Source: Victivallaceae bacterium (GTDB taxonomy: Bacteria; Chlamydiota; Chlamydiia; Chlamydiales; Chlamydiaceae). Taken from it: a stretch of DNA of 64,000 nucleotides. Below the pieces are notes generated by a model. The model saw nothing but the letters and a program-made list of their open reading frames with translations, had not been told where the DNA came from and did no database searches. The stretch is taken from NCBI GenBank assembly GCA_036659455.1, contig JAVXCN010000001.1:121430-185429 (forward strand), given 5' to 3'. Position numbers and translations under genes: made by a program. Positions 1 through 64,000 of the stretch are shown here, one piece after another (the stretch's first letter is position 1; every line of letters starts with the position of its first letter).

Positions 1-893
1 TTATTATCAAGGCGGTGGCCGGAGGCGGAGGAAGAGGAATAAGAGTCGTTTACGATAAAGACGAATTTCGAAGGAATTTTTGTGCCGCAAGAGCCGAAGC
101 TGAGGCCGGATTCGGTAATCCCGGTTTATATATCGAAAAGTATATAGAAAATCCTCGACATTTAGAGATTCAGGTTTTAGGTGATAAACAAGGCAATTAT
201 ATTCATTTAGGTGAACGGGATTGTACCGTTCAAAGAAGACGTCAAAAATTAATTGAGGAGACTCCGAGTCCTGTTCTGACTGCCGAATTAAGAGAAAAGA
301 TCGGTAAGTTGTCTATTGAGTTAGCGAAAAATGCAGGTTACTTTTCCACAGGAACGGTAGAGTTTTTATTGGACAAGAACAAGCATTTTTATTTTATGGA
401 AATGAATACGCGTATTCAAGTCGAACATACGATTACCGAAGAAGTGACCGGTATAGATCTCGTAAAAGCTCAACTTCAGATTGCAATGGGTCATAAACTC
501 CCTTGGAAACAAAAGAACATTAAACTTAGCGGACATGTCATTCAATGTAGGATTAATGCGGAAGATCCCGGAAACGGCTTTATGCCCTGTCCGGGTAGAT
601 TGGAGTATTATTTACCTCCCGCGGGGCCCCATGTTCGGGTAGACGGTGCTTGTTACGCCGGTTATGTCATTCCTCCTTATTACGATTCCATGATAGCTAA
701 AGTGATTTCAAAAGGCAAAGGTAGGCAGGAAGCTATTGATATCATGAAAAGAGCTCTTAAAGAATTTCACATCGGCGGTATTCATTCGACCATACCTTTC
801 CATAAATTCATGTTAGATAATAAGGATTTTTTAGAACTCAATTACGATATAGGTTTCGTTGACGATTTAATGTCTAAGGATGTCTCTTTTTAG
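1..893 (+). CDS. accC: Biotin carboxylase subunit of acetyl-CoA carboxylase (5'-truncated by window edge)
   Basis: AccC carboxylates the biotin on the carrier protein AccB with ATP and bicarbonate, the first step of fatty acid synthesis. The frame is open from base 3 and reads IIKAVAGGGGRGIRVV, the glycine-rich ATP-grasp loop, so the true start lies upstream of the window. The catalytic stretch EMNTRIQVEH is at about bases 400-430, and RINAEDP, a biotin carboxylase C-domain signature, at about 550-570. The frame ends at TAG 891-893, overlapping the convergent LOG-family gene by 27 bp. About 295 of the usual 450 residues are present. The family assignment is very secure. Confidence 0.96.
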   Translation, partial: IIKAVAGGGGRGIRVVYDKDEFRRNFCAARAEAEAGFGNPGLYIEKYIENPRHLEIQVLGDKQGNYIHLGERDCTVQRRRQKLIEETPSPVLTAELREKIGKLSIELAKNAGYFSTGTVEFLLDKNKHFYFMEMNTRIQVEHTITEEVTGIDLVKAQLQIAMGHKLPWKQKNIKLSGHVIQCRINAEDPGNGFMPCPGRLEYYLPPAGPHVRVDGACYAGYVIPPYYDSMIAKVISKGKGRQEAIDIMKRALKEFHIGGIHSTIPFHKFMLDNKDFLELNYDIGFVDDLMSKDVSF

Positions 894-1523
894 ATTTTCC
901 GATGGGGAGATGAGGGCTTGAATTTTTGAAAGAACGTCTTGTGGTTCGATAAGAATGAAATTTTCCGCAAGTGCATCCTTTGCATAACCTTTATTGACGA
1001 TATTAAGACAAAACCAACGAAGAAACTCCTTCCAAAAATCTTTTTCTATCAGAAATAAAGGAAGAGACGTCATGTGTTCCGCTTGTATAAGAGCACAAAT
1101 TTCAAATAGCTCATCGAAAGTTCCGAACCCTCCCGGAAAAAACAAAAAGAGACAACAGTTTTCGATCATAACCGTTTTTCTTATGGAAAGATTATAAAAA
1201 CTCTTGCTCAATCCGGGAGAAACGTAAGGGTTGTCTTGAGCTACTCCCGAAAGATTTAAACCGTAAGATTTGGAATTTCCTTCTAAAGCTCCTTTATTGG
1301 CAGCTTCCATGATCCCTTCTCCTCCGCCGGTAACGATATTATAACCGTTTTGCGCTAATTCTTTGCATAAACGGAACGCGTCAGCATATTCTCGAGAACA
1401 AGAAAGTACTCCTGACCCACCTAAGACGCCGATTGAAGGAAAAGAGTCTTTCATGAGCTTCGTGCCTTCGTCGTATTCCGAGAAAAACTTTACGTCAATC
1501 AAAGGACGGTAACGATTTATCAT
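867..1523 (-). CDS. LOG-family (TIGR00730-type) Rossmann-fold protein
   Basis: The protein has 218 residues. GGSG at 35-38, VTGGGEGIMEAANKGA at 64-79 and PGGFGTFDE at 130-138 are the nucleotide-binding and catalytic signatures of the LOG/lysine-decarboxylase-like family. Studied members hydrolyse nucleoside monophosphates at the N-glycosidic bond (cytokinin riboside monophosphate phosphoribohydrolase in plants). The natural bacterial substrate is often unclear, so a precise function is not assigned. The ATG at 1523 has an AGGAAAG ribosome-binding site six bases upstream. The gene is convergent with accC and overlaps its end. Confidence 0.9.
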   Translation of the reverse strand: MINRYRPLIDVKFFSEYDEGTKLMKDSFPSIGVLGGSGVLSCSREYADAFRLCKELAQNGYNIVTGGGEGIMEAANKGALEGNSKSYGLNLSGVAQDNPYVSPGLSKSFYNLSIRKTVMIENCCLFLFFPGGFGTFDELFEICALIQAEHMTSLPLFLIEKDFWKEFLRWFCLNIVNKGYAKDALAENFILIEPQDVLSKIQALISPSENLKRDILRH

Positions 1524-1581
1524 TGGGCTTTCCTTTTTTCGTTTTAAGAGATATATTCGCTTTATTTAATTAACTGAAATC

Positions 1582-2463
1582 ATGAACATACTTGATATTT
1601 TTCTTAAGTTAAATAACATAAAGTATGCTCTCTTCGGTATTCTATTTTTTCTTTCTGTTCTTCCTATTGTTTTTCTTGATCGACAATTTGCCTTCTGGCG
1701 GGACGTACCAAAAATTTCATTTGGGTTACTTGGCATTATAGCGGCACGTTCCTTGGGAGTTATTGTTAACCAGATATCGGATCGTCATCCGGATTTCAAA
1801 AATCCCAGAACATGTCATAGACCGATAGCATCGAGAGAAGTTGCAGTTCATAAGGCCGCTGCCTGTGCATTATTTTCTTTGGTGGTTTTTCTATTCTGCA
1901 GTTCGATTTTCGGAAAAGAGTCTTTAATATATTCTTTAATATGTATGGGATTGATGATAATCTATCCTTTGTTTAAGAAGTTTAGTATATATTGTCATTT
2001 TATTCTGGGTAGTATTTATTGCTTAGCTGTTTTGAACGTTTTTTGTGTCTTATCCGGAAAAATTATTTCTCTGAAATCTTTATTGATGGGAACGGCTATA
2101 GGACTTACGATTACGGCTAACGATATTGCTTATGCTTTGTATGATATCGATTTCGATAGAAAAGAAGGTTTATATAGTATTCCGGCCCGTTACACTATTA
2201 AACGTGTTTTTCGGATTATTTCTTTTATCTATTGTATTTCGTTATTTTGTCTGATTTTGTTGGGAGTTATTTCTTTATTTCCTTCTGATTTTTATATGTT
2301 TTTAGCGTTACCCGCCGGTGCCATGTTTTTTAATTATAGACGGTTAGTCGGAAATTTTTTTCGAAATGACCAAAAGTGCGATACTTTATTTATCGGTAAC
2401 GTAACAATTGCTTTTGCTTTTTGTCTTATGACGTGTTTATTTTTTTTTAAACGTATGTTTTAG
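1582..2463 (+). CDS. ubiA: UbiA-family prenyltransferase, probably for menaquinone (MqnP-like)
   Basis: This integral membrane enzyme transfers a polyprenyl chain from its diphosphate to an aromatic acceptor. The first Asp-rich motif is within NQISDRHPDFKNPRTCHRP (residues 63-81) and the second is DIDFDRKEG (188-196). Multiple hydrophobic segments fit the usual 8-9 helices, and 293 residues is typical. Characterised Chlamydiae make menaquinone by the futalosine route, so the acceptor is more likely a naphthoate-type intermediate than 4-hydroxybenzoate; that is inference. Its stop is 8 bp before ubiX, and the two are almost certainly co-transcribed, matching the ubiA-ubiX pairing known in Chlamydia. 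Confidence 0.92.
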   Translation: MNILDIFLKLNNIKYALFGILFFLSVLPIVFLDRQFAFWRDVPKISFGLLGIIAARSLGVIVNQISDRHPDFKNPRTCHRPIASREVAVHKAAACALFSLVVFLFCSSIFGKESLIYSLICMGLMIIYPLFKKFSIYCHFILGSIYCLAVLNVFCVLSGKIISLKSLLMGTAIGLTITANDIAYALYDIDFDRKEGLYSIPARYTIKRVFRIISFIYCISLFCLILLGVISLFPSDFYMFLALPAGAMFFNYRRLVGNFFRNDQKCDTLFIGNVTIAFAFCLMTCLFFFKRMF

Positions 2464-2471
2464 GTTATGAT

Positions 2472-3122
2472 TTGAGTCGTTTTATCATAGGTATTTCGGG
2501 ATCATCCGGAGTTATTCTTTCCGTCATTTTAATTAGGGAACTAGTGCGGCTCAATCACTGTTTGGAGGTTGTGATCAGTTCCGGAGGATACAGAACGATT
2601 TATTATGAATTGGGAAAGGAATTTTCGACCCCGAAAACATTCATGAATTTATTTTCACATGAAGAACGATTACGAATTAATCTTCATGGAATAAACGATA
2701 TTGGTGCCGGAATCGCTTCAGGTTCCTACGAAACATCAGGTATGGCTATAGTTCCTTGCAGTATGGCTACCGTTGCGGCTTTAAGCGTAGGTTTAGGAGA
2801 TAATGCGTTAAGGAGGGCAGGAGACGTTATCATGAAGGAGAAACGAAAATTTGTTATAGTTCCCAGAGAAGCTCCTTTAAGCACTATCCATCTTGAAAAT
2901 CTTTTGAAATTAAGTCGTATGGAAGGAGTCTTTATCTTACCGCCTTCGCCCCAATGGTATTTTCGACCTCAATCTTTAGAAGAGGTAGAAAAATTAATTG
3001 TAGGAAAAATTATGGCTTGCCTTGGGATAAAGAGCGATTTATTCAGAGAGTGGAACGGTAAAATTGAAAAAGAAAACAATCTAGTGTCCCTTGGTCTGTT
3101 TGCCGTTGACCACCTCATGTAG
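2472..3122 (+). CDS. ubiX: Flavin prenyltransferase UbiX
   Basis: UbiX attaches a prenyl group to reduced FMN, making the prenylated flavin needed by UbiD-type decarboxylases. Family motifs are GISGSSG (7-13), PCSMAT (95-100) and PREAPLSTIH (131-140). The best start is TTG at 2472: the nearest ATG, at 2467, meets a stop after one codon. At 216 residues it is about 25 longer than many UbiX proteins, with the surplus at the C-terminus after the PPSPQWY motif. It follows ubiA directly and overlaps the convergent YitT-type gene by 42 bp. Confidence 0.93.
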   Translation: MSRFIIGISGSSGVILSVILIRELVRLNHCLEVVISSGGYRTIYYELGKEFSTPKTFMNLFSHEERLRINLHGINDIGAGIASGSYETSGMAIVPCSMATVAALSVGLGDNALRRAGDVIMKEKRKFVIVPREAPLSTIHLENLLKLSRMEGVFILPPSPQWYFRPQSLEEVEKLIVGKIMACLGIKSDLFREWNGKIEKENNLVSLGLFAVDHLM

Positions 3123-3986
3123 ATTCTCGATTGCAATGAAAGCAGACGGATCTTCCTGATGCACAATTTCTTTTAGTTGAGAAAGTCTAAGACGTTCGAC
3201 AATAATATAAAGCAATTTTTTTGTTTCTCCCGTATATCCTCCTTCAGCATGAATATACGTCAAGCCGATTCCCATGGTTTCCATAAGGATCGCGCCTAAT
3301 TTTTTAGGAGTGTTAGTGATAATCGTTACGGATTTCGTATCCTCCAATCCGACAATGACCATATCCATAACTTTTGTTGCTACGACGTAAGTCATTAACG
3401 ACATGAAAGCAGAATGCCAATTTTTGTAGGCAAATCCTCCAAAAATAAAGATGAAAATATTGGCGAAAAGGACGACTTGTCCTACGGTAAATCCTTTTTT
3501 CCTATTGATAACAATTCCCAAAATTTCAGTTCCGTCCGTCGAACCGCCGTGTCTTATGATTAAGCCTATCCCGCATCCGATTATAAATCCTCCGAGAACG
3601 AGAATTTCCAAATCCGAACCTTTAAAAACCAACGGTGGAATATTCAGCCATCCGGGAAGATAGTCGAACAATAATAGGCATCCGGAAAAAATAATGACTG
3701 CGGACAACATTTGGATGACGAAATATTTTCCGATTTGCTTATAGGCAAAAAACACGAAAGGAAGATTGAATAGGATCAGGAAAAAAGGAAGGAATTTATG
3801 TCCGAAAAAATGAGAAGCTATGATCGATAACCCTACGATCCCACCATCTATGAATTCATTGGGAATCAGAAAAACTTGGACGCCGCAAGCCGCAAGAAGA
3901 CCGCCCAGTAAAAACCAAGAAGACGTTTTAAGAAAATATCTAAAAAAATCAAATCTGTAAGATGAAATTCTTTTTATTCTTCCCAT
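3081..3986 (-). CDS. YitT-family membrane protein (DUF161 plus C-terminal DUF2179-like domain)
   Basis: The protein has 301 residues. Hydrophobic segments occupy roughly residues 20-190. Characteristic family phrases are EFIDGGIVGLSIIASHF and RHGGSTDGTEILG. A soluble C-terminal domain of about 80 residues (SVTIITNTPKKLGAILMETM onward) matches the DUF2179 fold usual in this family. Family function is not firmly established, so no substrate is proposed. The ATG at 3986 has AGGTGG four bases upstream. The 3' end overlaps ubiX. Confidence 0.88.
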   Translation of the reverse strand: MGRIKRISSYRFDFFRYFLKTSSWFLLGGLLAACGVQVFLIPNEFIDGGIVGLSIIASHFFGHKFLPFFLILFNLPFVFFAYKQIGKYFVIQMLSAVIIFSGCLLLFDYLPGWLNIPPLVFKGSDLEILVLGGFIIGCGIGLIIRHGGSTDGTEILGIVINRKKGFTVGQVVLFANIFIFIFGGFAYKNWHSAFMSLMTYVVATKVMDMVIVGLEDTKSVTIITNTPKKLGAILMETMGIGLTYIHAEGGYTGETKKLLYIIVERLRLSQLKEIVHQEDPSAFIAIENLHEVVNGKQTKGH

Positions 3987-4010
3987 AGAACCACCTAATA
4001 CATCCTACAA

Positions 4011-4084
4011 CGCGGGAAACGGGGCTCGAACCCGCAACTTCCGCCGTGACAGGGCGGTGCTCTAACCAATTGAACTATTCCCGC
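4011..4084 (-). tRNA. tRNA-Asp (GTC)
   Basis: The reverse strand folds as a cloverleaf with acceptor stem GCGGGAA/TTCCCGC, anticodon stem CCGCC/GGCGG and loop CTGTCAC, giving anticodon GTC. The discriminator base is G, as expected for Asp. CCA is not encoded. It lies next to tRNA-Val on the same strand. Confidence 0.95.
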
Positions 4085-4088
4085 TGAA

Positions 4089-4161
4089 TGGACGCGACAG
4101 GATTCGAACCTATGACCTCCTGTGTGTAAGACAGGAGCTCTAACCGCTGAGCTACGCGTCC
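4089..4161 (-). tRNA. tRNA-Val (TAC)
   Basis: The reverse strand folds with acceptor GGACGCG/CGCGTCC, anticodon stem CCTGT/ACAGG and loop CTTACAC, giving anticodon TAC, with discriminator A. CCA is not encoded. It is four bases from tRNA-Asp and probably shares its transcript. Confidence 0.95.
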
Positions 4162-4239
4162 TTCGAAGGGGAAATTTACCGGATTAAATACTTTATAACA
4201 ATCAATCTTTTAAGGTTTTTCAAGTGTTTATAAATACAT

Positions 4240-5064
4240 TTATTCGATTTGTAAGGAAGTATATGAAGGATGTCGATCTACGAAATCGTCAAAAATATTG
4301 CGTTTTTCTTGAAATTTGCATCCATCGATCTTATGGGAGTCAAGAGGCGAAAAAGGTGCTACGGTTATGTAGCCTTCAATAAGCGTTCGATATTCATCGG
4401 AAGCATCATTTAACGATCCTTCCGTTTTGCTTCCGATCATATAAAAATCACGACTTCGTTCTTTCGAAATCAAACAAGGATCCTCCACACAAAATTCGTG
4501 TCCGGGGGTAGTAAGGCGTAAACCTAGATATTTATCGCATGAAGGAAAATTAACGTTCAGACAGTTGGGTTTTTTCATCGGATGAGCCAGAAGATAGTCT
4601 ATCAGGATCTTAATATAATCCCCCCCCGGTTCTTTTTGAAACGAATCAATATGTCCGACTTGAGAAAAGGCAATGGCAGGAACTCCTTTTAATGCTGCAT
4701 CTAAAGCAGCTCCGGCTGTTCCTGAATATAGAACGTTTTGTCCTGCATTCGAGCCGTTATTGATTCCGGAAAGAACGATATCCGGGAGAGTATCTTCGAA
4801 GACAACATTCAAACCCAATTTCGAACAATCGACCGGAGTGCCTTCCACAGCCCATTTCGAGATTCCGGGTTCCGAAAAAATTTGACTGATAGCTACGGGA
4901 TGACGATGAGAAAAAGCCATACTTTTGGCGGATTGGTTGGTAAGAGGAGCTACGATGAATAATTCGCAGTCGAGTTTATTTTTTACGATCTCGATCAATA
5001 TATCTATACCCTTGGCGTAAATGCCGTCATCGTTGGTAATAAGGATTTTCAATGGTTTGTTCAT
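4240..5064 (-). CDS. surE: 5'/3'-nucleotidase SurE
   Basis: SurE is a divalent-metal nucleotidase acting on nucleoside monophosphates. The N-terminal ILITNDDG metal site and GINNGSNAGQNVLYSGTAG (the phosphate-site loop) are intact. I chose ATG 5064 because it begins MNKPLKILITNDDG, the usual family start. An in-frame TTG at 5100 would add 12 residues, and neither start has a clear ribosome-binding site. From the ATG the protein has 274 residues, slightly longer than usual. The TtcA-like gene lies upstream on the same strand and ubiA-ubiX nearby, which is the grouping known in Chlamydia. Confidence 0.93.
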   Translation of the reverse strand: MNKPLKILITNDDGIYAKGIDILIEIVKNKLDCELFIVAPLTNQSAKSMAFSHRHPVAISQIFSEPGISKWAVEGTPVDCSKLGLNVVFEDTLPDIVLSGINNGSNAGQNVLYSGTAGAALDAALKGVPAIAFSQVGHIDSFQKEPGGDYIKILIDYLLAHPMKKPNCLNVNFPSCDKYLGLRLTTPGHEFCVEDPCLISKERSRDFYMIGSKTEGSLNDASDEYRTLIEGYITVAPFSPLDSHKIDGCKFQEKRNIFDDFVDRHPSYTSLQIE

Positions 5065-5144
5065 ATTTTTTTTAGGCTCGCTTATTTTACGGATATTCAA
5101 TTTCAGTTTATTTGATTCTTCCTTATTAAAAAGAATATCGTTTT

Positions 5145-5942
5145 TTAATCGATAGATAAAGATTTATTTGACCCTTGTTTTAAAGAAGTCAAGAAAATAT
5201 TATTTTCAATTTGGGGAAAGATTGTTTTTAAGTCTTCAATAAGAGTAATCGTTTTCGAACGGAGGGAAACAACGGGACAACGGCAGGTTGTTCTGAGAAA
5301 ACCGTTTTCTCGAGCAAATTTTTTGATATCGTTTTCTTCGACGAATATCAAAGGTCTCAGAATGGTTACATTGAATCTATGCATGTGAATGACGGGAGGA
5401 AGACCTGCGAACTCGCCTTTGTGAAACAAATTCATCAATGTCGTTTGTATTGAATCATTCTTATGGTGACCGAAGGCAACGGCGGATGCGTCCAAGTCTT
5501 CGGCTGCTTTAAAAAGGATTCTTCTACGAAATCTCGAACAAGAGTAGCATTCGGGAACATCCGGTGAATAAGGGGAGTCTATTGAGGAAAAAGAGATGTC
5601 TAGCTTATCGCAAATATTTTTTAAAAAAGATTTATGTATTTCGGAACCGCATGAAAATTTTCCTCCGACATGAACGGCGTGTAAATCGACGTAAGGGAAC
5701 CCCTTTCCTCTTATCGCGGCAAGCATCAACATAAGCGATAAACTATCTTTGCCTCCGCTTAGAGCAATCACGATTCTTTTGTGCTCGGATAACATTTCAA
5801 AACGGTAAAGTGCTTTTCTAACGGCGCTTTCGATTCTTTTCCCCGTATTGCTTTTTTTGTGAAACAATCCGTTGGGAAATAAGACTTGCATATGGTCGGA
5901 AAAAGTGAACACGAAAAGAAACAATAAAAAACCTTTTCGCAT
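5145..5942 (-). CDS. ttcA: TtcA-like PP-loop ATPase (probable tRNA 2-thiocytidine synthesis)
   Basis: The PP-loop SGGKDS at residues 62-67 adenylates the target base. The cysteine pair C132/C135 (CYSC) and C220/C222 (CRCP) fit the Fe-S cluster and thiolation cysteines of TtcA-type enzymes, which put sulphur on C32 of some tRNAs. The listed start gives 265 residues with an unusually hydrophobic leader. An internal ATG at 5891 (MQVLFPNG) would place the PP-loop nearer its usual distance from the N-terminus. Neither start has a strong ribosome-binding site. TilS is the main alternative but lacks these cysteines. Confidence 0.82.
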   Translation of the reverse strand: MRKGFLLFLFVFTFSDHMQVLFPNGLFHKKSNTGKRIESAVRKALYRFEMLSEHKRIVIALSGGKDSLSLMLMLAAIRGKGFPYVDLHAVHVGGKFSCGSEIHKSFLKNICDKLDISFSSIDSPYSPDVPECYSCSRFRRRILFKAAEDLDASAVAFGHHKNDSIQTTLMNLFHKGEFAGLPPVIHMHRFNVTILRPLIFVEENDIKKFARENGFLRTTCRCPVVSLRSKTITLIEDLKTIFPQIENNIFLTSLKQGSNKSLSID

Positions 5943-6059
5943 TAAATATCTATACGTTTTTTATGTAAACATAATATTGAATTCTCAATCGAATTGTATT
6001 ATAATTTCCTGATTTCCGACCGGTTAATGAATTCGGATACCTAAAAGAGAAGGTGGCAG

Positions 6060-6470
6060 ATGCTTAAAAAGCCTAACAGAAACGATCCTTGTCCTTGCGG
6101 ATCGGGTAAGAAATATAAACAATGTTGTTTAATCATTCAAAAACCTTCATCAGCTACGCACACTCCGCAGGGTAGGATGAAATTTTCTGCTGAGGTTATA
6201 TCATCGTCTCAGTCGAATTATGTCGATGTTTTTAAAAAAATTTCCTCCGGAGTGAACGTGGTTGCAACCGAAAATAAGACATTTTCCATTACAAAAGAAA
6301 AAAGTATTTCCAAGAAAAATTTGAAAAAAATTCAGAAAAAAGAAGAAGCCAAGATGTCGGAGAATTTAAATAAATATAGTTTCGAAGTATTGGATTCGAC
6401 CAAAAAAGAAGATGAATTTTTACCTGCTACCGAAGATTTTAGTGTTTCCGATTTTCAACAAGACGATTGA
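6060..6470 (+). CDS. Small SEC-C metal-binding protein
   Basis: The N-terminus NDPCPCGSGKKYKQCC (residues 8-23) is the zinc-binding SEC-C motif found at the end of SecA and in small free-standing proteins. The ligands are C11, C13, C22 and C23. The rest of the 136 residues is Lys/Ser/Glu-rich, low in complexity and has no recognised domain. GAGAAGGTGG precedes the ATG at a good distance. The role is unknown; a chaperone or nucleic-acid-linked function would be a guess. Confidence 0.8.
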   Translation: MLKKPNRNDPCPCGSGKKYKQCCLIIQKPSSATHTPQGRMKFSAEVISSSQSNYVDVFKKISSGVNVVATENKTFSITKEKSISKKNLKKIQKKEEAKMSENLNKYSFEVLDSTKKEDEFLPATEDFSVSDFQQDD

Positions 6471-6641
6471 CGAATTCCGGGCTCTCCGGATCATTCGTAG
6501 CGTGAGACTATGAGGGGGTATGTTGCGGTTTTTCATTTTGTTTGAAATTTCTCTCCCATTTTGTCTCTCACTGAAAAACGATTTCGTATCTATTTATTAA
6601 ATTGAGAATAATTTTTATTTTTGATATAAAATCGCCCCTTC

Positions 6642-6713
6642 GCCGGTGTAGCTCAATGGTAGAGCGCTCGATTTGTAATCGAATGGTTGAGGGTTCAATT
6701 CCTTTCACCGGCA
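6642..6713 (+). tRNA. tRNA-Thr (TGT)
   Basis: Acceptor GCCGGTG/CACCGGC, D-arm GCTCAATGGTAGAGC, anticodon loop TTTGTAA (anticodon TGT) and T-loop TTCAATT are all recognisable, with discriminator A. CCA is not encoded. A run of T follows directly. Confidence 0.95.
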
Positions 6714-6950
6714 TTTTTTTATGTAAAAATCCTACGGATGATCGGTTAGATTTCGTTATTTGATTGTACCGTGATTTTGTTTTAGGAAACGATGTTTGAG
6801 AAAGATTCGATTCGTTTATATCGTGGGTTGATCTATCAATGAAAAGCAAAGTTTGGTTGGATTATTAAGTTGAAAATAATCGTTGTTTTTTGTTATAAGT
6901 CGCTCCGTTATTTTTCAGAGTTTCTTTGAAGAATGTTGCTTTATCTGTTT

Positions 6951-7033
6951 GGGGGTGTCGCATAGCGGTCAATTGCATCGGACTGTAAATCCGACTCCTT
7001 AAGGATACGTTGGTTCAAATCCAGCCACCCCCA
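6951..7033 (+). tRNA. tRNA-Tyr (GTA)
   Basis: This is an 83-base class II tRNA with the long variable arm expected of tRNA-Tyr. It has acceptor GGGGGTG/CACCCCC, anticodon GTA within CGGACTGTAAATCCG, and discriminator A. It is the last conserved element before the fibre locus. Confidence 0.95.
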
Positions 7034-7731
7034 TCCTTTTGGGTATTTTTCTGGTTCGTTAGGGTAATAAATAGTTCGCGTTTGTTTTGATTTTAAGTTT
7101 TGAATTTTTGAAATATAGACTTCAAAAGTTGATGTCGATCTTCACATTACTATGGCCGGAGGCTAAATTCTTAATCATGTCGATTGTTATATAAAAGTTT
7201 TGATCGGTTTTTTCATTCATAAGTTGACGAGCTTTTTAGTTTAATGGAATCTATTCGTTCATTTGACTTGCTTCCGTATTCTGTAGGTATGAGAATGCCT
7301 ATGAATTGTAAATCAGGCTAAGAAATCATGAAGGCATCACAGCTGCATTAGAATATTTTAATACACGAATACTTAATCGAGTATCAATTATTGCTTTAAT
7401 AGATCAGCTTCTTCGGGATTCAGCGAAATATGACAATATTCGGGAATTCCGTGCAAAGAGCTTCTATGATATTTAAATTAATCGAAACTCCGGTACATTG
7501 AAGAATATGATATAGAATATTTCGTAAATGAGTGTTCGAAATCCTTTGAATTACTTCTCGATAGAACGAACTAATCTCTTCATCTGTTACATTTTAAAAA
7601 AAACCGGGAGGAGCTATGAGACACACTAAACAACCGTTCCCTCTTGTTTTTTCAATCAAAAGCTACTAGGTATGTCTGACTCCAAATATCGTAACGATTC
7701 ACTATGAAAAGGATTTTTTTGCCTTAATAGT
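7034..7731. other. Gene-poor stretch between tRNA-Tyr and the fibre locus
   Basis: I find no convincing gene in these ~700 bases. A 54-codon plus-strand open frame at about 7312-7480, ending AKYDNIREFRAKSFYDI then stop, has a protein-like composition. It has no start codon with a ribosome-binding site, so it may be a gene remnant. No tRNA, riboswitch or insertion-sequence end was recognised. Confidence 0.4.
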
Positions 7732-7770
7732 AAGAAGATTCAATCGTGGATAAATTGATTGAATCTTCTT
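7732..7770 (-). terminator. Hairpin downstream of the 20-repeat fibre operon
   Basis: A perfect 14-bp inverted repeat (AAGAAGATTCAATC and its complement) separated by 11 bases lies 11 bp beyond the stop of the last leftward fibre gene. The following U-run is weak, so termination is probable rather than certain. Confidence 0.6.
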
Positions 7771-7781
7771 CAGTACTGTAT

Positions 7782-10700
7782 TTAAGGTGTAGGGCTGGTG
7801 GCATTTAATCTTACAATCCAATACGAGCATGCGAATATATCCGTCTCTCCTCTCAGCCGATACAGGGCAAGGTAAGTGCTTGTTGAATTGGTAGGTGTAT
7901 CTACGGAAAATGTAGCGCACATTTGTTGCGTCTGATATACTGCGTAACCTCGTGAGTCTCTGCAATTGTTTGTCAAATCAGTGGCTACGCTGTCTCTATA
8001 TAAAGACATGCCCCATGCTCGACCTTCAGGGTCTCTTATATGCCATTGGATATAAACGGTATAGGTGCCTTTTTGTAAAATATTCAGATTTTTGTTGCTG
8101 TTGGTAAGAGTAAAGTAAGAAGTTCTATTTGAAGATTCTTGAACAGTTACGGTTGCATTACCCCATTGCCAATATACGTTCTGGTTTATCCTGGTGGCAT
8201 TGTTTCGTAGTTGTGATACGCAGGAATAATAAGCTATGTTTTTTGACGGTAATTTTGATTGAAAATAAGAATAATTAATAGGATCCTTATATTGTGTAGG
8301 AGTAGGTATCGCTCCGAAACTATTATTCCCGGTTTTTAAAATTCCGGTTATTGGATTTGCTCCTGAAAGAAGGACATAAGATTTGCGGTATTGATCAGCT
8401 GAGATTAACTGATTATCTTGAGCAGCAGTCGGAAGATTTGTGATTTCGAAAGAAGAAGCCATATTGAGATCTCCCGTCATGGTACCACCTGTTAAAGGCA
8501 TGAATTTAAGTTTTTCAGTGTTAAGGGTGGATACAAGGTTATTTAAAGTAGCGCCGTCCGTATCGCTGCTTGCGTCCGTAACTCCCTGAACCCTAAGGTT
8601 ATTTACGGCAACGTTTTGTGCCATGGTACCGCCTGCTATAGGAAGATAGGGGCTCATATATGAATCCATATCTCCTTTATTGAAAAGATCGGTCGGAGAC
8701 GGATTGGTTTTGGACGTAGAGATAGTATGTAAATCCATCCTGAGATTCCCCTCCATCGCTTCTCCAAGAGAGAACAGTGGGTTTGTGGCGGTTTGTACTA
8801 AGGTTGAAAAATTTTCAGTCGTTGCGCCGTCTGTTGGGGCTGTTGCCGGCGCTAAATTCGTAATCGCATTGCCATTCATATCTAAAGTTCCCGTTAATGC
8901 TTTGGAAGCATCGACAAGGAAATAATCAATTGTTTGATTATTGAAAGCATCCGTCATCGTTTTCAAAGATACGGTATTGGCATCAACTAGAGTTCCGGTA
9001 TTCAGGCCTGTAATTTTATGATTATTCATATCTATGGGACCGGTCATAGTACCGCCTGTTTTCGGTAAGAGAAGACTCAGAGAATCTTTAATTTGTTTAA
9101 ATGATACGGCTTGTTGTCCCACGGCTCCCGAGACAGGAAGTCCGATAATTTCCTTATTTGCAAGAGTCATATTGGAGATTAGAGTATTGGATTGATTCGT
9201 ATGCAACATATCGGTTAGAGCATTTAGAGTATCGGATATAGCTTGATTGACTTGACCTAAATTAACAAGTGCGGAACTCGTACCGTTTGCCAAATTATTT
9301 ATGAAATTATTATTGACATTGAAATCTACCGTCATGGTACCGCCTGCTAAAGGAAGATAACGATTGGTCGTTATGTCGGCATCATTTTTGAGTGAAAGGT
9401 AGTTCACGGCTTCCGAATCGGTAGAAGGATTTGATAATCCGGTAATTTTTCCTGTAGAGGATAGAGTTATGGTTCCCGTTATCGGTTTTCCGCTAATCGT
9501 TCCGGATAAAGGAAGATAATTCAAGACGGAAGTATTTAATGTTCCGAGATTCAGAGAATCTTTTGGGTTTACGGGAGGTGCGTTTTGAGTGATTTTCTGA
9601 TTGCTCATCATAATTTCTCCCGTTATGGTACCGCCCGCTAAAGAAAGAAACTTGTTCTCATTCATTGTATCGTTCAAAGTTAAATTATTCAAAAGAGTAG
9701 TGCCTGTTGATATTCCCGTCATTCCCGTAATCTTTTGGTTTCCCATATTCAAATTCGATGTCATTGTTCCTCCGGATTTAGCGATCAAAAGATTTCCGGA
9801 CGAACTTAAAGTTTGCTGAAGATTATTGAGATTGGCTCCGTCGGTTCCGTCAACGGCGTCTCCCGCATTCGTGATTTTATGACTGTTCATGTTAAGATCT
9901 TCTGTTATGACTCTTGAAGAACTTACGGCTATATATTGAGCGTTTATTGATGAAAGATTTTGTAAAAGAGTCGTTTTATTAACGGCATCGGTATCCGATA
10001 CCGGATTTGAAATGCCTGTAATCGTGGCCGTATTAGTAAAGGCTAAATTTCCGGTTATGCTTTGCGTAACTGAAGTTCCCGTAAGCTTAAGATAATCATC
10101 CGAAAGTGTATTGACGTTACGAAGATTAACGGCATCTCCATTGTCAACGGCGTCTCCCGCATTCGTGATTTTATGACCGTTCATATTAAGGTTTCCCGTC
10201 ATACTACCCCCTGTTATCGGAAGATAAGCGGATAACATCATATTCAGATGGATTTTATTAACGGCGTCTTTAAGATTACTCGGTTGATTGTTTTGCGAGA
10301 CGGACGATACGGAAACATCTCCTTGCATAACGGCATTGTTCAGAGGAGTCAATGTACTGGTTTTAGAGATTAAATAGGTGTTTAATGAAGCCAAGTTAGC
10401 TGCATCGGTATCCGATACCGGATTCGCTATCGAAGTTAGTGTGTGTCCGTTCATATCCAAATTTCCGGTCATGGCAATATTTCCGGATAAAGGATATAAT
10501 GTAACATTCGATATCGTGGTTAATAAATTTCTTAATGTTTTTACGTTAACGGCATCGGTATCGTTAACGGGATCGTCGATACCGGAAATGCTTCCGTTGA
10601 CGGTAATAGCTTGTTCGATCGAATTGACGGAAACGGTTGGAAGTCCGCTTAAGGGTATGAGTTTGTCGAATTCGAGTGTCGATAGTTCTGTGTATTTGTT

Positions 10701-11168
10701 ACGATTTATCATATCGCTAGTGTTGATGGAATCTCCTAAATTATTAATAGACAAGCCGTTCATATTTATATTTCCGGTCATAACGGAGCCGTTAAGAGGA
10801 AGGCAATTGGCATAAGAAGTATTTAAACTATTGGTGAAAAATTGAAAATTAACGGCATCCGAAGCAGTTTGAGGTTCTCGAATACCCGTGATTTTTGCCG
10901 TTCCGTTGAATGTAATATTACCTGTAAGCGGTCTTAGCGTAGTCGTTCCTGTTAAAGGAACGGCATTGAGCAGACTCGGATTGGAGTCTATAATCCTATT
11001 GATTTCCTTTTCAACGGAACTTTTATTCATTCCGTTATTGGAATTTAAAGGATTTCCGAGATTAACGATTTTCATGAGATTAAGGTTTAATTTCTGATTT
11101 AACAGGCATACGGGAGGAGAGGCTTTTGTAAGATTTTTATTTATAAGAATTCCTTCTTGTTTTTTCAT
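7782..11168 (-). CDS. 20-repeat tail-fibre-like protein with C-terminal head, member A
   Basis: The protein has 1,128 residues. After a short N-terminus it carries about 20 repeats of 43-55 residues resembling phage tail-fibre repeats, each reading roughly NLNMNGHKITNLxxPVxDTDAVNLxxLxxxxxxYLPLxGGTMTG. The last 145 residues are non-repetitive and include ILQKGTYTVYIQW and a terminal CSYWIVRL. They look like a beta-sandwich head, plausibly C1q/TNF-like; fold identity is inference. There is no signal peptide and no membrane segment. It is third in a leftward operon, 15 bp after member B. AAGGAA sits four bases before ATG 11168. A surface or secreted fibre is likely, though the host or phage origin and the export route are unknown. 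Confidence 0.85.
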   Translation of the reverse strand: MKKQEGILINKNLTKASPPVCLLNQKLNLNLMKIVNLGNPLNSNNGMNKSSVEKEINRIIDSNPSLLNAVPLTGTTTLRPLTGNITFNGTAKITGIREPQTASDAVNFQFFTNSLNTSYANCLPLNGSVMTGNINMNGLSINNLGDSINTSDMINRNKYTELSTLEFDKLIPLSGLPTVSVNSIEQAITVNGSISGIDDPVNDTDAVNVKTLRNLLTTISNVTLYPLSGNIAMTGNLDMNGHTLTSIANPVSDTDAANLASLNTYLISKTSTLTPLNNAVMQGDVSVSSVSQNNQPSNLKDAVNKIHLNMMLSAYLPITGGSMTGNLNMNGHKITNAGDAVDNGDAVNLRNVNTLSDDYLKLTGTSVTQSITGNLAFTNTATITGISNPVSDTDAVNKTTLLQNLSSINAQYIAVSSSRVITEDLNMNSHKITNAGDAVDGTDGANLNNLQQTLSSSGNLLIAKSGGTMTSNLNMGNQKITGMTGISTGTTLLNNLTLNDTMNENKFLSLAGGTITGEIMMSNQKITQNAPPVNPKDSLNLGTLNTSVLNYLPLSGTISGKPITGTITLSSTGKITGLSNPSTDSEAVNYLSLKNDADITTNRYLPLAGGTMTVDFNVNNNFINNLANGTSSALVNLGQVNQAISDTLNALTDMLHTNQSNTLISNMTLANKEIIGLPVSGAVGQQAVSFKQIKDSLSLLLPKTGGTMTGPIDMNNHKITGLNTGTLVDANTVSLKTMTDAFNNQTIDYFLVDASKALTGTLDMNGNAITNLAPATAPTDGATTENFSTLVQTATNPLFSLGEAMEGNLRMDLHTISTSKTNPSPTDLFNKGDMDSYMSPYLPIAGGTMAQNVAVNNLRVQGVTDASSDTDGATLNNLVSTLNTEKLKFMPLTGGTMTGDLNMASSFEITNLPTAAQDNQLISADQYRKSYVLLSGANPITGILKTGNNSFGAIPTPTQYKDPINYSYFQSKLPSKNIAYYSCVSQLRNNATRINQNVYWQWGNATVTVQESSNRTSYFTLTNSNKNLNILQKGTYTVYIQWHIRDPEGRAWGMSLYRDSVATDLTNNCRDSRGYAVYQTQQMCATFSVDTPTNSTSTYLALYRLRGETDIFACSYWIVRLNATSPTP

Positions 11169-11183
11169 AATTTTCCTTTTTAA

Positions 11184-14100
11184 TTAAGGGGTTATTTGAC
11201 AAATGCTCCAAGACAATCCGTAAACCGGTCTTGTATTCCAATTATTATATAGTTTTATATAGTGGTTATCGGTTCCTGTGGTTATCGGAATCGTGAATAG
11301 AGCAAGACTATATTCGGATAGGCCGCTATATATACTGGTCACGGTTGTTTCGGTTCCGTTTAGAGATAAAATTATACTGCATGTTTTTGTTGCGGTACCA
11401 TGATTACGCGGAACCTCCGTTTCCAGATTAAGTATGAACATATATGTCCCCTTTTGTAATATTCTTAAGGCCGCTTTTTGATATAAAGTCGGAGATGTGA
11501 TATCCTCGATACGGAAAAAGCTTGCGGCATCAAAGGAATCGAAATAAGTGCCCTGTACCAACTCAAAATTTATCGGAGTATTGGTAATAATATTAGTTGG
11601 GGCTGGTCCGTCGGTTAGATAATTATTACTCGTTCTCATTTTATAAGGTATTTGATAGGGGACTAGGATTTCCATAGGGACCGGATTCGTGTTACTCGAC
11701 GGTGTTGTAGTAATTTCGACTTGTCCCAGGGAACTCATATTCATACTTCCCGTCATAGTGCCTCCGGCTAAATTTAGAAGAGGCGGAATATTAGTCTTAA
11801 CGTAACCTAAAGATACGGCTGATAAACTAGTCATCGTAGACGGATTTTTTATATTTTTTACGGAGTTGCTTCCTAAATTTATGCTTTCGGTCATTTGTCT
11901 CGTACCGTCTAGTAATAGATAAGAAGCAAATGTCGTAGAAATATTCGTACTAACGGTGGTGAGATTCGTTAAATCCGAAGAATTCACCGGATTAGCGACC
12001 GATGTAATCTTTTTGTTTCCCATATCAAGCGAACCCGTCATGGTATTTGTCGTAGAAGTTTTAACGTATAAAAGGATTTTCTTGTCTAATGACTGTTTAT
12101 TGACAGCATCCTGATCCGTAGTGGGATCAGCTAAATCAACGACTTTAAAAGTGTTTCCCATATCGATATTTTGATTAACTTGACCTCCGTTAAGTCTGAT
12201 GTATTTATTGTCAAACGTTAAGCCAGTTAAACTTGCTAAGGAAGAAGAGGAGACGGCCGTTTGAACCGGAAGTGTTGAAGTATTATAAAGAGGAAGTCCT
12301 ATTATTTGACCGGCACCGGATAGATTAATGGATCCATTGACGGTTCCTCCTGTTATTGGAAGAAGGGTGTGTTTTGTATTTGTTTCCCGGGTATTCAATT
12401 GTCGAAGGTTAACGGCGTCTGAGTCGTCAGTTGGATTACTTAGGTTGATTATTTTATTATTGTTCATATTTAGATTACCGGTCATTGTATTGGAAACGTT
12501 TTTTTTAACGTAGGGTTCTAAGGAAGCCGTTGCATAAGTTCTAGTGACCGCTGCCGAGTCTACTGATGGTGGTGCCGAATAGTTGTTTTGGATAATTGCA
12601 TGATTGGCGGCATTTATCGGAGCGGTAGTTGTTCCTCCCGTTTTCAAAAGATGATTGGAGAATCCGTTTTGGATTAAGTTATCAGCCTGTGAAGAATTAA
12701 CGGCATCGGTATCGGCAATTCCGTTTTTAACATTCATGACTCGATGTCCGCTCATGTTTATGGGACCGGTCATATTCGGTTTTGGTGTTCCTAGGGGTAA
12801 TAGCAAAGCTTTTTTTTGATTGATTACAGTATCTAAAGCGTCTTGACTAACTATATCCGAATCATCCGTCGTGGTCGTGGTCGTAATTCCGGTGATTTTC
12901 GTTGTGTTCAGTACAATATTTCCTGTCATAGTACTTCCCGCTAACGAAACGAGTAGTGCCGTTTTTTCGTCTAATATCGATTTGTTCACGATATCGGAAT
13001 CCAGAACGGCATTTCCGAGAGCAGTAATTTTAGAGTTGCGCATATTGATATTATCGATTGTATTGGTCGATGCCTTTTTTGCAAAAAGATCCAACCACCG
13101 ATTCATGCTTTGAAGATTAACGGCTTCTCCTTGGGCGGAATAATCCTTCAGATTTATTATTTTTCCTTGAACGGTAAGAGCCCCCGTTAAATCGGAACCT
13201 GTTAGTAACACGTAATTGTTGAAAAAAGATAAGATTTCTGTATTCATAGTATTTTTATTGATTAGATCATTGCCGGTTAACGACGTTTGGCTGAGATTTT
13301 TGATATTATGTGTTCCTAAATTTAAAGAAACTGTCATATTCGGAGTTCCCGATGCATTCAATAAACCGGATAAGGAAGATGCGGTTTCCGATTGCATAAA
13401 TTTGAAATTGACGATATCCGAATTGTTAACGGCATTGGGAATACCCGTAACGGTGGCTCCCGGTGACAACGTGACGTTACCTGTAACAGGATGTCCTGTT
13501 ACGGTTCCGGCAAGAGGAACGAAATTATTCAACAATGTATCGATATATGATTTATTAATGATATCTCCTTCATCCGTTGGATTCGCGGAATTGGTAACAG
13601 TAAAGGAATTATTGAAAGATAACGCTCCCGATAAGCTTCCTCCGGTTTTCGGAAGATATTTGCTGACTTCGGTATTCATTGTATTTAGGTTAACGAGATC
13701 TCTATCGTTAATCGGCGCATCGAGATTGACGATCTTATGGTTATTTAGATTGAAATTCGAAACGATTCCTCCGGTTTTCGGAAGATAATTTGCTAAAACG
13801 TTTTGAGTTTGAGATATAACCTGAGAAAGAGGAACGGCGTGAGTCGTTTCGGTAGGTGTCGCTGTTTTTATGTTAGTAATTTGCTTGGATCCTAAATTTA
13901 ACGAACCGGTCATAGTGCCGCCGAGCAAAGGGAGAAACCCATTAAGAGTTTTGGTGATTTCCAATTCCAGAAATCTTAAATTAACGGCATCATCCGGCTG
14001 AATCGGTGTCGCTAAAGATTTAAGGATATGCGTACCGTCGAAAATGAGATTCCCTGTTATCGGATTTATCTTTGAATTCCCGGTTAAAGGAATATAGGAG

Positions 14101-14573
14101 GCGTTAAGAGCATTCGTTAGCAAGGATTTTAACTCTCCGAATGATAAAGCATCTTCATTGGCATTGGACACAATGTCGGATACGTTATGGGAGTTCATAT
14201 CGATATCTCCCGTCATAATGCCGCCGCTTAATTTTAGATAGGAGGCTTCCGTTTTATTAATCTCGGATTTAAGTTGTCCGAACGGTAAGGCGTCCGTAGG
14301 GTTGGAAGCATTACCGGTATTGATTACGGATGATGTTCCGTTGAATACAAGATCTCCGGTAACGGGTTTAGAAGGTTCCGTTCCTGTTAAAAGAATGAAT
14401 TTTACGGTATTTCCGGCCCCTCCAGTAATAACCGAAATAGTTAACTCAGACACTTGCTTATTGTTCACGCCATCTGCACTATCAATGCCGTCACTGACAT
14501 TTATAATACCATGATTCGTCATGTCCAAAGGCATGTTAACGGAAATTTCCGGAACAGCCTTCAGAGGAGACAT
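11184..14573 (-). CDS. 20-repeat tail-fibre-like protein with C-terminal head, member B (start possibly phase-variable)
   Basis: From ATG 14573 the protein has 1,129 residues, again with about 20 tail-fibre-like repeats and a C-terminal head of ~150 residues (ALRILQKGTYMFILNL; terminal YGLSWSICQITP). ATG 14573 has no ribosome-binding site. A much better start, ATG 14616, has AAGGAT upstream but is followed by twelve A and is out of frame by one base. Removing one A would join it to this frame and add MKKKNSTFKTKASI. As sequenced, the gene may therefore be off or weakly expressed. It is the middle gene of the leftward trio. Confidence 0.85.
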   Translation of the reverse strand: MSPLKAVPEISVNMPLDMTNHGIINVSDGIDSADGVNNKQVSELTISVITGGAGNTVKFILLTGTEPSKPVTGDLVFNGTSSVINTGNASNPTDALPFGQLKSEINKTEASYLKLSGGIMTGDIDMNSHNVSDIVSNANEDALSFGELKSLLTNALNASYIPLTGNSKINPITGNLIFDGTHILKSLATPIQPDDAVNLRFLELEITKTLNGFLPLLGGTMTGSLNLGSKQITNIKTATPTETTHAVPLSQVISQTQNVLANYLPKTGGIVSNFNLNNHKIVNLDAPINDRDLVNLNTMNTEVSKYLPKTGGSLSGALSFNNSFTVTNSANPTDEGDIINKSYIDTLLNNFVPLAGTVTGHPVTGNVTLSPGATVTGIPNAVNNSDIVNFKFMQSETASSLSGLLNASGTPNMTVSLNLGTHNIKNLSQTSLTGNDLINKNTMNTEILSFFNNYVLLTGSDLTGALTVQGKIINLKDYSAQGEAVNLQSMNRWLDLFAKKASTNTIDNINMRNSKITALGNAVLDSDIVNKSILDEKTALLVSLAGSTMTGNIVLNTTKITGITTTTTTDDSDIVSQDALDTVINQKKALLLPLGTPKPNMTGPINMSGHRVMNVKNGIADTDAVNSSQADNLIQNGFSNHLLKTGGTTTAPINAANHAIIQNNYSAPPSVDSAAVTRTYATASLEPYVKKNVSNTMTGNLNMNNNKIINLSNPTDDSDAVNLRQLNTRETNTKHTLLPITGGTVNGSINLSGAGQIIGLPLYNTSTLPVQTAVSSSSLASLTGLTFDNKYIRLNGGQVNQNIDMGNTFKVVDLADPTTDQDAVNKQSLDKKILLYVKTSTTNTMTGSLDMGNKKITSVANPVNSSDLTNLTTVSTNISTTFASYLLLDGTRQMTESINLGSNSVKNIKNPSTMTSLSAVSLGYVKTNIPPLLNLAGGTMTGSMNMSSLGQVEITTTPSSNTNPVPMEILVPYQIPYKMRTSNNYLTDGPAPTNIITNTPINFELVQGTYFDSFDAASFFRIEDITSPTLYQKAALRILQKGTYMFILNLETEVPRNHGTATKTCSIILSLNGTETTVTSIYSGLSEYSLALFTIPITTGTDNHYIKLYNNWNTRPVYGLSWSICQITP

Positions 14574-14642
14574 TATGGAAGCTTTTGTTTTAAACGTCGA
14601 ATTTTTTTTTTTTCATTGTGATCCTTTTTTCTTTTTTTTCAT
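14574..14642 (-). promoter_or_regulatory. Translation start region with an A12 tract
   Basis: Reading leftward, AAGGAT is followed five bases later by ATG 14616, twelve consecutive A, then TTCGACGTT and an in-frame TAA. Eleven or fourteen A would open the frame into member B. A nine-codon leader frame (MKKKKKGSQ) starts at 14642 and ends at a TGA overlapping ATG 14616, a layout compatible with translational coupling. Slippage of the tract could switch expression; a homopolymer sequencing error is the simple alternative. Confidence 0.55.
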
Positions 14643-14656
14643 GATGATTCTTTTTA

Positions 14657-17600
14657 TTATTTATAGATTCCCGATATACTGACTAACGACCAGAGAAAGC
14701 CCTGGAAGGATGTATCGGCGGCAGTCATATTAGTTAAGTAAAGGTAAGCTGAAGAGGGTTCGGTCGAAGATGAAGCCGGAAATTTACAAGGAATCAAAAA
14801 CGACATGGAAGCCTCTGTTAATTGAATAAATTGCCACTGATTTAATACGGCATTGGTTCCATTTAAATAGAAGTTTAGTTGAAGTAAATTTGCAGGGGCA
14901 TTGGTTCTAAAGGAGATCATCAATAAATAGAGAGCTGATGTCGTGAGATACAGTCGAGAATTATTGGGGCCTCCCACTACGTAATCGACGGATGTCGATT
15001 GGAAGCTATATCCTTTTCCGTCCGGTATTAACCAGTTGAGATTGGATGATCTCGGCCAAAGTATACTGGCCGATGTCGTATTGGTCATTAATTTTGAACA
15101 AACGACAGGATCCTTTGCGGTATCCATTATTTGTTTTGTCACCAATTGATTTTCGTTAGCCGGATTGCCCATATTCGTAATTCCGTTTAGTGTAACAGTT
15201 CCGGTTATAGTACCTCCGGTAACCGGAACGTAAGCAGACATAGTCGTTTTCAAAGTAACCAGATTACAAGCATCGGGATCTAAAATAATAGATGGCGATG
15301 CCGTTATCGTATGGTTATTCATATCCAAAGCTCCGGTCATGGTGCCGCCCGCTAACAACAAATATTTAGATGTTTCCGCAGCAATACTTGATTTGACCGT
15401 TTGTAGGTTGCAGCCGTCCGTACCGTTGACGGGAGATTGAAGATTAGTAATTTTAGATCCGTTACTGAAAGTCAATTGCTGCAGCAGAGTGCCACCGGTC
15501 AAAGGAAAACAAGAAGAGGCTGCACTCGTCAATTGTCCGTAATTAACGCCGTCAGTCAAGTCGGTTCCCGAAGCCGAATTAATGACGGTTGAGCCGTTAG
15601 TCAAGGAAAGAGAACTCTCCATAGCTTTACTTCCGTTTTTAGGAAGATAGGTAGCGGCGGTCCGGTTAATCAAGTTCGTCATCGTGTCTAAATTAACGAG
15701 TACATTGTTTGCGGTTGTGCCGGCAACATTCGTTATTTTATAAGAGGCGCTTCCTCCCATTCCTATGGGGCCTTGTAAAGTTGCACCGCTTGTTTTTACA
15801 TAGGAAGCGGCATCGATTGAGTTTACTTTGTCCTTAACTTGCTTGCCGTTTACGGCATCCGTATCGATTGTTCCTTCCGCTAAATTAATAATATTGGATC
15901 CGGTCTGCATATTCAGAACGTCTGTCGTTGGGAGAGTGTTTGTAAATAAAGTACCTCCGGTTTTCGGAAGACATGTAGATGGTTGCGTATCCCAATAAGC
16001 GGCATTGATGATTTCGAACGTTCCTGTCGGTGTCGGTAAGCCATTGATAGGATTTCCGCTCATGTCTAGGTTTCCGGATAGGGAATCCGTTTTGGTACGA
16101 AAATACAGTGCGGACGAAGTCGTTATGCGATTGGTAAGAGTATTTTGATTAATACCGTCAGTTGCGCCGGACGTTGCGATATTAAGGATGTTCTGATTAT
16201 TCATATTAAGCGATCCGGAAAAATTTACTCCTGTCTTCCAAGCACCTAATGCAACGTATTGAGTTGAAAAAAGGTCTAGAGCATCATCCATTTGCTTTTT
16301 ATTAACGGCATCGTTGCCTTGCGTTGAAGGAGATAATCCGGATAACTTTTTAGACGACATATTCAATGTTCCGGTTAACGTCCCTCCGGCTAAAGGAAAT
16401 TTTTTAGCTAACTCCGTTTGCGATTGTTCAAGATTTACGGCATCGGAAGTATTCGTTCCCGAAGCCAAATTTTTGATGCAAGTCGTAATTATTTGCGGTT
16501 GCGTAAAAGCACCTCCGGATAGAGGCATATATTTGGATATTTCATTATTGAATTGATTGAAATTAACTCCATCCGTGTTTGAAGTACCTGCTGTTATTAT
16601 AATATTTTGGTTGCCGGAGTTAAGCGGTCCCTCCATACTTCTGCTTCCGTTTTTAGGAAGGTAATCGATCACGTTTGTATTGATTGCAGTTGTGACCTCG
16701 TTAAAATTTATGGCATCGGTAAGATCCGTTGAAGGAGATAAATTTTTGACGATTTGTCCTCCTGCGTTGATATCTCCATCCAACGGAACGCTTCCATCCA
16801 ATTTGACGTAAGAGGAAAATGCCGAGGAGTTATTATTTTTCAGTTGTAAAAAATTAATGGCTTGAGAGTCGGAAGAAGCCGTTTGAATTCCGGTTAACGT
16901 AGCATTGTTAAAGACTACATTTCCGGTTATCGGTTTTCCGGCAACCGTTCCGGTTAAAGGGATTTTCTCTTGAAATTTAGTGTCTGCGTAATTCTTGTTT
17001 ACGGCATCTTCTGAATTAATCGGAGAGGCGACATCGAAAACCCTATTACCGGTCATATTGATATTTCCCGTTAAAGAGAGAGTACCATCTAACTTAACGG
17101 AATTTATTAAAGCCGTATTTAATTGAGACAAAGTTACGGCATCTTTTGATGAAGTCGCATCGGAAAGATTGGAATAAACGCCGGTTGTCGAAAGAGAGTT
17201 TGTGATGGCGCCTCCGAGTAAAGGAAAATAAGAAGCGGCTAAAGTGTCCGCATTGTCTTTTACGCATTGTAAATTGGCGGCATTGTTGTTTACGGTTGTT
17301 TTAGCAAGGTTGTTTATCGTTAATCCGTTCATGTTAATATTGCCTCCCATAACGGAACCGGATATTTTAAGGTATAAGTCGGAAGCGTTATTGATGCTCT
17401 CGTTTGCATACTCCAGATTAACGATATCGTCATCGTTTGCCGGTTGCGGGATGTCGGTGATTGTTGATGAGGAGAAGATTAAATTTCCTGTAATCGTTTG
17501 TCCGGAACCGTTAGGTCGTAAATAATTTTGCAATGATGACTTCAACGTATTTTCCAAAACTCCTAGAGAAACTGCGGATGTATCACTGGGAGGATTGATC

Positions 17601-18040
17601 GGTAGTCCTGTAATTGTCTGTCCATTCATATTAATGTTACCCTGCATAGTTCCTCCCGATATACTCAAAAGAGAGTTAACGGAAGAAGTCGTTTCCGTAG
17701 ATAGAGAAGATAGCGTTGATAATTCATTATCTTGAGTCGGATTTCTCAATCCCGTTAAAGTATGACCATCGGATATTACGTCTCCCGTTACTTCTTTACC
17801 GGCAACCGTTCCCGTCATAGGAATAAAAATCGATGAGTTAAGATTGGTAATCTCTTGATTAATTATCTCGGTTGTCAATTGTCGCGTTGCCATTGCATAG
17901 GGATCATTGGGATCCGTTTGCAGATTAATAATGGAAAAATTATTCATGTTAAGATTGAGATTAAAGTTCGCATCAAATGTAAGCGCGATCGGTGTGGGAG
18001 TAGAAATCGTTTCCTTTAAAAAATTATTATTTTTGTTCAT
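14657..18040 (-). CDS. 20-repeat tail-fibre-like protein with C-terminal head, member C
   Basis: The protein has 1,127 residues with about 20 repeats of the same family, beginning near FNLNLNMNNFSIINL. Its repeats are less canonical and Asn/Thr/Ser-rich. The C-terminal ~150 residues include RLYLTTSALYLLMISFRT and end GFLWSLVSISGIYK, aligning by pattern with the heads of the other fibres. There is no signal peptide. It is the first gene of the leftward operon, divergent from the short-protein operon across about 200 AT-rich bases. Only a weak AAAAAGAT precedes ATG 18040. Confidence 0.85.
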   Translation of the reverse strand: MNKNNNFLKETISTPTPIALTFDANFNLNLNMNNFSIINLQTDPNDPYAMATRQLTTEIINQEITNLNSSIFIPMTGTVAGKEVTGDVISDGHTLTGLRNPTQDNELSTLSSLSTETTSSVNSLLSISGGTMQGNINMNGQTITGLPINPPSDTSAVSLGVLENTLKSSLQNYLRPNGSGQTITGNLIFSSSTITDIPQPANDDDIVNLEYANESINNASDLYLKISGSVMGGNINMNGLTINNLAKTTVNNNAANLQCVKDNADTLAASYFPLLGGAITNSLSTTGVYSNLSDATSSKDAVTLSQLNTALINSVKLDGTLSLTGNINMTGNRVFDVASPINSEDAVNKNYADTKFQEKIPLTGTVAGKPITGNVVFNNATLTGIQTASSDSQAINFLQLKNNNSSAFSSYVKLDGSVPLDGDINAGGQIVKNLSPSTDLTDAINFNEVTTAINTNVIDYLPKNGSRSMEGPLNSGNQNIIITAGTSNTDGVNFNQFNNEISKYMPLSGGAFTQPQIITTCIKNLASGTNTSDAVNLEQSQTELAKKFPLAGGTLTGTLNMSSKKLSGLSPSTQGNDAVNKKQMDDALDLFSTQYVALGAWKTGVNFSGSLNMNNQNILNIATSGATDGINQNTLTNRITTSSALYFRTKTDSLSGNLDMSGNPINGLPTPTGTFEIINAAYWDTQPSTCLPKTGGTLFTNTLPTTDVLNMQTGSNIINLAEGTIDTDAVNGKQVKDKVNSIDAASYVKTSGATLQGPIGMGGSASYKITNVAGTTANNVLVNLDTMTNLINRTAATYLPKNGSKAMESSLSLTNGSTVINSASGTDLTDGVNYGQLTSAASSCFPLTGGTLLQQLTFSNGSKITNLQSPVNGTDGCNLQTVKSSIAAETSKYLLLAGGTMTGALDMNNHTITASPSIILDPDACNLVTLKTTMSAYVPVTGGTITGTVTLNGITNMGNPANENQLVTKQIMDTAKDPVVCSKLMTNTTSASILWPRSSNLNWLIPDGKGYSFQSTSVDYVVGGPNNSRLYLTTSALYLLMISFRTNAPANLLQLNFYLNGTNAVLNQWQFIQLTEASMSFLIPCKFPASSSTEPSSAYLYLTNMTAADTSFQGFLWSLVSISGIYK

Positions 18041-18243
18041 ATCTTTTTGTTTTTTTAATAATTTAGATTTAATTTATTTCTTTATTTAAATTAGTTAATA
18101 AAAACTACAATTTTTGATTTGTTTTTATATATATGTTTTTAAAATTAATTTAATTATTATTATTGTTTTTAGTTTCATAATTAATTTGACTTTTTATAGT
18201 TAATATTATCTTTTTTGATTTTTAATCAAAAAAGATAAGAAAT
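18041..18243. promoter_or_regulatory. Divergent promoter region of the fibre locus
   Basis: About 200 very AT-rich bases separate the leftward 20-repeat operon from the rightward short-protein operon, so both promoters must lie here. I cannot place -35/-10 boxes with confidence because the region is almost all A and T. Confidence 0.5.
18208..18236. promoter_or_regulatory. 13-bp inverted repeat just upstream of the first short fibre gene
   Basis: ATCTTTTTTGATT, three bases, then its exact complement. The right arm ends eight bases before ATG 18244 and overlaps the only purine-rich stretch that could serve as the ribosome-binding site. It could be an operator, an RNA hairpin masking the start, or a terminator for read-through. 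Confidence 0.5.
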
Positions 18244-19038
18244 ATGTTTGAAAGAAGTTTAATAAAATCTCTAACTCCGGATCTTACGGCCAAATGTTTG
18301 ATAGCGAACGATCTTATTGTTAATAATTCATTAACGGCGGAAACCGTTAATTTAAAGGGAAACCTTTCCGTAAACAAGTCCGTATCTGGAGAGACGGACG
18401 TCAGCATAAAACAAAATGCCACGATTAACGGTAAAATCAATATACAAGGAAAAACATCCGTTAACAACGGGCTATTCATGGTGAACGGTTCGACTATCGA
18501 TATGTCCAATCACAAAGTGATTAACGTACCGACACCGACATCTTTATCATCGTCGGATAATACTTTGGCTTGTAATTACGGAATGATGCGTTATCCGGTT
18601 TTTTATTGTAAAACGACGACATACACAACAGAGCAATCGTGGCAGCAAAATACGAGCTTAGCTTGGAAAACAATGACCGGGCGTTTATATCGATCACCGG
18701 GTTTTAATAATTATTTTCGATTCGAAGGTAATAACATCGGTTTAAGATTTTTAAGGCAAGGCACCTATCAGATTAGCGTAGCTATTACTAAAAGACGAAA
18801 ATTAGGCAACGGTTATGGATCTCTTATTTACTTGGAGCAACATGGATTAGGGAAATTAAGTACGCAAAACATATGGAATAAAGGGGGAATTAACCATCAA
18901 GTGTGTTTGGAAGCAACGGTCAGGATCACTTCCTCCAATATCTCGAATGCCGTATTTTATCTCTCACGCGATAATTCAGGAGGACAGATTGTACTTATCT
19001 TGTTCAGTTATTCCATATTAGGATTTCTTGAAAATTAA
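18244..19038 (+). CDS. Short fibre protein with one canonical repeat and a head domain, member 1
   Basis: The protein has 264 residues. The first ~80 carry short beta-rich repeats (GNLSVNKSVSG, ATINGKINIQG). One canonical fibre repeat follows (STIDMSNHKVINVPTP, about residues 83-115), then a C-terminal head of about 145 residues with IGLRFLRQGTYQISVAI and terminal ILFSYSILGF. It is therefore a near head-only relative of the giant fibres. It begins a rightward operon; the next gene starts within ~15 bp. There is no signal peptide. Confidence 0.82.
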   Translation: MFERSLIKSLTPDLTAKCLIANDLIVNNSLTAETVNLKGNLSVNKSVSGETDVSIKQNATINGKINIQGKTSVNNGLFMVNGSTIDMSNHKVINVPTPTSLSSSDNTLACNYGMMRYPVFYCKTTTYTTEQSWQQNTSLAWKTMTGRLYRSPGFNNYFRFEGNNIGLRFLRQGTYQISVAITKRRKLGNGYGSLIYLEQHGLGKLSTQNIWNKGGINHQVCLEATVRITSSNISNAVFYLSRDNSGGQIVLILFSYSILGFLEN

Positions 19039-19052
19039 AGGCGGTGAATATC

Positions 19053-19856
19053 ATGTCAATAAATAATAAAGCAACGGTTGTTTCAGACGTTCCGGAGACG
19101 GCTATCAATATCAATTTGGAGGTAGGAGGAGCGGTCAATGTTCAACAGAGTTTAACAGTTAACAAAAACACCGTTTCCGAAGGAAATCTTATAACTGTCG
19201 ACATGCTCGTCGGAAAGAATTTCATTTGTTTATCGGATCTTAATATTAAAGAACCCAGTACGTTAGGCGAGGTTGTTATAGTAGGGACAGGTCTGAAGAA
19301 CAATCGAAAAATCATTAACGTAGGTAATCCTTTTTCGAATACCGATTTATTGAATCTTCGTATATTGCAGAATTTATCTCCTAAATGCGTATCCGGGAGC
19401 TCTTTTATTGTAGGAGTATACGTACCAAGAGAGACCTATATCAACTGGATTCCTCGTGGATTAGCCGACTATCACTCTCCGGGTGCCGGTGAGTATATAT
19501 CGGTATATCTTGACAAAATTTATCTTCATAAACCGGGACTTTACAGAATTTCTTATGCGATTAACAGATATAGAGGAGAAAATTCTTTTATGTCTTCCGG
19601 TCTAAAGTTTAATGAAATGGCAGGTTTCGTCGTTGTAAATTTGACCAGCGGAGGAATTACTAATCAAATCGGAGGTGTTGATGTCAGAGGTTGGGCTCAA
19701 TGGAGTGATGCCTGCCTTTCGGAATCTTTACTTTTCGAAATTCCGCCTCCGGGGCCGTCAAATAACGATACTTATGTAACCCTATTTTCAAATGAGGCTT
19801 TCGATTTTAACGAATTCACGTTTTCCGCAACGTGGTTCCCTCAAAATTATAAATAA
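19053..19856 (+). CDS. Short fibre protein with one canonical repeat and a head domain, member 2
   Basis: I prefer ATG 19053, with AGGCGG eight bases upstream, over GTG 19044 in the same frame. About 267 residues. One canonical repeat is visible (NNRKIINVGNPFSNTDLLNL), followed by a head of ~145 residues with KIYLHKPGLYRISYAI and terminal FTFSATWFPQNYK. It is the middle gene of the rightward trio. Its head differs clearly in sequence from its neighbours while keeping the same hydrophobic pattern. Confidence 0.82.
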   Translation: MSINNKATVVSDVPETAININLEVGGAVNVQQSLTVNKNTVSEGNLITVDMLVGKNFICLSDLNIKEPSTLGEVVIVGTGLKNNRKIINVGNPFSNTDLLNLRILQNLSPKCVSGSSFIVGVYVPRETYINWIPRGLADYHSPGAGEYISVYLDKIYLHKPGLYRISYAINRYRGENSFMSSGLKFNEMAGFVVVNLTSGGITNQIGGVDVRGWAQWSDACLSESLLFEIPPPGPSNNDTYVTLFSNEAFDFNEFTFSATWFPQNYK

Positions 19857-19873
19857 TCAAGGAGTTTAATTGT

Positions 19874-20605
19874 ATGATAGAAACACGCGATAATTTGCCG
19901 GTAATTATTGAGGCCGGTATACAAGCTCCTTCTATGAATATAACCGAATCAAGCTCTCATAAACGCAATTTAACGGTCAAAGGAACTTTAAGTGTTTCCG
20001 GTGATATCGATTGTAAAGGAAATACAACCGTAACTAATTCAGCTTATTTTCAGTCGGAATTATTACTTTTAGGAAAAATGAATGTCTCAGGAAATTTTAT
20101 AACCGGAATTCCCGATCCCGTTGATGCGGGAGATGCCGTTAACGCAAAGACCCTAAAAAATATGTTGAATATTGAGTTCATCCATTTTTACGGTAGCGGC
20201 AATTATTTGTTAAATAGCGGATCATGGATGCCTTGGATTTTCGGACAAAAAGTTTATTTGAGCTCTCCTAATGCTTCGGAATATTTTACAATCAACCAGC
20301 GGGAAATGACTATTCGTCAACCCGGTTTATACTTTATTTCCATTACGTTATGTAAACAAGGTGCTTATATATTCGATCAAAACGGTCCGGGGGCCTTGTT
20401 CGGAGTTTTTTATGGGCTTAACAGAAACGTCAGTTCTTTCGGAACTAGGAGCACAGGAAGCAGCAACGTGCCCTCGGCATCTCTTGACGCTGCTTTCTAT
20501 GTGGCACCTTCGGAAGTAAATCGAACGTTGACTTTACAAAGCAAATCCGGGTGGATGCGAGTGGAATTCTTTTCATGGAGTATAACGAGATACGCAGTTG
20601 TTTAA
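19874..20605 (+). CDS. Short fibre protein with one canonical repeat and a head domain, member 3
   Basis: The protein has 243 residues. Short beta-type repeats (NLTVKGTLSVSGDIDC) lead to one canonical repeat (MNVSGNFITGIPDPVDAGDAVNAKTL), then a head with EMTIRQPGLYFISITLC and terminal VEFFSWSITRYAVV. AAGGAG lies nine bases before ATG 19874, the best ribosome-binding site of the trio. It is the last gene of the rightward operon and ends just before a bidirectional hairpin. Confidence 0.83.
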   Translation: MIETRDNLPVIIEAGIQAPSMNITESSSHKRNLTVKGTLSVSGDIDCKGNTTVTNSAYFQSELLLLGKMNVSGNFITGIPDPVDAGDAVNAKTLKNMLNIEFIHFYGSGNYLLNSGSWMPWIFGQKVYLSSPNASEYFTINQREMTIRQPGLYFISITLCKQGAYIFDQNGPGALFGVFYGLNRNVSSFGTRSTGSSNVPSASLDAAFYVAPSEVNRTLTLQSKSGWMRVEFFSWSITRYAVV

Positions 20606-20608
20606 ACG

Positions 20609-20644
20609 AAAAAAGGCCTTACGTCAATACGTAAGGCCCTTTTA
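20609..20644. terminator. Bidirectional terminator between convergent fibre operons
   Basis: AAAAGGCCTTACGT, a four-base loop, then ACGTAAGGCCCTTTT. This GC-containing stem with an A-run on one side and T-runs on the other can end both the rightward short-protein operon and the leftward 36-repeat operon. Confidence 0.85.
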
Positions 20645-20664
20645 TTTCTATATTCCTAATTATT

Positions 20665-23600
20665 CTATAATTTTATTATTCCGTAAGAAATACGACTCAG
20701 CATTATATCTGAATCTTCATTGTGTTTGATTATTAATTTCATGCCCGATTCGATAGTAAACGTTCCTGATAATATTAGAGATTCGGAAGCTTTCAAATAA
20801 CCCCAAACTAATGTTTTTTCATTGTTCGCATCGTCGACAAGAACTGCCGAAATTTTGGATGACGTCGCTAACTTTTCTTCGGAAGTCATACAACAGGTAA
20901 AAAAATAAAGTCCGTATTTTGAAAAAGCAAATCCTGAAGATGAATCGTGGACGATTTCGGAATAACCTTCCGAAGCCCATTCCTCCGGCATTGGAGAAGT
21001 AGACGGTTTCCAGACGATTCGTTGATTGAATTCGGTTACGGATCTTCTATAATGCCTATCGATCTCATCAATCACTTGTTCGTGAACAACGGCGTCTTGA
21101 TCATCCATACCTGTTTGCATACCGGAAACGACATGATTGTTCATATCGATAATATTACGGAATGAGGGAGATGTTCTGGATAAATAATTATTATCGACGG
21201 CTACTAGCCTTGCGTTCAAATCAATAAGAGTAACGGCATCTTGCTCATTAACGGCCCTTTCTTTCATCTCGAAGGTTTGATCTGCGGCTATGGTCAAATC
21301 TCCTCTCATAACGGATAAAGATGTATCTATGGATATGAGTCGATCAAGGTGTGTTTTGAGAGTTCTGAGATTAACGAGAGATTGAGGTAAAAGAGGATCT
21401 TTTAATGATTGGATTCCGTTGCCGTTCATGTAAGCAGCTTTTTTTAAAGGAGAACTTTTTAAGTTAAGGACTGATTTAAGATTAGCCCAAGTATTTTTGA
21501 ATACGGATAACGTAACGGCTTCTCCGTTATTTTGTAATTCCGATAATATGATTTTATTGGAATTCATATCCAAATCGTTCTGCAGAATAGGGGAGTCATG
21601 AAGTAAAAATAGATTTTCGTTTTCGGATGTCATTCGTTTCAGAGTGCCGAAATTAATTAAATCGTTTTTGGATTGCGGATCGCTTAAATTTATCATTTTT
21701 TTATCGGGATTCAAAATGATCTTACCGGCTATTGATACGGATGACTCATCCGGAAACGTTTTGAGATAGTTGTTACCTAGATTGATCAAAGTTCCGAGAT
21801 TGCACAGGTCGTTTTCTTCCACGGGGTTTCCGACATTCATTATTTGACTGTTTTCGATATTTAAACCTTCGGAAATTATCGGATTATCAATAGATATGAA
21901 ATCTTTTAATTTTTCTTCGGTATAACTTTTTAAAGTCGATAGATTAATGAGATGATTATCTTCGGAAGCATTTTTTATATTCTTTATCGCCGATAATTCA
22001 TTGAAAAAGACATTTCCTTTCAGAGGATTTTCGGAACAAGTGCCTTCCGAGGATAAGTAAGCGGAGACACGAGATTTCAGAAGCCTTAAATTTATACCGT
22101 CCGTCAATTCGACGCCTTCGGAAATACCGGATATTTTATGAGCATTCATGTTTAACGAAGCAGTTATAGTTCCGTCTGATTTTTTTAAAAACATGTTTTG
22201 AGCTTCTTTAATCCAAGAATTCAATAGATCTAAAGTTAAACCTACTCCCGGTTCTTTAGAACTTGTTAAGGATGAGACGGTATGTCCGCTCATGTCTAAG
22301 GGGCCTTCCGATTTCATAATGCTACTTGGATCTTCCGTAAAAGAATCGGGATAATCGGATAGTGTCGCATCTAATATTCTTTTGGAAGCCTGAAGAGAAA
22401 CGGGAGAATCGTCATTAATCGGAGAGGAATCGTTTTCCAAAATAACGGAATGACCATTCAATCCGAGGTTTCCCATTAGTGAGCCTCCTTTAAGCGAGAT
22501 ATAGCCTTCATAGACGGTTTTAAACAGATTTTCGGTTTCCTTAAGAGTTAAAGCATCTTTGGGATTGATAGTTTTACCGAATTGTTGAACAGACAGAGAT
22601 TTCATATCGAGATCGTACGATAAACTGTCGCCTTGATTTGAAAGACAGTCTTCGAAAGAAGAAGATAAGAGATTTTTAAGATCCGAAAGACGTAAGGCTT
22701 CTTTAGGAGAAATAACGGTTGCCCCTCCTTTTATTTTATATCCGGATAAGGACAAATCGTAATTAATTCCGATAGAAGATGTTAAAGGCAAAAGAGCTGA
22801 GAATTTGTTTTTTACGATTCTTAAATTGACCAGATCGTTATCTTCAACGGCATCGCCGAGATTCAGGATATGATGATGATTCAGGTCCAAAGTGTCTGCT
22901 TCGGTAGAAGAATCGGTTAAAAAAGTTTTATGAGTCGGAAAATTCGTTAGATAACCTAAAGTCAAAGCATCGTTCTCAAGCTCTGGGTCACCCATTTTAG
23001 TGGGTTTAACACTCCCGTTACATAAGATATTACCGGTTACGGTTCCTTGAGGAGTTTCTGAGGATACAAATCGATTAATTATTTTCTCAAATTGACCTAA
23101 AATTACTGCTTCATTATCTTTTTCGGCCTCTTTATTAATGAAAAGACGGTGAAAAGACATATCGATATGTCCTAGAACCCGGTTATTCGTTCTTCCCAAA
23201 TATTTTGCTTTGAAGAGAGCGGCTTCCTTGTTAAAATCGGATAGAGGAGCGGCTTGTTGTGAAGACACTGCCGGCGATAGTCCTTCGATACCGTATTTTC
23301 CTGAAAAAGACAGAGATCTTGCTAAGGATGGGTTCGACTTCGTTAAATGAAGATATGATGTTAACGTGTCATTCAACAGTTGTAAATTTACGGCTTCTCC
23401 GGGCTTTTTCGGCACTCTTACGTTACGAATGGTTTTTCCTTTTAATCTCCAGTTACCTTCGATTCGTCTATTCGAAGATCCCAAACCGACATAATCTTCG
23501 GCAAAGGTTTTTAAATCGGCTATCGTGCATACATCGGTAGGATCGGTTGCTCGAGCTAATTCTTTAACTCTATAAGACTGCATGTTTATGTCTTCGGAAA

Positions 23601-26373
23601 GCTCAACAATTCCGGTGTCCGTTTCTTGTAAAGGAATTAGATTAAGTTTATCAAACTCTTTTTTAACGGTTGATACGTTAATGCCATCGAGGTTTTCAAC
23701 GGCATCGAGAATATTTTTGCATCTGTTCTCGGAAAAAACAAGGGTTCTCGTTAACGGATTCGTTTTATCGTTGCCTTTTTTTGTAATGAGAACCGTTTGC
23801 AATCGGTGTAACGTTTGAACGTTTAAAGCATCGGAAGGGTTGACCGGATCGGTAATTCCGGTGATTTTATATTCATCCTGAAGATGTAAGGAATGATTGA
23901 TAATAGTGTTGACCGAAGATTTAAGGGAGATAAAATTATTCAATTTAATGATTAAATCTTCTAATCGAAGCAGGCTTTTTTCATTATCGGAATGTGATAA
24001 GCCTATAATTCTATGATTGGATGCATCTAAGGTTTCCGAAAACGTCACTTCTTTTCCCATAAACAGAAGATCTTTTTTCTCGTTAACCAGTTTTTTTAAA
24101 GTCCGTAAATTGACAACATCATCTTTGTTTTCCGGATCTTTTATGTCTCGTAGACCATGAATATCATCGAAATAAAGAGTTTCCGCAGAGATTCCTTTTT
24201 CGACGAAGGTTTCTCGTGATAAATACCGAGAAATTTCTTTTTTTAAAGAAGATAAATTAACACCCTCGTAATCCGTTTCGGCATCCGCAATTCCTCGAAT
24301 TCGATATAAATTTTGAAAATTAATGTCTTTCTCAATGACTTGTTGTCCCGATAACCCTTTAACGGAAATAAAGCCGGATAGTAGTTTCTTCAGAGTCGTT
24401 TGATTAACGGCATCGCTGATGTCGATAGGGTTTCCAATATTTTTCAGTTGTCCGGTTATTGTCAAAGTTCCGGTGATTTTAGGATTATCAATGTCTATGT
24501 ATTCGGAAGATTTTTTCAAGACGACTTCCTTGGATTTCTTATAAGTTACGGCATCTCTTTCATCGATAGGTTCGGGAAGACCGGAAATACGAGCATTCGG
24601 TCCTAAAAACAAATCTCCGGTTATTACATCGTTTCTCTCAGATGAAAGAAACAATTTTTCGTTATCTCTTAAATTTTTAAGATTCACCGGTTCATGAAAA
24701 TCTTGAGGCATTTTTTCCATGCTCAATTTTGATGAAGGAGATAGTCTAATCTCATTTTTTACCGGATTAAGATCATCGTTGCCTTTTACGGAAATGTATT
24801 TTTCCGACCATTTTCGCAATTGGCTTAACGATACGGCATCTCCTTGAGAAGATCCTTCCCGGATTCCGGAAATGATATGAGAGTTCATATCCAGATTTCC
24901 TTTGAATCGTCCGAGTGTCGTCGATACGTGAGTCGAAAAAACTTGTTTAAGCTTATTAACGGCAGACAAGGAATTAACTGCGTCCGTGGGTTTCTTTGGG
25001 TTGGAATTGATGTTATCAATAGACATTGCATTCATGTTTAGATCCTCTTCGATAGAAACGGATTGAGGAGTCATGAACACGGCTTGTACTTCATTCAGCT
25101 TTTTCATAACGGTTCTTAGATTTACGCCGTCGTCTTCCAGTATAGGATCTCCTAATTGAAAAACCTTTAAACCTTTGCAATTAAGTCCGTTTATTAATAC
25201 GCCTCCCTGTTTACCGGCCATTTTTTGATTCAGATCGCGCAATGATTTTCGGACGGTAGATATGTTCACGGCATCTCCGTCATGTTCGGCATCGATTAAT
25301 CCTTTAAGAGTCGATTTGCCGTCGAACACGAGATCTCCGTAAAAATGTTTTACGGTTTCTTCAGAAGCGTAACTTAAGTGGGAGTTTATGATATTTTTCA
25401 TTTGCAAAAGACAAACCGCGGTATTAGAACCTTGTTTCGGCTCTATACCTGATATGATTTGAGATGATAAATCAAGGTTACCGTAAACGGAAGCGGATTT
25501 TAGGGAGACATAATCGGAGGATGTTTTTTCAAGAGCAATAAGAAAATTTCTAAGATTCATAATATCGCCGTCTTCAACGGGATTTCCTAATTGCATAACG
25601 GTATGGTTACCGTCGAATTCAATGTCGATATCGAGTTCCGGATTCGTTTTTGCTTTCCTTGAAAGAAACAATAACGATTTCTCTTTAATATCACGAAGAT
25701 TTAAGGCTGCAGTTTCGTCTTCGGTGCTTTTAAGATTGTTTATACAGTGTCTTGTCATATCAAAAGAGGAATTTAAGGATATGGGGTTATCATTTTTTTT
25801 AATGTAATCGGATAAAAGATCTTCCGTTAATTTTTCGAGAGAAGCTAATGTCAGTGCGTCGTGATTGTCCTCAGAAATTTTTAATCCTTTGATAAGGGAG
25901 GTATCGGATAAACGAAAAGTCTTACCGATGATTTGTTCGTCGCCTGATAAACGAATTTTATTTTTTATTTTCTCGTTAAATACGGTTAGGTTAACGTATC
26001 CGTTCGGAGTTTTCGATGATGTTTTTAAATTTGATATTTTATGTCCCATAAAATCCAAGGTCAATGACACCTCACCGCCTTGTTTGGAAACGAGATCGTT
26101 TTCAGGTTCGGACAGTTTGTCGTTTAAGTAGCCTAAAGTGATGACGTCTTTATCTTCGGGAGAAGATGAACAGTTTACGATCGTGCAGTATCCGTCAAAT
26201 ACCACGTCTCCGAAGATGCACTTGTCTCCGGTTCCGGATAAAGGAACGAAATCGTCGTTTTTCGTATTTTCATTATTTTCAGGAATTGATGAATCGACGG
26301 GAACTCCGTTATCGGAAGAATTTTCCGAAGTGCTTTCTTTAAACGGAACGGTTTTATTTTTTTTTATTTTCAT
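20665..26373 (-). CDS. 36-repeat tail-fibre-like protein with C-terminal head, member A
   Basis: About 1,902 residues from ATG 26373; a GTG at 26385 would add four. After a Ser/Asn/Asp-rich leader, about 36 fibre repeats follow in which NLDMNSHxISG-type and DLVFDGxxTLKG-type units alternate early on. The last ~120 residues form the head (GFAFSKYGLYFFTCCM; terminal SRISYGIIKL), the shortest of the nine. Composition is more Lys/Glu/Asp-rich than in the 20-repeat set. No signal peptide or membrane helix is visible. It is the last gene of a leftward operon and ends at the bidirectional terminator. Confidence 0.85.
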   Translation of the reverse strand: MKIKKNKTVPFKESTSENSSDNGVPVDSSIPENNENTKNDDFVPLSGTGDKCIFGDVVFDGYCTIVNCSSSPEDKDVITLGYLNDKLSEPENDLVSKQGGEVSLTLDFMGHKISNLKTSSKTPNGYVNLTVFNEKIKNKIRLSGDEQIIGKTFRLSDTSLIKGLKISEDNHDALTLASLEKLTEDLLSDYIKKNDNPISLNSSFDMTRHCINNLKSTEDETAALNLRDIKEKSLLFLSRKAKTNPELDIDIEFDGNHTVMQLGNPVEDGDIMNLRNFLIALEKTSSDYVSLKSASVYGNLDLSSQIISGIEPKQGSNTAVCLLQMKNIINSHLSYASEETVKHFYGDLVFDGKSTLKGLIDAEHDGDAVNISTVRKSLRDLNQKMAGKQGGVLINGLNCKGLKVFQLGDPILEDDGVNLRTVMKKLNEVQAVFMTPQSVSIEEDLNMNAMSIDNINSNPKKPTDAVNSLSAVNKLKQVFSTHVSTTLGRFKGNLDMNSHIISGIREGSSQGDAVSLSQLRKWSEKYISVKGNDDLNPVKNEIRLSPSSKLSMEKMPQDFHEPVNLKNLRDNEKLFLSSERNDVITGDLFLGPNARISGLPEPIDERDAVTYKKSKEVVLKKSSEYIDIDNPKITGTLTITGQLKNIGNPIDISDAVNQTTLKKLLSGFISVKGLSGQQVIEKDINFQNLYRIRGIADAETDYEGVNLSSLKKEISRYLSRETFVEKGISAETLYFDDIHGLRDIKDPENKDDVVNLRTLKKLVNEKKDLLFMGKEVTFSETLDASNHRIIGLSHSDNEKSLLRLEDLIIKLNNFISLKSSVNTIINHSLHLQDEYKITGITDPVNPSDALNVQTLHRLQTVLITKKGNDKTNPLTRTLVFSENRCKNILDAVENLDGINVSTVKKEFDKLNLIPLQETDTGIVELSEDINMQSYRVKELARATDPTDVCTIADLKTFAEDYVGLGSSNRRIEGNWRLKGKTIRNVRVPKKPGEAVNLQLLNDTLTSYLHLTKSNPSLARSLSFSGKYGIEGLSPAVSSQQAAPLSDFNKEAALFKAKYLGRTNNRVLGHIDMSFHRLFINKEAEKDNEAVILGQFEKIINRFVSSETPQGTVTGNILCNGSVKPTKMGDPELENDALTLGYLTNFPTHKTFLTDSSTEADTLDLNHHHILNLGDAVEDNDLVNLRIVKNKFSALLPLTSSIGINYDLSLSGYKIKGGATVISPKEALRLSDLKNLLSSSFEDCLSNQGDSLSYDLDMKSLSVQQFGKTINPKDALTLKETENLFKTVYEGYISLKGGSLMGNLGLNGHSVILENDSSPINDDSPVSLQASKRILDATLSDYPDSFTEDPSSIMKSEGPLDMSGHTVSSLTSSKEPGVGLTLDLLNSWIKEAQNMFLKKSDGTITASLNMNAHKISGISEGVELTDGINLRLLKSRVSAYLSSEGTCSENPLKGNVFFNELSAIKNIKNASEDNHLINLSTLKSYTEEKLKDFISIDNPIISEGLNIENSQIMNVGNPVEENDLCNLGTLINLGNNYLKTFPDESSVSIAGKIILNPDKKMINLSDPQSKNDLINFGTLKRMTSENENLFLLHDSPILQNDLDMNSNKIILSELQNNGEAVTLSVFKNTWANLKSVLNLKSSPLKKAAYMNGNGIQSLKDPLLPQSLVNLRTLKTHLDRLISIDTSLSVMRGDLTIAADQTFEMKERAVNEQDAVTLIDLNARLVAVDNNYLSRTSPSFRNIIDMNNHVVSGMQTGMDDQDAVVHEQVIDEIDRHYRRSVTEFNQRIVWKPSTSPMPEEWASEGYSEIVHDSSSGFAFSKYGLYFFTCCMTSEEKLATSSKISAVLVDDANNEKTLVWGYLKASESLILSGTFTIESGMKLIIKHNEDSDIMLSRISYGIIKL

Positions 26374-26408
26374 AATTCTTTTCACTCAAACATTTTATTT
26401 TATTTGAT

Positions 26409-29400
26409 TTACTTATCGGAAACATAAGCCTCCGAAAGTCTCACCAGAGACCAACCGTTGTCATAAACATCGCAGTCGTATAGAGGGATTTTTATCTTTA
26501 GAAAATAAGGGTCTTCGGGATCTTGAATATCTATCTTGAAAGAAGAACTCATGCAAACGGAAGAATCCGGAGATAGATAAACCGTTTGTAGGATTTTATT
26601 TACTGAGGAGTTTTTCAGAATAAGTTCCAAAGAAAGGCAAGTATCAAGACTCATACCGAACTTGATGTCGGCAACGGTTATTGAGGATGTAAACATATAG
26701 AATCCACTTGTTTTTAGGAATAATCGTTCTTGAAACGTTCCCCCTATCGAATACATGGAATTGCTTGTCGAACTTTTCCACGGTAAATAGGATTGTTTTT
26801 GTACTCGGAAAGTCGTATCCGAGGTTTCGGAGTTTTTTAATAGGAAAGGTTTATCGGTAATTTTTTTCCAAAATTCTACCGTTGTTGCATCTCCGTATCG
26901 TTCCGGATATCCCACATCTTTAAATCGACATTTTGCGGAAGGAGTCAAATCGGTATCTAAAATTAAAGGGGAATCGGCCACAATCAGTGTAGCAAGCGTT
27001 TTTTCCGTTTCTTTTTTCAAACATTCCAGATTAGCCGCATCATCATCGTTTTCAGGAGCAGGAAGATCCGTTACTTTACCCTGTATTTCTAAAGAACCTG
27101 AGAATAAGCCCCCGGATTCGGATAAATAGTCTTGGATTATATTATTTAAGGTTGTCAGATTGACTCCGGCAGAATTTGATGCGTTAAAACCGACATTGGT
27201 GATTTCATTACCGTTAGCTTGCCATGAATTTTTAAAAGAATAATTGTCTTCCTTGTCTTCGGTTATGAATCCCGTTTTTATTTCTTCGGTAATTTTGTTT
27301 AAATAAGTAAGAGTTACCGGTTCCGAACCTTCGGTAGGCTCTCGTAAATTCGAAAGATTTCCTATCGTAAGATTTCCTTGCATGGGTAGAGAACCGTTTT
27401 TCGGAACGATCATTGCATTTAAATGTTCGATTTGAAGTTTCAGATCTTTTAGAGTTAAAGTATCGTCTTCTTCTTGAGCTTCCGATTGCAATGATATAGA
27501 GTGATTGTGAGCGGAAATATCCGATGATAATAAAACGTCGATACCGCTACGAATATCTATGTATTCCGATAATATTTTTCTCAATTTTTTCAGTGATACG
27601 GAGTCTTTATTTTCTACCGCTTCCGACATATTTTTGAAAATATATCCTTGAGCATCGATATTTCCGATAACTGTTCCCGCAGAAGACAATAGAGACTCGG
27701 TAGCCGTATCCAAACTGCTTTTCAGAATTTTTAAGTTCATTCCTTCCAACGGAGTTACCGGATCACCGTGACCTTTGATGGTGTGATTGTTTAAATTCCA
27801 AACGGATTCTATCGTGTGTTCTTTAGTCCTGTTTTCAAGCGGTAGTCTTGTTTCCAGGGCGTATAGCATTTCTCCGAAGTTTACGGCATCGAAGTGGTCT
27901 TCCGAAGGTGCCAAACGAGTGATTTTATGATTCGCAATACGTAGGTCCGTATTTATTTCCGGTGCTACTAGAGAAAGTAAATTACCGTAAATTTCTTTCG
28001 TTTTTTCGAATGCCGAAGGAAAATCTATGGCATCGGTGTCTTCAACTCCTTCTCCCATATTGATGAAGCTGTTTGCTTGCAAATTTCCGTTTAAAATTCC
28101 TCCGAAATTTTTTAAAAGAAGTATTTTCAATGCTTCGATTGCTTTTTGTAACGTTCTTAAATTAACGGCGTCGTAGTCGTGTTCAGGATCGGCAATTCCG
28201 GATAATTCTCCTTGAACAATAAGATTACCGCTTACGATTCCTCCGTTGTTATCGATCAGATTATCGGTTTTTTCTTTGACGATGCGTTCACCGGAAGATA
28301 GGTTGACGGCATCGTAGTTTTCAACGGGATCTCCGACATCGGTCACAATTCCTTTTATATGCAATGCCTTTTCCGGTGAAGAAGGAATGTTTTTAAGAAT
28401 AATTTCGGCTTTTTTTAGGTTAATCAAAGATTCGGCATGTTCGGTGTTTACGGCGTCGTTTTCGTTAATGGGAGATTTGTTTATAAATATTCTTGACGAA
28501 GAGCCGAGATACAGAGGACCGGAAAGAGTGACGGGGAGCGGTGATTGTTTTGCTGCAAAATCGTTTATGAAGGTATTTAAAGTCTTTAGATTGACTCCGT
28601 CCGTATTATCTAAAGGATCCGATATTCCTTGGATTTTTTTTCCGTTCATATTTAGATCGCCTTCGCAAACGATATCTTTTTCGACTATATAACGGGTTTT
28701 TATAGCTTCCGTTTCAATATATAGATTTTTAAGATTGCAGAGATCGGTGTCTTCAACGGCTTGAGGTATATTGCGTATTTTTGAAAATTCGTTGAAAATG
28801 AGATTAACCGTTAAAGGTTTGCCGGTTGCTGTTCCGGAATAGGATAGATAATCGTTTAATTTTCGATTTAACTCCGAAAGAGTTACCGAAGAATTAGGAA
28901 GAGTCGATCTTCCAAGCCCTTCAATGCCGTGATCACCGAAATTCAGATCGCCTTCCGTTTTTCCTCCGGATGTTTGAATGAAAGTATTGGTAGAAAAGAT
29001 AGCTTTCAATTGGTTGAGGGGAACGGGGGCTGATATCGATTCGGCAAAAGATAAACCGTTTATTATTGCTTTAGGGGTGCAGACAATATTTCCTTCCATC
29101 TTTATCGATTGTTCGTTTTTTACGTAAGATACGTATCGAGATGTGATCTTTTCCAGATCTCTTAAAGACAGAACATCCGATTTTTCCGAAGCTTCCTTAA
29201 GATCCGTTAAGGTATACAGATTTTTGAAGTTGAGATCACAGAAAAATTCCTTGTCGGAAGAGTAGGGGACGAATGAAGAAAAATAATTTTCCATAAATTC
29301 TAAATTGACGGCATCCGAATTTTCTTTGCAGATTGGAATACCGGTTATTTTTTTTCCTTCGAGATTTAAATCACCTCTCATCGCATTGGAACGATTTTTA

Positions 29401-32087
29401 GCTGCATAAAGAGGGGTTATTTTAGATAGTTTTAATCGTAACGTTCTGAGATTCATGGCATCCGAAGGAAAAACGGGGTTCGAAAGTCCTCGGATTTTAC
29501 ATGACATATTTCCGTTTAAAGTAATATCGGTAACGAGAGGTGATTTATCAAAAGAAACGGAAATATATTGTTCCAATATTTCTTTACAGGTTTTTAAATT
29601 CACGACATCTTCTTCCGTCTTCGGATCCGGTAATCCTTCGAGGGTGCTTTGCTCGTCAAATATCAGATCCCCTTTTAACTCGGTCATCGAATCGGCTAAT
29701 ATCGGGACCAACGATTCCGAAGTTTTTTTGACGTCAAGGTATCTTACGGCATCATTAGGGTTAACGGGCTCTTTTAAATCGGCAATTTCTAAAACGGAAA
29801 GATTTTTCGTCAATTCGGAACTAATGATATTAGGAGAAGTTTTGATGAACTTATCTATAATATCGACGGTCGAAGCCAGATTAACCGCATCCGAAGCTCT
29901 CATCGGATTTGTCGATGTTTTAACGGTATGAGAAGAATCGAAGTTTAAATCGATTTTGATCCGTTCGGATTGTTTGCCCGATAAATCGATCCCGGTTTTT
30001 AAAAATTTCGACATGAATTTTTTGTTGAACGGTTGTTTTTCATCCGTAGGTTCGGAAATCATGAAAATCCGTCCGTTTTCGAAAACGATGTCTCCTTCAG
30101 CTAAAGTGTTTTCTCCTTTTAACGGTATTAAGGACTGTGTATGCCTTAAAACATCCGATAATATAACAAGATCATAATCCTCTACGGATGACTTTAAGTT
30201 AACGATACGATGTCCGTTCATAACCAAATCCGAAATATTTGTGTCTTCGCTATTTTTAACGAAGGAGGAAGCAAAATCATTAATGCGATCGTTCAATGTT
30301 TTTAAAGATACGATCTCCGTATTTTCAACGGCATCTCCGATTCCTTTGATTCCGTATCCTTCGGAAAACATTAAATCGTTTAAGAAACGAGTCGGGGAAT
30401 TCCCCCGGATAGGGATCATGTCTTTGGTAAAACTGTTGAGAGTATTTAGGGTTAATGCGTCTTTGGGAGCAGTCGGATCGGAAAGTCCGCTTAATCCGAG
30501 ATTACCTTCAAAAATGAAATCTTCATTGAAAAATTCGGTTTTCACGGCTTCTTTGATAGGGATACAATCTTTAAAAGATTGTTTTAAGTAAGCCACGTTA
30601 ATAGCGTCATCGTCGTTTTGGGGATTCGGAATCCTTGTTATTTTTTTATCGTTCAGTATGATGTCTCCATTGACGGTTCCCCCGGTTAAAGGTATGAAAC
30701 CCTCTTTATGAACGGATGCCAATCTTTCGGAAGTCTCTAAATTAACTCCTTCCGTATTTTCAACGGCATCAGCTAGGTTTATAACGGAAAATGAAGAACC
30801 TTGAATATTTCCTTCCATCGGAAGATTATTTTTATGTCCTAGAAATCGAGTAAGATAGGTTTTAATTGTCTTGTTTAAAAAACCGAGAGTGATTGCATCC
30901 GTTTTTTCTTGAGGTTCTCCCAATCGAGAAATACGATGTGTTTTCATATTAAGAGAGTTTTCCAAAACCGTATTTTCGTTAGATAAGTAATCTTGTTGTT
31001 TCACCTTTATCGTTTCTTTGACTTCTCCGTAATTTATTGCTTCGGATTCTAAAGAAGAAGGTTTGATATTCTTGATTTTCTTATTGTTGAAAATAAGATC
31101 TCCGGTTACGGGATTGAAAACTCCGTTACCTTCCGTAGAAATATAAGGAATCAGAATCTTTTTGAGAGTATTTACCGTGAGTAAATCATTATCGTTTATA
31201 GGATCTTTAAGATTAATGATTGAATTATTCCCCATGTCTATTTTTCCGGTAATGATTCCTCCTTTTTTGTGTATCATAAGGTCTTTGTCGTCCGAGTTTC
31301 GAATGAGCTCCGAAGTTTCTCTCATACTAAGAGCGTCGGAAGGCACTTGACTGTCCGGAATGTTCTTAATGACGGAGTGTTTATCTAAATATAGATCACC
31401 GATAAACATTTTTGTATTATCAGACTGTTTCGGATAGTTTGCCGACATTTTTTCAAAGTATCGGCGATTGACTCCGTCATAATCTTCGGAAGGATCTTCG
31501 AGGGAAAGAACGGAGTGGTTTTCGAGACTTAAATGCTCTCGCATGAGAGGTGCATTTTTTGAAATGAAATGCGCAGATATTTCCGTTAATTTATTTTTTA
31601 AATCTTTTACCGTAACGAGATCTCCGTTTTCCAAAGGAGGAGAAGTATTTTTAATCGTGGCCTTACCGTCGAAAATGAGATTACCGAAAACGGTTTCAAT
31701 CTCTCCCGCGTTTAAAGATAGGTAACCGTCTATTGTCTCGTTTAATTGAGATAAAATAATCGGCTCGGAATGTGTGTCGGCTGTTTTATAAGAAAACAAC
31801 GGGTGACTGTTCATGGATAGTCCGGGAATCATCGTTGTTTCATTATTTTTTAAATAAAAACTTTTTCGTTCATTAAGTTTTTTGTTGAATTCCTTCAATG
31901 AAATCGCATCTTCGTCATTTACCGGAGAACCTATATCAGTGATCGTAGACAAACCGTTAAAGACTATATTTCCCGTGACGTTAATACCTTCCGGAGTTCC
32001 TCCGAATGAGAGATAAAGAGGCACGTCTTCGAAACCGGTCCCGGATAACGGATTCGTTTTTTTTCGAATGTTTGTTTTTTCTTTCAT
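26409..32087 (-). CDS. 36-repeat tail-fibre-like protein with C-terminal head, member B
   Basis: The protein has 1,892 residues. AAGGT sits before ATG 32087. The hand partition gives 36 repeats from NIVFNGLSTITDIG to the last unit near residue 1,750. A head of ~140 residues follows (RLFLKTSGFYMFTSSI; terminal DNGWSLVRLSEAYVSDK). It is the middle gene of the leftward trio, 22-40 bp from its neighbours. Repeat spacing and subtype order match members A and C although residue identity is modest. Confidence 0.85.
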   Translation of the reverse strand: MKEKTNIRKKTNPLSGTGFEDVPLYLSFGGTPEGINVTGNIVFNGLSTITDIGSPVNDEDAISLKEFNKKLNERKSFYLKNNETTMIPGLSMNSHPLFSYKTADTHSEPIILSQLNETIDGYLSLNAGEIETVFGNLIFDGKATIKNTSPPLENGDLVTVKDLKNKLTEISAHFISKNAPLMREHLSLENHSVLSLEDPSEDYDGVNRRYFEKMSANYPKQSDNTKMFIGDLYLDKHSVIKNIPDSQVPSDALSMRETSELIRNSDDKDLMIHKKGGIITGKIDMGNNSIINLKDPINDNDLLTVNTLKKILIPYISTEGNGVFNPVTGDLIFNNKKIKNIKPSSLESEAINYGEVKETIKVKQQDYLSNENTVLENSLNMKTHRISRLGEPQEKTDAITLGFLNKTIKTYLTRFLGHKNNLPMEGNIQGSSFSVINLADAVENTEGVNLETSERLASVHKEGFIPLTGGTVNGDIILNDKKITRIPNPQNDDDAINVAYLKQSFKDCIPIKEAVKTEFFNEDFIFEGNLGLSGLSDPTAPKDALTLNTLNSFTKDMIPIRGNSPTRFLNDLMFSEGYGIKGIGDAVENTEIVSLKTLNDRINDFASSFVKNSEDTNISDLVMNGHRIVNLKSSVEDYDLVILSDVLRHTQSLIPLKGENTLAEGDIVFENGRIFMISEPTDEKQPFNKKFMSKFLKTGIDLSGKQSERIKIDLNFDSSHTVKTSTNPMRASDAVNLASTVDIIDKFIKTSPNIISSELTKNLSVLEIADLKEPVNPNDAVRYLDVKKTSESLVPILADSMTELKGDLIFDEQSTLEGLPDPKTEEDVVNLKTCKEILEQYISVSFDKSPLVTDITLNGNMSCKIRGLSNPVFPSDAMNLRTLRLKLSKITPLYAAKNRSNAMRGDLNLEGKKITGIPICKENSDAVNLEFMENYFSSFVPYSSDKEFFCDLNFKNLYTLTDLKEASEKSDVLSLRDLEKITSRYVSYVKNEQSIKMEGNIVCTPKAIINGLSFAESISAPVPLNQLKAIFSTNTFIQTSGGKTEGDLNFGDHGIEGLGRSTLPNSSVTLSELNRKLNDYLSYSGTATGKPLTVNLIFNEFSKIRNIPQAVEDTDLCNLKNLYIETEAIKTRYIVEKDIVCEGDLNMNGKKIQGISDPLDNTDGVNLKTLNTFINDFAAKQSPLPVTLSGPLYLGSSSRIFINKSPINENDAVNTEHAESLINLKKAEIILKNIPSSPEKALHIKGIVTDVGDPVENYDAVNLSSGERIVKEKTDNLIDNNGGIVSGNLIVQGELSGIADPEHDYDAVNLRTLQKAIEALKILLLKNFGGILNGNLQANSFINMGEGVEDTDAIDFPSAFEKTKEIYGNLLSLVAPEINTDLRIANHKITRLAPSEDHFDAVNFGEMLYALETRLPLENRTKEHTIESVWNLNNHTIKGHGDPVTPLEGMNLKILKSSLDTATESLLSSAGTVIGNIDAQGYIFKNMSEAVENKDSVSLKKLRKILSEYIDIRSGIDVLLSSDISAHNHSISLQSEAQEEDDTLTLKDLKLQIEHLNAMIVPKNGSLPMQGNLTIGNLSNLREPTEGSEPVTLTYLNKITEEIKTGFITEDKEDNYSFKNSWQANGNEITNVGFNASNSAGVNLTTLNNIIQDYLSESGGLFSGSLEIQGKVTDLPAPENDDDAANLECLKKETEKTLATLIVADSPLILDTDLTPSAKCRFKDVGYPERYGDATTVEFWKKITDKPFLLKNSETSDTTFRVQKQSYLPWKSSTSNSMYSIGGTFQERLFLKTSGFYMFTSSITVADIKFGMSLDTCLSLELILKNSSVNKILQTVYLSPDSSVCMSSSFKIDIQDPEDPYFLKIKIPLYDCDVYDNGWSLVRLSEAYVSDK

Positions 32088-32128
32088 AACACCTTAATTT
32101 TATTATTAAATTTTAATCCTGTATGACC

Positions 32129-35100
32129 TTAACGTTTAACTTCGCACATCCTAACGATGCTCCACTTCAAAGATGTATAAGAACAGGAATTTGCGTGAGC
32201 ATTTTTCAGTTTGAAGACTTTTGAAGAGTTCGGACTTATTGAAATGACTGCTTGCAAAGTCACTACGTGATTGTCACGGCAAGAAAATGAAGACAATACG
32301 GATAAATTTTGTTGTTCGAAGCTTATTAATTCCGTAACGGTATCTCCCGTCGTAATGCGAGCCGATACGTTAATGAGATAAATTCCCGGGAATAACGGTT
32401 GTAGGGATGTTCCGTCTTCCGAAATCGTAAAAAATCTATCGGCAGGGGAGTTTTGAGCTTTTTTCGACCATACGATATGGTTTCCCGATTCCCAAACGGA
32501 AGTATTTTCGTCTTCGCCGAATAATACCGGTATTTGCGTTAGGGCTTCTATCGATTCCGAAAAGGGAACTAAAGAATCGACTATTCCGGAAGAAGAGACG
32601 TTTGTTATTCGCCGATTATTCATTCGAATATCACCGGCAAGAATCTCTCCTATGTTCTCGTTTCGAGAAACTTTGGACATTTTGACGTAATTCTCAAGTA
32701 ATGATTTGAGATTTTTTAATGAAAGGACCGAATAATCCGATTTGACAAGAGAAGAACGTAATCTATATCCGTTATCGAATGATAAATTTCCTTTTTTTAT
32801 TGTTGTAGTTGTAGTCGTATTACGGATATATTTTTCGGTTTCTTTATTTAAAGTCCCCATATTTAGGGCATCGTCGTCTTGTTGAGGATCCGCTAAGTCA
32901 ATTATGGCATATCCTCCCATATCGACGTCATGATCGAAAGACGTAACGTTTTCCGAAATATAAAAATCGTTCAGAAGTTCCTTCTCTTCGTTCAGCATAG
33001 CTAAATTCAAAAGTTCCGAATCTTCTTCCGGTTTTCCGAGATTGAAGATCCGATGCCCGGAAGCATTCAGAAAATTTATGGAATCTCCGATTCTTGATAT
33101 TCCTTTTTTTGACGATTCATTTAAATATAAACGAGCGAATTTTAAGTTAACTGCATCTCCGTCATTTTCGGGATTACGAATTTGTTTTAATCGACCTTCA
33201 ATATTGAATGTAAGGTCGGTCGATAATTCAATCATCATTCCGTCGTTTTTAACATAGTCTTTGAGATAGGTATTTACGGCGTCTAAGTTCAAACCGTCAT
33301 CGATTTTAACGGGATTCGATAAATTGGAAATAATTGTTTGTCCCATGTCTACATCGGCTTTTATAACGGGAGAGTTTTTCGATAGATATTTTGTGCACTC
33401 TTTTTCTATGTATTTGAGAGCTTGACCTGATTTTACGGCATCTCCATCATCGACGGCATCCGAAAAACCGATCAGTCTCGAATTATCGTCCAAAGATATA
33501 TCTCCTTTGAAGACATGAACGGCCCAATTGGAAAAACCGACTTTTGAATAAACGGTTTCTCTTAAAATGTTTAAATTTACGGCATCTCCGTCATCAACGG
33601 CATTTCCGAGACCCATTATTCGGTTCATACCCAAGTCCAGTGTAGATTCAAGAACATCTTCTTGAGGATTGAATAATTCGTTCTTAGAATCCGTGATTTT
33701 TTTAATCAAAGTTCTTTTATTGACGATGTCGTTAGGTAAAGCCGGATCTTCGATATTTCGAATAGGATGTCTCTGTAAATCCATAGTGCATTGAATGATA
33801 TTGTCGATGTTTGCAAGAATTTTGGATGCTTTTTTTTCATTAATCAATTCGGATAAGCTTCGTAAATTCAATATATGATTCTCGGATGAGGTTGTGATAT
33901 CGGATAGCTTATGTCCCCGGAAATCAATCTGTCCCGTGATAACGTTATCATTGTTCGAAACCATTAAATTCTCGGATTTATAATTATCCGTCAGTTCGAT
34001 AAAGGATAAAAGATTGATGACGTGATCTTCAGTGTTCGGATTACTTATATTTCTCATTCTATGACCGCTTAAACTTAAATTGCCCAAAACGACGGGATTT
34101 AATCGGGAAACCGTTGATGAACTTTCTTGGATAATCATCATTCTGGTTGTTTTGAGATTGATTATCTCGTTGTCTTCAACGGCATCTCCTAAAGACGTTA
34201 TCGTATATTTATTGTCAAAAGTCATATTTCCTTGAAAAGGATGAGATTCGTCATTGCCTTTCAATGACAGATATTGCTCTCCGAATGTTTTGAGATCTCC
34301 GTAGTTGATTGCCGATGAATCGTTCGTTAAATCGACTGCTATCAGATTTTTTGATTTCCCCTTCGAAATTGTAATGGATGATAGAAATTTGGGAGCTTCC
34401 TTTAAGATCCAATGTTTTGTTAAGGAAGAAAGAATCCTTTTTAGACTTCTTAAGTTTACGCCATCTCCGGGAAGTACCGGATCTCCTATATTTTTAATTC
34501 CGGCCCTGTCATCGAACGTCAAATGCGAAGAAATAGGTTTCGAAGCAATCTTATTTAAAAGTAACAGATCCGAACACCTTTCATTCATACTGCTTAATCT
34601 CAATGCTTCATTAAATTCCGTCGGTTTCGGAAGATTTAAGAAAGAAAACCCATTCATGTTTAACGAATAATCGATTATTCCTCCGGATAACGGAATGCAG
34701 GCTTCCGTTTTTTTGAGATCTTCAAAAGCTTTTCCGACAAAACCTAAAGTAAGAATATCTCCGTCGTTAATGGGATCTTTTAGTCCATCCAATATCCCGG
34801 ACCCATTTAACGTTATATTGCTTGTAAAAGGCTTGTTCATCGTCGTTCCCGATAAGGATAATCGTTCCTCGAACAGTTTCTCGGTTTGTTCCAAATTGAC
34901 GACTTCGGTATTGACGGTTGCATTCCTTATTCCCGATACCGTATTCGTATGATTAAACGATAAATCTTGGGAAATAAGATTTTCGGTGACTCCGGCAGTC
35001 TTCAGAAAAGTTTTTTCGCAATGATTTTTTAATGTCTGCAAAGACAGTGCTTCCGTATCTTCGGCCAAGGAAATATTGTTTCTAAAAGCCATGCCGTAAA

Positions 35101-37846
35101 CACGTTTTCCCTGCATGTGCAGCTCGTTGTTAATGCTTCCTCCGGTCAGAGGAAGAAAGAGACCTGAATAATCGGATATGATTTTGTCGGTCTCCTCAAG
35201 ATTGATAAGATCGTAATCGGATGCATGCTTTCCTAAATTCGTAATGGTCGTTGTTTCATTGAATACCAGATCTCCTTCTAAAATGATTTCGGAAGAACTT
35301 TTTTTTAATATATTGTCCTTTAGGGCTTCCGAAAGACTTTTTAAATTAACGGCATCTTTTGCTCTTTGTCCTAATGAAGAAAATGATACCGTATGAATAT
35401 TGTCGAATTTTAAACGACCGCTAATAGGATTTTCCGCTGTCGTTCCGGAAACCGAAAGATATTCGTTTCCTAGAAGTTTTAAGGTTTTTAAATTAACGCC
35501 GTCAAAGTTATTAACCGGATCGGACAGATTGATTATCCTATGATCCGACATATTAACGCGTTCGAGAGGGGTATTTTGAAAAGTGTTTGTCAGATAATCG
35601 TTTAAAAACTTCAAATTGATGGCGTCTCCTTCATGTTTCGGTTCAGGTAGACCTGTTGTTGTATTTGAACCTTTAATGACGATATCCGAACCTATAACAA
35701 CTCGATTTTCGGAATTTTCGTTTTTTATTAGGAAAAAGGATAATTTTTTCAGGTTTTCCATTGTCGCCAAATCCGACTCTTCCGAAGCTTGCATCAAATT
35801 TTTAATAAAATAACCTTCTTTAAAACTAAACTTTCCTTTTACGGGATTTTTAAGAGTTCCTTTTATGGAAACATACTTTGTTAACTCTTCATTAAAGTAT
35901 TTAAGATTAATCGCGTCAGTTTCCGAAGCCGGGTTGTTCATAAAGCGTATGTTTTGCAAATCGACATCTAAATCGGATTTTAATGCTCCGCCTTTTATAG
36001 GTAATTTTCCGATAAAAGTTTCCGATAGGATTTGGTTTAAACTTTTTAAATTAACGGCATCTTGATCGAAAACAGGCGATAAATTGGTTTTGATCTTATG
36101 AATACCGTCGAAGACAAGATTTATTGTAAGAGGAGATTTACCCGGAATGACAACGTTTGCAAAAATTTCATGGAACGTTTCCAAGTGGGTAATGTCGTTA
36201 TCTTCTTGGGGACTTCTAAATCCGGTAACGGTATGATTACTGTCGAAAATCAAAGAACCCGAAAAAATTTTTTTTTTCGGAAATTCCATATTCAGTCGTT
36301 CTTTAACGAATTTTAAATTAACGATATCGTTATCACCGGAAGGCTCTCCCAGATTAACTATTTTATTATTATTTAGGTCTAAAGCCCCTTCAAAGACTCC
36401 TCCTTGTTTGTTTAGTAGTTTTTTTGATTCCTGAAGCAGAAGTTTTTTTAGTGTTCGTATGTTAATCAAACCTTTTTCGTTAATGGGATCTCTAAGATTA
36501 ATGATTTTATGATCATTAAGATTCATATTGCCTTTCAGAGAAAAACCGTTGACGGTTACATAGAGTTTTTTTTCCTCATCAAGGAGAACGTTCAATCGTT
36601 CGACGGAAATCATATCTTCCTGTTCTTGAGAATTTGAAGGAAGATTCGAACATATTTTCTCGTTCAAATCGAAATCGCCTTCGGATACGGATCGATCTCT
36701 TCTAATGCAAAAATCATTGAAGTAATCCGAACACATTTTGTTAAAAACTTTACGAGATACAATCTCGGATTGATCTTTGGCGTCCCTGAAATTTTTTATC
36801 GTTGAAAAATGATTAAAGACTAGGGAAGAATTCAAAACGGAATTTTTTTTCGTTCCGGTTAAAGGAACGAGAAAAGGCAGTTCATCTATAATTTGCTGCA
36901 AGATAACTCCATCTCCATCGGTAACTCCTTTTCCGACATTAACTATTCCTTGGTTGTTCATATCAAGAATTTTATGGAAAATTCCTCCTGTTTTTAAAAG
37001 AAATTCCTCTTTTCTTTTTTGGAGAGATTCATTGACAAATCGACGATTGATGGCATCGGAGTTCGTTATCGGATCTTTTAATCCCGTTAAGCGTCTTCCT
37101 TGTTTTAAAATTCTGTTGCCTTCGATAGGTGAGTTTTTATTGTTTCCGGAATAGGAAATATAATCGATAAATAAACTACGTACGGTTCTAAGATTGACAG
37201 CATCCTCGTCTTTTTCAGGATCCGCCAAATCTATGATTTTATGATTATTCATCTCGATATTCGTATTTAACTTTTTATCGGAAAGAGATAAGTAAAGGCC
37301 CTTTTTTCCCTCGAGCAATTCATTAAGCACTTTCAAATTGATCGGATCATCGGATTCTAAGGCAGCCGCTATATTTTTTATCGTGTAATTTCCGTTGAAA
37401 TTTAATGAAGAAGAGATTGGGTTCGAAGAGGAATTTCCGGAAGAAGCAATAAGAACGGTATTGAGGTGATTCAGTTGTGATAAAGTAACGGCATCGAAAT
37501 TTTCAATTCCTTCACCGACTCCGAATATTTTACCTGATATTAGAGATAAGGGACCTTCCGTTTCGGCGGATTCCTTAAATATAAATTTCCCTTCCAGATC
37601 ATCATCTATGGCGTTTTTGACTTGTTTGAAATTAACAATTTCATTATCTGCTTTTGCTTCCGATATCCCCGTGATTTTATGTGTGCCGTCGAAAACTAGA
37701 TTTCCTGAAACGGGATATTCCGGTAATGTTCCTCTAAGAGAAATGTAAGTTTCTATGTTTTTTTCGAGTTGTCGGAGTTCGGCTCGAAGATATCTTTTCT
37801 CTGTCGTAGTGTCTCCTTTTTTGTTTTTTTTTGTGTTTTTGATCAT
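32129..37846 (-). CDS. 36-repeat tail-fibre-like protein with C-terminal head, member C
   Basis: I chose ATG 37846 (MIKNTKKNKKGD), which has AGGA six bases upstream. The longer frame from ATG 37891 has no ribosome-binding site. From 37846 the protein has about 1,905 residues, close to its partners. About 36 repeats run from NLVFDGTHKITGIS, followed by a head of ~140 residues (LQPLFPGIYLINVSAR; terminal TSLKWSIVRMCEVKR). It is the first gene of the leftward 36-repeat operon, divergent from the RluA-type gene across an AT-rich gap. Confidence 0.85.
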   Translation of the reverse strand: MIKNTKKNKKGDTTTEKRYLRAELRQLEKNIETYISLRGTLPEYPVSGNLVFDGTHKITGISEAKADNEIVNFKQVKNAIDDDLEGKFIFKESAETEGPLSLISGKIFGVGEGIENFDAVTLSQLNHLNTVLIASSGNSSSNPISSSLNFNGNYTIKNIAAALESDDPINLKVLNELLEGKKGLYLSLSDKKLNTNIEMNNHKIIDLADPEKDEDAVNLRTVRSLFIDYISYSGNNKNSPIEGNRILKQGRRLTGLKDPITNSDAINRRFVNESLQKRKEEFLLKTGGIFHKILDMNNQGIVNVGKGVTDGDGVILQQIIDELPFLVPLTGTKKNSVLNSSLVFNHFSTIKNFRDAKDQSEIVSRKVFNKMCSDYFNDFCIRRDRSVSEGDFDLNEKICSNLPSNSQEQEDMISVERLNVLLDEEKKLYVTVNGFSLKGNMNLNDHKIINLRDPINEKGLINIRTLKKLLLQESKKLLNKQGGVFEGALDLNNNKIVNLGEPSGDNDIVNLKFVKERLNMEFPKKKIFSGSLIFDSNHTVTGFRSPQEDNDITHLETFHEIFANVVIPGKSPLTINLVFDGIHKIKTNLSPVFDQDAVNLKSLNQILSETFIGKLPIKGGALKSDLDVDLQNIRFMNNPASETDAINLKYFNEELTKYVSIKGTLKNPVKGKFSFKEGYFIKNLMQASEESDLATMENLKKLSFFLIKNENSENRVVIGSDIVIKGSNTTTGLPEPKHEGDAINLKFLNDYLTNTFQNTPLERVNMSDHRIINLSDPVNNFDGVNLKTLKLLGNEYLSVSGTTAENPISGRLKFDNIHTVSFSSLGQRAKDAVNLKSLSEALKDNILKKSSSEIILEGDLVFNETTTITNLGKHASDYDLINLEETDKIISDYSGLFLPLTGGSINNELHMQGKRVYGMAFRNNISLAEDTEALSLQTLKNHCEKTFLKTAGVTENLISQDLSFNHTNTVSGIRNATVNTEVVNLEQTEKLFEERLSLSGTTMNKPFTSNITLNGSGILDGLKDPINDGDILTLGFVGKAFEDLKKTEACIPLSGGIIDYSLNMNGFSFLNLPKPTEFNEALRLSSMNERCSDLLLLNKIASKPISSHLTFDDRAGIKNIGDPVLPGDGVNLRSLKRILSSLTKHWILKEAPKFLSSITISKGKSKNLIAVDLTNDSSAINYGDLKTFGEQYLSLKGNDESHPFQGNMTFDNKYTITSLGDAVEDNEIINLKTTRMMIIQESSSTVSRLNPVVLGNLSLSGHRMRNISNPNTEDHVINLLSFIELTDNYKSENLMVSNNDNVITGQIDFRGHKLSDITTSSENHILNLRSLSELINEKKASKILANIDNIIQCTMDLQRHPIRNIEDPALPNDIVNKRTLIKKITDSKNELFNPQEDVLESTLDLGMNRIMGLGNAVDDGDAVNLNILRETVYSKVGFSNWAVHVFKGDISLDDNSRLIGFSDAVDDGDAVKSGQALKYIEKECTKYLSKNSPVIKADVDMGQTIISNLSNPVKIDDGLNLDAVNTYLKDYVKNDGMMIELSTDLTFNIEGRLKQIRNPENDGDAVNLKFARLYLNESSKKGISRIGDSINFLNASGHRIFNLGKPEEDSELLNLAMLNEEKELLNDFYISENVTSFDHDVDMGGYAIIDLADPQQDDDALNMGTLNKETEKYIRNTTTTTTIKKGNLSFDNGYRLRSSLVKSDYSVLSLKNLKSLLENYVKMSKVSRNENIGEILAGDIRMNNRRITNVSSSGIVDSLVPFSESIEALTQIPVLFGEDENTSVWESGNHIVWSKKAQNSPADRFFTISEDGTSLQPLFPGIYLINVSARITTGDTVTELISFEQQNLSVLSSFSCRDNHVVTLQAVISISPNSSKVFKLKNAHANSCSYTSLKWSIVRMCEVKR

Positions 37847-37891
37847 ATGGATTCCTATGGTTAACCGATTTTCGTTTCCGAAATCGGTCAT

Positions 37892-38078
37892 TTAAAATAA
37901 AATTCAATCGTTTTTTCTTTAAAATTTAGATTAAACTTTTGAATTCATTTTCAAATAAAATCAAAATTAATTTTTAATAATCATTTATTTAAAAAATGTT
38001 TTTTTTAAAATGATTTTTAAAAAAATATTCAAATCAAATGAGTTTTCATTTAAATTACTTATTTTTTAGGTTTTTTTT
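37892..38078. promoter_or_regulatory. Divergent AT-rich intergenic region
   Basis: This stretch is nearly all A and T between the first 36-repeat fibre gene and the RluA-type gene. Both promoters presumably lie here, but I cannot assign individual boxes. Confidence 0.4.
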
Positions 38079-38921
38079 ATGGAAACGACTCCGACTTTGC
38101 TTGCGCTTCTACAGACGCACTATCCTGACTCTTCCATATCGTCTCTTCGATCTTGGATTAAATTGGGTAGGGTTCTCGTAAACGGAGAAGTGATTAAAAA
38201 ACCGGGAGATCATTGTTCTTCGGATGCTTCAATCGAACTTCTATCACAAACCGCAACTCAGCACAGAAAGTTTGCGGGTATGCGTATTCTTTATGAAGAC
38301 AACCGATTGGTGGCTATAGATAAACCTGCAGGTATGCTAAGTGTCCCCGCAGCCGGTAAAGAAAGTCATGCTCTGGGATTTTTAAAACGTTATCTCAATA
38401 CGCCTCATCTTTATCCGGTGCACCGGATAGACAAAGGTACCTCAGGAATAATGATTTTCGCTAAAGGTATCGATTCGGAGAGAAAATTCGATACCGTTTT
38501 CGAGCAACATGACATAGTCAGAGAATATATTGCCGTTACTGAAGGGAACGTTGAAAAAGACGAGGGGACTTTTTCCTGTTATATTAAGGAGCAATCTTTA
38601 TATAAGATGTCATTGACTCGGTATCCGAAAGACGGCAAACTGGCCGTTTCCCACTATAAAACGGTCAAACGCTCCGATAATTTTTCCTACTTACTATTCT
38701 CTCTTGAAACAGGCAGAAAACATCAAATTAGAGTACATTGCCAAGCCATGGGGCACCCGATTATAGGTGATCGTCTTTATGGAGCATACGGTAGCCCTAT
38801 GAAAAGAATTGCTTTACATGCTTTGCGCCTGTCGTTCACTCATCCTTTTACTCATAAGATTCTGGATTTGTATTCTTCGATTCCGGCTGCTTTCAAAAAA
38901 TTGGGATTTCCTGATTTATAA
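38079..38921 (+). CDS. RluA-family RNA pseudouridine synthase
   Basis: The protein has 280 residues. An S4-type RNA-binding region (SSLRSWIKLGRVLVNG, residues 21-36) precedes the catalytic domain. The catalytic Asp is D118 in HRIDKGTSG (115-123), and RKHQIRVHCQAMGHPIIGD is the usual C-terminal signature. It converts specific uridines in rRNA or tRNA to pseudouridine; the exact site cannot be told from sequence. TAGG lies a little far upstream of the ATG. Confidence 0.92.
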   Translation: METTPTLLALLQTHYPDSSISSLRSWIKLGRVLVNGEVIKKPGDHCSSDASIELLSQTATQHRKFAGMRILYEDNRLVAIDKPAGMLSVPAAGKESHALGFLKRYLNTPHLYPVHRIDKGTSGIMIFAKGIDSERKFDTVFEQHDIVREYIAVTEGNVEKDEGTFSCYIKEQSLYKMSLTRYPKDGKLAVSHYKTVKRSDNFSYLLFSLETGRKHQIRVHCQAMGHPIIGDRLYGAYGSPMKRIALHALRLSFTHPFTHKILDLYSSIPAAFKKLGFPDL

Positions 38922-39046
38922 TCAACAATAATGAACTTCTATTAAGTTATTTTAACTTTTTAACAAATCAATTTAACAAATCAATTATTTTTATTTAAGA
39001 TAAATGTTATAATTTAAGTTATAATAAATTATTTTAAATATTTTTT

Positions 39047-40042
39047 ATGATTACTAGTTATAATGATTCACTTGTTTACGCTGCTTGCATGACGGCTGCT
39101 AATGCCCTTTCGGATGTCAGCGATATTTCTCTGTCTCAAGACATTCAAAATGTTTTTAATTTTTGTACTACCATTCCCAGCTTACAAACACAGGAATCAA
39201 TAAGCGACGGCAAGAGACTTTATGATCATTTCAAACTAGGACAGCAATTCCCGAAACTTTATATAAAGACACAAAGCGACCGGGAAGAAGTGTTGGAACG
39301 TCATTATGAGAGTAGAGCAAGACTACCGAAAACGGTTTTTACAACAAGCTACGTCAACGGCGTCCCCGTTTATCAAAAGGTGGATGTAGTTTATAGCAAT
39401 TATTCCGGCAATGATTTTTGGAATTGTTTGTTATGTTTATATTGTATAAGACCTCTGACCACCGCTCCTTCGAGTGGTAGTCGTGAGTCCGACAAATGGA
39501 AAGTAATTATCGTATTGATTTTGATTGCCGTTATTCTGTTATGTTTATTCGTATCTACCGCAATTTGGACTTGCCACCAGGGAATTAAATTAAAAGAGTC
39601 CGTTAAACGTACGAAAGTTCTTAGTGAGCTGGTCCATCAAATATCGGTTGCCGAATCTAACGGCGGTGATGCCGTTCAATTGGCTAACGATATGTTTATT
39701 GTCCGCGACGCTATCCTTATTGAGAAAAAAATAACCGCAATCAGCCGAATGAAGGTGGCTGCCGGAACTGTTACGACAGTTGCTTTAGTTGCTATGTTAG
39801 CACTTGTCATTCTAGGGTGTTTGGTGCTATCAGGAGTAGCTGGAGGGCCTACAATGATAACGGCTCTTATCGCACTAGGATCCATCGGAGGCGGCGCTTT
39901 ACTCTTATCATTGACTTTATTTTTATCGATCGCTTTATATAAAACCTCAGCTAAAGACTCAATAGTTCGTCAATCTTGTACGCTTATAAATTCTCTTATT
40001 ACGGAAGCGAATAACAAAATGTTGGGACAACAACACGCATAG
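39047..40042 (+). CDS. Membrane protein of unknown function, Inc-like hydrophobicity
   Basis: The protein has 331 residues. A soluble N-terminal ~150 residues precede one membrane segment (IIVLILIAVILLCLFVSTAI). After a short helical stretch comes a longer pair of hydrophobic segments around GCLVLSGVAGG and GGGALLLSLTLFLSIAL. The last pair resembles the bilobed hydrophobic domain of chlamydial Inc proteins, but the preceding single helix is not typical. No family was recognised. There is no clear ribosome-binding site at ATG 39047. Confidence 0.65.
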   Translation: MITSYNDSLVYAACMTAANALSDVSDISLSQDIQNVFNFCTTIPSLQTQESISDGKRLYDHFKLGQQFPKLYIKTQSDREEVLERHYESRARLPKTVFTTSYVNGVPVYQKVDVVYSNYSGNDFWNCLLCLYCIRPLTTAPSSGSRESDKWKVIIVLILIAVILLCLFVSTAIWTCHQGIKLKESVKRTKVLSELVHQISVAESNGGDAVQLANDMFIVRDAILIEKKITAISRMKVAAGTVTTVALVAMLALVILGCLVLSGVAGGPTMITALIALGSIGGGALLLSLTLFLSIALYKTSAKDSIVRQSCTLINSLITEANNKMLGQQHA

Positions 40043-40223
40043 GAACTCTATTAAAGCGATTGTTTTTATGGTGTTGAAACAAAAAGTCTCTTTCAATAAA
40101 AAATTTTCAAAAAAGATTTAAAATTGATAAAAGCAGATCATTTTTATTATTAGATGTATATAAAATCAGTTTCTATTATAATGGTGAATTATTTTATGTC
40201 GTGTATATAACCGGTACTAATTA

Positions 40224-40721
40224 ATGATTAGTTGTCTTAGCAGCGTCTGTTATTCCATCCAAGATATGAACCAAAGAATGTTTGTAATTTGCGCCATTGG
40301 GGATATACTTCTGTTTCCGTTAAACTCAGTCTTGACAACCGTTTTCACTTTTATTGCGTTGTGCACAACCATAATCGCTGTTCTTATTAAATATTCAGTT
40401 CATATTTTTCGTTATGATCGTTGTTGTAAGTCTTGTATCTCCGGTGAATGCTATGCCATGTTTCGAGGAGGCTTGTCGATATCTAATTTTCAACATATCG
40501 GATATTTAAATTTAATCCCCATTCTAGGACCTTGTATCGTCACCTGTATTCTATTCTATCGAGGGATGCGACATGGTGCCTATAGCAACTCTTTAAGAAC
40601 ACTAGGATGCTCGTCCTCTTTTGGAAGTATATTATATTTAGCTTTCTCCGAAACGCTTGAGCTACCTTTAGCAGCCGTTAGCAGCATACCTTCCTTTAAA
40701 CAAGACTTAATCGTAATTTAA
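40224..40721 (+). CDS. Small membrane protein of unknown function
   Basis: The protein has 165 residues. Two hydrophobic stretches near residues 25-60 (DILLFPLNSVLTTVFTFIAL) are followed by a Cys-containing loop (RCCKSCISGEC) and a further hydrophobic stretch around LNLIPILGPCIVTCILFY. The C-terminus is Ser-rich. No family was recognised. It lies between two AT-rich gaps and resembles the preceding gene in general style only. A vacuole-membrane role is conceivable but unproven. Confidence 0.6.
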   Translation: MISCLSSVCYSIQDMNQRMFVICAIGDILLFPLNSVLTTVFTFIALCTTIIAVLIKYSVHIFRYDRCCKSCISGECYAMFRGGLSISNFQHIGYLNLIPILGPCIVTCILFYRGMRHGAYSNSLRTLGCSSSFGSILYLAFSETLELPLAAVSSIPSFKQDLIVI

Positions 40722-40837
40722 ATCTTACAATTTGATTATTTATTTTAAATAAATTTATTATTGTTAATAATTTTAAATTACTTTATCATGTTAAGTAGAT
40801 ATTATATGTCTATTTTTAACGCATGTTAACGATTAAA

Positions 40838-41473
40838 CTAATATCGAATTCTGTTAAAGACTTCTTCTCGACTTCCTAAAGCATTAATTTCTTCCACTTC
40901 GCAAAATTTCTTAAAATATTCTAATAAGGGAAGTGTATTATGAAAATAAACGGTTATTCGCTGCTTAACGGATATCTCATTGTCATCTTGTCTTATGATA
41001 AGGGGAGCACCGCATTTAGGGCATAATTTTATTTCTTCTTCAATGTTTCCGACGTTAACGGAAAATGAGGACTTACACTCCGAACACGAAATCCTTGATA
41101 AAATCCGATGAACAATCTCGCTTTCAGGAAGATTTAAATAAATGACTCGGCAGATAAATCCCGTGTTTTTAATATAATTAAAAAGAACTTCAGCTTGAGC
41201 AATCGTTCTGGGGAAACCATCCAAAATATAGCCGTTATGACAATCCTCTTCTTGAATACGTTCAAATACCATTTGAATAACCAAATCATCCGGTACTAAT
41301 TGTCCTTGGCTGATTAAAAATTCCGCCTGCTTACCTATATCGGTGCCGGAAGAAATATGAGCTCGTAAAAGATGGCCGGAGCTAATCTCCGGAATGGATA
41401 ACTTTTCGGATAGTCTCTCAGCTTGAGTGCCTTTTCCGGAACCCGGAGCTCCTATAAAAATAAATACGGTCAT
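40838..41473 (-). CDS. adk: Adenylate kinase
   Basis: The enzyme interconverts ATP+AMP and two ADP. P-loop GAPGSGKGT (8-16) and DGFPRT (85-90) are intact. The LID domain carries four cysteines (C130, C133, C151, C154), indicating a structural zinc as in Gram-positive-type kinases. The protein has 211 residues. ATG 41473 has GGAG five bases upstream. It is the last gene of the leftward block, 12 bp after pgl. Confidence 0.95.
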   Translation of the reverse strand: MTVFIFIGAPGSGKGTQAERLSEKLSIPEISSGHLLRAHISSGTDIGKQAEFLISQGQLVPDDLVIQMVFERIQEEDCHNGYILDGFPRTIAQAEVLFNYIKNTGFICRVIYLNLPESEIVHRILSRISCSECKSSFSVNVGNIEEEIKLCPKCGAPLIIRQDDNEISVKQRITVYFHNTLPLLEYFKKFCEVEEINALGSREEVFNRIRY

Positions 41474-41485
41474 AATTACTCCGAC

Positions 41486-42250
41486 TTATTCGAAAATTGA
41501 GAGGGTATTGGTATCATAAGCATCCTTATTGATAAACCATTTAACGGGTGAATGTGAATGGTTTAATAACTTTGCAGGCAATACAACATTTTCGGGTTCG
41601 GTTATAGTTTTTTCAAAAAGACGCTTCAAAATATCTTTTTTATCGGCGCCGGAAACATAAATGACGACTTGACGAGCTCGGGTTATGCAAGGAAGCGTTA
41701 ATGTAATCCTTTCAGTATTTAAGAAAGGTACGAAATTAGCTACGACATCTTTTTCTCTTTCTTCCAAAGCTTTCGTACCGGGGAATAAAGAAGCAATGTG
41801 TCCGTCAGTTCCTATACCTAACATCACTAAATCGAAAGTTCGATCGGGAACTTTTCGCTTTATGATCTCATTATAAGCAATGGCCGATTGTTCGGGGGTG
41901 TCTTGCATATTCATTCGAAAGATATTATTCTCAGGAATATTAAGATTCGACAATTCATTCATGGCATTCCCATAGTTACTATCGGAATGATCGTCAGGAA
42001 CATTCCTTTCGTCGCTCCAAAATAAGAAAATTTTTTCCGGAGGGGGTAAAAATTCTTTTTCTTTAACAATATTTTTGAAAATTTCCAAAGGAGTTCTTCC
42101 TCCGGATAAAGCAACGAAAAAGGAATTTTTATCATTACAGGAATAACGAGCTTCAGTAATCCAATCAGCAGCCGTTAAATGTAGGAATTCGGTATAGTCG
42201 TCGGTTAGAAAGATTTTATTTTTTTCATCAAAGTTTACGAATCTGACCAT
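41486..42250 (-). CDS. pgl: 6-phosphogluconolactonase
   Basis: Pgl hydrolyses 6-phosphogluconolactone made by Zwf. Motifs ALSGGRTP and WSDERNVP, plus LGIGTDGHIASLFPG, define the DevB/Pgl family. The protein has 254 residues, a usual length. It lies between zwf and adk on the same strand; zwf-pgl adjacency is the chlamydial arrangement. A 245-bp gap separates it from zwf, so it may have its own promoter. Confidence 0.94.
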   Translation of the reverse strand: MVRFVNFDEKNKIFLTDDYTEFLHLTAADWITEARYSCNDKNSFFVALSGGRTPLEIFKNIVKEKEFLPPPEKIFLFWSDERNVPDDHSDSNYGNAMNELSNLNIPENNIFRMNMQDTPEQSAIAYNEIIKRKVPDRTFDLVMLGIGTDGHIASLFPGTKALEEREKDVVANFVPFLNTERITLTLPCITRARQVVIYVSGADKKDILKRLFEKTITEPENVVLPAKLLNHSHSPVKWFINKDAYDTNTLSIFE

Positions 42251-42495
42251 AAATTTTAACCTTTCGAAAAATAAAACCGAGATGATACCGGAAGCATTTT
42301 TTTTAAGATTCCTGAATTGAATAAGAATTTATATTTTGAACGGTTGCCATAATTTTTTTTTCCGTGGTTCTGTTGTTAGGCTTCTAATCTTATGTATTTC
42401 TTGGTTTAGATGAGGTATCTCTTATCCTTACGTACGATGAGTTGCTCACAACAACAGAGAAGATGCACCGACAAAAGTGTCCATGCCTATCATGA

Positions 42496-44007
42496 CTATA
42501 AGGGCAACCAGCACCGTTCGTCTCTATTAATCAATTGATCTGCTTCTTTAGGACCGGAACTTCCCGCAGCGTAATTCGGAAAATCTTTGGTATCGGACGT
42601 GTCGTTCTGCCAACGCTCTATCACTGGAGTAAACAGTTTCCATGAAGCCATAACTTCTTCTTGTCCCGTGAATAAAGTTCTGTCTCCGCACATACAGTCA
42701 TATAATAATTTCTCATAGGCTTCCGGAGCAGTAATTTCAAAATACCCGTCATAGCGGAAGTCCATTCGTACGGGCTTTAAAAGATTCGTCGTACCGGGAA
42801 TTTTACAATAGATTTGGAGAGCTGCTCCTTCATCGGGTTGCACCCTGATAATAAAAAGATCGTTTTGAGGACAGCTTTTCTGGTTCGGAAAAAGATTATA
42901 TGGGGCTTTTTTAAAGAATATGGCTATTTCGGAACGCTTGGAGTTTAATCGTTTTCCCGATCTTAAATAAAAAGGCACATTCTTCCATCTGGGATTGTCT
43001 ATTTCAAGTTTAAGAGCGGCATATGTTTCTACGATAGAGCTGGGGGATACATCATTTTCTTCTCTATAGCCCTTAACTGAGATCCCGTTTACAGATCCGG
43101 ATGCGTATTGCCCTCGAACTACCGGAAAAGAGTCTTTCTCGACAATCGGTTTTATGGCATTCAAAACCGAAACTTTTTGTTTTTTTATACTTTCCGATTC
43201 CAATCCGGACGGCGGTTCCATCGCCGTTAGAGACAATAACTGCATCATGTGATTCTGTATCATGTCTTTCAAAATACCGGCTTCCTCAAATAGATTGCCT
43301 CGAGTTCCTATGCCTATTGACTCACTCACCGTAATTTCCACGTGATCGATGAAATGATGATTCCAAAAGGATTCGAAAATCATATTGGAAAATCTTAACG
43401 TTAAAATATTTTGAACGGTTTCCTTACCTAGATAATGATCTATTCTATAAATTTCCGATTCTTTTATATTGTCGTTGATATTACGTTGAAGTTCCTTAGC
43501 TGTTTGTAAATCTCTTCCGAAAGGTTTTTCGACAACTATACGAGACCATTTATTTTTTTCTTTTTCCGAATCATAAATCAAATTATGATCTTTTAAATTC
43601 TTAATGATTTCGGGAAAATATTTAGGGGGAGTAGAGAAATAAAAGATACGATTCCCTTTAGTTTTTTCGGTAATATCCAGTTTTTCCAGAAAAATTTTCA
43701 GACCTATATATCCGGAGGGATCGTCAAAAGAAGACCGATGATAAAAAATACGGTTTTTTAAATCGTTCCATGCTTTGAAATCAATTTCTTTCGAAGAAGT
43801 TTTAGCTAAGGATTCCGAAAGCTCTTCCTTGAAAATCTCATCAGTCTTATCTCGTCTGGCAAAAGCCACGCAGGCGAAAGAAGAGGGAAGTTTTCCGCTT
43901 TTATTTAAGTTGTATAAAGCAGGAATTAATTTACGAGAAGTTAGATCTCCAGTGGCTCCGAAAATAACTAAAATACAAGGAGAAGGTTGAAAACAGCCTG
44001 TTTGCAT
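42496..44007 (-). CDS. zwf: Glucose-6-phosphate 1-dehydrogenase
   Basis: This is the first enzyme of the oxidative pentose phosphate pathway and supplies NADPH. The NADP-binding GATGDLTSRKL is near residue 14, and the catalytic signature RIDHYLGKE is intact. At 503 residues it is full length. It sits 10 bp after ruvX. The downstream order zwf-pgl matches Chlamydia. Confidence 0.96.
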   Translation of the reverse strand: MQTGCFQPSPCILVIFGATGDLTSRKLIPALYNLNKSGKLPSSFACVAFARRDKTDEIFKEELSESLAKTSSKEIDFKAWNDLKNRIFYHRSSFDDPSGYIGLKIFLEKLDITEKTKGNRIFYFSTPPKYFPEIIKNLKDHNLIYDSEKEKNKWSRIVVEKPFGRDLQTAKELQRNINDNIKESEIYRIDHYLGKETVQNILTLRFSNMIFESFWNHHFIDHVEITVSESIGIGTRGNLFEEAGILKDMIQNHMMQLLSLTAMEPPSGLESESIKKQKVSVLNAIKPIVEKDSFPVVRGQYASGSVNGISVKGYREENDVSPSSIVETYAALKLEIDNPRWKNVPFYLRSGKRLNSKRSEIAIFFKKAPYNLFPNQKSCPQNDLFIIRVQPDEGAALQIYCKIPGTTNLLKPVRMDFRYDGYFEITAPEAYEKLLYDCMCGDRTLFTGQEEVMASWKLFTPVIERWQNDTSDTKDFPNYAAGSSGPKEADQLINRDERCWLPL

Positions 44008-44016
44008 ACATATCCT

Positions 44017-46520
<2,504 letters not shown>

Positions 46521-46521
46521 A

Positions 46522-47280
46522 TCAATACAATAACAATTTTTCTATAATTTCAATATCTTCGGGATAGTCTACGGCAGGGGATTCGCCGTTTACGATTAAT
46601 GCACGGACTTTTCCTCCGTACTCCAAAAACGACAACTGTTCCAAATCTTCGACTATCGATAAGTCGGTTCTCGGTTTTTTACAAACCGAAACCAAAAACG
46701 TCTTTCTGAAACAATATACTCCACAATGGACGTAATAAAAAAAGTCATTATCTCGTTTTAAACTCGGAATGGACTGACGACTGAAGTATACAATATTCCC
46801 CAAGGAATCGAGAACGCATTTGGCCCTTTTCATCGAAAAAACTTTTTCGGAATCGGAAGTCAAAAAAACGGGGGTTATAACATCAGTCCGCTCATCATCA
46901 AGCATAAATTCCACTAAAGCGTCAATCGACCCCGGCTCTAAACAAGGCTCGTCCCCCTGAATGTTGACAATGATCTGAGCTTCAAGGCAATACTTCTCCG
47001 CAACTTCAGCAACGCGACAACTTCCCGTCGGATGCTCCATTTCGGTCATCACGCACTTACCGCCGAAAGAAATAACGCAATCATAAATTTTATCGTCATC
47101 GGTAGCTACAATTAGGTCATCTAACTTCTTAGATCGTACGGCTTGTTCATAGGTTCTTTGAATTAAAGGTACTCCGGCAATCAAACTTAAAGGCTTTCCG
47201 GGAAAACGTGAACTTCCCCATCTAGCAGGAATAATTCCGAGAACCTTTCCAAAAAACTGCTTGTCTTCAGAAGAAGACAT
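46522..47280 (-). CDS. kdsB: 3-deoxy-manno-octulosonate cytidylyltransferase
   Basis: KdsB activates Kdo as CMP-Kdo for lipopolysaccharide core synthesis. PARWGSSRFPGKPL near residue 18, VNIQGDEP, and HCGVYCFRKTFL with a Glu-Gln-Leu segment near the C-terminus are all family signatures. The protein has 252 residues, full length. It stands upstream of the decayed kdsB fragment and pyrG on the same strand. The intact frame argues that this is the working copy. Confidence 0.94.
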   Translation of the reverse strand: MSSSEDKQFFGKVLGIIPARWGSSRFPGKPLSLIAGVPLIQRTYEQAVRSKKLDDLIVATDDDKIYDCVISFGGKCVMTEMEHPTGSCRVAEVAEKYCLEAQIIVNIQGDEPCLEPGSIDALVEFMLDDERTDVITPVFLTSDSEKVFSMKRAKCVLDSLGNIVYFSRQSIPSLKRDNDFFYYVHCGVYCFRKTFLVSVCKKPRTDLSIVEDLEQLSFLEYGGKVRALIVNGESPAVDYPEDIEIIEKLLLY

Positions 47281-47496
47281 TTCATACCACTATGTGAAAA
47301 AGTGACAATATTCCTGATAATATGATTATCAACAAGATTTTTTTTATAAAAGTTTAAAAATGGAACTACGGATTACAAGTATGACAACGACATGACTAAT
47401 GTTAGATTATAATTATTTTAATAATCCTGTTATTAAAATAATTTATATTATTGTTATATTACTAATAAGTTGATTTATTTTTTTTGGATTTAATTT

Positions 47497-48183
47497 ATGC
47501 TCTCTCTCTGTAGAAGAAGTTTCATAAAGATCATTTTTTTAGGTTTAGCTATGACATCGTCAAACGGTCTTGCTACCGAATACGGCAAGGGAATCGTTAA
47601 AGCTAAAGAATTAATCCTGGAAAAGAAAACGAGTGAACGTTCTACCATTGGTTCCAAAACAAGCGAAAAAGAATGGAAATCGTTTAAATTCAAGGACGAA
47701 GGATTCGCAATAGATCTTCCTACGATTCCCGCTCATTCCAAACAAACTATAGAAATTCCTCAATCGAATTTAACCATCACTTATGATACTTATGTCAGCG
47801 AACTGAATGAAGACGCCGTTTATGTCGTTTCAGTATGGGAATATCCCAATCAAATCGATATGTCTTCGCCGGAAATCAATCTTCAGGAAGGTTTTTCCGG
47901 AATGCTTTCTGCGCTGCCTGAATCTCAAATTCTTCTTATGAAAGCAAAAGAAAATCAAGGGTTTAAAGCTCTGGAGTTCTGGGTTAAAAACGAAGAGATT
48001 TTTTTTAAAGGAGAGCTTATCTCGGCCGGCAATAAATTATATCAACTTTTCGTTGTTTACAAAGATAATGAGAGCAAAGATAGCGTTGATTATCCCAAAT
48101 TCATTTCATCCTTCAAGTTAATGAAAGAACCATCAAAAAGCAAAGCCACGAATTGGAAAAAGGTTTTCCTAAAAACGTCGTAA
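47497..48183 (+). CDS. Exported protein of unknown function
   Basis: The protein has 228 residues. The N-terminus MLSLCRRSFIKIIFLGLAM followed by SSNGLA looks like a cleavable signal peptide. The mature part is beta-rich with no cysteine and no internal membrane helix, beginning with a charged stretch and then FKFKDEGFAIDLPTIPAH. A globular periplasmic or envelope protein is likely. No family was recognised with confidence. Confidence 0.75.
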   Translation: MLSLCRRSFIKIIFLGLAMTSSNGLATEYGKGIVKAKELILEKKTSERSTIGSKTSEKEWKSFKFKDEGFAIDLPTIPAHSKQTIEIPQSNLTITYDTYVSELNEDAVYVVSVWEYPNQIDMSSPEINLQEGFSGMLSALPESQILLMKAKENQGFKALEFWVKNEEIFFKGELISAGNKLYQLFVVYKDNESKDSVDYPKFISSFKLMKEPSKSKATNWKKVFLKTS

Positions 48184-48658
48184 TAACATGGCATCCGACC
48201 TTGTGTTTTTAGGAGAGAAAAGAAGAGACATTTCGAGAGGGGTTTGTTCCGAAAACACGAAAAACACGAAAGGCTCGGAGAGTTTTCCTCCTGAAACGTA
48301 CGTTCCGTTTCTTGCCTTGAAAAGCAAAAGACGTTTTTCCTTGAAATTACGGTCGTATGTTCGTCCTCCGGCACCTAATCCGAAAGAACGTGAAGGACCG
48401 GGGGTTCCCGTTATCCAACATGTCCAGCTTTGTTCTTTTTCGTTCATTCTCTCGTCCTTTTCCTTTTTTGTGTGAATCTCCGTTTATTTATCATAAATGT
48501 ATTTTAAAGACTGTGGTTAAACGATCAGGCTAAAAATGAGTGAGAAAAAACACATCCATACCCCAGTTAATTCAATACAGACAAGAAAACATGGTATGGC
48601 TTCTCGTCCATTTTGAAACATAAGAGATTCGGTTAAAGAATTGTTTTAAGCTTGTTGC
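48184..48658. other. Atypical stretch with overlapping open frames on both strands
   Basis: Bases 48188-48475 (plus) and 48169-48447 (minus) both stay open, and the sequence is richer in G and C than its surroundings. The minus frame reads GPSRSFGLGAGGRTYDR, which looks like neither a signal peptide nor a known domain. It may be a dispersed non-coding repeat rather than a gene. Bases 48476-48658 hold nothing I recognise. Confidence 0.3.
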
Positions 48659-48856
48659 TTATTCCTCGCGTCTTCGTTGAGCAAACGGAGAAAACAGAAT
48701 ATTAGAGATCTTCATATCATCAGGAATAGGAATGAAAGTTCGTGCTTCTTCTTCCCGTTTCCGTTCTTTCAATTCTTCGCGAGTGTACACGGAGAATTTT
48801 ACAACGTCTCCAAAAGCTTCTCTAGCTAGTTGGCTTAAGCAGCGATCATAAAGCAT
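48659..48856 (-). pseudogene. Fragment resembling the C-terminus of a small partition-type protein
   Basis: The 65-codon frame contains CLSQLAREAFGDVV, which resembles LASLAEEAFAKVV in the partition-like protein at 51198-51527, then a charged tail (REELKERKREEEART). It follows the YhcG fragment in a different frame. It may be the remainder of a second ribbon-helix-helix-type gene joined to it by deletion. The assignment is tentative. Confidence 0.35.
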
Positions 48857-49272
48857 TTCCGTCGACAGTCTGGCTCATCAACTGCCGATAGATAGAAATT
48901 CATTTGTCCAGTATCTCTAGGGTCAAACGCTGTTGCTTTTAGCTCAATTACAAAATAGCATCTAAGTTTAAGGTGATAAAACAGCAGGTCAATCTTGTGA
49001 TCTTCCCCCTCTACTTCTATGCAAAATTGTCTACCTACAAATGCGAATCCATCTCCTAGTTCTATTAGGAACTTTTGGAGGTGATCCATAAGTCCCTGTT
49101 CAAGTTCCCTTTCCCTATATTTTTTATCCAAAGCTAAAAAGGAAAAGTTGTATGGGTCTTTTATGGTTTGCTCTGCCAAATCTGATTGAGTAGATGGAAG
49201 GGTGTTCTTAAAGTTGGTTATTGCCTTTCCTTGACGTTTATAGAGGTCAGATTCAATCCACATCTCAAGCAT
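48835..49272 (-). pseudogene. Truncated YhcG-type (DUF1016) PD-(D/E)XK nuclease-like protein
   Basis: The reading YKRQGKAITNFKNTLP, GDGFAFVGRQFCIEVEG, DLLFYHLKLRCYFVIELK and FDPRDTGQMNFYLSAVD is the hallmark C-terminal part of the DUF1016/YhcG family; the Asp and Glu-x-Lys of the nuclease core are present. The frame is open upstream to 49323 (ENGWSRSMLEMW), also family-like, then meets a stop. It breaks off after YLSAVD. About half of a usual 350-residue protein is left, so it is a remnant. Its 5' end lies over the broken start of the divergent recombinase gene. Confidence 0.8.
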
Positions 49273-49806
49273 GCTACGGCTCCAACCGTTTTCAATTGTT
49301 TGCTGTATTATGCTCTTTTCAACCTACTTGTACGAACAGGTTTAAGAACAGTTGAAATTTCTAGAGCCACTGTAGGCGATCTTCGTCAAGAAAGTGGCGA
49401 GGCTATTTTACAAATCCAAGGAAAGGGAAGAGATTCCAAAGATGACTTTGTTTTGCTTGTGGATGAGACTTTAAGACCTTTGCGTAAGTATCTTGCTAGT
49501 CGTGGAGCTTTATCCGAGACAGACCCTTTATTTTCTAGCACATCTAATAGAACGAATGGAGAGCCTCTGAAAGAAAGAACGATTAGCTGGATTATCAAAG
49601 AGACTCTGCGAAGGATTGATATTGATGATTCTAGGATCACAGCTCACTCATTAAGACATACAGCCGTTAGCCTAAGCATTAAGAATGGAGCATCATTAAT
49701 TCAAGCTCAGGCTATGGCAAGACATTCTGACCCAAAGACGACTATGATTTATTTTCACAACCATGAACGCATCAAGTCAGGTGCTGAACGTTACGTAATT
49801 ATTTAA
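49186..49806 (+). pseudogene. Tyrosine recombinase catalytic domain, N-terminus lost
   Basis: The catalytic residues are all visible in the listed frame: R54 (LVRTGLRTVE), K80, H154 and R157 (HSLRH), H180 (ARHSD) and the nucleophile Y189 (MIYFHN). Recognisable recombinase begins only near base 49288; earlier codons are antisense to the YhcG remnant and make no sense as the missing N-terminal DNA-binding domain. It is therefore 5'-truncated and probably inactive. Chlamydial plasmids carry two such integrases, and with parA downstream this suggests an integrated plasmid-like element. Confidence 0.8.
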
Positions 49807-49827
49807 AGGAAGAGAAGGACATAACCC

Positions 49828-50034
49828 ATGAGTACGAAGATAGACGACGACACTCTTTATGACGTTGCTGGATTAGCTAAAATACTGGGTGTTACAGAAA
49901 AGACTGTAAGAAAGATGCTGTCTGAAGGAGAACTCAAAGGAAAGAAGCTGGGAAGAAAATGGTATGCCACTGGTGCAGCCATTAAATCTCATTTTGATGA
50001 GGGGAGTCACAAAGGCAGCTCAAATGACAAATAA
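49828..50034 (+). CDS. Excisionase-like helix-turn-helix protein
   Basis: The protein has 68 residues. LYDVAGLAKILGVTEKTVRKMLSEGELKGKKLGRKWY is a MerR/excisionase-type winged helix-turn-helix with the usual hinge to a basic residue-rich wing. It lies 22 bp after the recombinase remnant, as expected for a recombination directionality factor. It could equally be a small transcription regulator of the element. Confidence 0.8.
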   Translation: MSTKIDDDTLYDVAGLAKILGVTEKTVRKMLSEGELKGKKLGRKWYATGAAIKSHFDEGSHKGSSNDK

Positions 50035-50098
50035 TGATTCGATTGCTGTAAAGGTGGAATTACGGCAATAGAAATTGTTAGCCAAAAGAGGAAGAAGA

Positions 50099-50347
50099 AT
50101 GAAATTAACTGGAACGATAAGAATAGTAGCACAAGTTATAGGGGTTTTTGGTGGATTGTTCTTTGCTTTGATAGGCTACAACATTCTTCCAACGATTTTT
50201 TATTACTCAGGGATCAGTTTAGGGACTTACATTTATCTTTTTTCAATTGTTTGGTGTGGACTTTGGTTCGTATTCGGCTTTTGGATTTTGTATGGCTTAG
50301 TCGGCTTGGTCTATAGGTTAATAAAAAAGATTATGGATAACGGTTAA
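50099..50347 (+). CDS. Small membrane protein
   Basis: I chose ATG 50099, preceded by AGAGGAAGAAG, over a TTG 24 bases earlier. The protein has 82 residues with two or three hydrophobic segments (IVAQVIGVFGGLFFALIGY; YIYLFSIVWCGLWFVFGFW). No family was recognised. It sits between the excisionase-like gene and parA, so it belongs to the element. Confidence 0.6.
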   Translation: MKLTGTIRIVAQVIGVFGGLFFALIGYNILPTIFYYSGISLGTYIYLFSIVWCGLWFVFGFWILYGLVGLVYRLIKKIMDNG

Positions 50348-50396
50348 AATACAATATATACCATAAAGGGAAGTATTTTAGGTAAAGGATACGATT

Positions 50397-51195
50397 ATGG
50401 AAATTCTGGCTATTTTGAATCAAAAGGGTGGATCGGCTAAAACAACGACAGCTAAAACAACGACAGCCGTAAATCTTGGGAGCGCTCGTAAATCTTGGGA
50501 GCGCTCTTGCTGAAAAAAAACAAAGAGTTCTTCTTATAGATATTGACCCTCAAGGTTCGGCATCTAGCTGGCTTGGATTCAGAAATCCATCAAAGGGACT
50601 ATTTACCTTATTTACAGAAAATGGGAGTATTTTAGATATTGTATGCAAAACAGGGGTTGATGGGTTAGACATCATAGTCTCATCTCCTTGGTTGGTTAGT
50701 GCGGATAAGGCTCTTGCTGGAGAAGTAGGAGCAGAGACTATTCTAAAAAGAAATTTAGCTAGTCTCAAAGACAAGCCTTGGGATTATGTCCTTATTGACT
50801 GCCCTCCAACGCTTGGGATTATGTCACTAAATGCGTTGACGGCAGCTCACAAGGTTCTTGTTCCTCTAGAGACGCATATTATGGCTGTACAAGGATTAGC
50901 TCAATTGCTTCATACTATCAATACTGTAAAAGATAGGCTGAATCCTACACTTGAGATTGATGGCATTCTTCCTTGTAGAGTGAATAAGCGTACGAGGCTC
51001 TCACAGGATATTATTGCTGACTTACGAAAGCGATTTAACGGCCAGGTATATGAAACAACGATAAGAGAAAGCGTGAAACTAGCTGAAGCTCCTTCTTTTG
51101 GAAAGCCTATTACGATTTATGACTCCAAAAGTTCTGGGGCTACAGATTATCGTAGTTTAGCCACTGAAATTATTAAACGTAGAAAAGGGAAGTAA
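50397..51195 (+). pseudogene. parA: ParA-type partition ATPase disrupted by small tandem duplications
   Basis: ATG 50397 has AAGGAT upstream and reads MEILAILNQKGGSAKTTT, the deviant Walker A. A 15-bp unit (GCTAAAACAACGACA) is then repeated once in frame, and a 19-bp unit beginning GTAAATCTTGGGA is repeated once, shifting the frame by one. The rest (LLIDIDPQGSASSW; DCPPTLGIMSLNAL) continues in the second frame to 51195. The only local restart is TTG 50476, which lacks Walker A. Removing one 19-bp unit restores a typical ParA of about 265 residues like plasmid pGP5-D relatives. Confidence 0.85.
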
Positions 51196-51197
51196 AT

Positions 51198-51527
51198 ATG
51201 GCAAAAAGGCAAACGATTGGAGAGAACCCATTAGATGGTCTATTCCAAACAACAGAGAATAATGGAACTTCCGTAGCTGTCCTTGAAGAAGAAAAGCAAG
51301 CTCCTAAAATAAGGCAGAAATCTTCAAGAAAACAACGAATTACTGTTCAAATCTCTGAAGATGTCATTGAGCGCATCAAAAACGCTGTGTATTGGACTCC
51401 TGGCCTTACATTAGCATCTTTAGCAGAAGAAGCCTTTGCTAAAGTCGTGGATGCTTTAGAGGAAGAAAGAGAAGCCCCATTTCCTAAAAGGAAAGAAGAG
51501 CTTAAAACTGGTAGACCGATAAATTGA
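51198..51527 (+). CDS. Partition-associated small DNA-binding protein (probable ribbon-helix-helix)
   Basis: The protein has 109 residues. A disordered N-terminus is followed by RKQRITVQISEDVIERIKNA and a helix LASLAEEAFAKVVDALE, compatible with a ribbon-helix-helix fold. It starts two bases after parA and is likely its centromere-binding partner. GGGAAG precedes ATG 51198. The fold is inferred from pattern only. Its stop is one base from that of the convergent next gene. Confidence 0.65.
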   Translation: MAKRQTIGENPLDGLFQTTENNGTSVAVLEEEKQAPKIRQKSSRKQRITVQISEDVIERIKNAVYWTPGLTLASLAEEAFAKVVDALEEEREAPFPKRKEELKTGRPIN

Positions 51528-51528
51528 C

Positions 51529-51843
51529 CTATTTGTTTTTAACATCTACCTTTATAGGATATCCTGGGTCTGAAATCTGAAGATTTATTGGCTTATGCAT
51601 ATTTCCAGAAAAATCATGATTTATTCTTATATTTCCATTAACGTCGTGAGCCATTTTAATTTCTATCTTTGAGGTTAGCATGAGGGAAGCAAAGTATATA
51701 ACTACACAAGCTCCAATCATGCTCCTCATTTCTCTATAAGACCAAAACCACGTTAATGCTTTTTTGATCCGACCTTTTTCCTTAACTTCAATTATGTTGT
51801 TATCGTTTGATTTAATATCCTGACCATCTTTTTTGCGGCACAT
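51529..51843 (-). CDS. Single-pass membrane protein of unknown function
   Basis: The protein has 104 residues. A basic N-terminal half precedes one membrane segment (MIGACVVIYFASLML, about residues 40-55). The remainder is Asn/Asp-rich and polar (DVNGNIRINHDFSGN). No family was recognised. It is convergent with the partition-like gene. Confidence 0.5.
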   Translation of the reverse strand: MCRKKDGQDIKSNDNNIIEVKEKGRIKKALTWFWSYREMRSMIGACVVIYFASLMLTSKIEIKMAHDVNGNIRINHDFSGNMHKPINLQISDPGYPIKVDVKNK

Positions 51844-51907
51844 AACAGCAATAACAATGATTGCAACGAATAACTAAAGGTATGATTACATCTGAAATTG
51901 TTTTTCC

Positions 51908-52323
51908 TTAGCTATCTTTTTTGTTAAAGAACTTTTCCCAATAATCTGCTCCAAACTCAGCATCTTCTCCAATGATTCCATCTTCAACGAAAAGAAAATT
52001 GAATGTTGTTTTCATCTTGTCTTCAGACTCACTAAGCTGATTCATGGCTTTATAAATCTTCATTGTCTTTTGAGTCGCAATTCGTTCGATTTCATTTGCC
52101 ATCGCATTTCCAAATTTTTCAACCATGCATTTTCTTTGATTGTGATAAACCATGGTAAATTCAGGATGCCCAAAAGAGGCTGTCAGGTTAACGTAAACAA
52201 AAACTAAAAATGGATTAGGATTATCATTGCTTTTTCTTGGAATTTGTCTTCTTGGGATACAGCATATCCGAAAGACGTTACAACCAAGCTCACCGATAAA
52301 ATCGTGAATATAATCTTTTTCAT
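51908..52323 (-). pseudogene. Frameshifted exported protein
   Basis: From ATG 52323 the frame gives a clear signal peptide (MKKIIFTILSVSLVVTSFGYA) and about 20 further residues, then a stop. A second frame, shifted by one base near an A-run at about 52230, carries on as NDNPNPFLVFVYVNLTASFG and joins the 81-codon frame from 52153 to 51908 (MVEKFGNAMANEIERIA; AEFGADYWEKFF). One indel would restore an exported protein of about 137 residues. It may be a pseudogene or a sequencing error. No family was recognised. Confidence 0.6.
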
Positions 52324-52372
52324 TGTTACACCATTAATGTTTGGATAATTTCCCATAAACGGGAGTGTTTTT

Positions 52373-52834
52373 TTACTCGCCATATATGCTGATTACATCA
52401 GATGAATATGGACTTCCAGCACCATATGGATTGTTGATGCTTTCTGATGAATACTTGCTTCCATATCTTCCATATGGATTGTTGATGCTTTCTGATGAAT
52501 ACTTGCTTCCATATCTTCCATATGGATTGGATACAGAATCAGGATCATACTTATTTGCGCTTAGCTTTCCCCTGTAATTGCCATTCTGGTCATAAAGCTT
52601 TGGCGCATCTGTAGCGTAAGGATTTGCTACCGAAGTACTACTATATTTGCTTCCATATCTTCCATATGGATTGTTGATGCTTTCTGATGAATACTTGCTT
52701 CCATATCTTCCATAAGGGTTATTAACGGAATTTGAGTCATACTGATTTGTGTTGTAGTTCCCAATATATGTAGCAGCAGGCAAAAGCGAAGGGGCTAAGG
52801 CTGCAAGAGTTAAAATAAGACATCTTTTGATCAT
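52373..52834 (-). CDS. Exported NPYG-repeat protein
   Basis: The protein has 153 residues. A signal peptide (MIKRCLILTLAALAPSLLPA) is followed by 16-residue repeats of the type SINNPYGRYGSKYSSE, encoded by 48-bp DNA repeats in strict register. This NPYG type of repeat is widespread in exported bacterial proteins of unknown function. Between the two repeat blocks lies a short spacer (DQNGNYRGKLSANKYDPDSV). Confidence 0.8.
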   Translation of the reverse strand: MIKRCLILTLAALAPSLLPAATYIGNYNTNQYDSNSVNNPYGRYGSKYSSESINNPYGRYGSKYSSTSVANPYATDAPKLYDQNGNYRGKLSANKYDPDSVSNPYGRYGSKYSSESINNPYGRYGSKYSSESINNPYGAGSPYSSDVISIYGE

Positions 52835-52944
52835 GTTTTTCCTTTATAGGTTTCAATCATCCCGCAAACGGGAGTATTGTATACGTTTTTGGTGTTTTAT
52901 CCAAATGCGTATTTTCTGGTTTTATCGTATTTACTAAATTCATC

Positions 52945-53229
52945 CTAAAGCCTTTGCTTCTTCCCGTCTTTAAATCCATCCATGTAGAATACATCATTAA
53001 AATATTTCGGTTTATGTTTATTCTTGCCATCGTAATATCCCTCATCATACATATGGGCATCAGCAATACCGTCCTGATATCCGTTCCTCTGATTTTTAGT
53101 AGACCAAATGGAAGAAGGCTCTTTTTTTCCATCCCAAGCAGCTTCATACCCACTGTCGTATTGATTGGTGTCATTATTACAAGCCGTCAAACTCATCACT
53201 AATAAAACCACAAATATACTTGTTCTCAT
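52945..53229 (-). CDS. Small lipoprotein
   Basis: The protein has 94 residues from ATG 53229, which has AGGAGG nine bases upstream. A lipobox (MSLTAC) predicts lipid attachment at the Cys near residue 17. The mature part is Asp/Gly/Lys/Tyr-rich with repeated YDxGYxxxxDGK motifs (YDSGYEAAWDGK, YDEGYYDGKNK, YMDGFKDGKK). No family was recognised. Confidence 0.7.
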   Translation of the reverse strand: MRTSIFVVLLVMSLTACNNDTNQYDSGYEAAWDGKKEPSSIWSTKNQRNGYQDGIADAHMYDEGYYDGKNKHKPKYFNDVFYMDGFKDGKKQRL

Positions 53230-53815
53230 AAACACACGCCTCCTGCTGACTTAGCATCTTCTACTAAGATTGGTAAAACAAAAATTGCTACTACTATCCA
53301 AAGTAAAGTTTTTAAAGTAGTCCAAATCTTTGGATGTATTCATTAACTTTAGTTATTTTTTAGTGTTGTTTGTAATAATTTTCAAAGTAACAAGAAACAA
53401 TCATACACACTATGGGTTTTAAAGTCACACCCATAGCGTATAGATTGCTGAGTAACAAACACTTAGCCCGATCTATTTCAAGGAGAAATATGGTTCAGGC
53501 TCATAACAGAAAATGCACACCCGTAAGAATTGCTTTACGTTGAAAATACGTTGGATCGGTTGAGCGAAGGGAAAGAACTGGATAGAAAATATCTACGCTT
53601 TAGCAAATGCCTTAGAATGTTCTCCGAAAGACCTAATATTTGTTTTTAGTCCCGCAACAGCTGACGAAATAACCATCTACACAAGGATCGCGAGCTTCAA
53701 ACAATAGTTCCCGCAAGCTAAATTCGTATATAATACATCGAAATTCCGTTCGGATTCAATAACAAAGTGTTTTACTAAAACGCTTTGTTAATATATGCTT
53801 TAGGCAACTTTCAAA
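53230..53815. other. Intergenic region with a helix-turn-helix gene remnant and a displaced copy of an ABC-gene end
   Basis: At about 53575-53649 a plus-strand frame reads NWIENIYALANALECSPKDL, typical of the last part of an XRE-type helix-turn-helix domain, but no intact gene can be built. At 53755-53785 lies an inverted copy of the 3' end of the ABC ATPase gene. It also forms a hairpin (AACAAAGTGTTTT with AAAACGCTTTGTT), possibly a terminator. Nothing else was recognised. Confidence 0.5.
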
Positions 53816-53888
53816 GGGGACTTAGCTTAGTTGGTAGAGCGTCTGATTTGCATTCAGAAGGTCAGGAGTTCGAATCTCCTAGTCTCCA
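53816..53888 (+). tRNA. tRNA-Ala (TGC)
   Basis: Acceptor GGGGACT/AGTCTCC has one G-T pair. The anticodon stem TCTGA/TCAGA holds loop TTTGCAT (anticodon TGC), and the discriminator is A. It is followed five bases later by tRNA-Ile. Confidence 0.95.
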
Positions 53889-53893
53889 TCTTT

Positions 53894-53967
53894 GCGGCTA
53901 TAGCTCAGTTGGTTAGAGCGCGACACTGATAATGTCGAGGTCCCAAGTTCAAGTCTTGGTAGCCGCA
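53894..53967 (+). tRNA. tRNA-Ile (GAT)
   Basis: Acceptor GCGGCTA/TAGCCGC and anticodon loop CTGATAA (GAT) are clear, with discriminator A. The Ala-Ile pair outside an rRNA operon suits the separated tRNA arrangement in Chlamydiae. Confidence 0.95.
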
Positions 53968-54004
53968 CATTTTTTTTGATTTATTTGATTTAACGGTATT
54001 TGTT

Positions 54005-54733
54005 GTGCTCCATGTCTCGGAACTTTGTTTTTCGTGGAAGAACAAATCGATATTCAAAGGCGCCTCTTTTCATCTAAATAAGAGTGAGATAGTTTCGATT
54101 CTCGGTGTTTCCGGCGTAGGAAAGACAACTCTTTTCAAACTGATTTCCGGAATCATTAAACCTGACTCAGGTGTTATCCGCTTGGGTGACGGGACAAAAA
54201 AATTTCATGAATATGCTGCTTATATGAAACAAGATGATCTTCTTCTTCCTTGGAGAACTTCTTGGGAAAATATGTTCCTTTTTAAAGAATTAGGCGAAAA
54301 AAAGAAGATAAGGTCGGGCTCGTGTCGGAAGTTAAAATTACGAGCACAAAATTTATTTAAAAAACTTGAAATAGAAGAATTTGCAAATTTTTATCCGGAA
54401 GAACTATCCGGAGGATTAAAACAAAGGGTAGCATTAGCCGGAACTCTAATTCAAGAAAAAAATTTGATATTATTGGACGAACCGTTTTCTTCCTTGGATG
54501 TTTTTACTAGAGAGAGTCTTTATTCTTATATCAAATCATTAGTTAATGAATCCGAGATGGGAATTCTATTCATTACTCATGATTTTAGAGATGCCGTCTT
54601 ATTGTCCGATAAAATTTTTATTATTACAAATTATACGATAGAAAAAGTGTATGAAAAAAACAAAGAATCTTTAAGTTACGAAGATATTGTTCGAAAGATT
54701 AAGTCGAAAATGGACGCTTTCGAAGCGTTTTAG
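54005..54733 (+). CDS. ABC transporter ATP-binding protein (nitrate/taurine-type)
   Basis: The protein has 242 residues. Walker A is GVSGVGKTT, the Q-loop region reads MKQDDLLLPWRTSWEN, the signature LSGGLKQR, Walker B ILLDEPFSSLD and the switch His is in LFITHDF. DDLLLPWRT-type wording is common in nitrate/sulphonate/taurine importers. No permease or binding protein is next to it, so the substrate is unknown. Start GTG 54005 is uncertain: no ribosome-binding site is visible, and tRNA-Ile ends only 37 bp upstream. Fragments of it recur at 53755-53785 and 55350-55457. Confidence 0.85.
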   Translation: MLHVSELCFSWKNKSIFKGASFHLNKSEIVSILGVSGVGKTTLFKLISGIIKPDSGVIRLGDGTKKFHEYAAYMKQDDLLLPWRTSWENMFLFKELGEKKKIRSGSCRKLKLRAQNLFKKLEIEEFANFYPEELSGGLKQRVALAGTLIQEKNLILLDEPFSSLDVFTRESLYSYIKSLVNESEMGILFITHDFRDAVLLSDKIFIITNYTIEKVYEKNKESLSYEDIVRKIKSKMDAFEAF

Positions 54734-54809
54734 TAAAATACTTTGTTATTGAATACGAGAAGTTTGAACTTCGATTTATCATTTTTATTTAAAAAAAGTT
54801 TTTTTCATA

Positions 54810-54815
54810 TATAAT
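54810..54815 (+). promoter_or_regulatory. Probable -10 box of the first Inc-like gene
   Basis: TATAAT lies about 22 bases before ATG 54838 inside a leader nearly identical to that of the second Inc-like gene. ATTTAA stands at the -35 distance in both. The short leader ends in TTTTAGGAGATTAT. Confidence 0.5.
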
Positions 54816-54837
54816 ATCTTTATTTTTAGGAGATTAT

Positions 54838-55314
54838 ATGTCTATTTCAAATGTTATTCCGGTTTCTGCACCGGTACAGCAATCATCGAGCAGTTCATGC
54901 AATGACGTAAAAACATGGTTTAAAACCAATCGTGTATCTCTTATGACGATAGCTGGAGTTTTATTAACAGCACTCGGAGCAATTGTTATATGTCTTGCTG
55001 CTACAGGTATATGCCCTCCCGCGTTAATAGCAGTAGGCATTGTTTTAGTCGTTCTAGGTCTTTGTTTATTGTTATTCACTATAAGCTTAACAAAAGTAAA
55101 AAAACAATTGGAAGGGGAAGGAGAATCCGATTTTCTACGGATAAGACAAGAACGCGATGAGCTAAGACAAGAACGCGATACTCTACAACAAGAACGCGAG
55201 GCTTTAATACAAGAACGCGATGCTTTAATACAAGAACGCGATGCTTTAAGGAAAGTACAAACCTTTTTACAACAGGAATGCGATGCTTTAGTACGAAGGG
55301 TTGCGTGGCTTTAG
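54838..55314 (+). CDS. Inc-like bilobed membrane protein with coiled coil, short paralogue
   Basis: The protein has 158 residues. A Ser-rich N-terminus is followed by two adjacent hydrophobic segments (MTIAGVLLTALGAIVICLAA and PALIAVGIVLVVLGLCLLLF), the bilobed hydrophobic domain typical of chlamydial inclusion-membrane proteins. A short coiled coil of QERDAL heptads follows. It is a close paralogue of the gene at 56090 but has a much shorter coil, ending abruptly (DALVRRVAWL) in a tandem 24-bp duplication. AGGAG precedes the ATG. Delivery by type III secretion is inferred from family analogy. Confidence 0.75.
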   Translation: MSISNVIPVSAPVQQSSSSSCNDVKTWFKTNRVSLMTIAGVLLTALGAIVICLAATGICPPALIAVGIVLVVLGLCLLLFTISLTKVKKQLEGEGESDFLRIRQERDELRQERDTLQQEREALIQERDALIQERDALRKVQTFLQQECDALVRRVAWL

Positions 55315-55349
55315 TACAAAAGGTTGCGTTCTTGTATTAAAAAACCATG

Positions 55350-55457
55350 TCGTGGAAGAACAAATCGATATTCAAAGGCGCCTCTTTTCATCTAAATAAG
55401 AGCGAGATAGTTTCGATTCTCGGTGTTTCCGGCGTAAGAAAGACAACTCTTTTCAAA
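55350..55457 (+). pseudogene. Copied fragment of the ABC ATPase gene
   Basis: These 108 bases match 54032-54139 of the ABC ATPase with two differences, one changing GVGKTT to GVRKTT. It covers the N-terminus through Walker A only and is not expressible as a protein. Confidence 0.9.
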
Positions 55458-55505
55458 AAGGAAGATCGCGCGTTCATTGAAGAAATCCATCGACATTAAA
55501 TGAAA

Positions 55506-55545
55506 TTTGATTTTTTAAAATCAAAATAATTAAAGGAACACCTAT
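55506..55545. repeat. 40-base copy shared with 62855-62894
   Basis: A 40-base stretch starting TTTGATTTTTTAAAATC and ending GGAACACCTAT is identical, in the same orientation, to part of the membrane protein gene at 62508-63173. It sits about 50 bases after the ABC fragment. Confidence 0.85.
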
Positions 55546-55762
55546 CCGTCATGAATTGAAAAGCCTTAGTGATGTTAAGGATTCCGGCAAACGGAATCGG
55601 ATAATGACCGACTCCTAATTTTTTCAATAAATATTTCTTAATTAACCCATTCGAGAAGATAACCTTAAGCCGATGAATTTGTTAGGAGAGGAACGTCTCC
55701 CATAAATCCGTTACTTTTTAAAGCAAAAGTAATATCATAAATCATTAACATTCAATCTTCCG

Positions 55763-55999
55763 TTGGTACTAGTAGAGTTTCTCTACCTTAGGAGGTGCGT
55801 TAGGCGTTGCCTTAGGAGTACCGATAGAAGATGGAAAGCGGTCATCATTTCCAGTCAACAGCTTGCTCAGTTCAAGGCTTTGCAAAGAGAAATGGTTAGG
55901 GACGGGGAAGGACTCGAAGAGGAACATCGCAAGTTCATTGAAGCATTCGCACTGATTTCCGGCGACACACCGCCGACTGCGCCGGTTACTACAGAATAA
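55763..55999 (+). pseudogene. Probable remnant of an Inc-like or repeat protein gene
   Basis: The open frame of 78 codons reads QQLAQFKALQREMVRDGEGL, helix-like, but its first part looks out of frame: the neighbouring frame gives GGALGVALGVPIEDG. The end (GDTPPTAPVTT) is antisense to the VVTGAVGGVS repeat of the gene at 63642-64000. I read this as patchwork debris, not a working gene. Confidence 0.4.
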
Positions 56000-56061
56000 A
56001 AAATCTTAATAAAGATTAAGAATCTTATTATTAATTCTATTTAAAAAAGTTTTTTTTTGTA

Positions 56062-56067
56062 TATAAT
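56062..56067 (+). promoter_or_regulatory. Probable -10 box of the second Inc-like gene
   Basis: TATAAT stands about 22 bases before ATG 56090, with the same surroundings as at 54810. The two leaders (about 50 bases) are almost identical, showing duplication of the gene with its promoter. Confidence 0.5.
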
Positions 56068-56089
56068 GTTTTTATTTTTAGGAGATTAT

Positions 56090-56974
56090 ATGTCTATTTC
56101 AAACGTTACTCCGGTTTCTGCACCGGTACAGCAATCATCGAGCAGTTCATGCCATGGCGTAAAAACATGGTTTAAAACCAATCGTGTATCTCTTATGACG
56201 ATAGGTGGAGGGTTATTAATAGCACTCGGAGCAATTGTTATGTGTCTTGCTGCTACAGGTATGTGCCCTCTCACGTTAATAGCTATCGGCATTGTTTTAG
56301 TCGTTGCAGGTCTTTGTTTATTATTATTCATTATAAGCTCAAAAGTAAAAAAACAATTACGGCTCGAACATAATACTCTAAGACAAGAATGTGATGAGCT
56401 AAGACAAGAACGCGAGGCTTTAATACAAGAACGCGAGGCTCTAAGGCAAGTACAAACCTTTTTACAACAAGAACGCGATGCTTTAAGACAAGAATGCGAT
56501 GAGCTAAGACAAGCGCAGATCCTTATACAACAAGAACGCGATGATATAAGACAAGCACAAACCCCTCTACGACAAGAACGCGATGCTTTAAGACAAGAAT
56601 GCGATGAGCTAAGGCAAGCACAAACCCCTCTACAACAAGAACGCGATGCTCTAAGGCAAGTACAAACCTTTTTACAACAAGAACGCGATGCTTTAAGACA
56701 AGAATGCGATGAGCTAAGACAAGCGCAGATCCTTATACAACAAGAACGCGAGGCTCTAAGGCAAGCACAAACCCCTCTACGACAAGAACGCGATGCTCTA
56801 AGGCAAGTACAAACCTTTTTACGACAAGAACGCGATGATATAAGGCAAACACAAGCCGTTCTACAACGAGCATATGATAAACTGCTGGAAGAACGTAATG
56901 ATTTAATAACATTAAATAATGAACTACAGCAAGAAAATCATGAGATAAGACGACAAGGAGAAGCAAAGAGATAG
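56090..56974 (+). CDS. Inc-like bilobed membrane protein with long coiled coil
   Basis: The protein has 294 residues from ATG 56090 (AGGAG upstream). The bilobed hydrophobic region (MTIGGGLLIALGAIVMCLAA; TLIAIGIVLVVAGLCLLLF) is at about residues 37-85. Some 190 residues of coiled coil follow, built from RQERDAL/RQECDEL/RQAQ heptads encoded by near-identical 21- and 63-bp DNA repeats. The coil ends in a less repetitive tail (LQQENHEIRRQGEAKR). The topology fits chlamydial Inc proteins, with termini facing the host cytosol; this is inference. The repeats should make coil length variable. Confidence 0.78.
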   Translation: MSISNVTPVSAPVQQSSSSSCHGVKTWFKTNRVSLMTIGGGLLIALGAIVMCLAATGMCPLTLIAIGIVLVVAGLCLLLFIISSKVKKQLRLEHNTLRQECDELRQEREALIQEREALRQVQTFLQQERDALRQECDELRQAQILIQQERDDIRQAQTPLRQERDALRQECDELRQAQTPLQQERDALRQVQTFLQQERDALRQECDELRQAQILIQQEREALRQAQTPLRQERDALRQVQTFLRQERDDIRQTQAVLQRAYDKLLEERNDLITLNNELQQENHEIRRQGEAKR

Positions 56975-57190
56975 AAAGAAAATCATGAATAAGTAGCTGC
57001 TTTGACAGCTGCAAGCTTATGAGGAATTAAGCCATCCACTCAATGAGTTTCTTATAATTTTCTCTCTCTCTGCACATCACTTCTTGAAAGAGCATTCTGA
57101 TGGGGGATTTAAGAGTGCTTAGGGGCAATTAATTAAACGTCTGATAATGTATATTATGTTGCATTAACAGTTAATGCCGGACCTAAGATA

Positions 57191-58144
57191 TTACGTTGCT
57201 ACCGTTTTTGATAGAAACTCAAAAGCTGTCTTTGAAAGCACCGAATCACGAAAATTTCCGTAAGAACCAGTCAATAATTTATCGAGATTAATCAAATGAG
57301 AAGAATTATTACAATCTTCAAAAAATTTGTCTTCACTGGGAAAAGAAAAGAAAAAATCGGATCCAATACAAATAGAAGAAATAAAATCATTTTGTATAGC
57401 AAAATCCATGTGAGCAAATAGTCCGGATTCGAATGTTTTTCCCAAAAACCTTTTAACGAAATTCAACCCTAGAACTCCTCCTTGACGAACGATTTCCTTA
57501 GCATGATGAGTTAATAAATTTCTTTTTACCCGTACGATTTCCCTAAAATTGGAATGACTGGCGAGAGGCTGAATTCGAGTCGCTTTATTATTCAAATAAT
57601 CCAAAACATCATCAACCAGAGAGTCGCATGCATGACTCAAATCAACGGGAATTCGATAATGATTAAGAAGATCCAACAAATATTTTCCGTCAGAAGTCAA
57701 TCCTTGTTTTGTTAAAGTTCCGCCACCAAATCTATTAGCTGAATTCCACACTAGCCCAACATAAGCCAGTCCATTATTACTTAAAAAAAACTTGAGCCGG
57801 TCCTCAAGTAAATCCAACGGTTCATCCTCTTCTAATAAACAGGAAGCATTTTCAATAGATTCTTTTATAAGAGTACGTTCAAAAGAAAGCTGCTGAGAAC
57901 CATCGAATATTTCCATTCGTCCGCATGTTTTCTCGGGTAATTTTCTAAATAATTCGTGTTGAATAAAAGATTCTTTATAAGATCCTTTCTTTGTTTCGGA
58001 AAATACGGCGCATATTTGAAAACAAATTCTCCCTTTTCTTATTTGTTCCGGTGAACATCGAATACCGGACCTAACACCTTGATTGGAGAATAACGGTTCT
58101 TGAGGAGAACTTAATAAATCACAATGAAGATCAACTAATGCCAT
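57191..58144 (-). CDS. Membrane dipeptidase family (M19) peptidase
   Basis: About 317 residues from ATG 58144 (MALVDLHCDLL); a GTG at 58168 would add eight. DLHCD carries zinc ligands, VDLSHACDSLVDDV and PLASHSNFREI carry further metal-site residues, and IGSDFFF replaces the usual IGSDFDG. M19 enzymes cleave dipeptides. A similar gene occurs in Chlamydia. The altered DFDG motif slightly lowers certainty about activity. Confidence 0.85.
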   Translation of the reverse strand: MALVDLHCDLLSSPQEPLFSNQGVRSGIRCSPEQIRKGRICFQICAVFSETKKGSYKESFIQHELFRKLPEKTCGRMEIFDGSQQLSFERTLIKESIENASCLLEEDEPLDLLEDRLKFFLSNNGLAYVGLVWNSANRFGGGTLTKQGLTSDGKYLLDLLNHYRIPVDLSHACDSLVDDVLDYLNNKATRIQPLASHSNFREIVRVKRNLLTHHAKEIVRQGGVLGLNFVKRFLGKTFESGLFAHMDFAIQNDFISSICIGSDFFFSFPSEDKFFEDCNNSSHLINLDKLLTGSYGNFRDSVLSKTAFEFLSKTVAT

Positions 58145-58216
58145 AAATTTTTGTGCAGTTATAAACACCTACTCTATTACAATAGGACATTTTTATGTCC
58201 TTAATTATCTATAGGT

Positions 58217-58918
58217 GTGAGAGAAATTGTGTTTCAGGATCTTTTTTTTAATAAAAATCTTATTTTATTTTGTTTTCAAATAACCTTTATAGCACTAGGA
58301 AATTGTTTCTGTATTAAAAAAGGGCTTGAATGGGTTACCGGCTGGCTTATACTTCTGGTAATATTAATGAATCTCTTTATCATTAAACGTATTTATTTAT
58401 TCGGACTCGAAATTACAGCCTGTGATGCCTTTGTCATAGGATTTTTGTCTTGTCTTAATATGGTAAGAGAATTTTATGATATTGAGTCTGCTCGTAAAAT
58501 AACGAAAATTTCTCTTATCATACCTTTAGGGTTTTTATTTTTTTCTATTCTTCATTTAATGTTCATACCTTCGGACACAGACTGCTCTCAGGAAAAATAT
58601 TCATTTTTATTACTGCCTTCCTTAAGAACGACGATTGCCTCTCTTGGAACATTTTTTCTGATCCAATTTTTCGATATTAAGATTTTTTCTTTTTTGACTA
58701 AATCTTGGAAAAGAAAATACTTTAATGCTCGTTCCGCTCTTTCTCTTCTTTCTTCACAAATTTTAGACACCATCATTTTTTCCTATATGGGATTATACGG
58801 ATTGGTACCTAATGTCTGGTCACTTATAATTGTCGGTATTTTAGCAAAAGGAATTGCCGTTTTAATCGGATCAAGTTTATCCTCAGTACTCTTGCATATT
58901 CAGCCTATTAAAAAATAG
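58217..58918 (+). CDS. YhhQ-family queuosine-precursor transporter
   Basis: The protein has 233 residues with about six membrane segments. TACDAFVIGFLSCLNMVREFYD near residue 65 and LLSSQILDTIIFSYMG near 175 are family signatures. It ends only 7 bp before tgt and is surely co-transcribed. In C. trachomatis a YhhQ protein has been shown to import queuine, so import of queuine from the host is the likely role here. Confidence 0.85.
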   Translation: MREIVFQDLFFNKNLILFCFQITFIALGNCFCIKKGLEWVTGWLILLVILMNLFIIKRIYLFGLEITACDAFVIGFLSCLNMVREFYDIESARKITKISLIIPLGFLFFSILHLMFIPSDTDCSQEKYSFLLLPSLRTTIASLGTFFLIQFFDIKIFSFLTKSWKRKYFNARSALSLLSSQILDTIIFSYMGLYGLVPNVWSLIIVGILAKGIAVLIGSSLSSVLLHIQPIKK

Positions 58919-58925
58919 CTAACAT

Positions 58926-60044
58926 ATGGTTTTAAAATTCACTGTATTACATTGTTCCAAAAAATCCGGAGCTCGACTAGGTCTTATTGAAACTTCTCAT
59001 GGAATTATTGAGACGCCGACATTCGTACCGGTGGGAACGAATGCCGCTTTAAAAGGAGTTATCGATTCTTCCGATATTGATCTGATGTTTTGCAACACTT
59101 ATCATCTTATGCTTCAGCCCGGAACTTCGGTCATAAAAAAAATGGGCGGTTTGCACGGTTTTATGAAAAGAAACCGTCCTTTAATAACGGATTCGGGAGG
59201 ATTTCAAGCTTTTAGTCTCGCGTATGGTTCGGTAGCGGAAGAAATTAAAAGTTGCGGAAAAAAAAGAGCTTCGAGCTCAGTGGTTAAAATATCCGAAGAA
59301 GGTATTTTATTTCGTTCGTATCGAGATGGCAGACAAATCTTATTATCGCCTGAAATCTCGATAGCCTCTCAAAAAGATTTGGGAGCGGATATTATTATTC
59401 CCTTCGATGAACTCCCCCCTTACCATATTGGAGAACAGGAGCTGATTCAATCTTGTGAAAGAACATATCGATGGGAATTACGTTCTTTGGACTCCCATAA
59501 AAAAAATATTCAAGGCCAATCCATGTACGGTATTGTTCATGGAGGAATGAATAAAGTTTTAAGAAAAGAAGGGTGTTGTTTTGTATCGGATCACGATTTC
59601 GATGGTTTTGCTATAGGGGGCAGTGTCGGAAAAAACAGACAGGACGTAGAAGAAATAGTTACTTTTATAACAAGTCACCTACCCTCCGAAAAACCTCGTC
59701 ATTTATTAGGGATTGGAGATCCGTTTTCGATTCAAAATTTGATCGCTACCGGTATTGATTCTTTCGACAGCTCTTATCCAACAAAAGCTGCTCGCCATGG
59801 AATGATTTTCTCTAAAGAAAAGGGTTTCATCAAAATTAAACAGTCAAAATATTCGGAAGATCTTTCTCCTATAGATTCTGCATGTTGTTGTCATACTTGT
59901 AAAACGGTCTCTTTAGGTTATCTTCATCATTTATTTAAAGCATACGAATTGAATGGATTATCTTTAGCTTCCATTCATAATCTTCATTACATGAATGAGT
60001 TAATGAAAATATTCAGACAAAAAATCGTTACCGATGAGCTCTAA
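58926..60044 (+). CDS. tgt: tRNA-guanine (queuine) transglycosylase
   Basis: Tgt swaps guanine 34 for queuine or preQ1 in GUN-anticodon tRNAs. Asp 89 in LITDSGGFQAF, the nucleophile Asp in SFDSSYPTKAARHG, and zinc ligands C320, C322, C325 and H351 are present. The substrate loop reads GFAIGGSVGK, like chlamydial enzymes rather than E. coli. At 372 residues it is full length. With yhhQ upstream and no queuosine-synthesis genes in the window, queuine salvage is likely. Its end overlaps dsbB by 17 bp. Confidence 0.95.
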   Translation: MVLKFTVLHCSKKSGARLGLIETSHGIIETPTFVPVGTNAALKGVIDSSDIDLMFCNTYHLMLQPGTSVIKKMGGLHGFMKRNRPLITDSGGFQAFSLAYGSVAEEIKSCGKKRASSSVVKISEEGILFRSYRDGRQILLSPEISIASQKDLGADIIIPFDELPPYHIGEQELIQSCERTYRWELRSLDSHKKNIQGQSMYGIVHGGMNKVLRKEGCCFVSDHDFDGFAIGGSVGKNRQDVEEIVTFITSHLPSEKPRHLLGIGDPFSIQNLIATGIDSFDSSYPTKAARHGMIFSKEKGFIKIKQSKYSEDLSPIDSACCCHTCKTVSLGYLHHLFKAYELNGLSLASIHNLHYMNELMKIFRQKIVTDEL

Positions 60045-60453
60045 TTTTAGATTCCGTCGATTTTTCGGATACAATCAATAAAAATGTAATGACTATAAAA
60101 GCAACCGAAGACGCCATAGGAACGGTTATGGGCTCTAAAATATAGATTTTAGTTGAACATGATACACTGTTTGCACTACAAATATCCAAACGCATTCCTG
60201 GGATTTCTTGAAGAATGATTTGATATAGGGCTATAAAAGTTCCGATTATAGGTAAAGGAAAAACATATTTCTTAATACCAAAAAAATCATAATAAGATGC
60301 TGTCCCTAAAATAATCGTCAATGGGAAGAGACATATTCTTTGATAATTACATAAAAGACAGGGCTCGATTTTAAGGATGTAACTAAAATAAATACTTATA
60401 AGAGTTCCGAAACAACTTATTATCCAAGCAAGAATTAAAAAATATTTTCTCAT
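60028..60453 (-). CDS. dsbB: DsbB-like disulfide bond formation protein
   Basis: The protein has 141 residues and four membrane segments. The first redox pair is C32/C35 (PCLLCNYQR) and the second C92/C99 (DICSANSVSC). DsbB reoxidises a DsbA-type partner and passes electrons to quinone. It starts three bases after the DsbA-like gene ends, on the same strand. This gene pair is the chlamydial arrangement and would serve the heavily disulfide-linked envelope. Confidence 0.92.
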   Translation of the reverse strand: MRKYFLILAWIISCFGTLISIYFSYILKIEPCLLCNYQRICLFPLTIILGTASYYDFFGIKKYVFPLPIIGTFIALYQIILQEIPGMRLDICSANSVSCSTKIYILEPITVPMASSVAFIVITFLLIVSEKSTESKIRAHR

Positions 60454-60456
60454 TGA

Positions 60457-61128
60457 TTATTTTTCCGACTTTTGTAATTGATATATCACTCGACTGATCT
60501 CATCAAAAGAAATATCTTCAATCATCCTACCGTTTATAAAAACCGTGGGAGTGGCCAGATTATTTCCCATTAGACGTTCTCCGTAAGCATTATTGGCTTT
60601 TAATTGACTTAGATATTTTTTGGAATTGACACATGAAATTAATTCAGAGAAATCAATTTCAAGATCGGAAGCACATTTAATAAGAATTTCATCGGTAACC
60701 CATGCTTGTCCTTCAGTCTTCTCAGTAGATAAGAGATTATAAAAATATTTCATAAATAATTTCGTATTCGGAACGGAAGGATTCGAATAAAGAACGCATA
60801 ACGAGGCTAAAACCGCAGGTTCGGAGTCAAATAAAAAAGAAAGAGGAATAAAAGTATATGAGATTAAATTCGTATCGATAAATCGTTTTTTAATCCGAGG
60901 AAAAACATCATCAGAAAATTTTAAACAATTATCGCAAGACGGTTCTTCAAATACCGTGACATTAATTTTAGAATTCAAATTACCTATAGTGAAATCTTTA
61001 TTTATTATAATTTGAGAACTCGTTTTTGGAGGTATTAAAGTTAATTTCCATTGAATCATAAGTACCAACAATCCAACAAAGAATACGGAAGCCGTTATTA
61101 CAAAAAGTTTTCTGAAAGACGATTTCAT
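60457..61128 (-). CDS. DsbA/DsbG-like thioredoxin-fold disulfide oxidoreductase
   Basis: The protein has 223 residues. An N-terminal membrane anchor or signal (LFVITASVFFVGLLVLMIQW) is followed by a thioredoxin-fold domain with active site C65-D-N-C68 and the cis-Pro loop ATPTVFINGR. It is the likely partner of the adjacent DsbB. It introduces or shuffles disulfides in envelope proteins. Anchor versus cleaved signal is unresolved. Confidence 0.88.
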   Translation of the reverse strand: MKSSFRKLFVITASVFFVGLLVLMIQWKLTLIPPKTSSQIIINKDFTIGNLNSKINVTVFEEPSCDNCLKFSDDVFPRIKKRFIDTNLISYTFIPLSFLFDSEPAVLASLCVLYSNPSVPNTKLFMKYFYNLLSTEKTEGQAWVTDEILIKCASDLEIDFSELISCVNSKKYLSQLKANNAYGERLMGNNLATPTVFINGRMIEDISFDEISRVIYQLQKSEK

Positions 61129-61292
61129 TCGATCCTCTTGATTCTCTGTTTTTTTTTAGTAATAAAAAAAATGTGATTATAAAAAAATAAAAAAATTATT
61201 TCTTGTTGAGTTAAAGAAACAAGTTTATCTTCACATTAAAACATGGTGTAAAGCTAATCGTGAATAATATCACCCTTTTATAAGGATTAACG

Positions 61293-62501
61293 ATGTCTTT
61301 GTATGAAGAAGAAGAATGCCGAGCTTTGAGACGTCAATTTTTTATAAAAAGACTGAAAATTAATTTATCTCTTGTTGCTATCGGTTGCTGTTTATTTTTT
61401 TCTCCGGTATCTCTAGGTTATACTTCCGTTTATCACATTGTCATTGATAAAACTTTAGGTTTTTTATTAGTTTTATGCTCCTGTTGCTCTTGTTTCAGCT
61501 CTAAATTCGATATCTTTTCCAGTCTCATCGGATGTTTCATCCTTTATTCATCGACAATCGAATATAATCCTACCGTATTCGCCAATTCCAGCCTTCTCGG
61601 ATTTATGATGCTCGCGATAAGATACACGTCTTATTCCAGGCCTTATGAACTCGATATCGGGCCTACCATCCCAGATAATCTTTCTTATAATCCATCGTGT
61701 TTCGGAAGAAGATGCGTCGAATCTTATTTCTCTCTGATTGTTTTAATTATAACCCGGTATTCTATAGGAATCTATTCAGGCTCTTTCTTGTCTTGGATCT
61801 TTACTTTATCCTGCTTAAGTTTAATCCTTAATGTATCCGGTAGTAAAAGACGATGGCACGTAAGACCGCTTATCGTCTTTTCGACTTTTACGATAACTCT
61901 ATCCTTAAGCATCTTACTGGCAGTGGCTTCCGTAATATACGGATCATACTTGTTTTTGATAGCTTCTTTCTTTGCACTCCTATCCTCAACTTTGGAAATT
62001 GATGAAATGCGAGCATCTTTGAACTATATATATATAAGAAAAAAAGAAGAAGAATCGATATCTTTATCTTTGGTTGGAAAAATTATTTCGGGATCCGAGT
62101 TTTATAGAAAATCTATCCTATGGGAGGAACAAAATCACGAATCTTTTTCAAGACATATCAAACACACCTTTCAAGGAGTCTCTTGTCCTTTGAATTTGAT
62201 TCTCGTTTTAGTCACGGGAATCATTTTAAATCTTTTTTCAAATCAATTCATAATGAAGCCGGGATTTCAAACATTTATATCCATCATAGGAATCGTTGTT
62301 ACAATATTTACGAGTTTATCTTTTTCCGAACATCTAAGATTTATAAGATTTTTCAATCTTATACCTGCTTTTCTTTTAATAATATCTCCCGCAATCTTTC
62401 ACATCTTCCCCCGTTCGAATGATTTTCTTTATGTATTATCAACAGGATTGATTATCTTCATCTGCTCATTAAGAGGTGGCACGACCAAAGAAGCGGAATA
62501 A
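61293..62501 (+). CDS. Multi-pass membrane protein of unknown function
   Basis: The protein has 402 residues with roughly ten hydrophobic segments in two halves, separated by a polar stretch (IYIRKKEEESISLSLVGK) near residue 255. The second half contains CPLNLILVLVTGIILNLF and IIGIVVTIFTSLSFSEHL. TAAGGA precedes ATG 61293 at a good distance. No family was recognised with confidence. It could be a vacuole or inner-membrane protein. Confidence 0.65.
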   Translation: MSLYEEEECRALRRQFFIKRLKINLSLVAIGCCLFFSPVSLGYTSVYHIVIDKTLGFLLVLCSCCSCFSSKFDIFSSLIGCFILYSSTIEYNPTVFANSSLLGFMMLAIRYTSYSRPYELDIGPTIPDNLSYNPSCFGRRCVESYFSLIVLIITRYSIGIYSGSFLSWIFTLSCLSLILNVSGSKRRWHVRPLIVFSTFTITLSLSILLAVASVIYGSYLFLIASFFALLSSTLEIDEMRASLNYIYIRKKEEESISLSLVGKIISGSEFYRKSILWEEQNHESFSRHIKHTFQGVSCPLNLILVLVTGIILNLFSNQFIMKPGFQTFISIIGIVVTIFTSLSFSEHLRFIRFFNLIPAFLLIISPAIFHIFPRSNDFLYVLSTGLIIFICSLRGGTTKEAE

Positions 62502-62507
62502 AATATT

Positions 62508-63173
62508 TTATGTTTTTTTATTCTTGAGCTTTTTCTCTTGCTCTTTGGCTTCTTTATCGTCTCTTCTTTTTCTGGCCTGTGTCGACAATTTAATATTTTC
62601 TTGAGCTCGTTCAATACCTGTGATTAAATCTTGATCTTCTTTCTTACGTTGTTTTTTAGGTGGCAATTCTTTTTTTATATTTTCTAAAGTTTCGATAAGA
62701 TAAAATTTGTTTTTGTTACTTATCAAAACATTTTTCTCTATAAAGTCCCCTATCAATCTTTTATCCGGCTTTGTTATAGGATTCTGATCATAAAATCCTT
62801 TAATCATAGAAAGCTCAGCTTGAGCTATTTGTTTAGAAATAGCATTTTTTTTCTTTTGATTTTTTAAAATCAAAATAATTAAAGGAACACCTATAACAAT
62901 TAGAGTTATTATCGTAGGTAAAATAATCGGAAACACAACATCAGTCAAAACATTAATATCAGAAGATAAAAAGGCTATTATCAAAATAGCTCCGAAAAGA
63001 AGAATTAAACCGGTTATTATAAGAATCGCCGTGAAAACAGCTACGGAACCCCAAATTTTTGAAATTTTCAAGACCTCATTATGAAGACTTTCTCTTTCAC
63101 TAAAGCTGAGAACATCAGAAGATGTGGGATTGATAGAAGGACCGAAAAAATTATAAGTCGACGAACCAATCAT
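62508..63173 (-). CDS. Two-helix membrane protein with charged C-terminus, possibly Inc-like
   Basis: The protein has 221 residues. Two neighbouring hydrophobic segments (VFTAILIITGLILLFGAILI and FPIILPTIITLIVIGVPLII) near residues 37-105 are followed by a Lys/Glu-rich, probably helical tail (KKELPPKKQRKKEDQ). The paired helices with one long soluble tail resemble Inc proteins. A 40-base stretch of this gene is copied at 55506-55545. Confidence 0.65.
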   Translation of the reverse strand: MIGSSTYNFFGPSINPTSSDVLSFSERESLHNEVLKISKIWGSVAVFTAILIITGLILLFGAILIIAFLSSDINVLTDVVFPIILPTIITLIVIGVPLIILILKNQKKKNAISKQIAQAELSMIKGFYDQNPITKPDKRLIGDFIEKNVLISNKNKFYLIETLENIKKELPPKKQRKKEDQDLITGIERAQENIKLSTQARKRRDDKEAKEQEKKLKNKKT

Positions 63174-63641
63174 TAATATTAAGTACTCTTAAAGACAGAG
63201 ACCCTTTTGCAATCTTGAGGTCGAAATAAGCTGTCAATCCCGTTTATAGCTTTGGATATCCCTTAATCTAAACAGCACCTTTAATCGATCTTCTTCGATT
63301 ATCAATACTAAATAGTCATATACAACTGCACCGGAACACAAAAGCTAAACGGAGTGTATCTAAAAAAATAATTTATGTAAATGAATTAAAATATTAAATT
63401 TACAATATAATTAATATTATGAATTAATTATGCATAGAAAAATGATTACTAAAATAATGACCGGTTAAGCGCTTTCCTATGAAGCATTATTTACTTCCAT
63501 CTCAGCTAATTCCGTTTCCGATTCCGAATTAATAAACACAAATCCAAAACTGATCCGGATAACCAGAATTGATCCCAATAAATGGTAATCGAGATTGCAT
63601 AGCATGACTTCGAGAATGTATGAAGACAAAACCAACTATTA
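63174..63641. other. Intergenic region, nothing recognised
   Basis: About 470 AT-rich bases with no open frame supported by a ribosome-binding site and no RNA gene. They probably hold the promoter for the gene at 62508-63173. Confidence 0.4.
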
Positions 63642-64000
63642 TTATCGTCTTCGTCGTCTTCGTCGTCTGCCGCCTTCCGCTATCACTCGTATCGGTGCAG
63701 GGCGTATACCATCGATTGCGCTGATTACTGCGTTAGACACACCGCCAACTGCACCGGTTACTACATTAGATACACCGCCAACTATACTGCTTGCTGCACT
63801 AGACACACCGCCAACTACACTGCTTGCTGCGTTAGATACACTGCCGACTGCGCCGGTTACTACATTAGATACACCAACAACTAAACTACTTGCTGCGTTA
63901 GGCGCGCCATCAACTGTTGCCTCAACTGCTAAGGAAGTTGCATCATATATACTGCCAACCGTATTATTTACCGTATTAGATATACCGCCAACTACACGAC
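63642..64000 (-). CDS. Val/Gly-repeat protein with eight-arginine C-terminus (5' part beyond window)
   Basis: The reverse strand is open from the window edge to TAA 63642-63644. It encodes imperfect repeats of the type SNVVTGAVGGVSNAASS and ends RPAPIRVIAEGG followed by eight arginines. Repeats of small and beta-branched residues with GxxxG-like spacing could form amphipathic or membrane-active helices. The polyarginine tail suggests binding to nucleic acid or acidic lipid. About 118 residues are visible. No family was recognised. Confidence 0.65.
   Translation of the reverse strand, partial: RVVGGISNTVNNTVGSIYDATSLAVEATVDGAPNAASSLVVGVSNVVTGAVGSVSNAASSVVGGVSSAASSIVGGVSNVVTGAVGGVSNAVISAIDGIRPAPIRVIAEGGRRRRRRRR

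Follow-up and report, generated by a model that had tools for sequence, protein, structure and literature searches.

Do three runs of three adjacent genes encode three fibres, each put together from one chain of every kind, or nine proteins that trimerize with themselves? The question is raised by the window, a 64,000-nucleotide stretch of chlamydial DNA that was analysed as a whole. It contains nine ORFs arranged as three same-strand runs, named A (7782-18040, minus strand), S (18244-20605, plus strand) and C (20665-37891, minus strand), with intergenic gaps of 5-83 nt within the runs (Table 1). This layout bears out the initial annotation, which had described nine adjacent genes in three runs of three. 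The A set is located between the SEC-C motif gene and S1-S3. Scans for regulatory signals gave numbers close to chance: 11 hairpins vs 12.6 in shuffles, i.e. no excess, 42 matches to sigma-70 promoters vs 42.2 expected, and 11 matches to sigma-54-type sites vs 11.6 expected.

Table 1. Coordinates and characteristics of the genes and other features of the locus.
Feature	Coordinates	Strand	Characteristics
SEC-C motif gene	6060..6470	+	PF02810; syntenic left border
A1	7782..11168	-	1128 aa; giant chain, 20 repeats and C-terminal head, C1q/TNF-like (predicted)
A2	11184..14573	-	1129 aa; giant chain, 20 repeats and head; PF03906 8.4e-12, PF05662 1.8e-8
A3	14657..18040	-	1127 aa; giant chain, 20 repeats and head; first gene of the A run; PF05662 1.9e-14
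S1	18244..19038	+	264 aa; short chain; CT142 orthologue (class 1)
S2	19044..19856	+	270 aa; short chain; CT143 orthologue (class 2); C1q/TNF-like head (predicted)
S3	19874..20605	+	243 aa; short chain; probable CT144 orthologue (class 3)
Terminator-like hairpin after S3	20615..20638	+	10 pairs; consensus match only
C1	20665..26385	-	1906 aa; giant chain, 36 repeats and head
C2	26409..32087	-	1892 aa; giant chain, 35 recognised and 1 degenerate repeat and head; PF03906 1.2e-10
C3	32129..37891	-	1920 aa; giant chain, 36 repeats (35 with the stricter cut) and head; first gene of the C run; PF05662 3.4e-7, PF03906 2.3e-6

Repeat numbers and divergence of the chains

The repeats have a mean period of 48 residues. 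Counting with an iterated profile HMM gave 20/20/20 repeats for the A set and 36/35/36 for the C set, and with a profile retrained on relatives and a more stringent cut the numbers were 19/20/20 and 36/35/35, respectively. The 20/20/20 that had been obtained by hand for the A set is therefore reproduced by profile, while the 36/36/36 proposed for the C set holds only if a degenerate C2 repeat is included. For this 36th repeat the first profile gives -4.0 bits and the second 1.0 bit, a value reached by 3 of 200 shuffles. It was counted on account of the spacing, as its room is kept: C2 has 199 residues beyond its last recognised repeat, vs 140 in C1 and 154 in C3. As had been proposed, S1, S2 and S3 include one recognisable repeat each, though those of S1 and S2 are partial, and looser counts are 2/1/2.

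The chains within a set are 25-31% identical, and this value together with the at best weak likeness of repeats having the same index led us to reject recent gene copying, in agreement with the earlier view of strongly divergent paralogues. Residue similarity between same-index repeats gave z values of 0.3, 2.5 (A1-A3) and 2.7 (A2-A3) for the A pairs and of -0.6, -0.5 and 2.1 for the C pairs, and the same-index repeat was the best match in 0-2 of 20 cases (A) and 0-1 of 36 cases (C). Linker lengths in the A set agree index by index (permutation P 0.0002, 0.0026 and 0/5000) and core lengths do not (permutation P 0.28-1.0); the whole spacings also agree (P <=0.0008), and after removal of the first one, which is unusual, P values are 0.017, 0.013 and 0/10000. 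In the C set neither linker lengths (P 0.72-0.76) nor core lengths agree index by index, and the count alone is conserved. The pattern in the A set could come from descent from one 20-repeat gene or from a register held by layer-wise pairing, as the length test fits both.

The short set and its relatives in the chlamydiae

A profile of the S1-S3 triplet led to runs of ~280-aa genes in other genomes of the family. At E <=1e-6 it matched 22 of the 232 genomes of the class, 137 of which are at least 90% complete; these are all 22 genomes of the family, and the other 210 had no match. Another match in the window's own genome, at contig C1:604898-605095, falls in a gene that we take to be LpxA-like and was set aside. 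Eight of the nine relatives' loci displayed share with the window flank the genes for UbiX, YitT, SurE, a TtcA-like protein and the SEC-C protein before the run. At the locus of one relative (G007) the SEC-C gene alone is common with the window flank, and kinase-like and DNA-ligase-like genes, presumably CT145 and CT146, follow there. All 17 of the relatives' loci examined have the SEC-C gene ahead of the short run.

Profiles of three chain classes were built according to the position of the gene in the triplet. S1 scored 61.6 bits with class 1 vs 25.3 and 9.6 with the others, and S2 scored 60.7 bits with class 2 vs 1.6 and 3.5. S3 gave 35.5 bits with class 2 and 34.4 with class 3; its head alone gave 30.1 with class 3 vs 25.3 with class 2, and profile-profile alignment showed a slight preference for class 2. 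A tree of 57 sequences has three clades, with S1 by class 1 (100/99), S2 by class 2 (96/87) and S3 joined to class 3 at 86/49, which is not firm; the window branches in this tree are long, and according to a warning of the program such joins may be false. Leave-one-out class assignment was correct in 54 of 54 cases (18 genomes, with G009 and G013 left out). The class-1 protein of one relative (G017) includes the CT142 antibody peptides of PMC5473537, two of the three exactly and the third at 14/15, all at the published positions. Class 1 is therefore CT142, and classes 2 and 3 are consequently CT143 and CT144 by gene order. Because of synteny, profiles and tree, we regard S1-S3 as orthologous to CT142-CT143-CT144, S3 less firmly than the other two. 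The heads of the A and C chains could not be assigned to a class with the class profiles; profile-profile alignment placed the A2 head with class 1 at 71% and the rest at about shuffle level, so this head perhaps belongs to class 1.

Apart from the window's own genome, every one of the 20 genomes that are Chlamydia- or Chlamydiifrater-like (the genus names being inferred) has all three chain classes. In one of them (G013) the class 1 gene is interrupted by contig ends, and another (G009) has two copies of the unit, arranged as 1-2-3-1-2-3, one with a split class 1 gene and the other with a split class 3 gene. The lengths within a triplet are not strictly equal in relatives, where they spread over 1.1-15.9% (18 genomes, longest frames). 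Among six named outgroup chlamydial loci the SEC-C gene was found in five, and neither the triplet nor the repeat profile matched any of the six in the 0.2 to 5 kb covered downstream of SEC-C. Judging from these comparisons, the unit of three distinct chains predates the split of the genera. At the short-set locus the two giant sets have been added, as new variants beside a known short set.

The remaining genome of the family, which is Clavichlamydia-like (G021), lacks a triplet at its SEC-C locus but is rich in giant repeat genes. Three that lie side by side have 13/13/27 repeats (the first profile counted 11/13/27 in these, and 15 and 16 in further giant genes), an adjacent pair has 17/21 repeats, with a 16-repeat gene 8 kb upstream of the pair, and one 8614-aa frame has about 185 repeats. 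According to the initial annotation, homologous loci with unequal counts or single genes in relatives would refute its reading. This is in part the case, as seen in the 13/13/27 and 17/21 genes of this genome and in the varying gene number of the Pls-type locus described below. The text of PMC10448858, on Ca. Clavichlamydia salmonicola, has no mention of fibre, phage or YadA.

Four further genes of the window genome, with 4/4/4/4 repeats, lie between genes that we take to be hemN-like and yraL-like (L030). From gene order we assume that a locus of this type corresponds to CT049 (Pls1), CT050 (Pls2) and CT051. Fourteen such stretches were examined, six with three family genes, six with two, that of the window genome with four, and one with a border gene that was not found. 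The relatives have 1-5 repeats there, in most cases 3, and only in some loci do all genes have the same number. A lone member with three repeats is located between two genes that are presumably glnQ-like and AsmA/TamB-like (L031). The Pls1/Pls2/CT051 locus is like the window sets in having tail-fibre-type repeats and differs from them in its short stalks, its proline-rich inserts, one gene on the opposite strand, and a number of genes that varies from two to four by species. The view that no chlamydial system of this shape had been described is not supported, since the short set corresponds to the operon of CT142-CT143-CT144 and the same repeats occur at the presumed Pls1/Pls2/CT051 locus.

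CT142, CT143 and CT144 are encoded in one operon and were located together in globular structures within the inclusion lumen (PMC5473537), the orthologues were found outside the bacteria, in the lumen, and Pls1 and Pls2 are inclusion lumen proteins in globular structures as well (PMC6717882). Reporter fusions of CT143 and CT144 were classified as 'secreted' into the host cytosol and that of CT142 only as 'possibly' (PMC12671076), and therefore the three need not travel together or stay in the lumen. CT050, CT051 and CT142-CT144 are listed as direct and CT049 as an indirect part of the sigma 54 regulon in PMC7482065, and a sigma-66-type promoter was found for ct142 according to PMC5473537. The passages of the latter that were consulted do not mention the fold or trimer state of CT142-CT144. 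In a literature search that had most subscription journals outside its scope, no report was found tying Chlamydia to phage tail fibre repeats, or CT143 to a crystal structure or C1q.

Predicted stalk and head

The proposal that the repeats are of the tail-fibre type that forms trimers was upheld, as the T7 tail fibre family or the YadA stalk motif exceeds the curated Pfam cut-offs in A2, A3, C2 and C3. For PF03906 (T7 tail fibre, cut-off 25.2 bits) the scores are 45.5 in A2, 41.8 in C2 and 27.8 in C3, with A1 (13.7) and A3 (18.9) below the cut-off and C1 and S1-S3 lacking any match to it; the YadA stalk motif is above its cut-off in A2, A3 and C3. Bactofilin matches of S1 and S3 were below cut-off and were dropped. 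A search of PDB sequences with A2 gave no match, and profile matches to phage fibres in PDB were weak (4.6e-4 to 1.3e-3), the next rows being unrelated, e.g. vicilin at 0.043. The stalk is thus predicted to consist of 48-residue phage-tail-fibre/YadA-neck repeats, a kind known from trimeric fibres, and its fold stays a prediction because both structure predictions modelled it with low confidence. In these single-chain models the head of S2 and that of A1 are predicted to adopt the C1q/TNF jelly-roll fold, so that an analogy to C1q drawn by the initial annotation from the number of chains becomes, for these two heads, a predicted likeness of fold.

Assembly of the chains

The nine genes represent three operons of a Chlamydiaceae stalked-protein family, and we think that the chains of each operon probably combine 1:1:1 in a heterotrimeric fibre that resembles C1q and whose predicted destination is the vacuole inhabited by the bacteria. 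A chain would consist of a head of C1q/TNF fold, as modelled for S2 and A1, ending a stalk of 48-residue repeats. The three chains of one operon would take part in one trimer in which every stalk layer is made of one repeat per chain; the gain or loss of a repeat in one chain would leave its partners unpaired, and the counts would therefore be held equal. A shared trimer would explain both the joint retention of the three classes and their matching counts. The genus would then have fibres of three lengths, short, medium and long, each with a three-faced head of its own, and secretion to the inclusion lumen may be expected from the location of CT142-CT144. A more specific form of this proposal, for which we see the chances as evenly divided, is that Chlamydiaceae possess a bacterial C1q counterpart consisting of obligate A-B-C heterotrimers with three different jelly-roll heads on a phage-tail-fibre-repeat stalk that work in the vacuole lumen, and that in the genus of the window an ancestral short trimer gained medium and long versions with chain lengths held equal by layer pairing.

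Homotrimers are common for this fold, e.g. Pgp3, phage fibres and BclA, and each operon might instead produce three parallel homotrimers, in which the heads diversified for antigen or ligand variety and the equal counts were inherited from an old whole-gene triplication and kept as fibre length, and not pairing, was selected. We think this rather unlikely, even though the weak same-index similarity of A1-A3 and A2-A3 and the matched A linkers fit one 20-repeat ancestor. It leaves without reason both the retention of all three classes in the 20 genomes and the copying of the whole unit in G009, and in the C set the count was kept yet the same-index signal is nearly gone. What speaks against mixed trimers are the unequal counts of the Clavichlamydia-like genome and its SEC-C locus devoid of a triplet, the unequal short-triplet lengths in relatives, the C set with its lack of index-wise length match, the A and C heads that, A2 perhaps excepted, could not be placed in the three classes, and a Pls-type locus with two, three or four genes. 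To these must be added the unequal secretion of CT142-CT144 (PMC12671076) and, a point in favor of homotrimers, that no specific interaction among CT142, CT143 and CT144 has been detected so far according to PMC5473537. The mixed trimer, though putative, is the best reading of the sets, ahead of homotrimers.

The giant lengths would suit the reach of surface adhesins of the infectious form, i.e. trimeric fibres on the bacterial surface that bind host cells like trimeric autotransporter adhesins, and the YadA stalk motif in A2, A3 and C3 and a match of the triplet profile to the BadA head (E 2.5e-4) point the same way. This explanation, which is compatible with mixed trimers because it concerns place, is improbable: the nine proteins lack hydrophobic stretches that resemble a signal peptide or a membrane segment (highest 19-residue mean hydropathy 1.40) and have no membrane anchor family in Pfam scans, the C-terminus of S2 and A1 is a predicted head instead of a barrel, and the orthologues were found in the lumen, outside the bacteria (PMC6717882). 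A trimeric autotransporter of type Vc was rejected given the absence of a hydrophobic N-terminus and of a YadA anchor family and the predicted jelly-roll C-terminus of S2 and A1, and membership in the Pmps was rejected as no Pmp or autotransporter Pfam family was found in the nine window proteins (E <=1) or in ten relatives (E <=0.1). That the genes are prophage tail fibres left by a phage or tailocin is very improbable, in spite of the match of A1 to a PHROG tail fibre (2.7e-18) and of A2, C2 and C3 to the Pfam T7 tail fibre. S1-S3 have no PHROG match, the short set is conserved across three genera, and the flank ORFs with Pfam matches are mostly housekeeping (UbiA, SurE, G6PD, CTP synthase and, by comparison, adenylate kinase). 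PHROG matches without assigned function were obtained for three proteins of the flank as well, and two ORFs match nothing; no phage structural genes were found in the flank ORFs scanned, a part of the window's ORFs, and with this housekeeping flank a prophage was rejected.

Known systems place the mixed-trimer reading in context. The window chains have their repeat unit in common with T7 gp17-type phage tail fibres and YadA stalks, and are set apart from these by a flank without phage structural families and by chains in which no autotransporter barrel was found. The stalk of C1q is collagen. In the window the stalk is a 48-residue tail-fibre-type repeat instead, Pfam scans of the nine proteins gave no collagen family, and no shared descent with the A, B and C chains of complement C1q is claimed. 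The BclA filaments of the Bacillus exosporium are set apart by a collagen-like stalk, a homotrimeric state and their location on the spore surface. CT142-CT143-CT144 share with S1-S3 the locus, the order, the three chain classes and a length of ~280 aa; as described they are one short set (PMC5473537), to which the window adds giant sets of 20 and 36 repeats. Pgp3 is described in PMC10367112 as a trimer secreted by Chlamydia, with a TNF-like domain at the C-terminus and motifs of trimeric viral proteins at the N-terminus. It differs from the window sets as a homotrimer from one gene. Its absence from the 50 matches listed for either head model (S2 and A1) speaks neither for nor against a structural likeness.

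PMC11166332 states that Pls1-3 are, contrary to their name, unrelated to the Pmps, and we agree that the label 'Pmp-like' misleads. According to PMC6717882, CT142-CT144 and Pls1/Pls2 are inclusion lumen proteins without a known function, and it is not clear by which route the Pls proteins are secreted. The predicted fold, in which a trimeric stalk of the tail-fibre type carries a C1q/TNF head, and the predicted 1:1:1 stoichiometry make the function of these lumen proteins testable with purified protein. If the mixed trimers are true, an equal number of repeats would be a sign, readable from sequence, of chains that are partners, and the short, medium and long sets would provide fibres of graded length within a single genome.

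Family members outside the nine genes

Beyond the nine fibre genes, the Pls-type locus L030 of the window's own genome carries four family genes with repeats of 4/4/4/4, whose orientation alternates. A single isolated member with three repeats is found at locus L031, flanked on one side by a gene of glnQ-like kind and on the other by one of AsmA/TamB-like kind, and has a counterpart at the equivalent place in loci L038 and L040.

Repeat genes and units in other genomes

The Clavichlamydia-like genome G021 includes a single open frame of about 8614 amino acids with approximately 185 tail-fibre-type repeats (L028/L029). At Clavichlamydia-like locus L026, two adjoining genes have 13 repeats apiece with similar spacing patterns, and a third gene, with 27 repeats, adjoins this pair. 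Upstream of the fibre genes of the Clavichlamydia-like genome lies a tandem protein family (L139) of about 700-1100 amino acids with similar N-termini. In the relative's genome G009 the CT142-CT143-CT144-like unit is present twice, in tandem (L087); the class-1 (CT142-like) gene is broken into two frames in one copy of the unit and the class-3 gene in the other.

Coordinates of the features
Feature	Location	Coordinates	Remarks
Protein with PI3K C2-like Pfam match	window	47497-48183	23.8 bits, slightly under the 26.4 cut-off
Four family genes	L030	4628-9931	
Isolated member	L031	4518-6152	
Stretch with the giant open frame (L028/L029)	G021	C3:66000-105999	not window chain C3
13-repeat pair	L026	2341-7342	
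Tandem protein family	L139	1-19999	
Doubled unit	L087	3988-9401	
60-nt pair	window, A1	9849-9908, 10143-10202	88% alike
40-nt pair	window, A1 and A3	9473, 16921	88% alike

Similar stretches within the A set

One pair of similar stretches lies inside A1, and another is shared by A1 and A3, both 20-repeat chains of the A set. These pairs are perhaps traces of local exchange among repeats.
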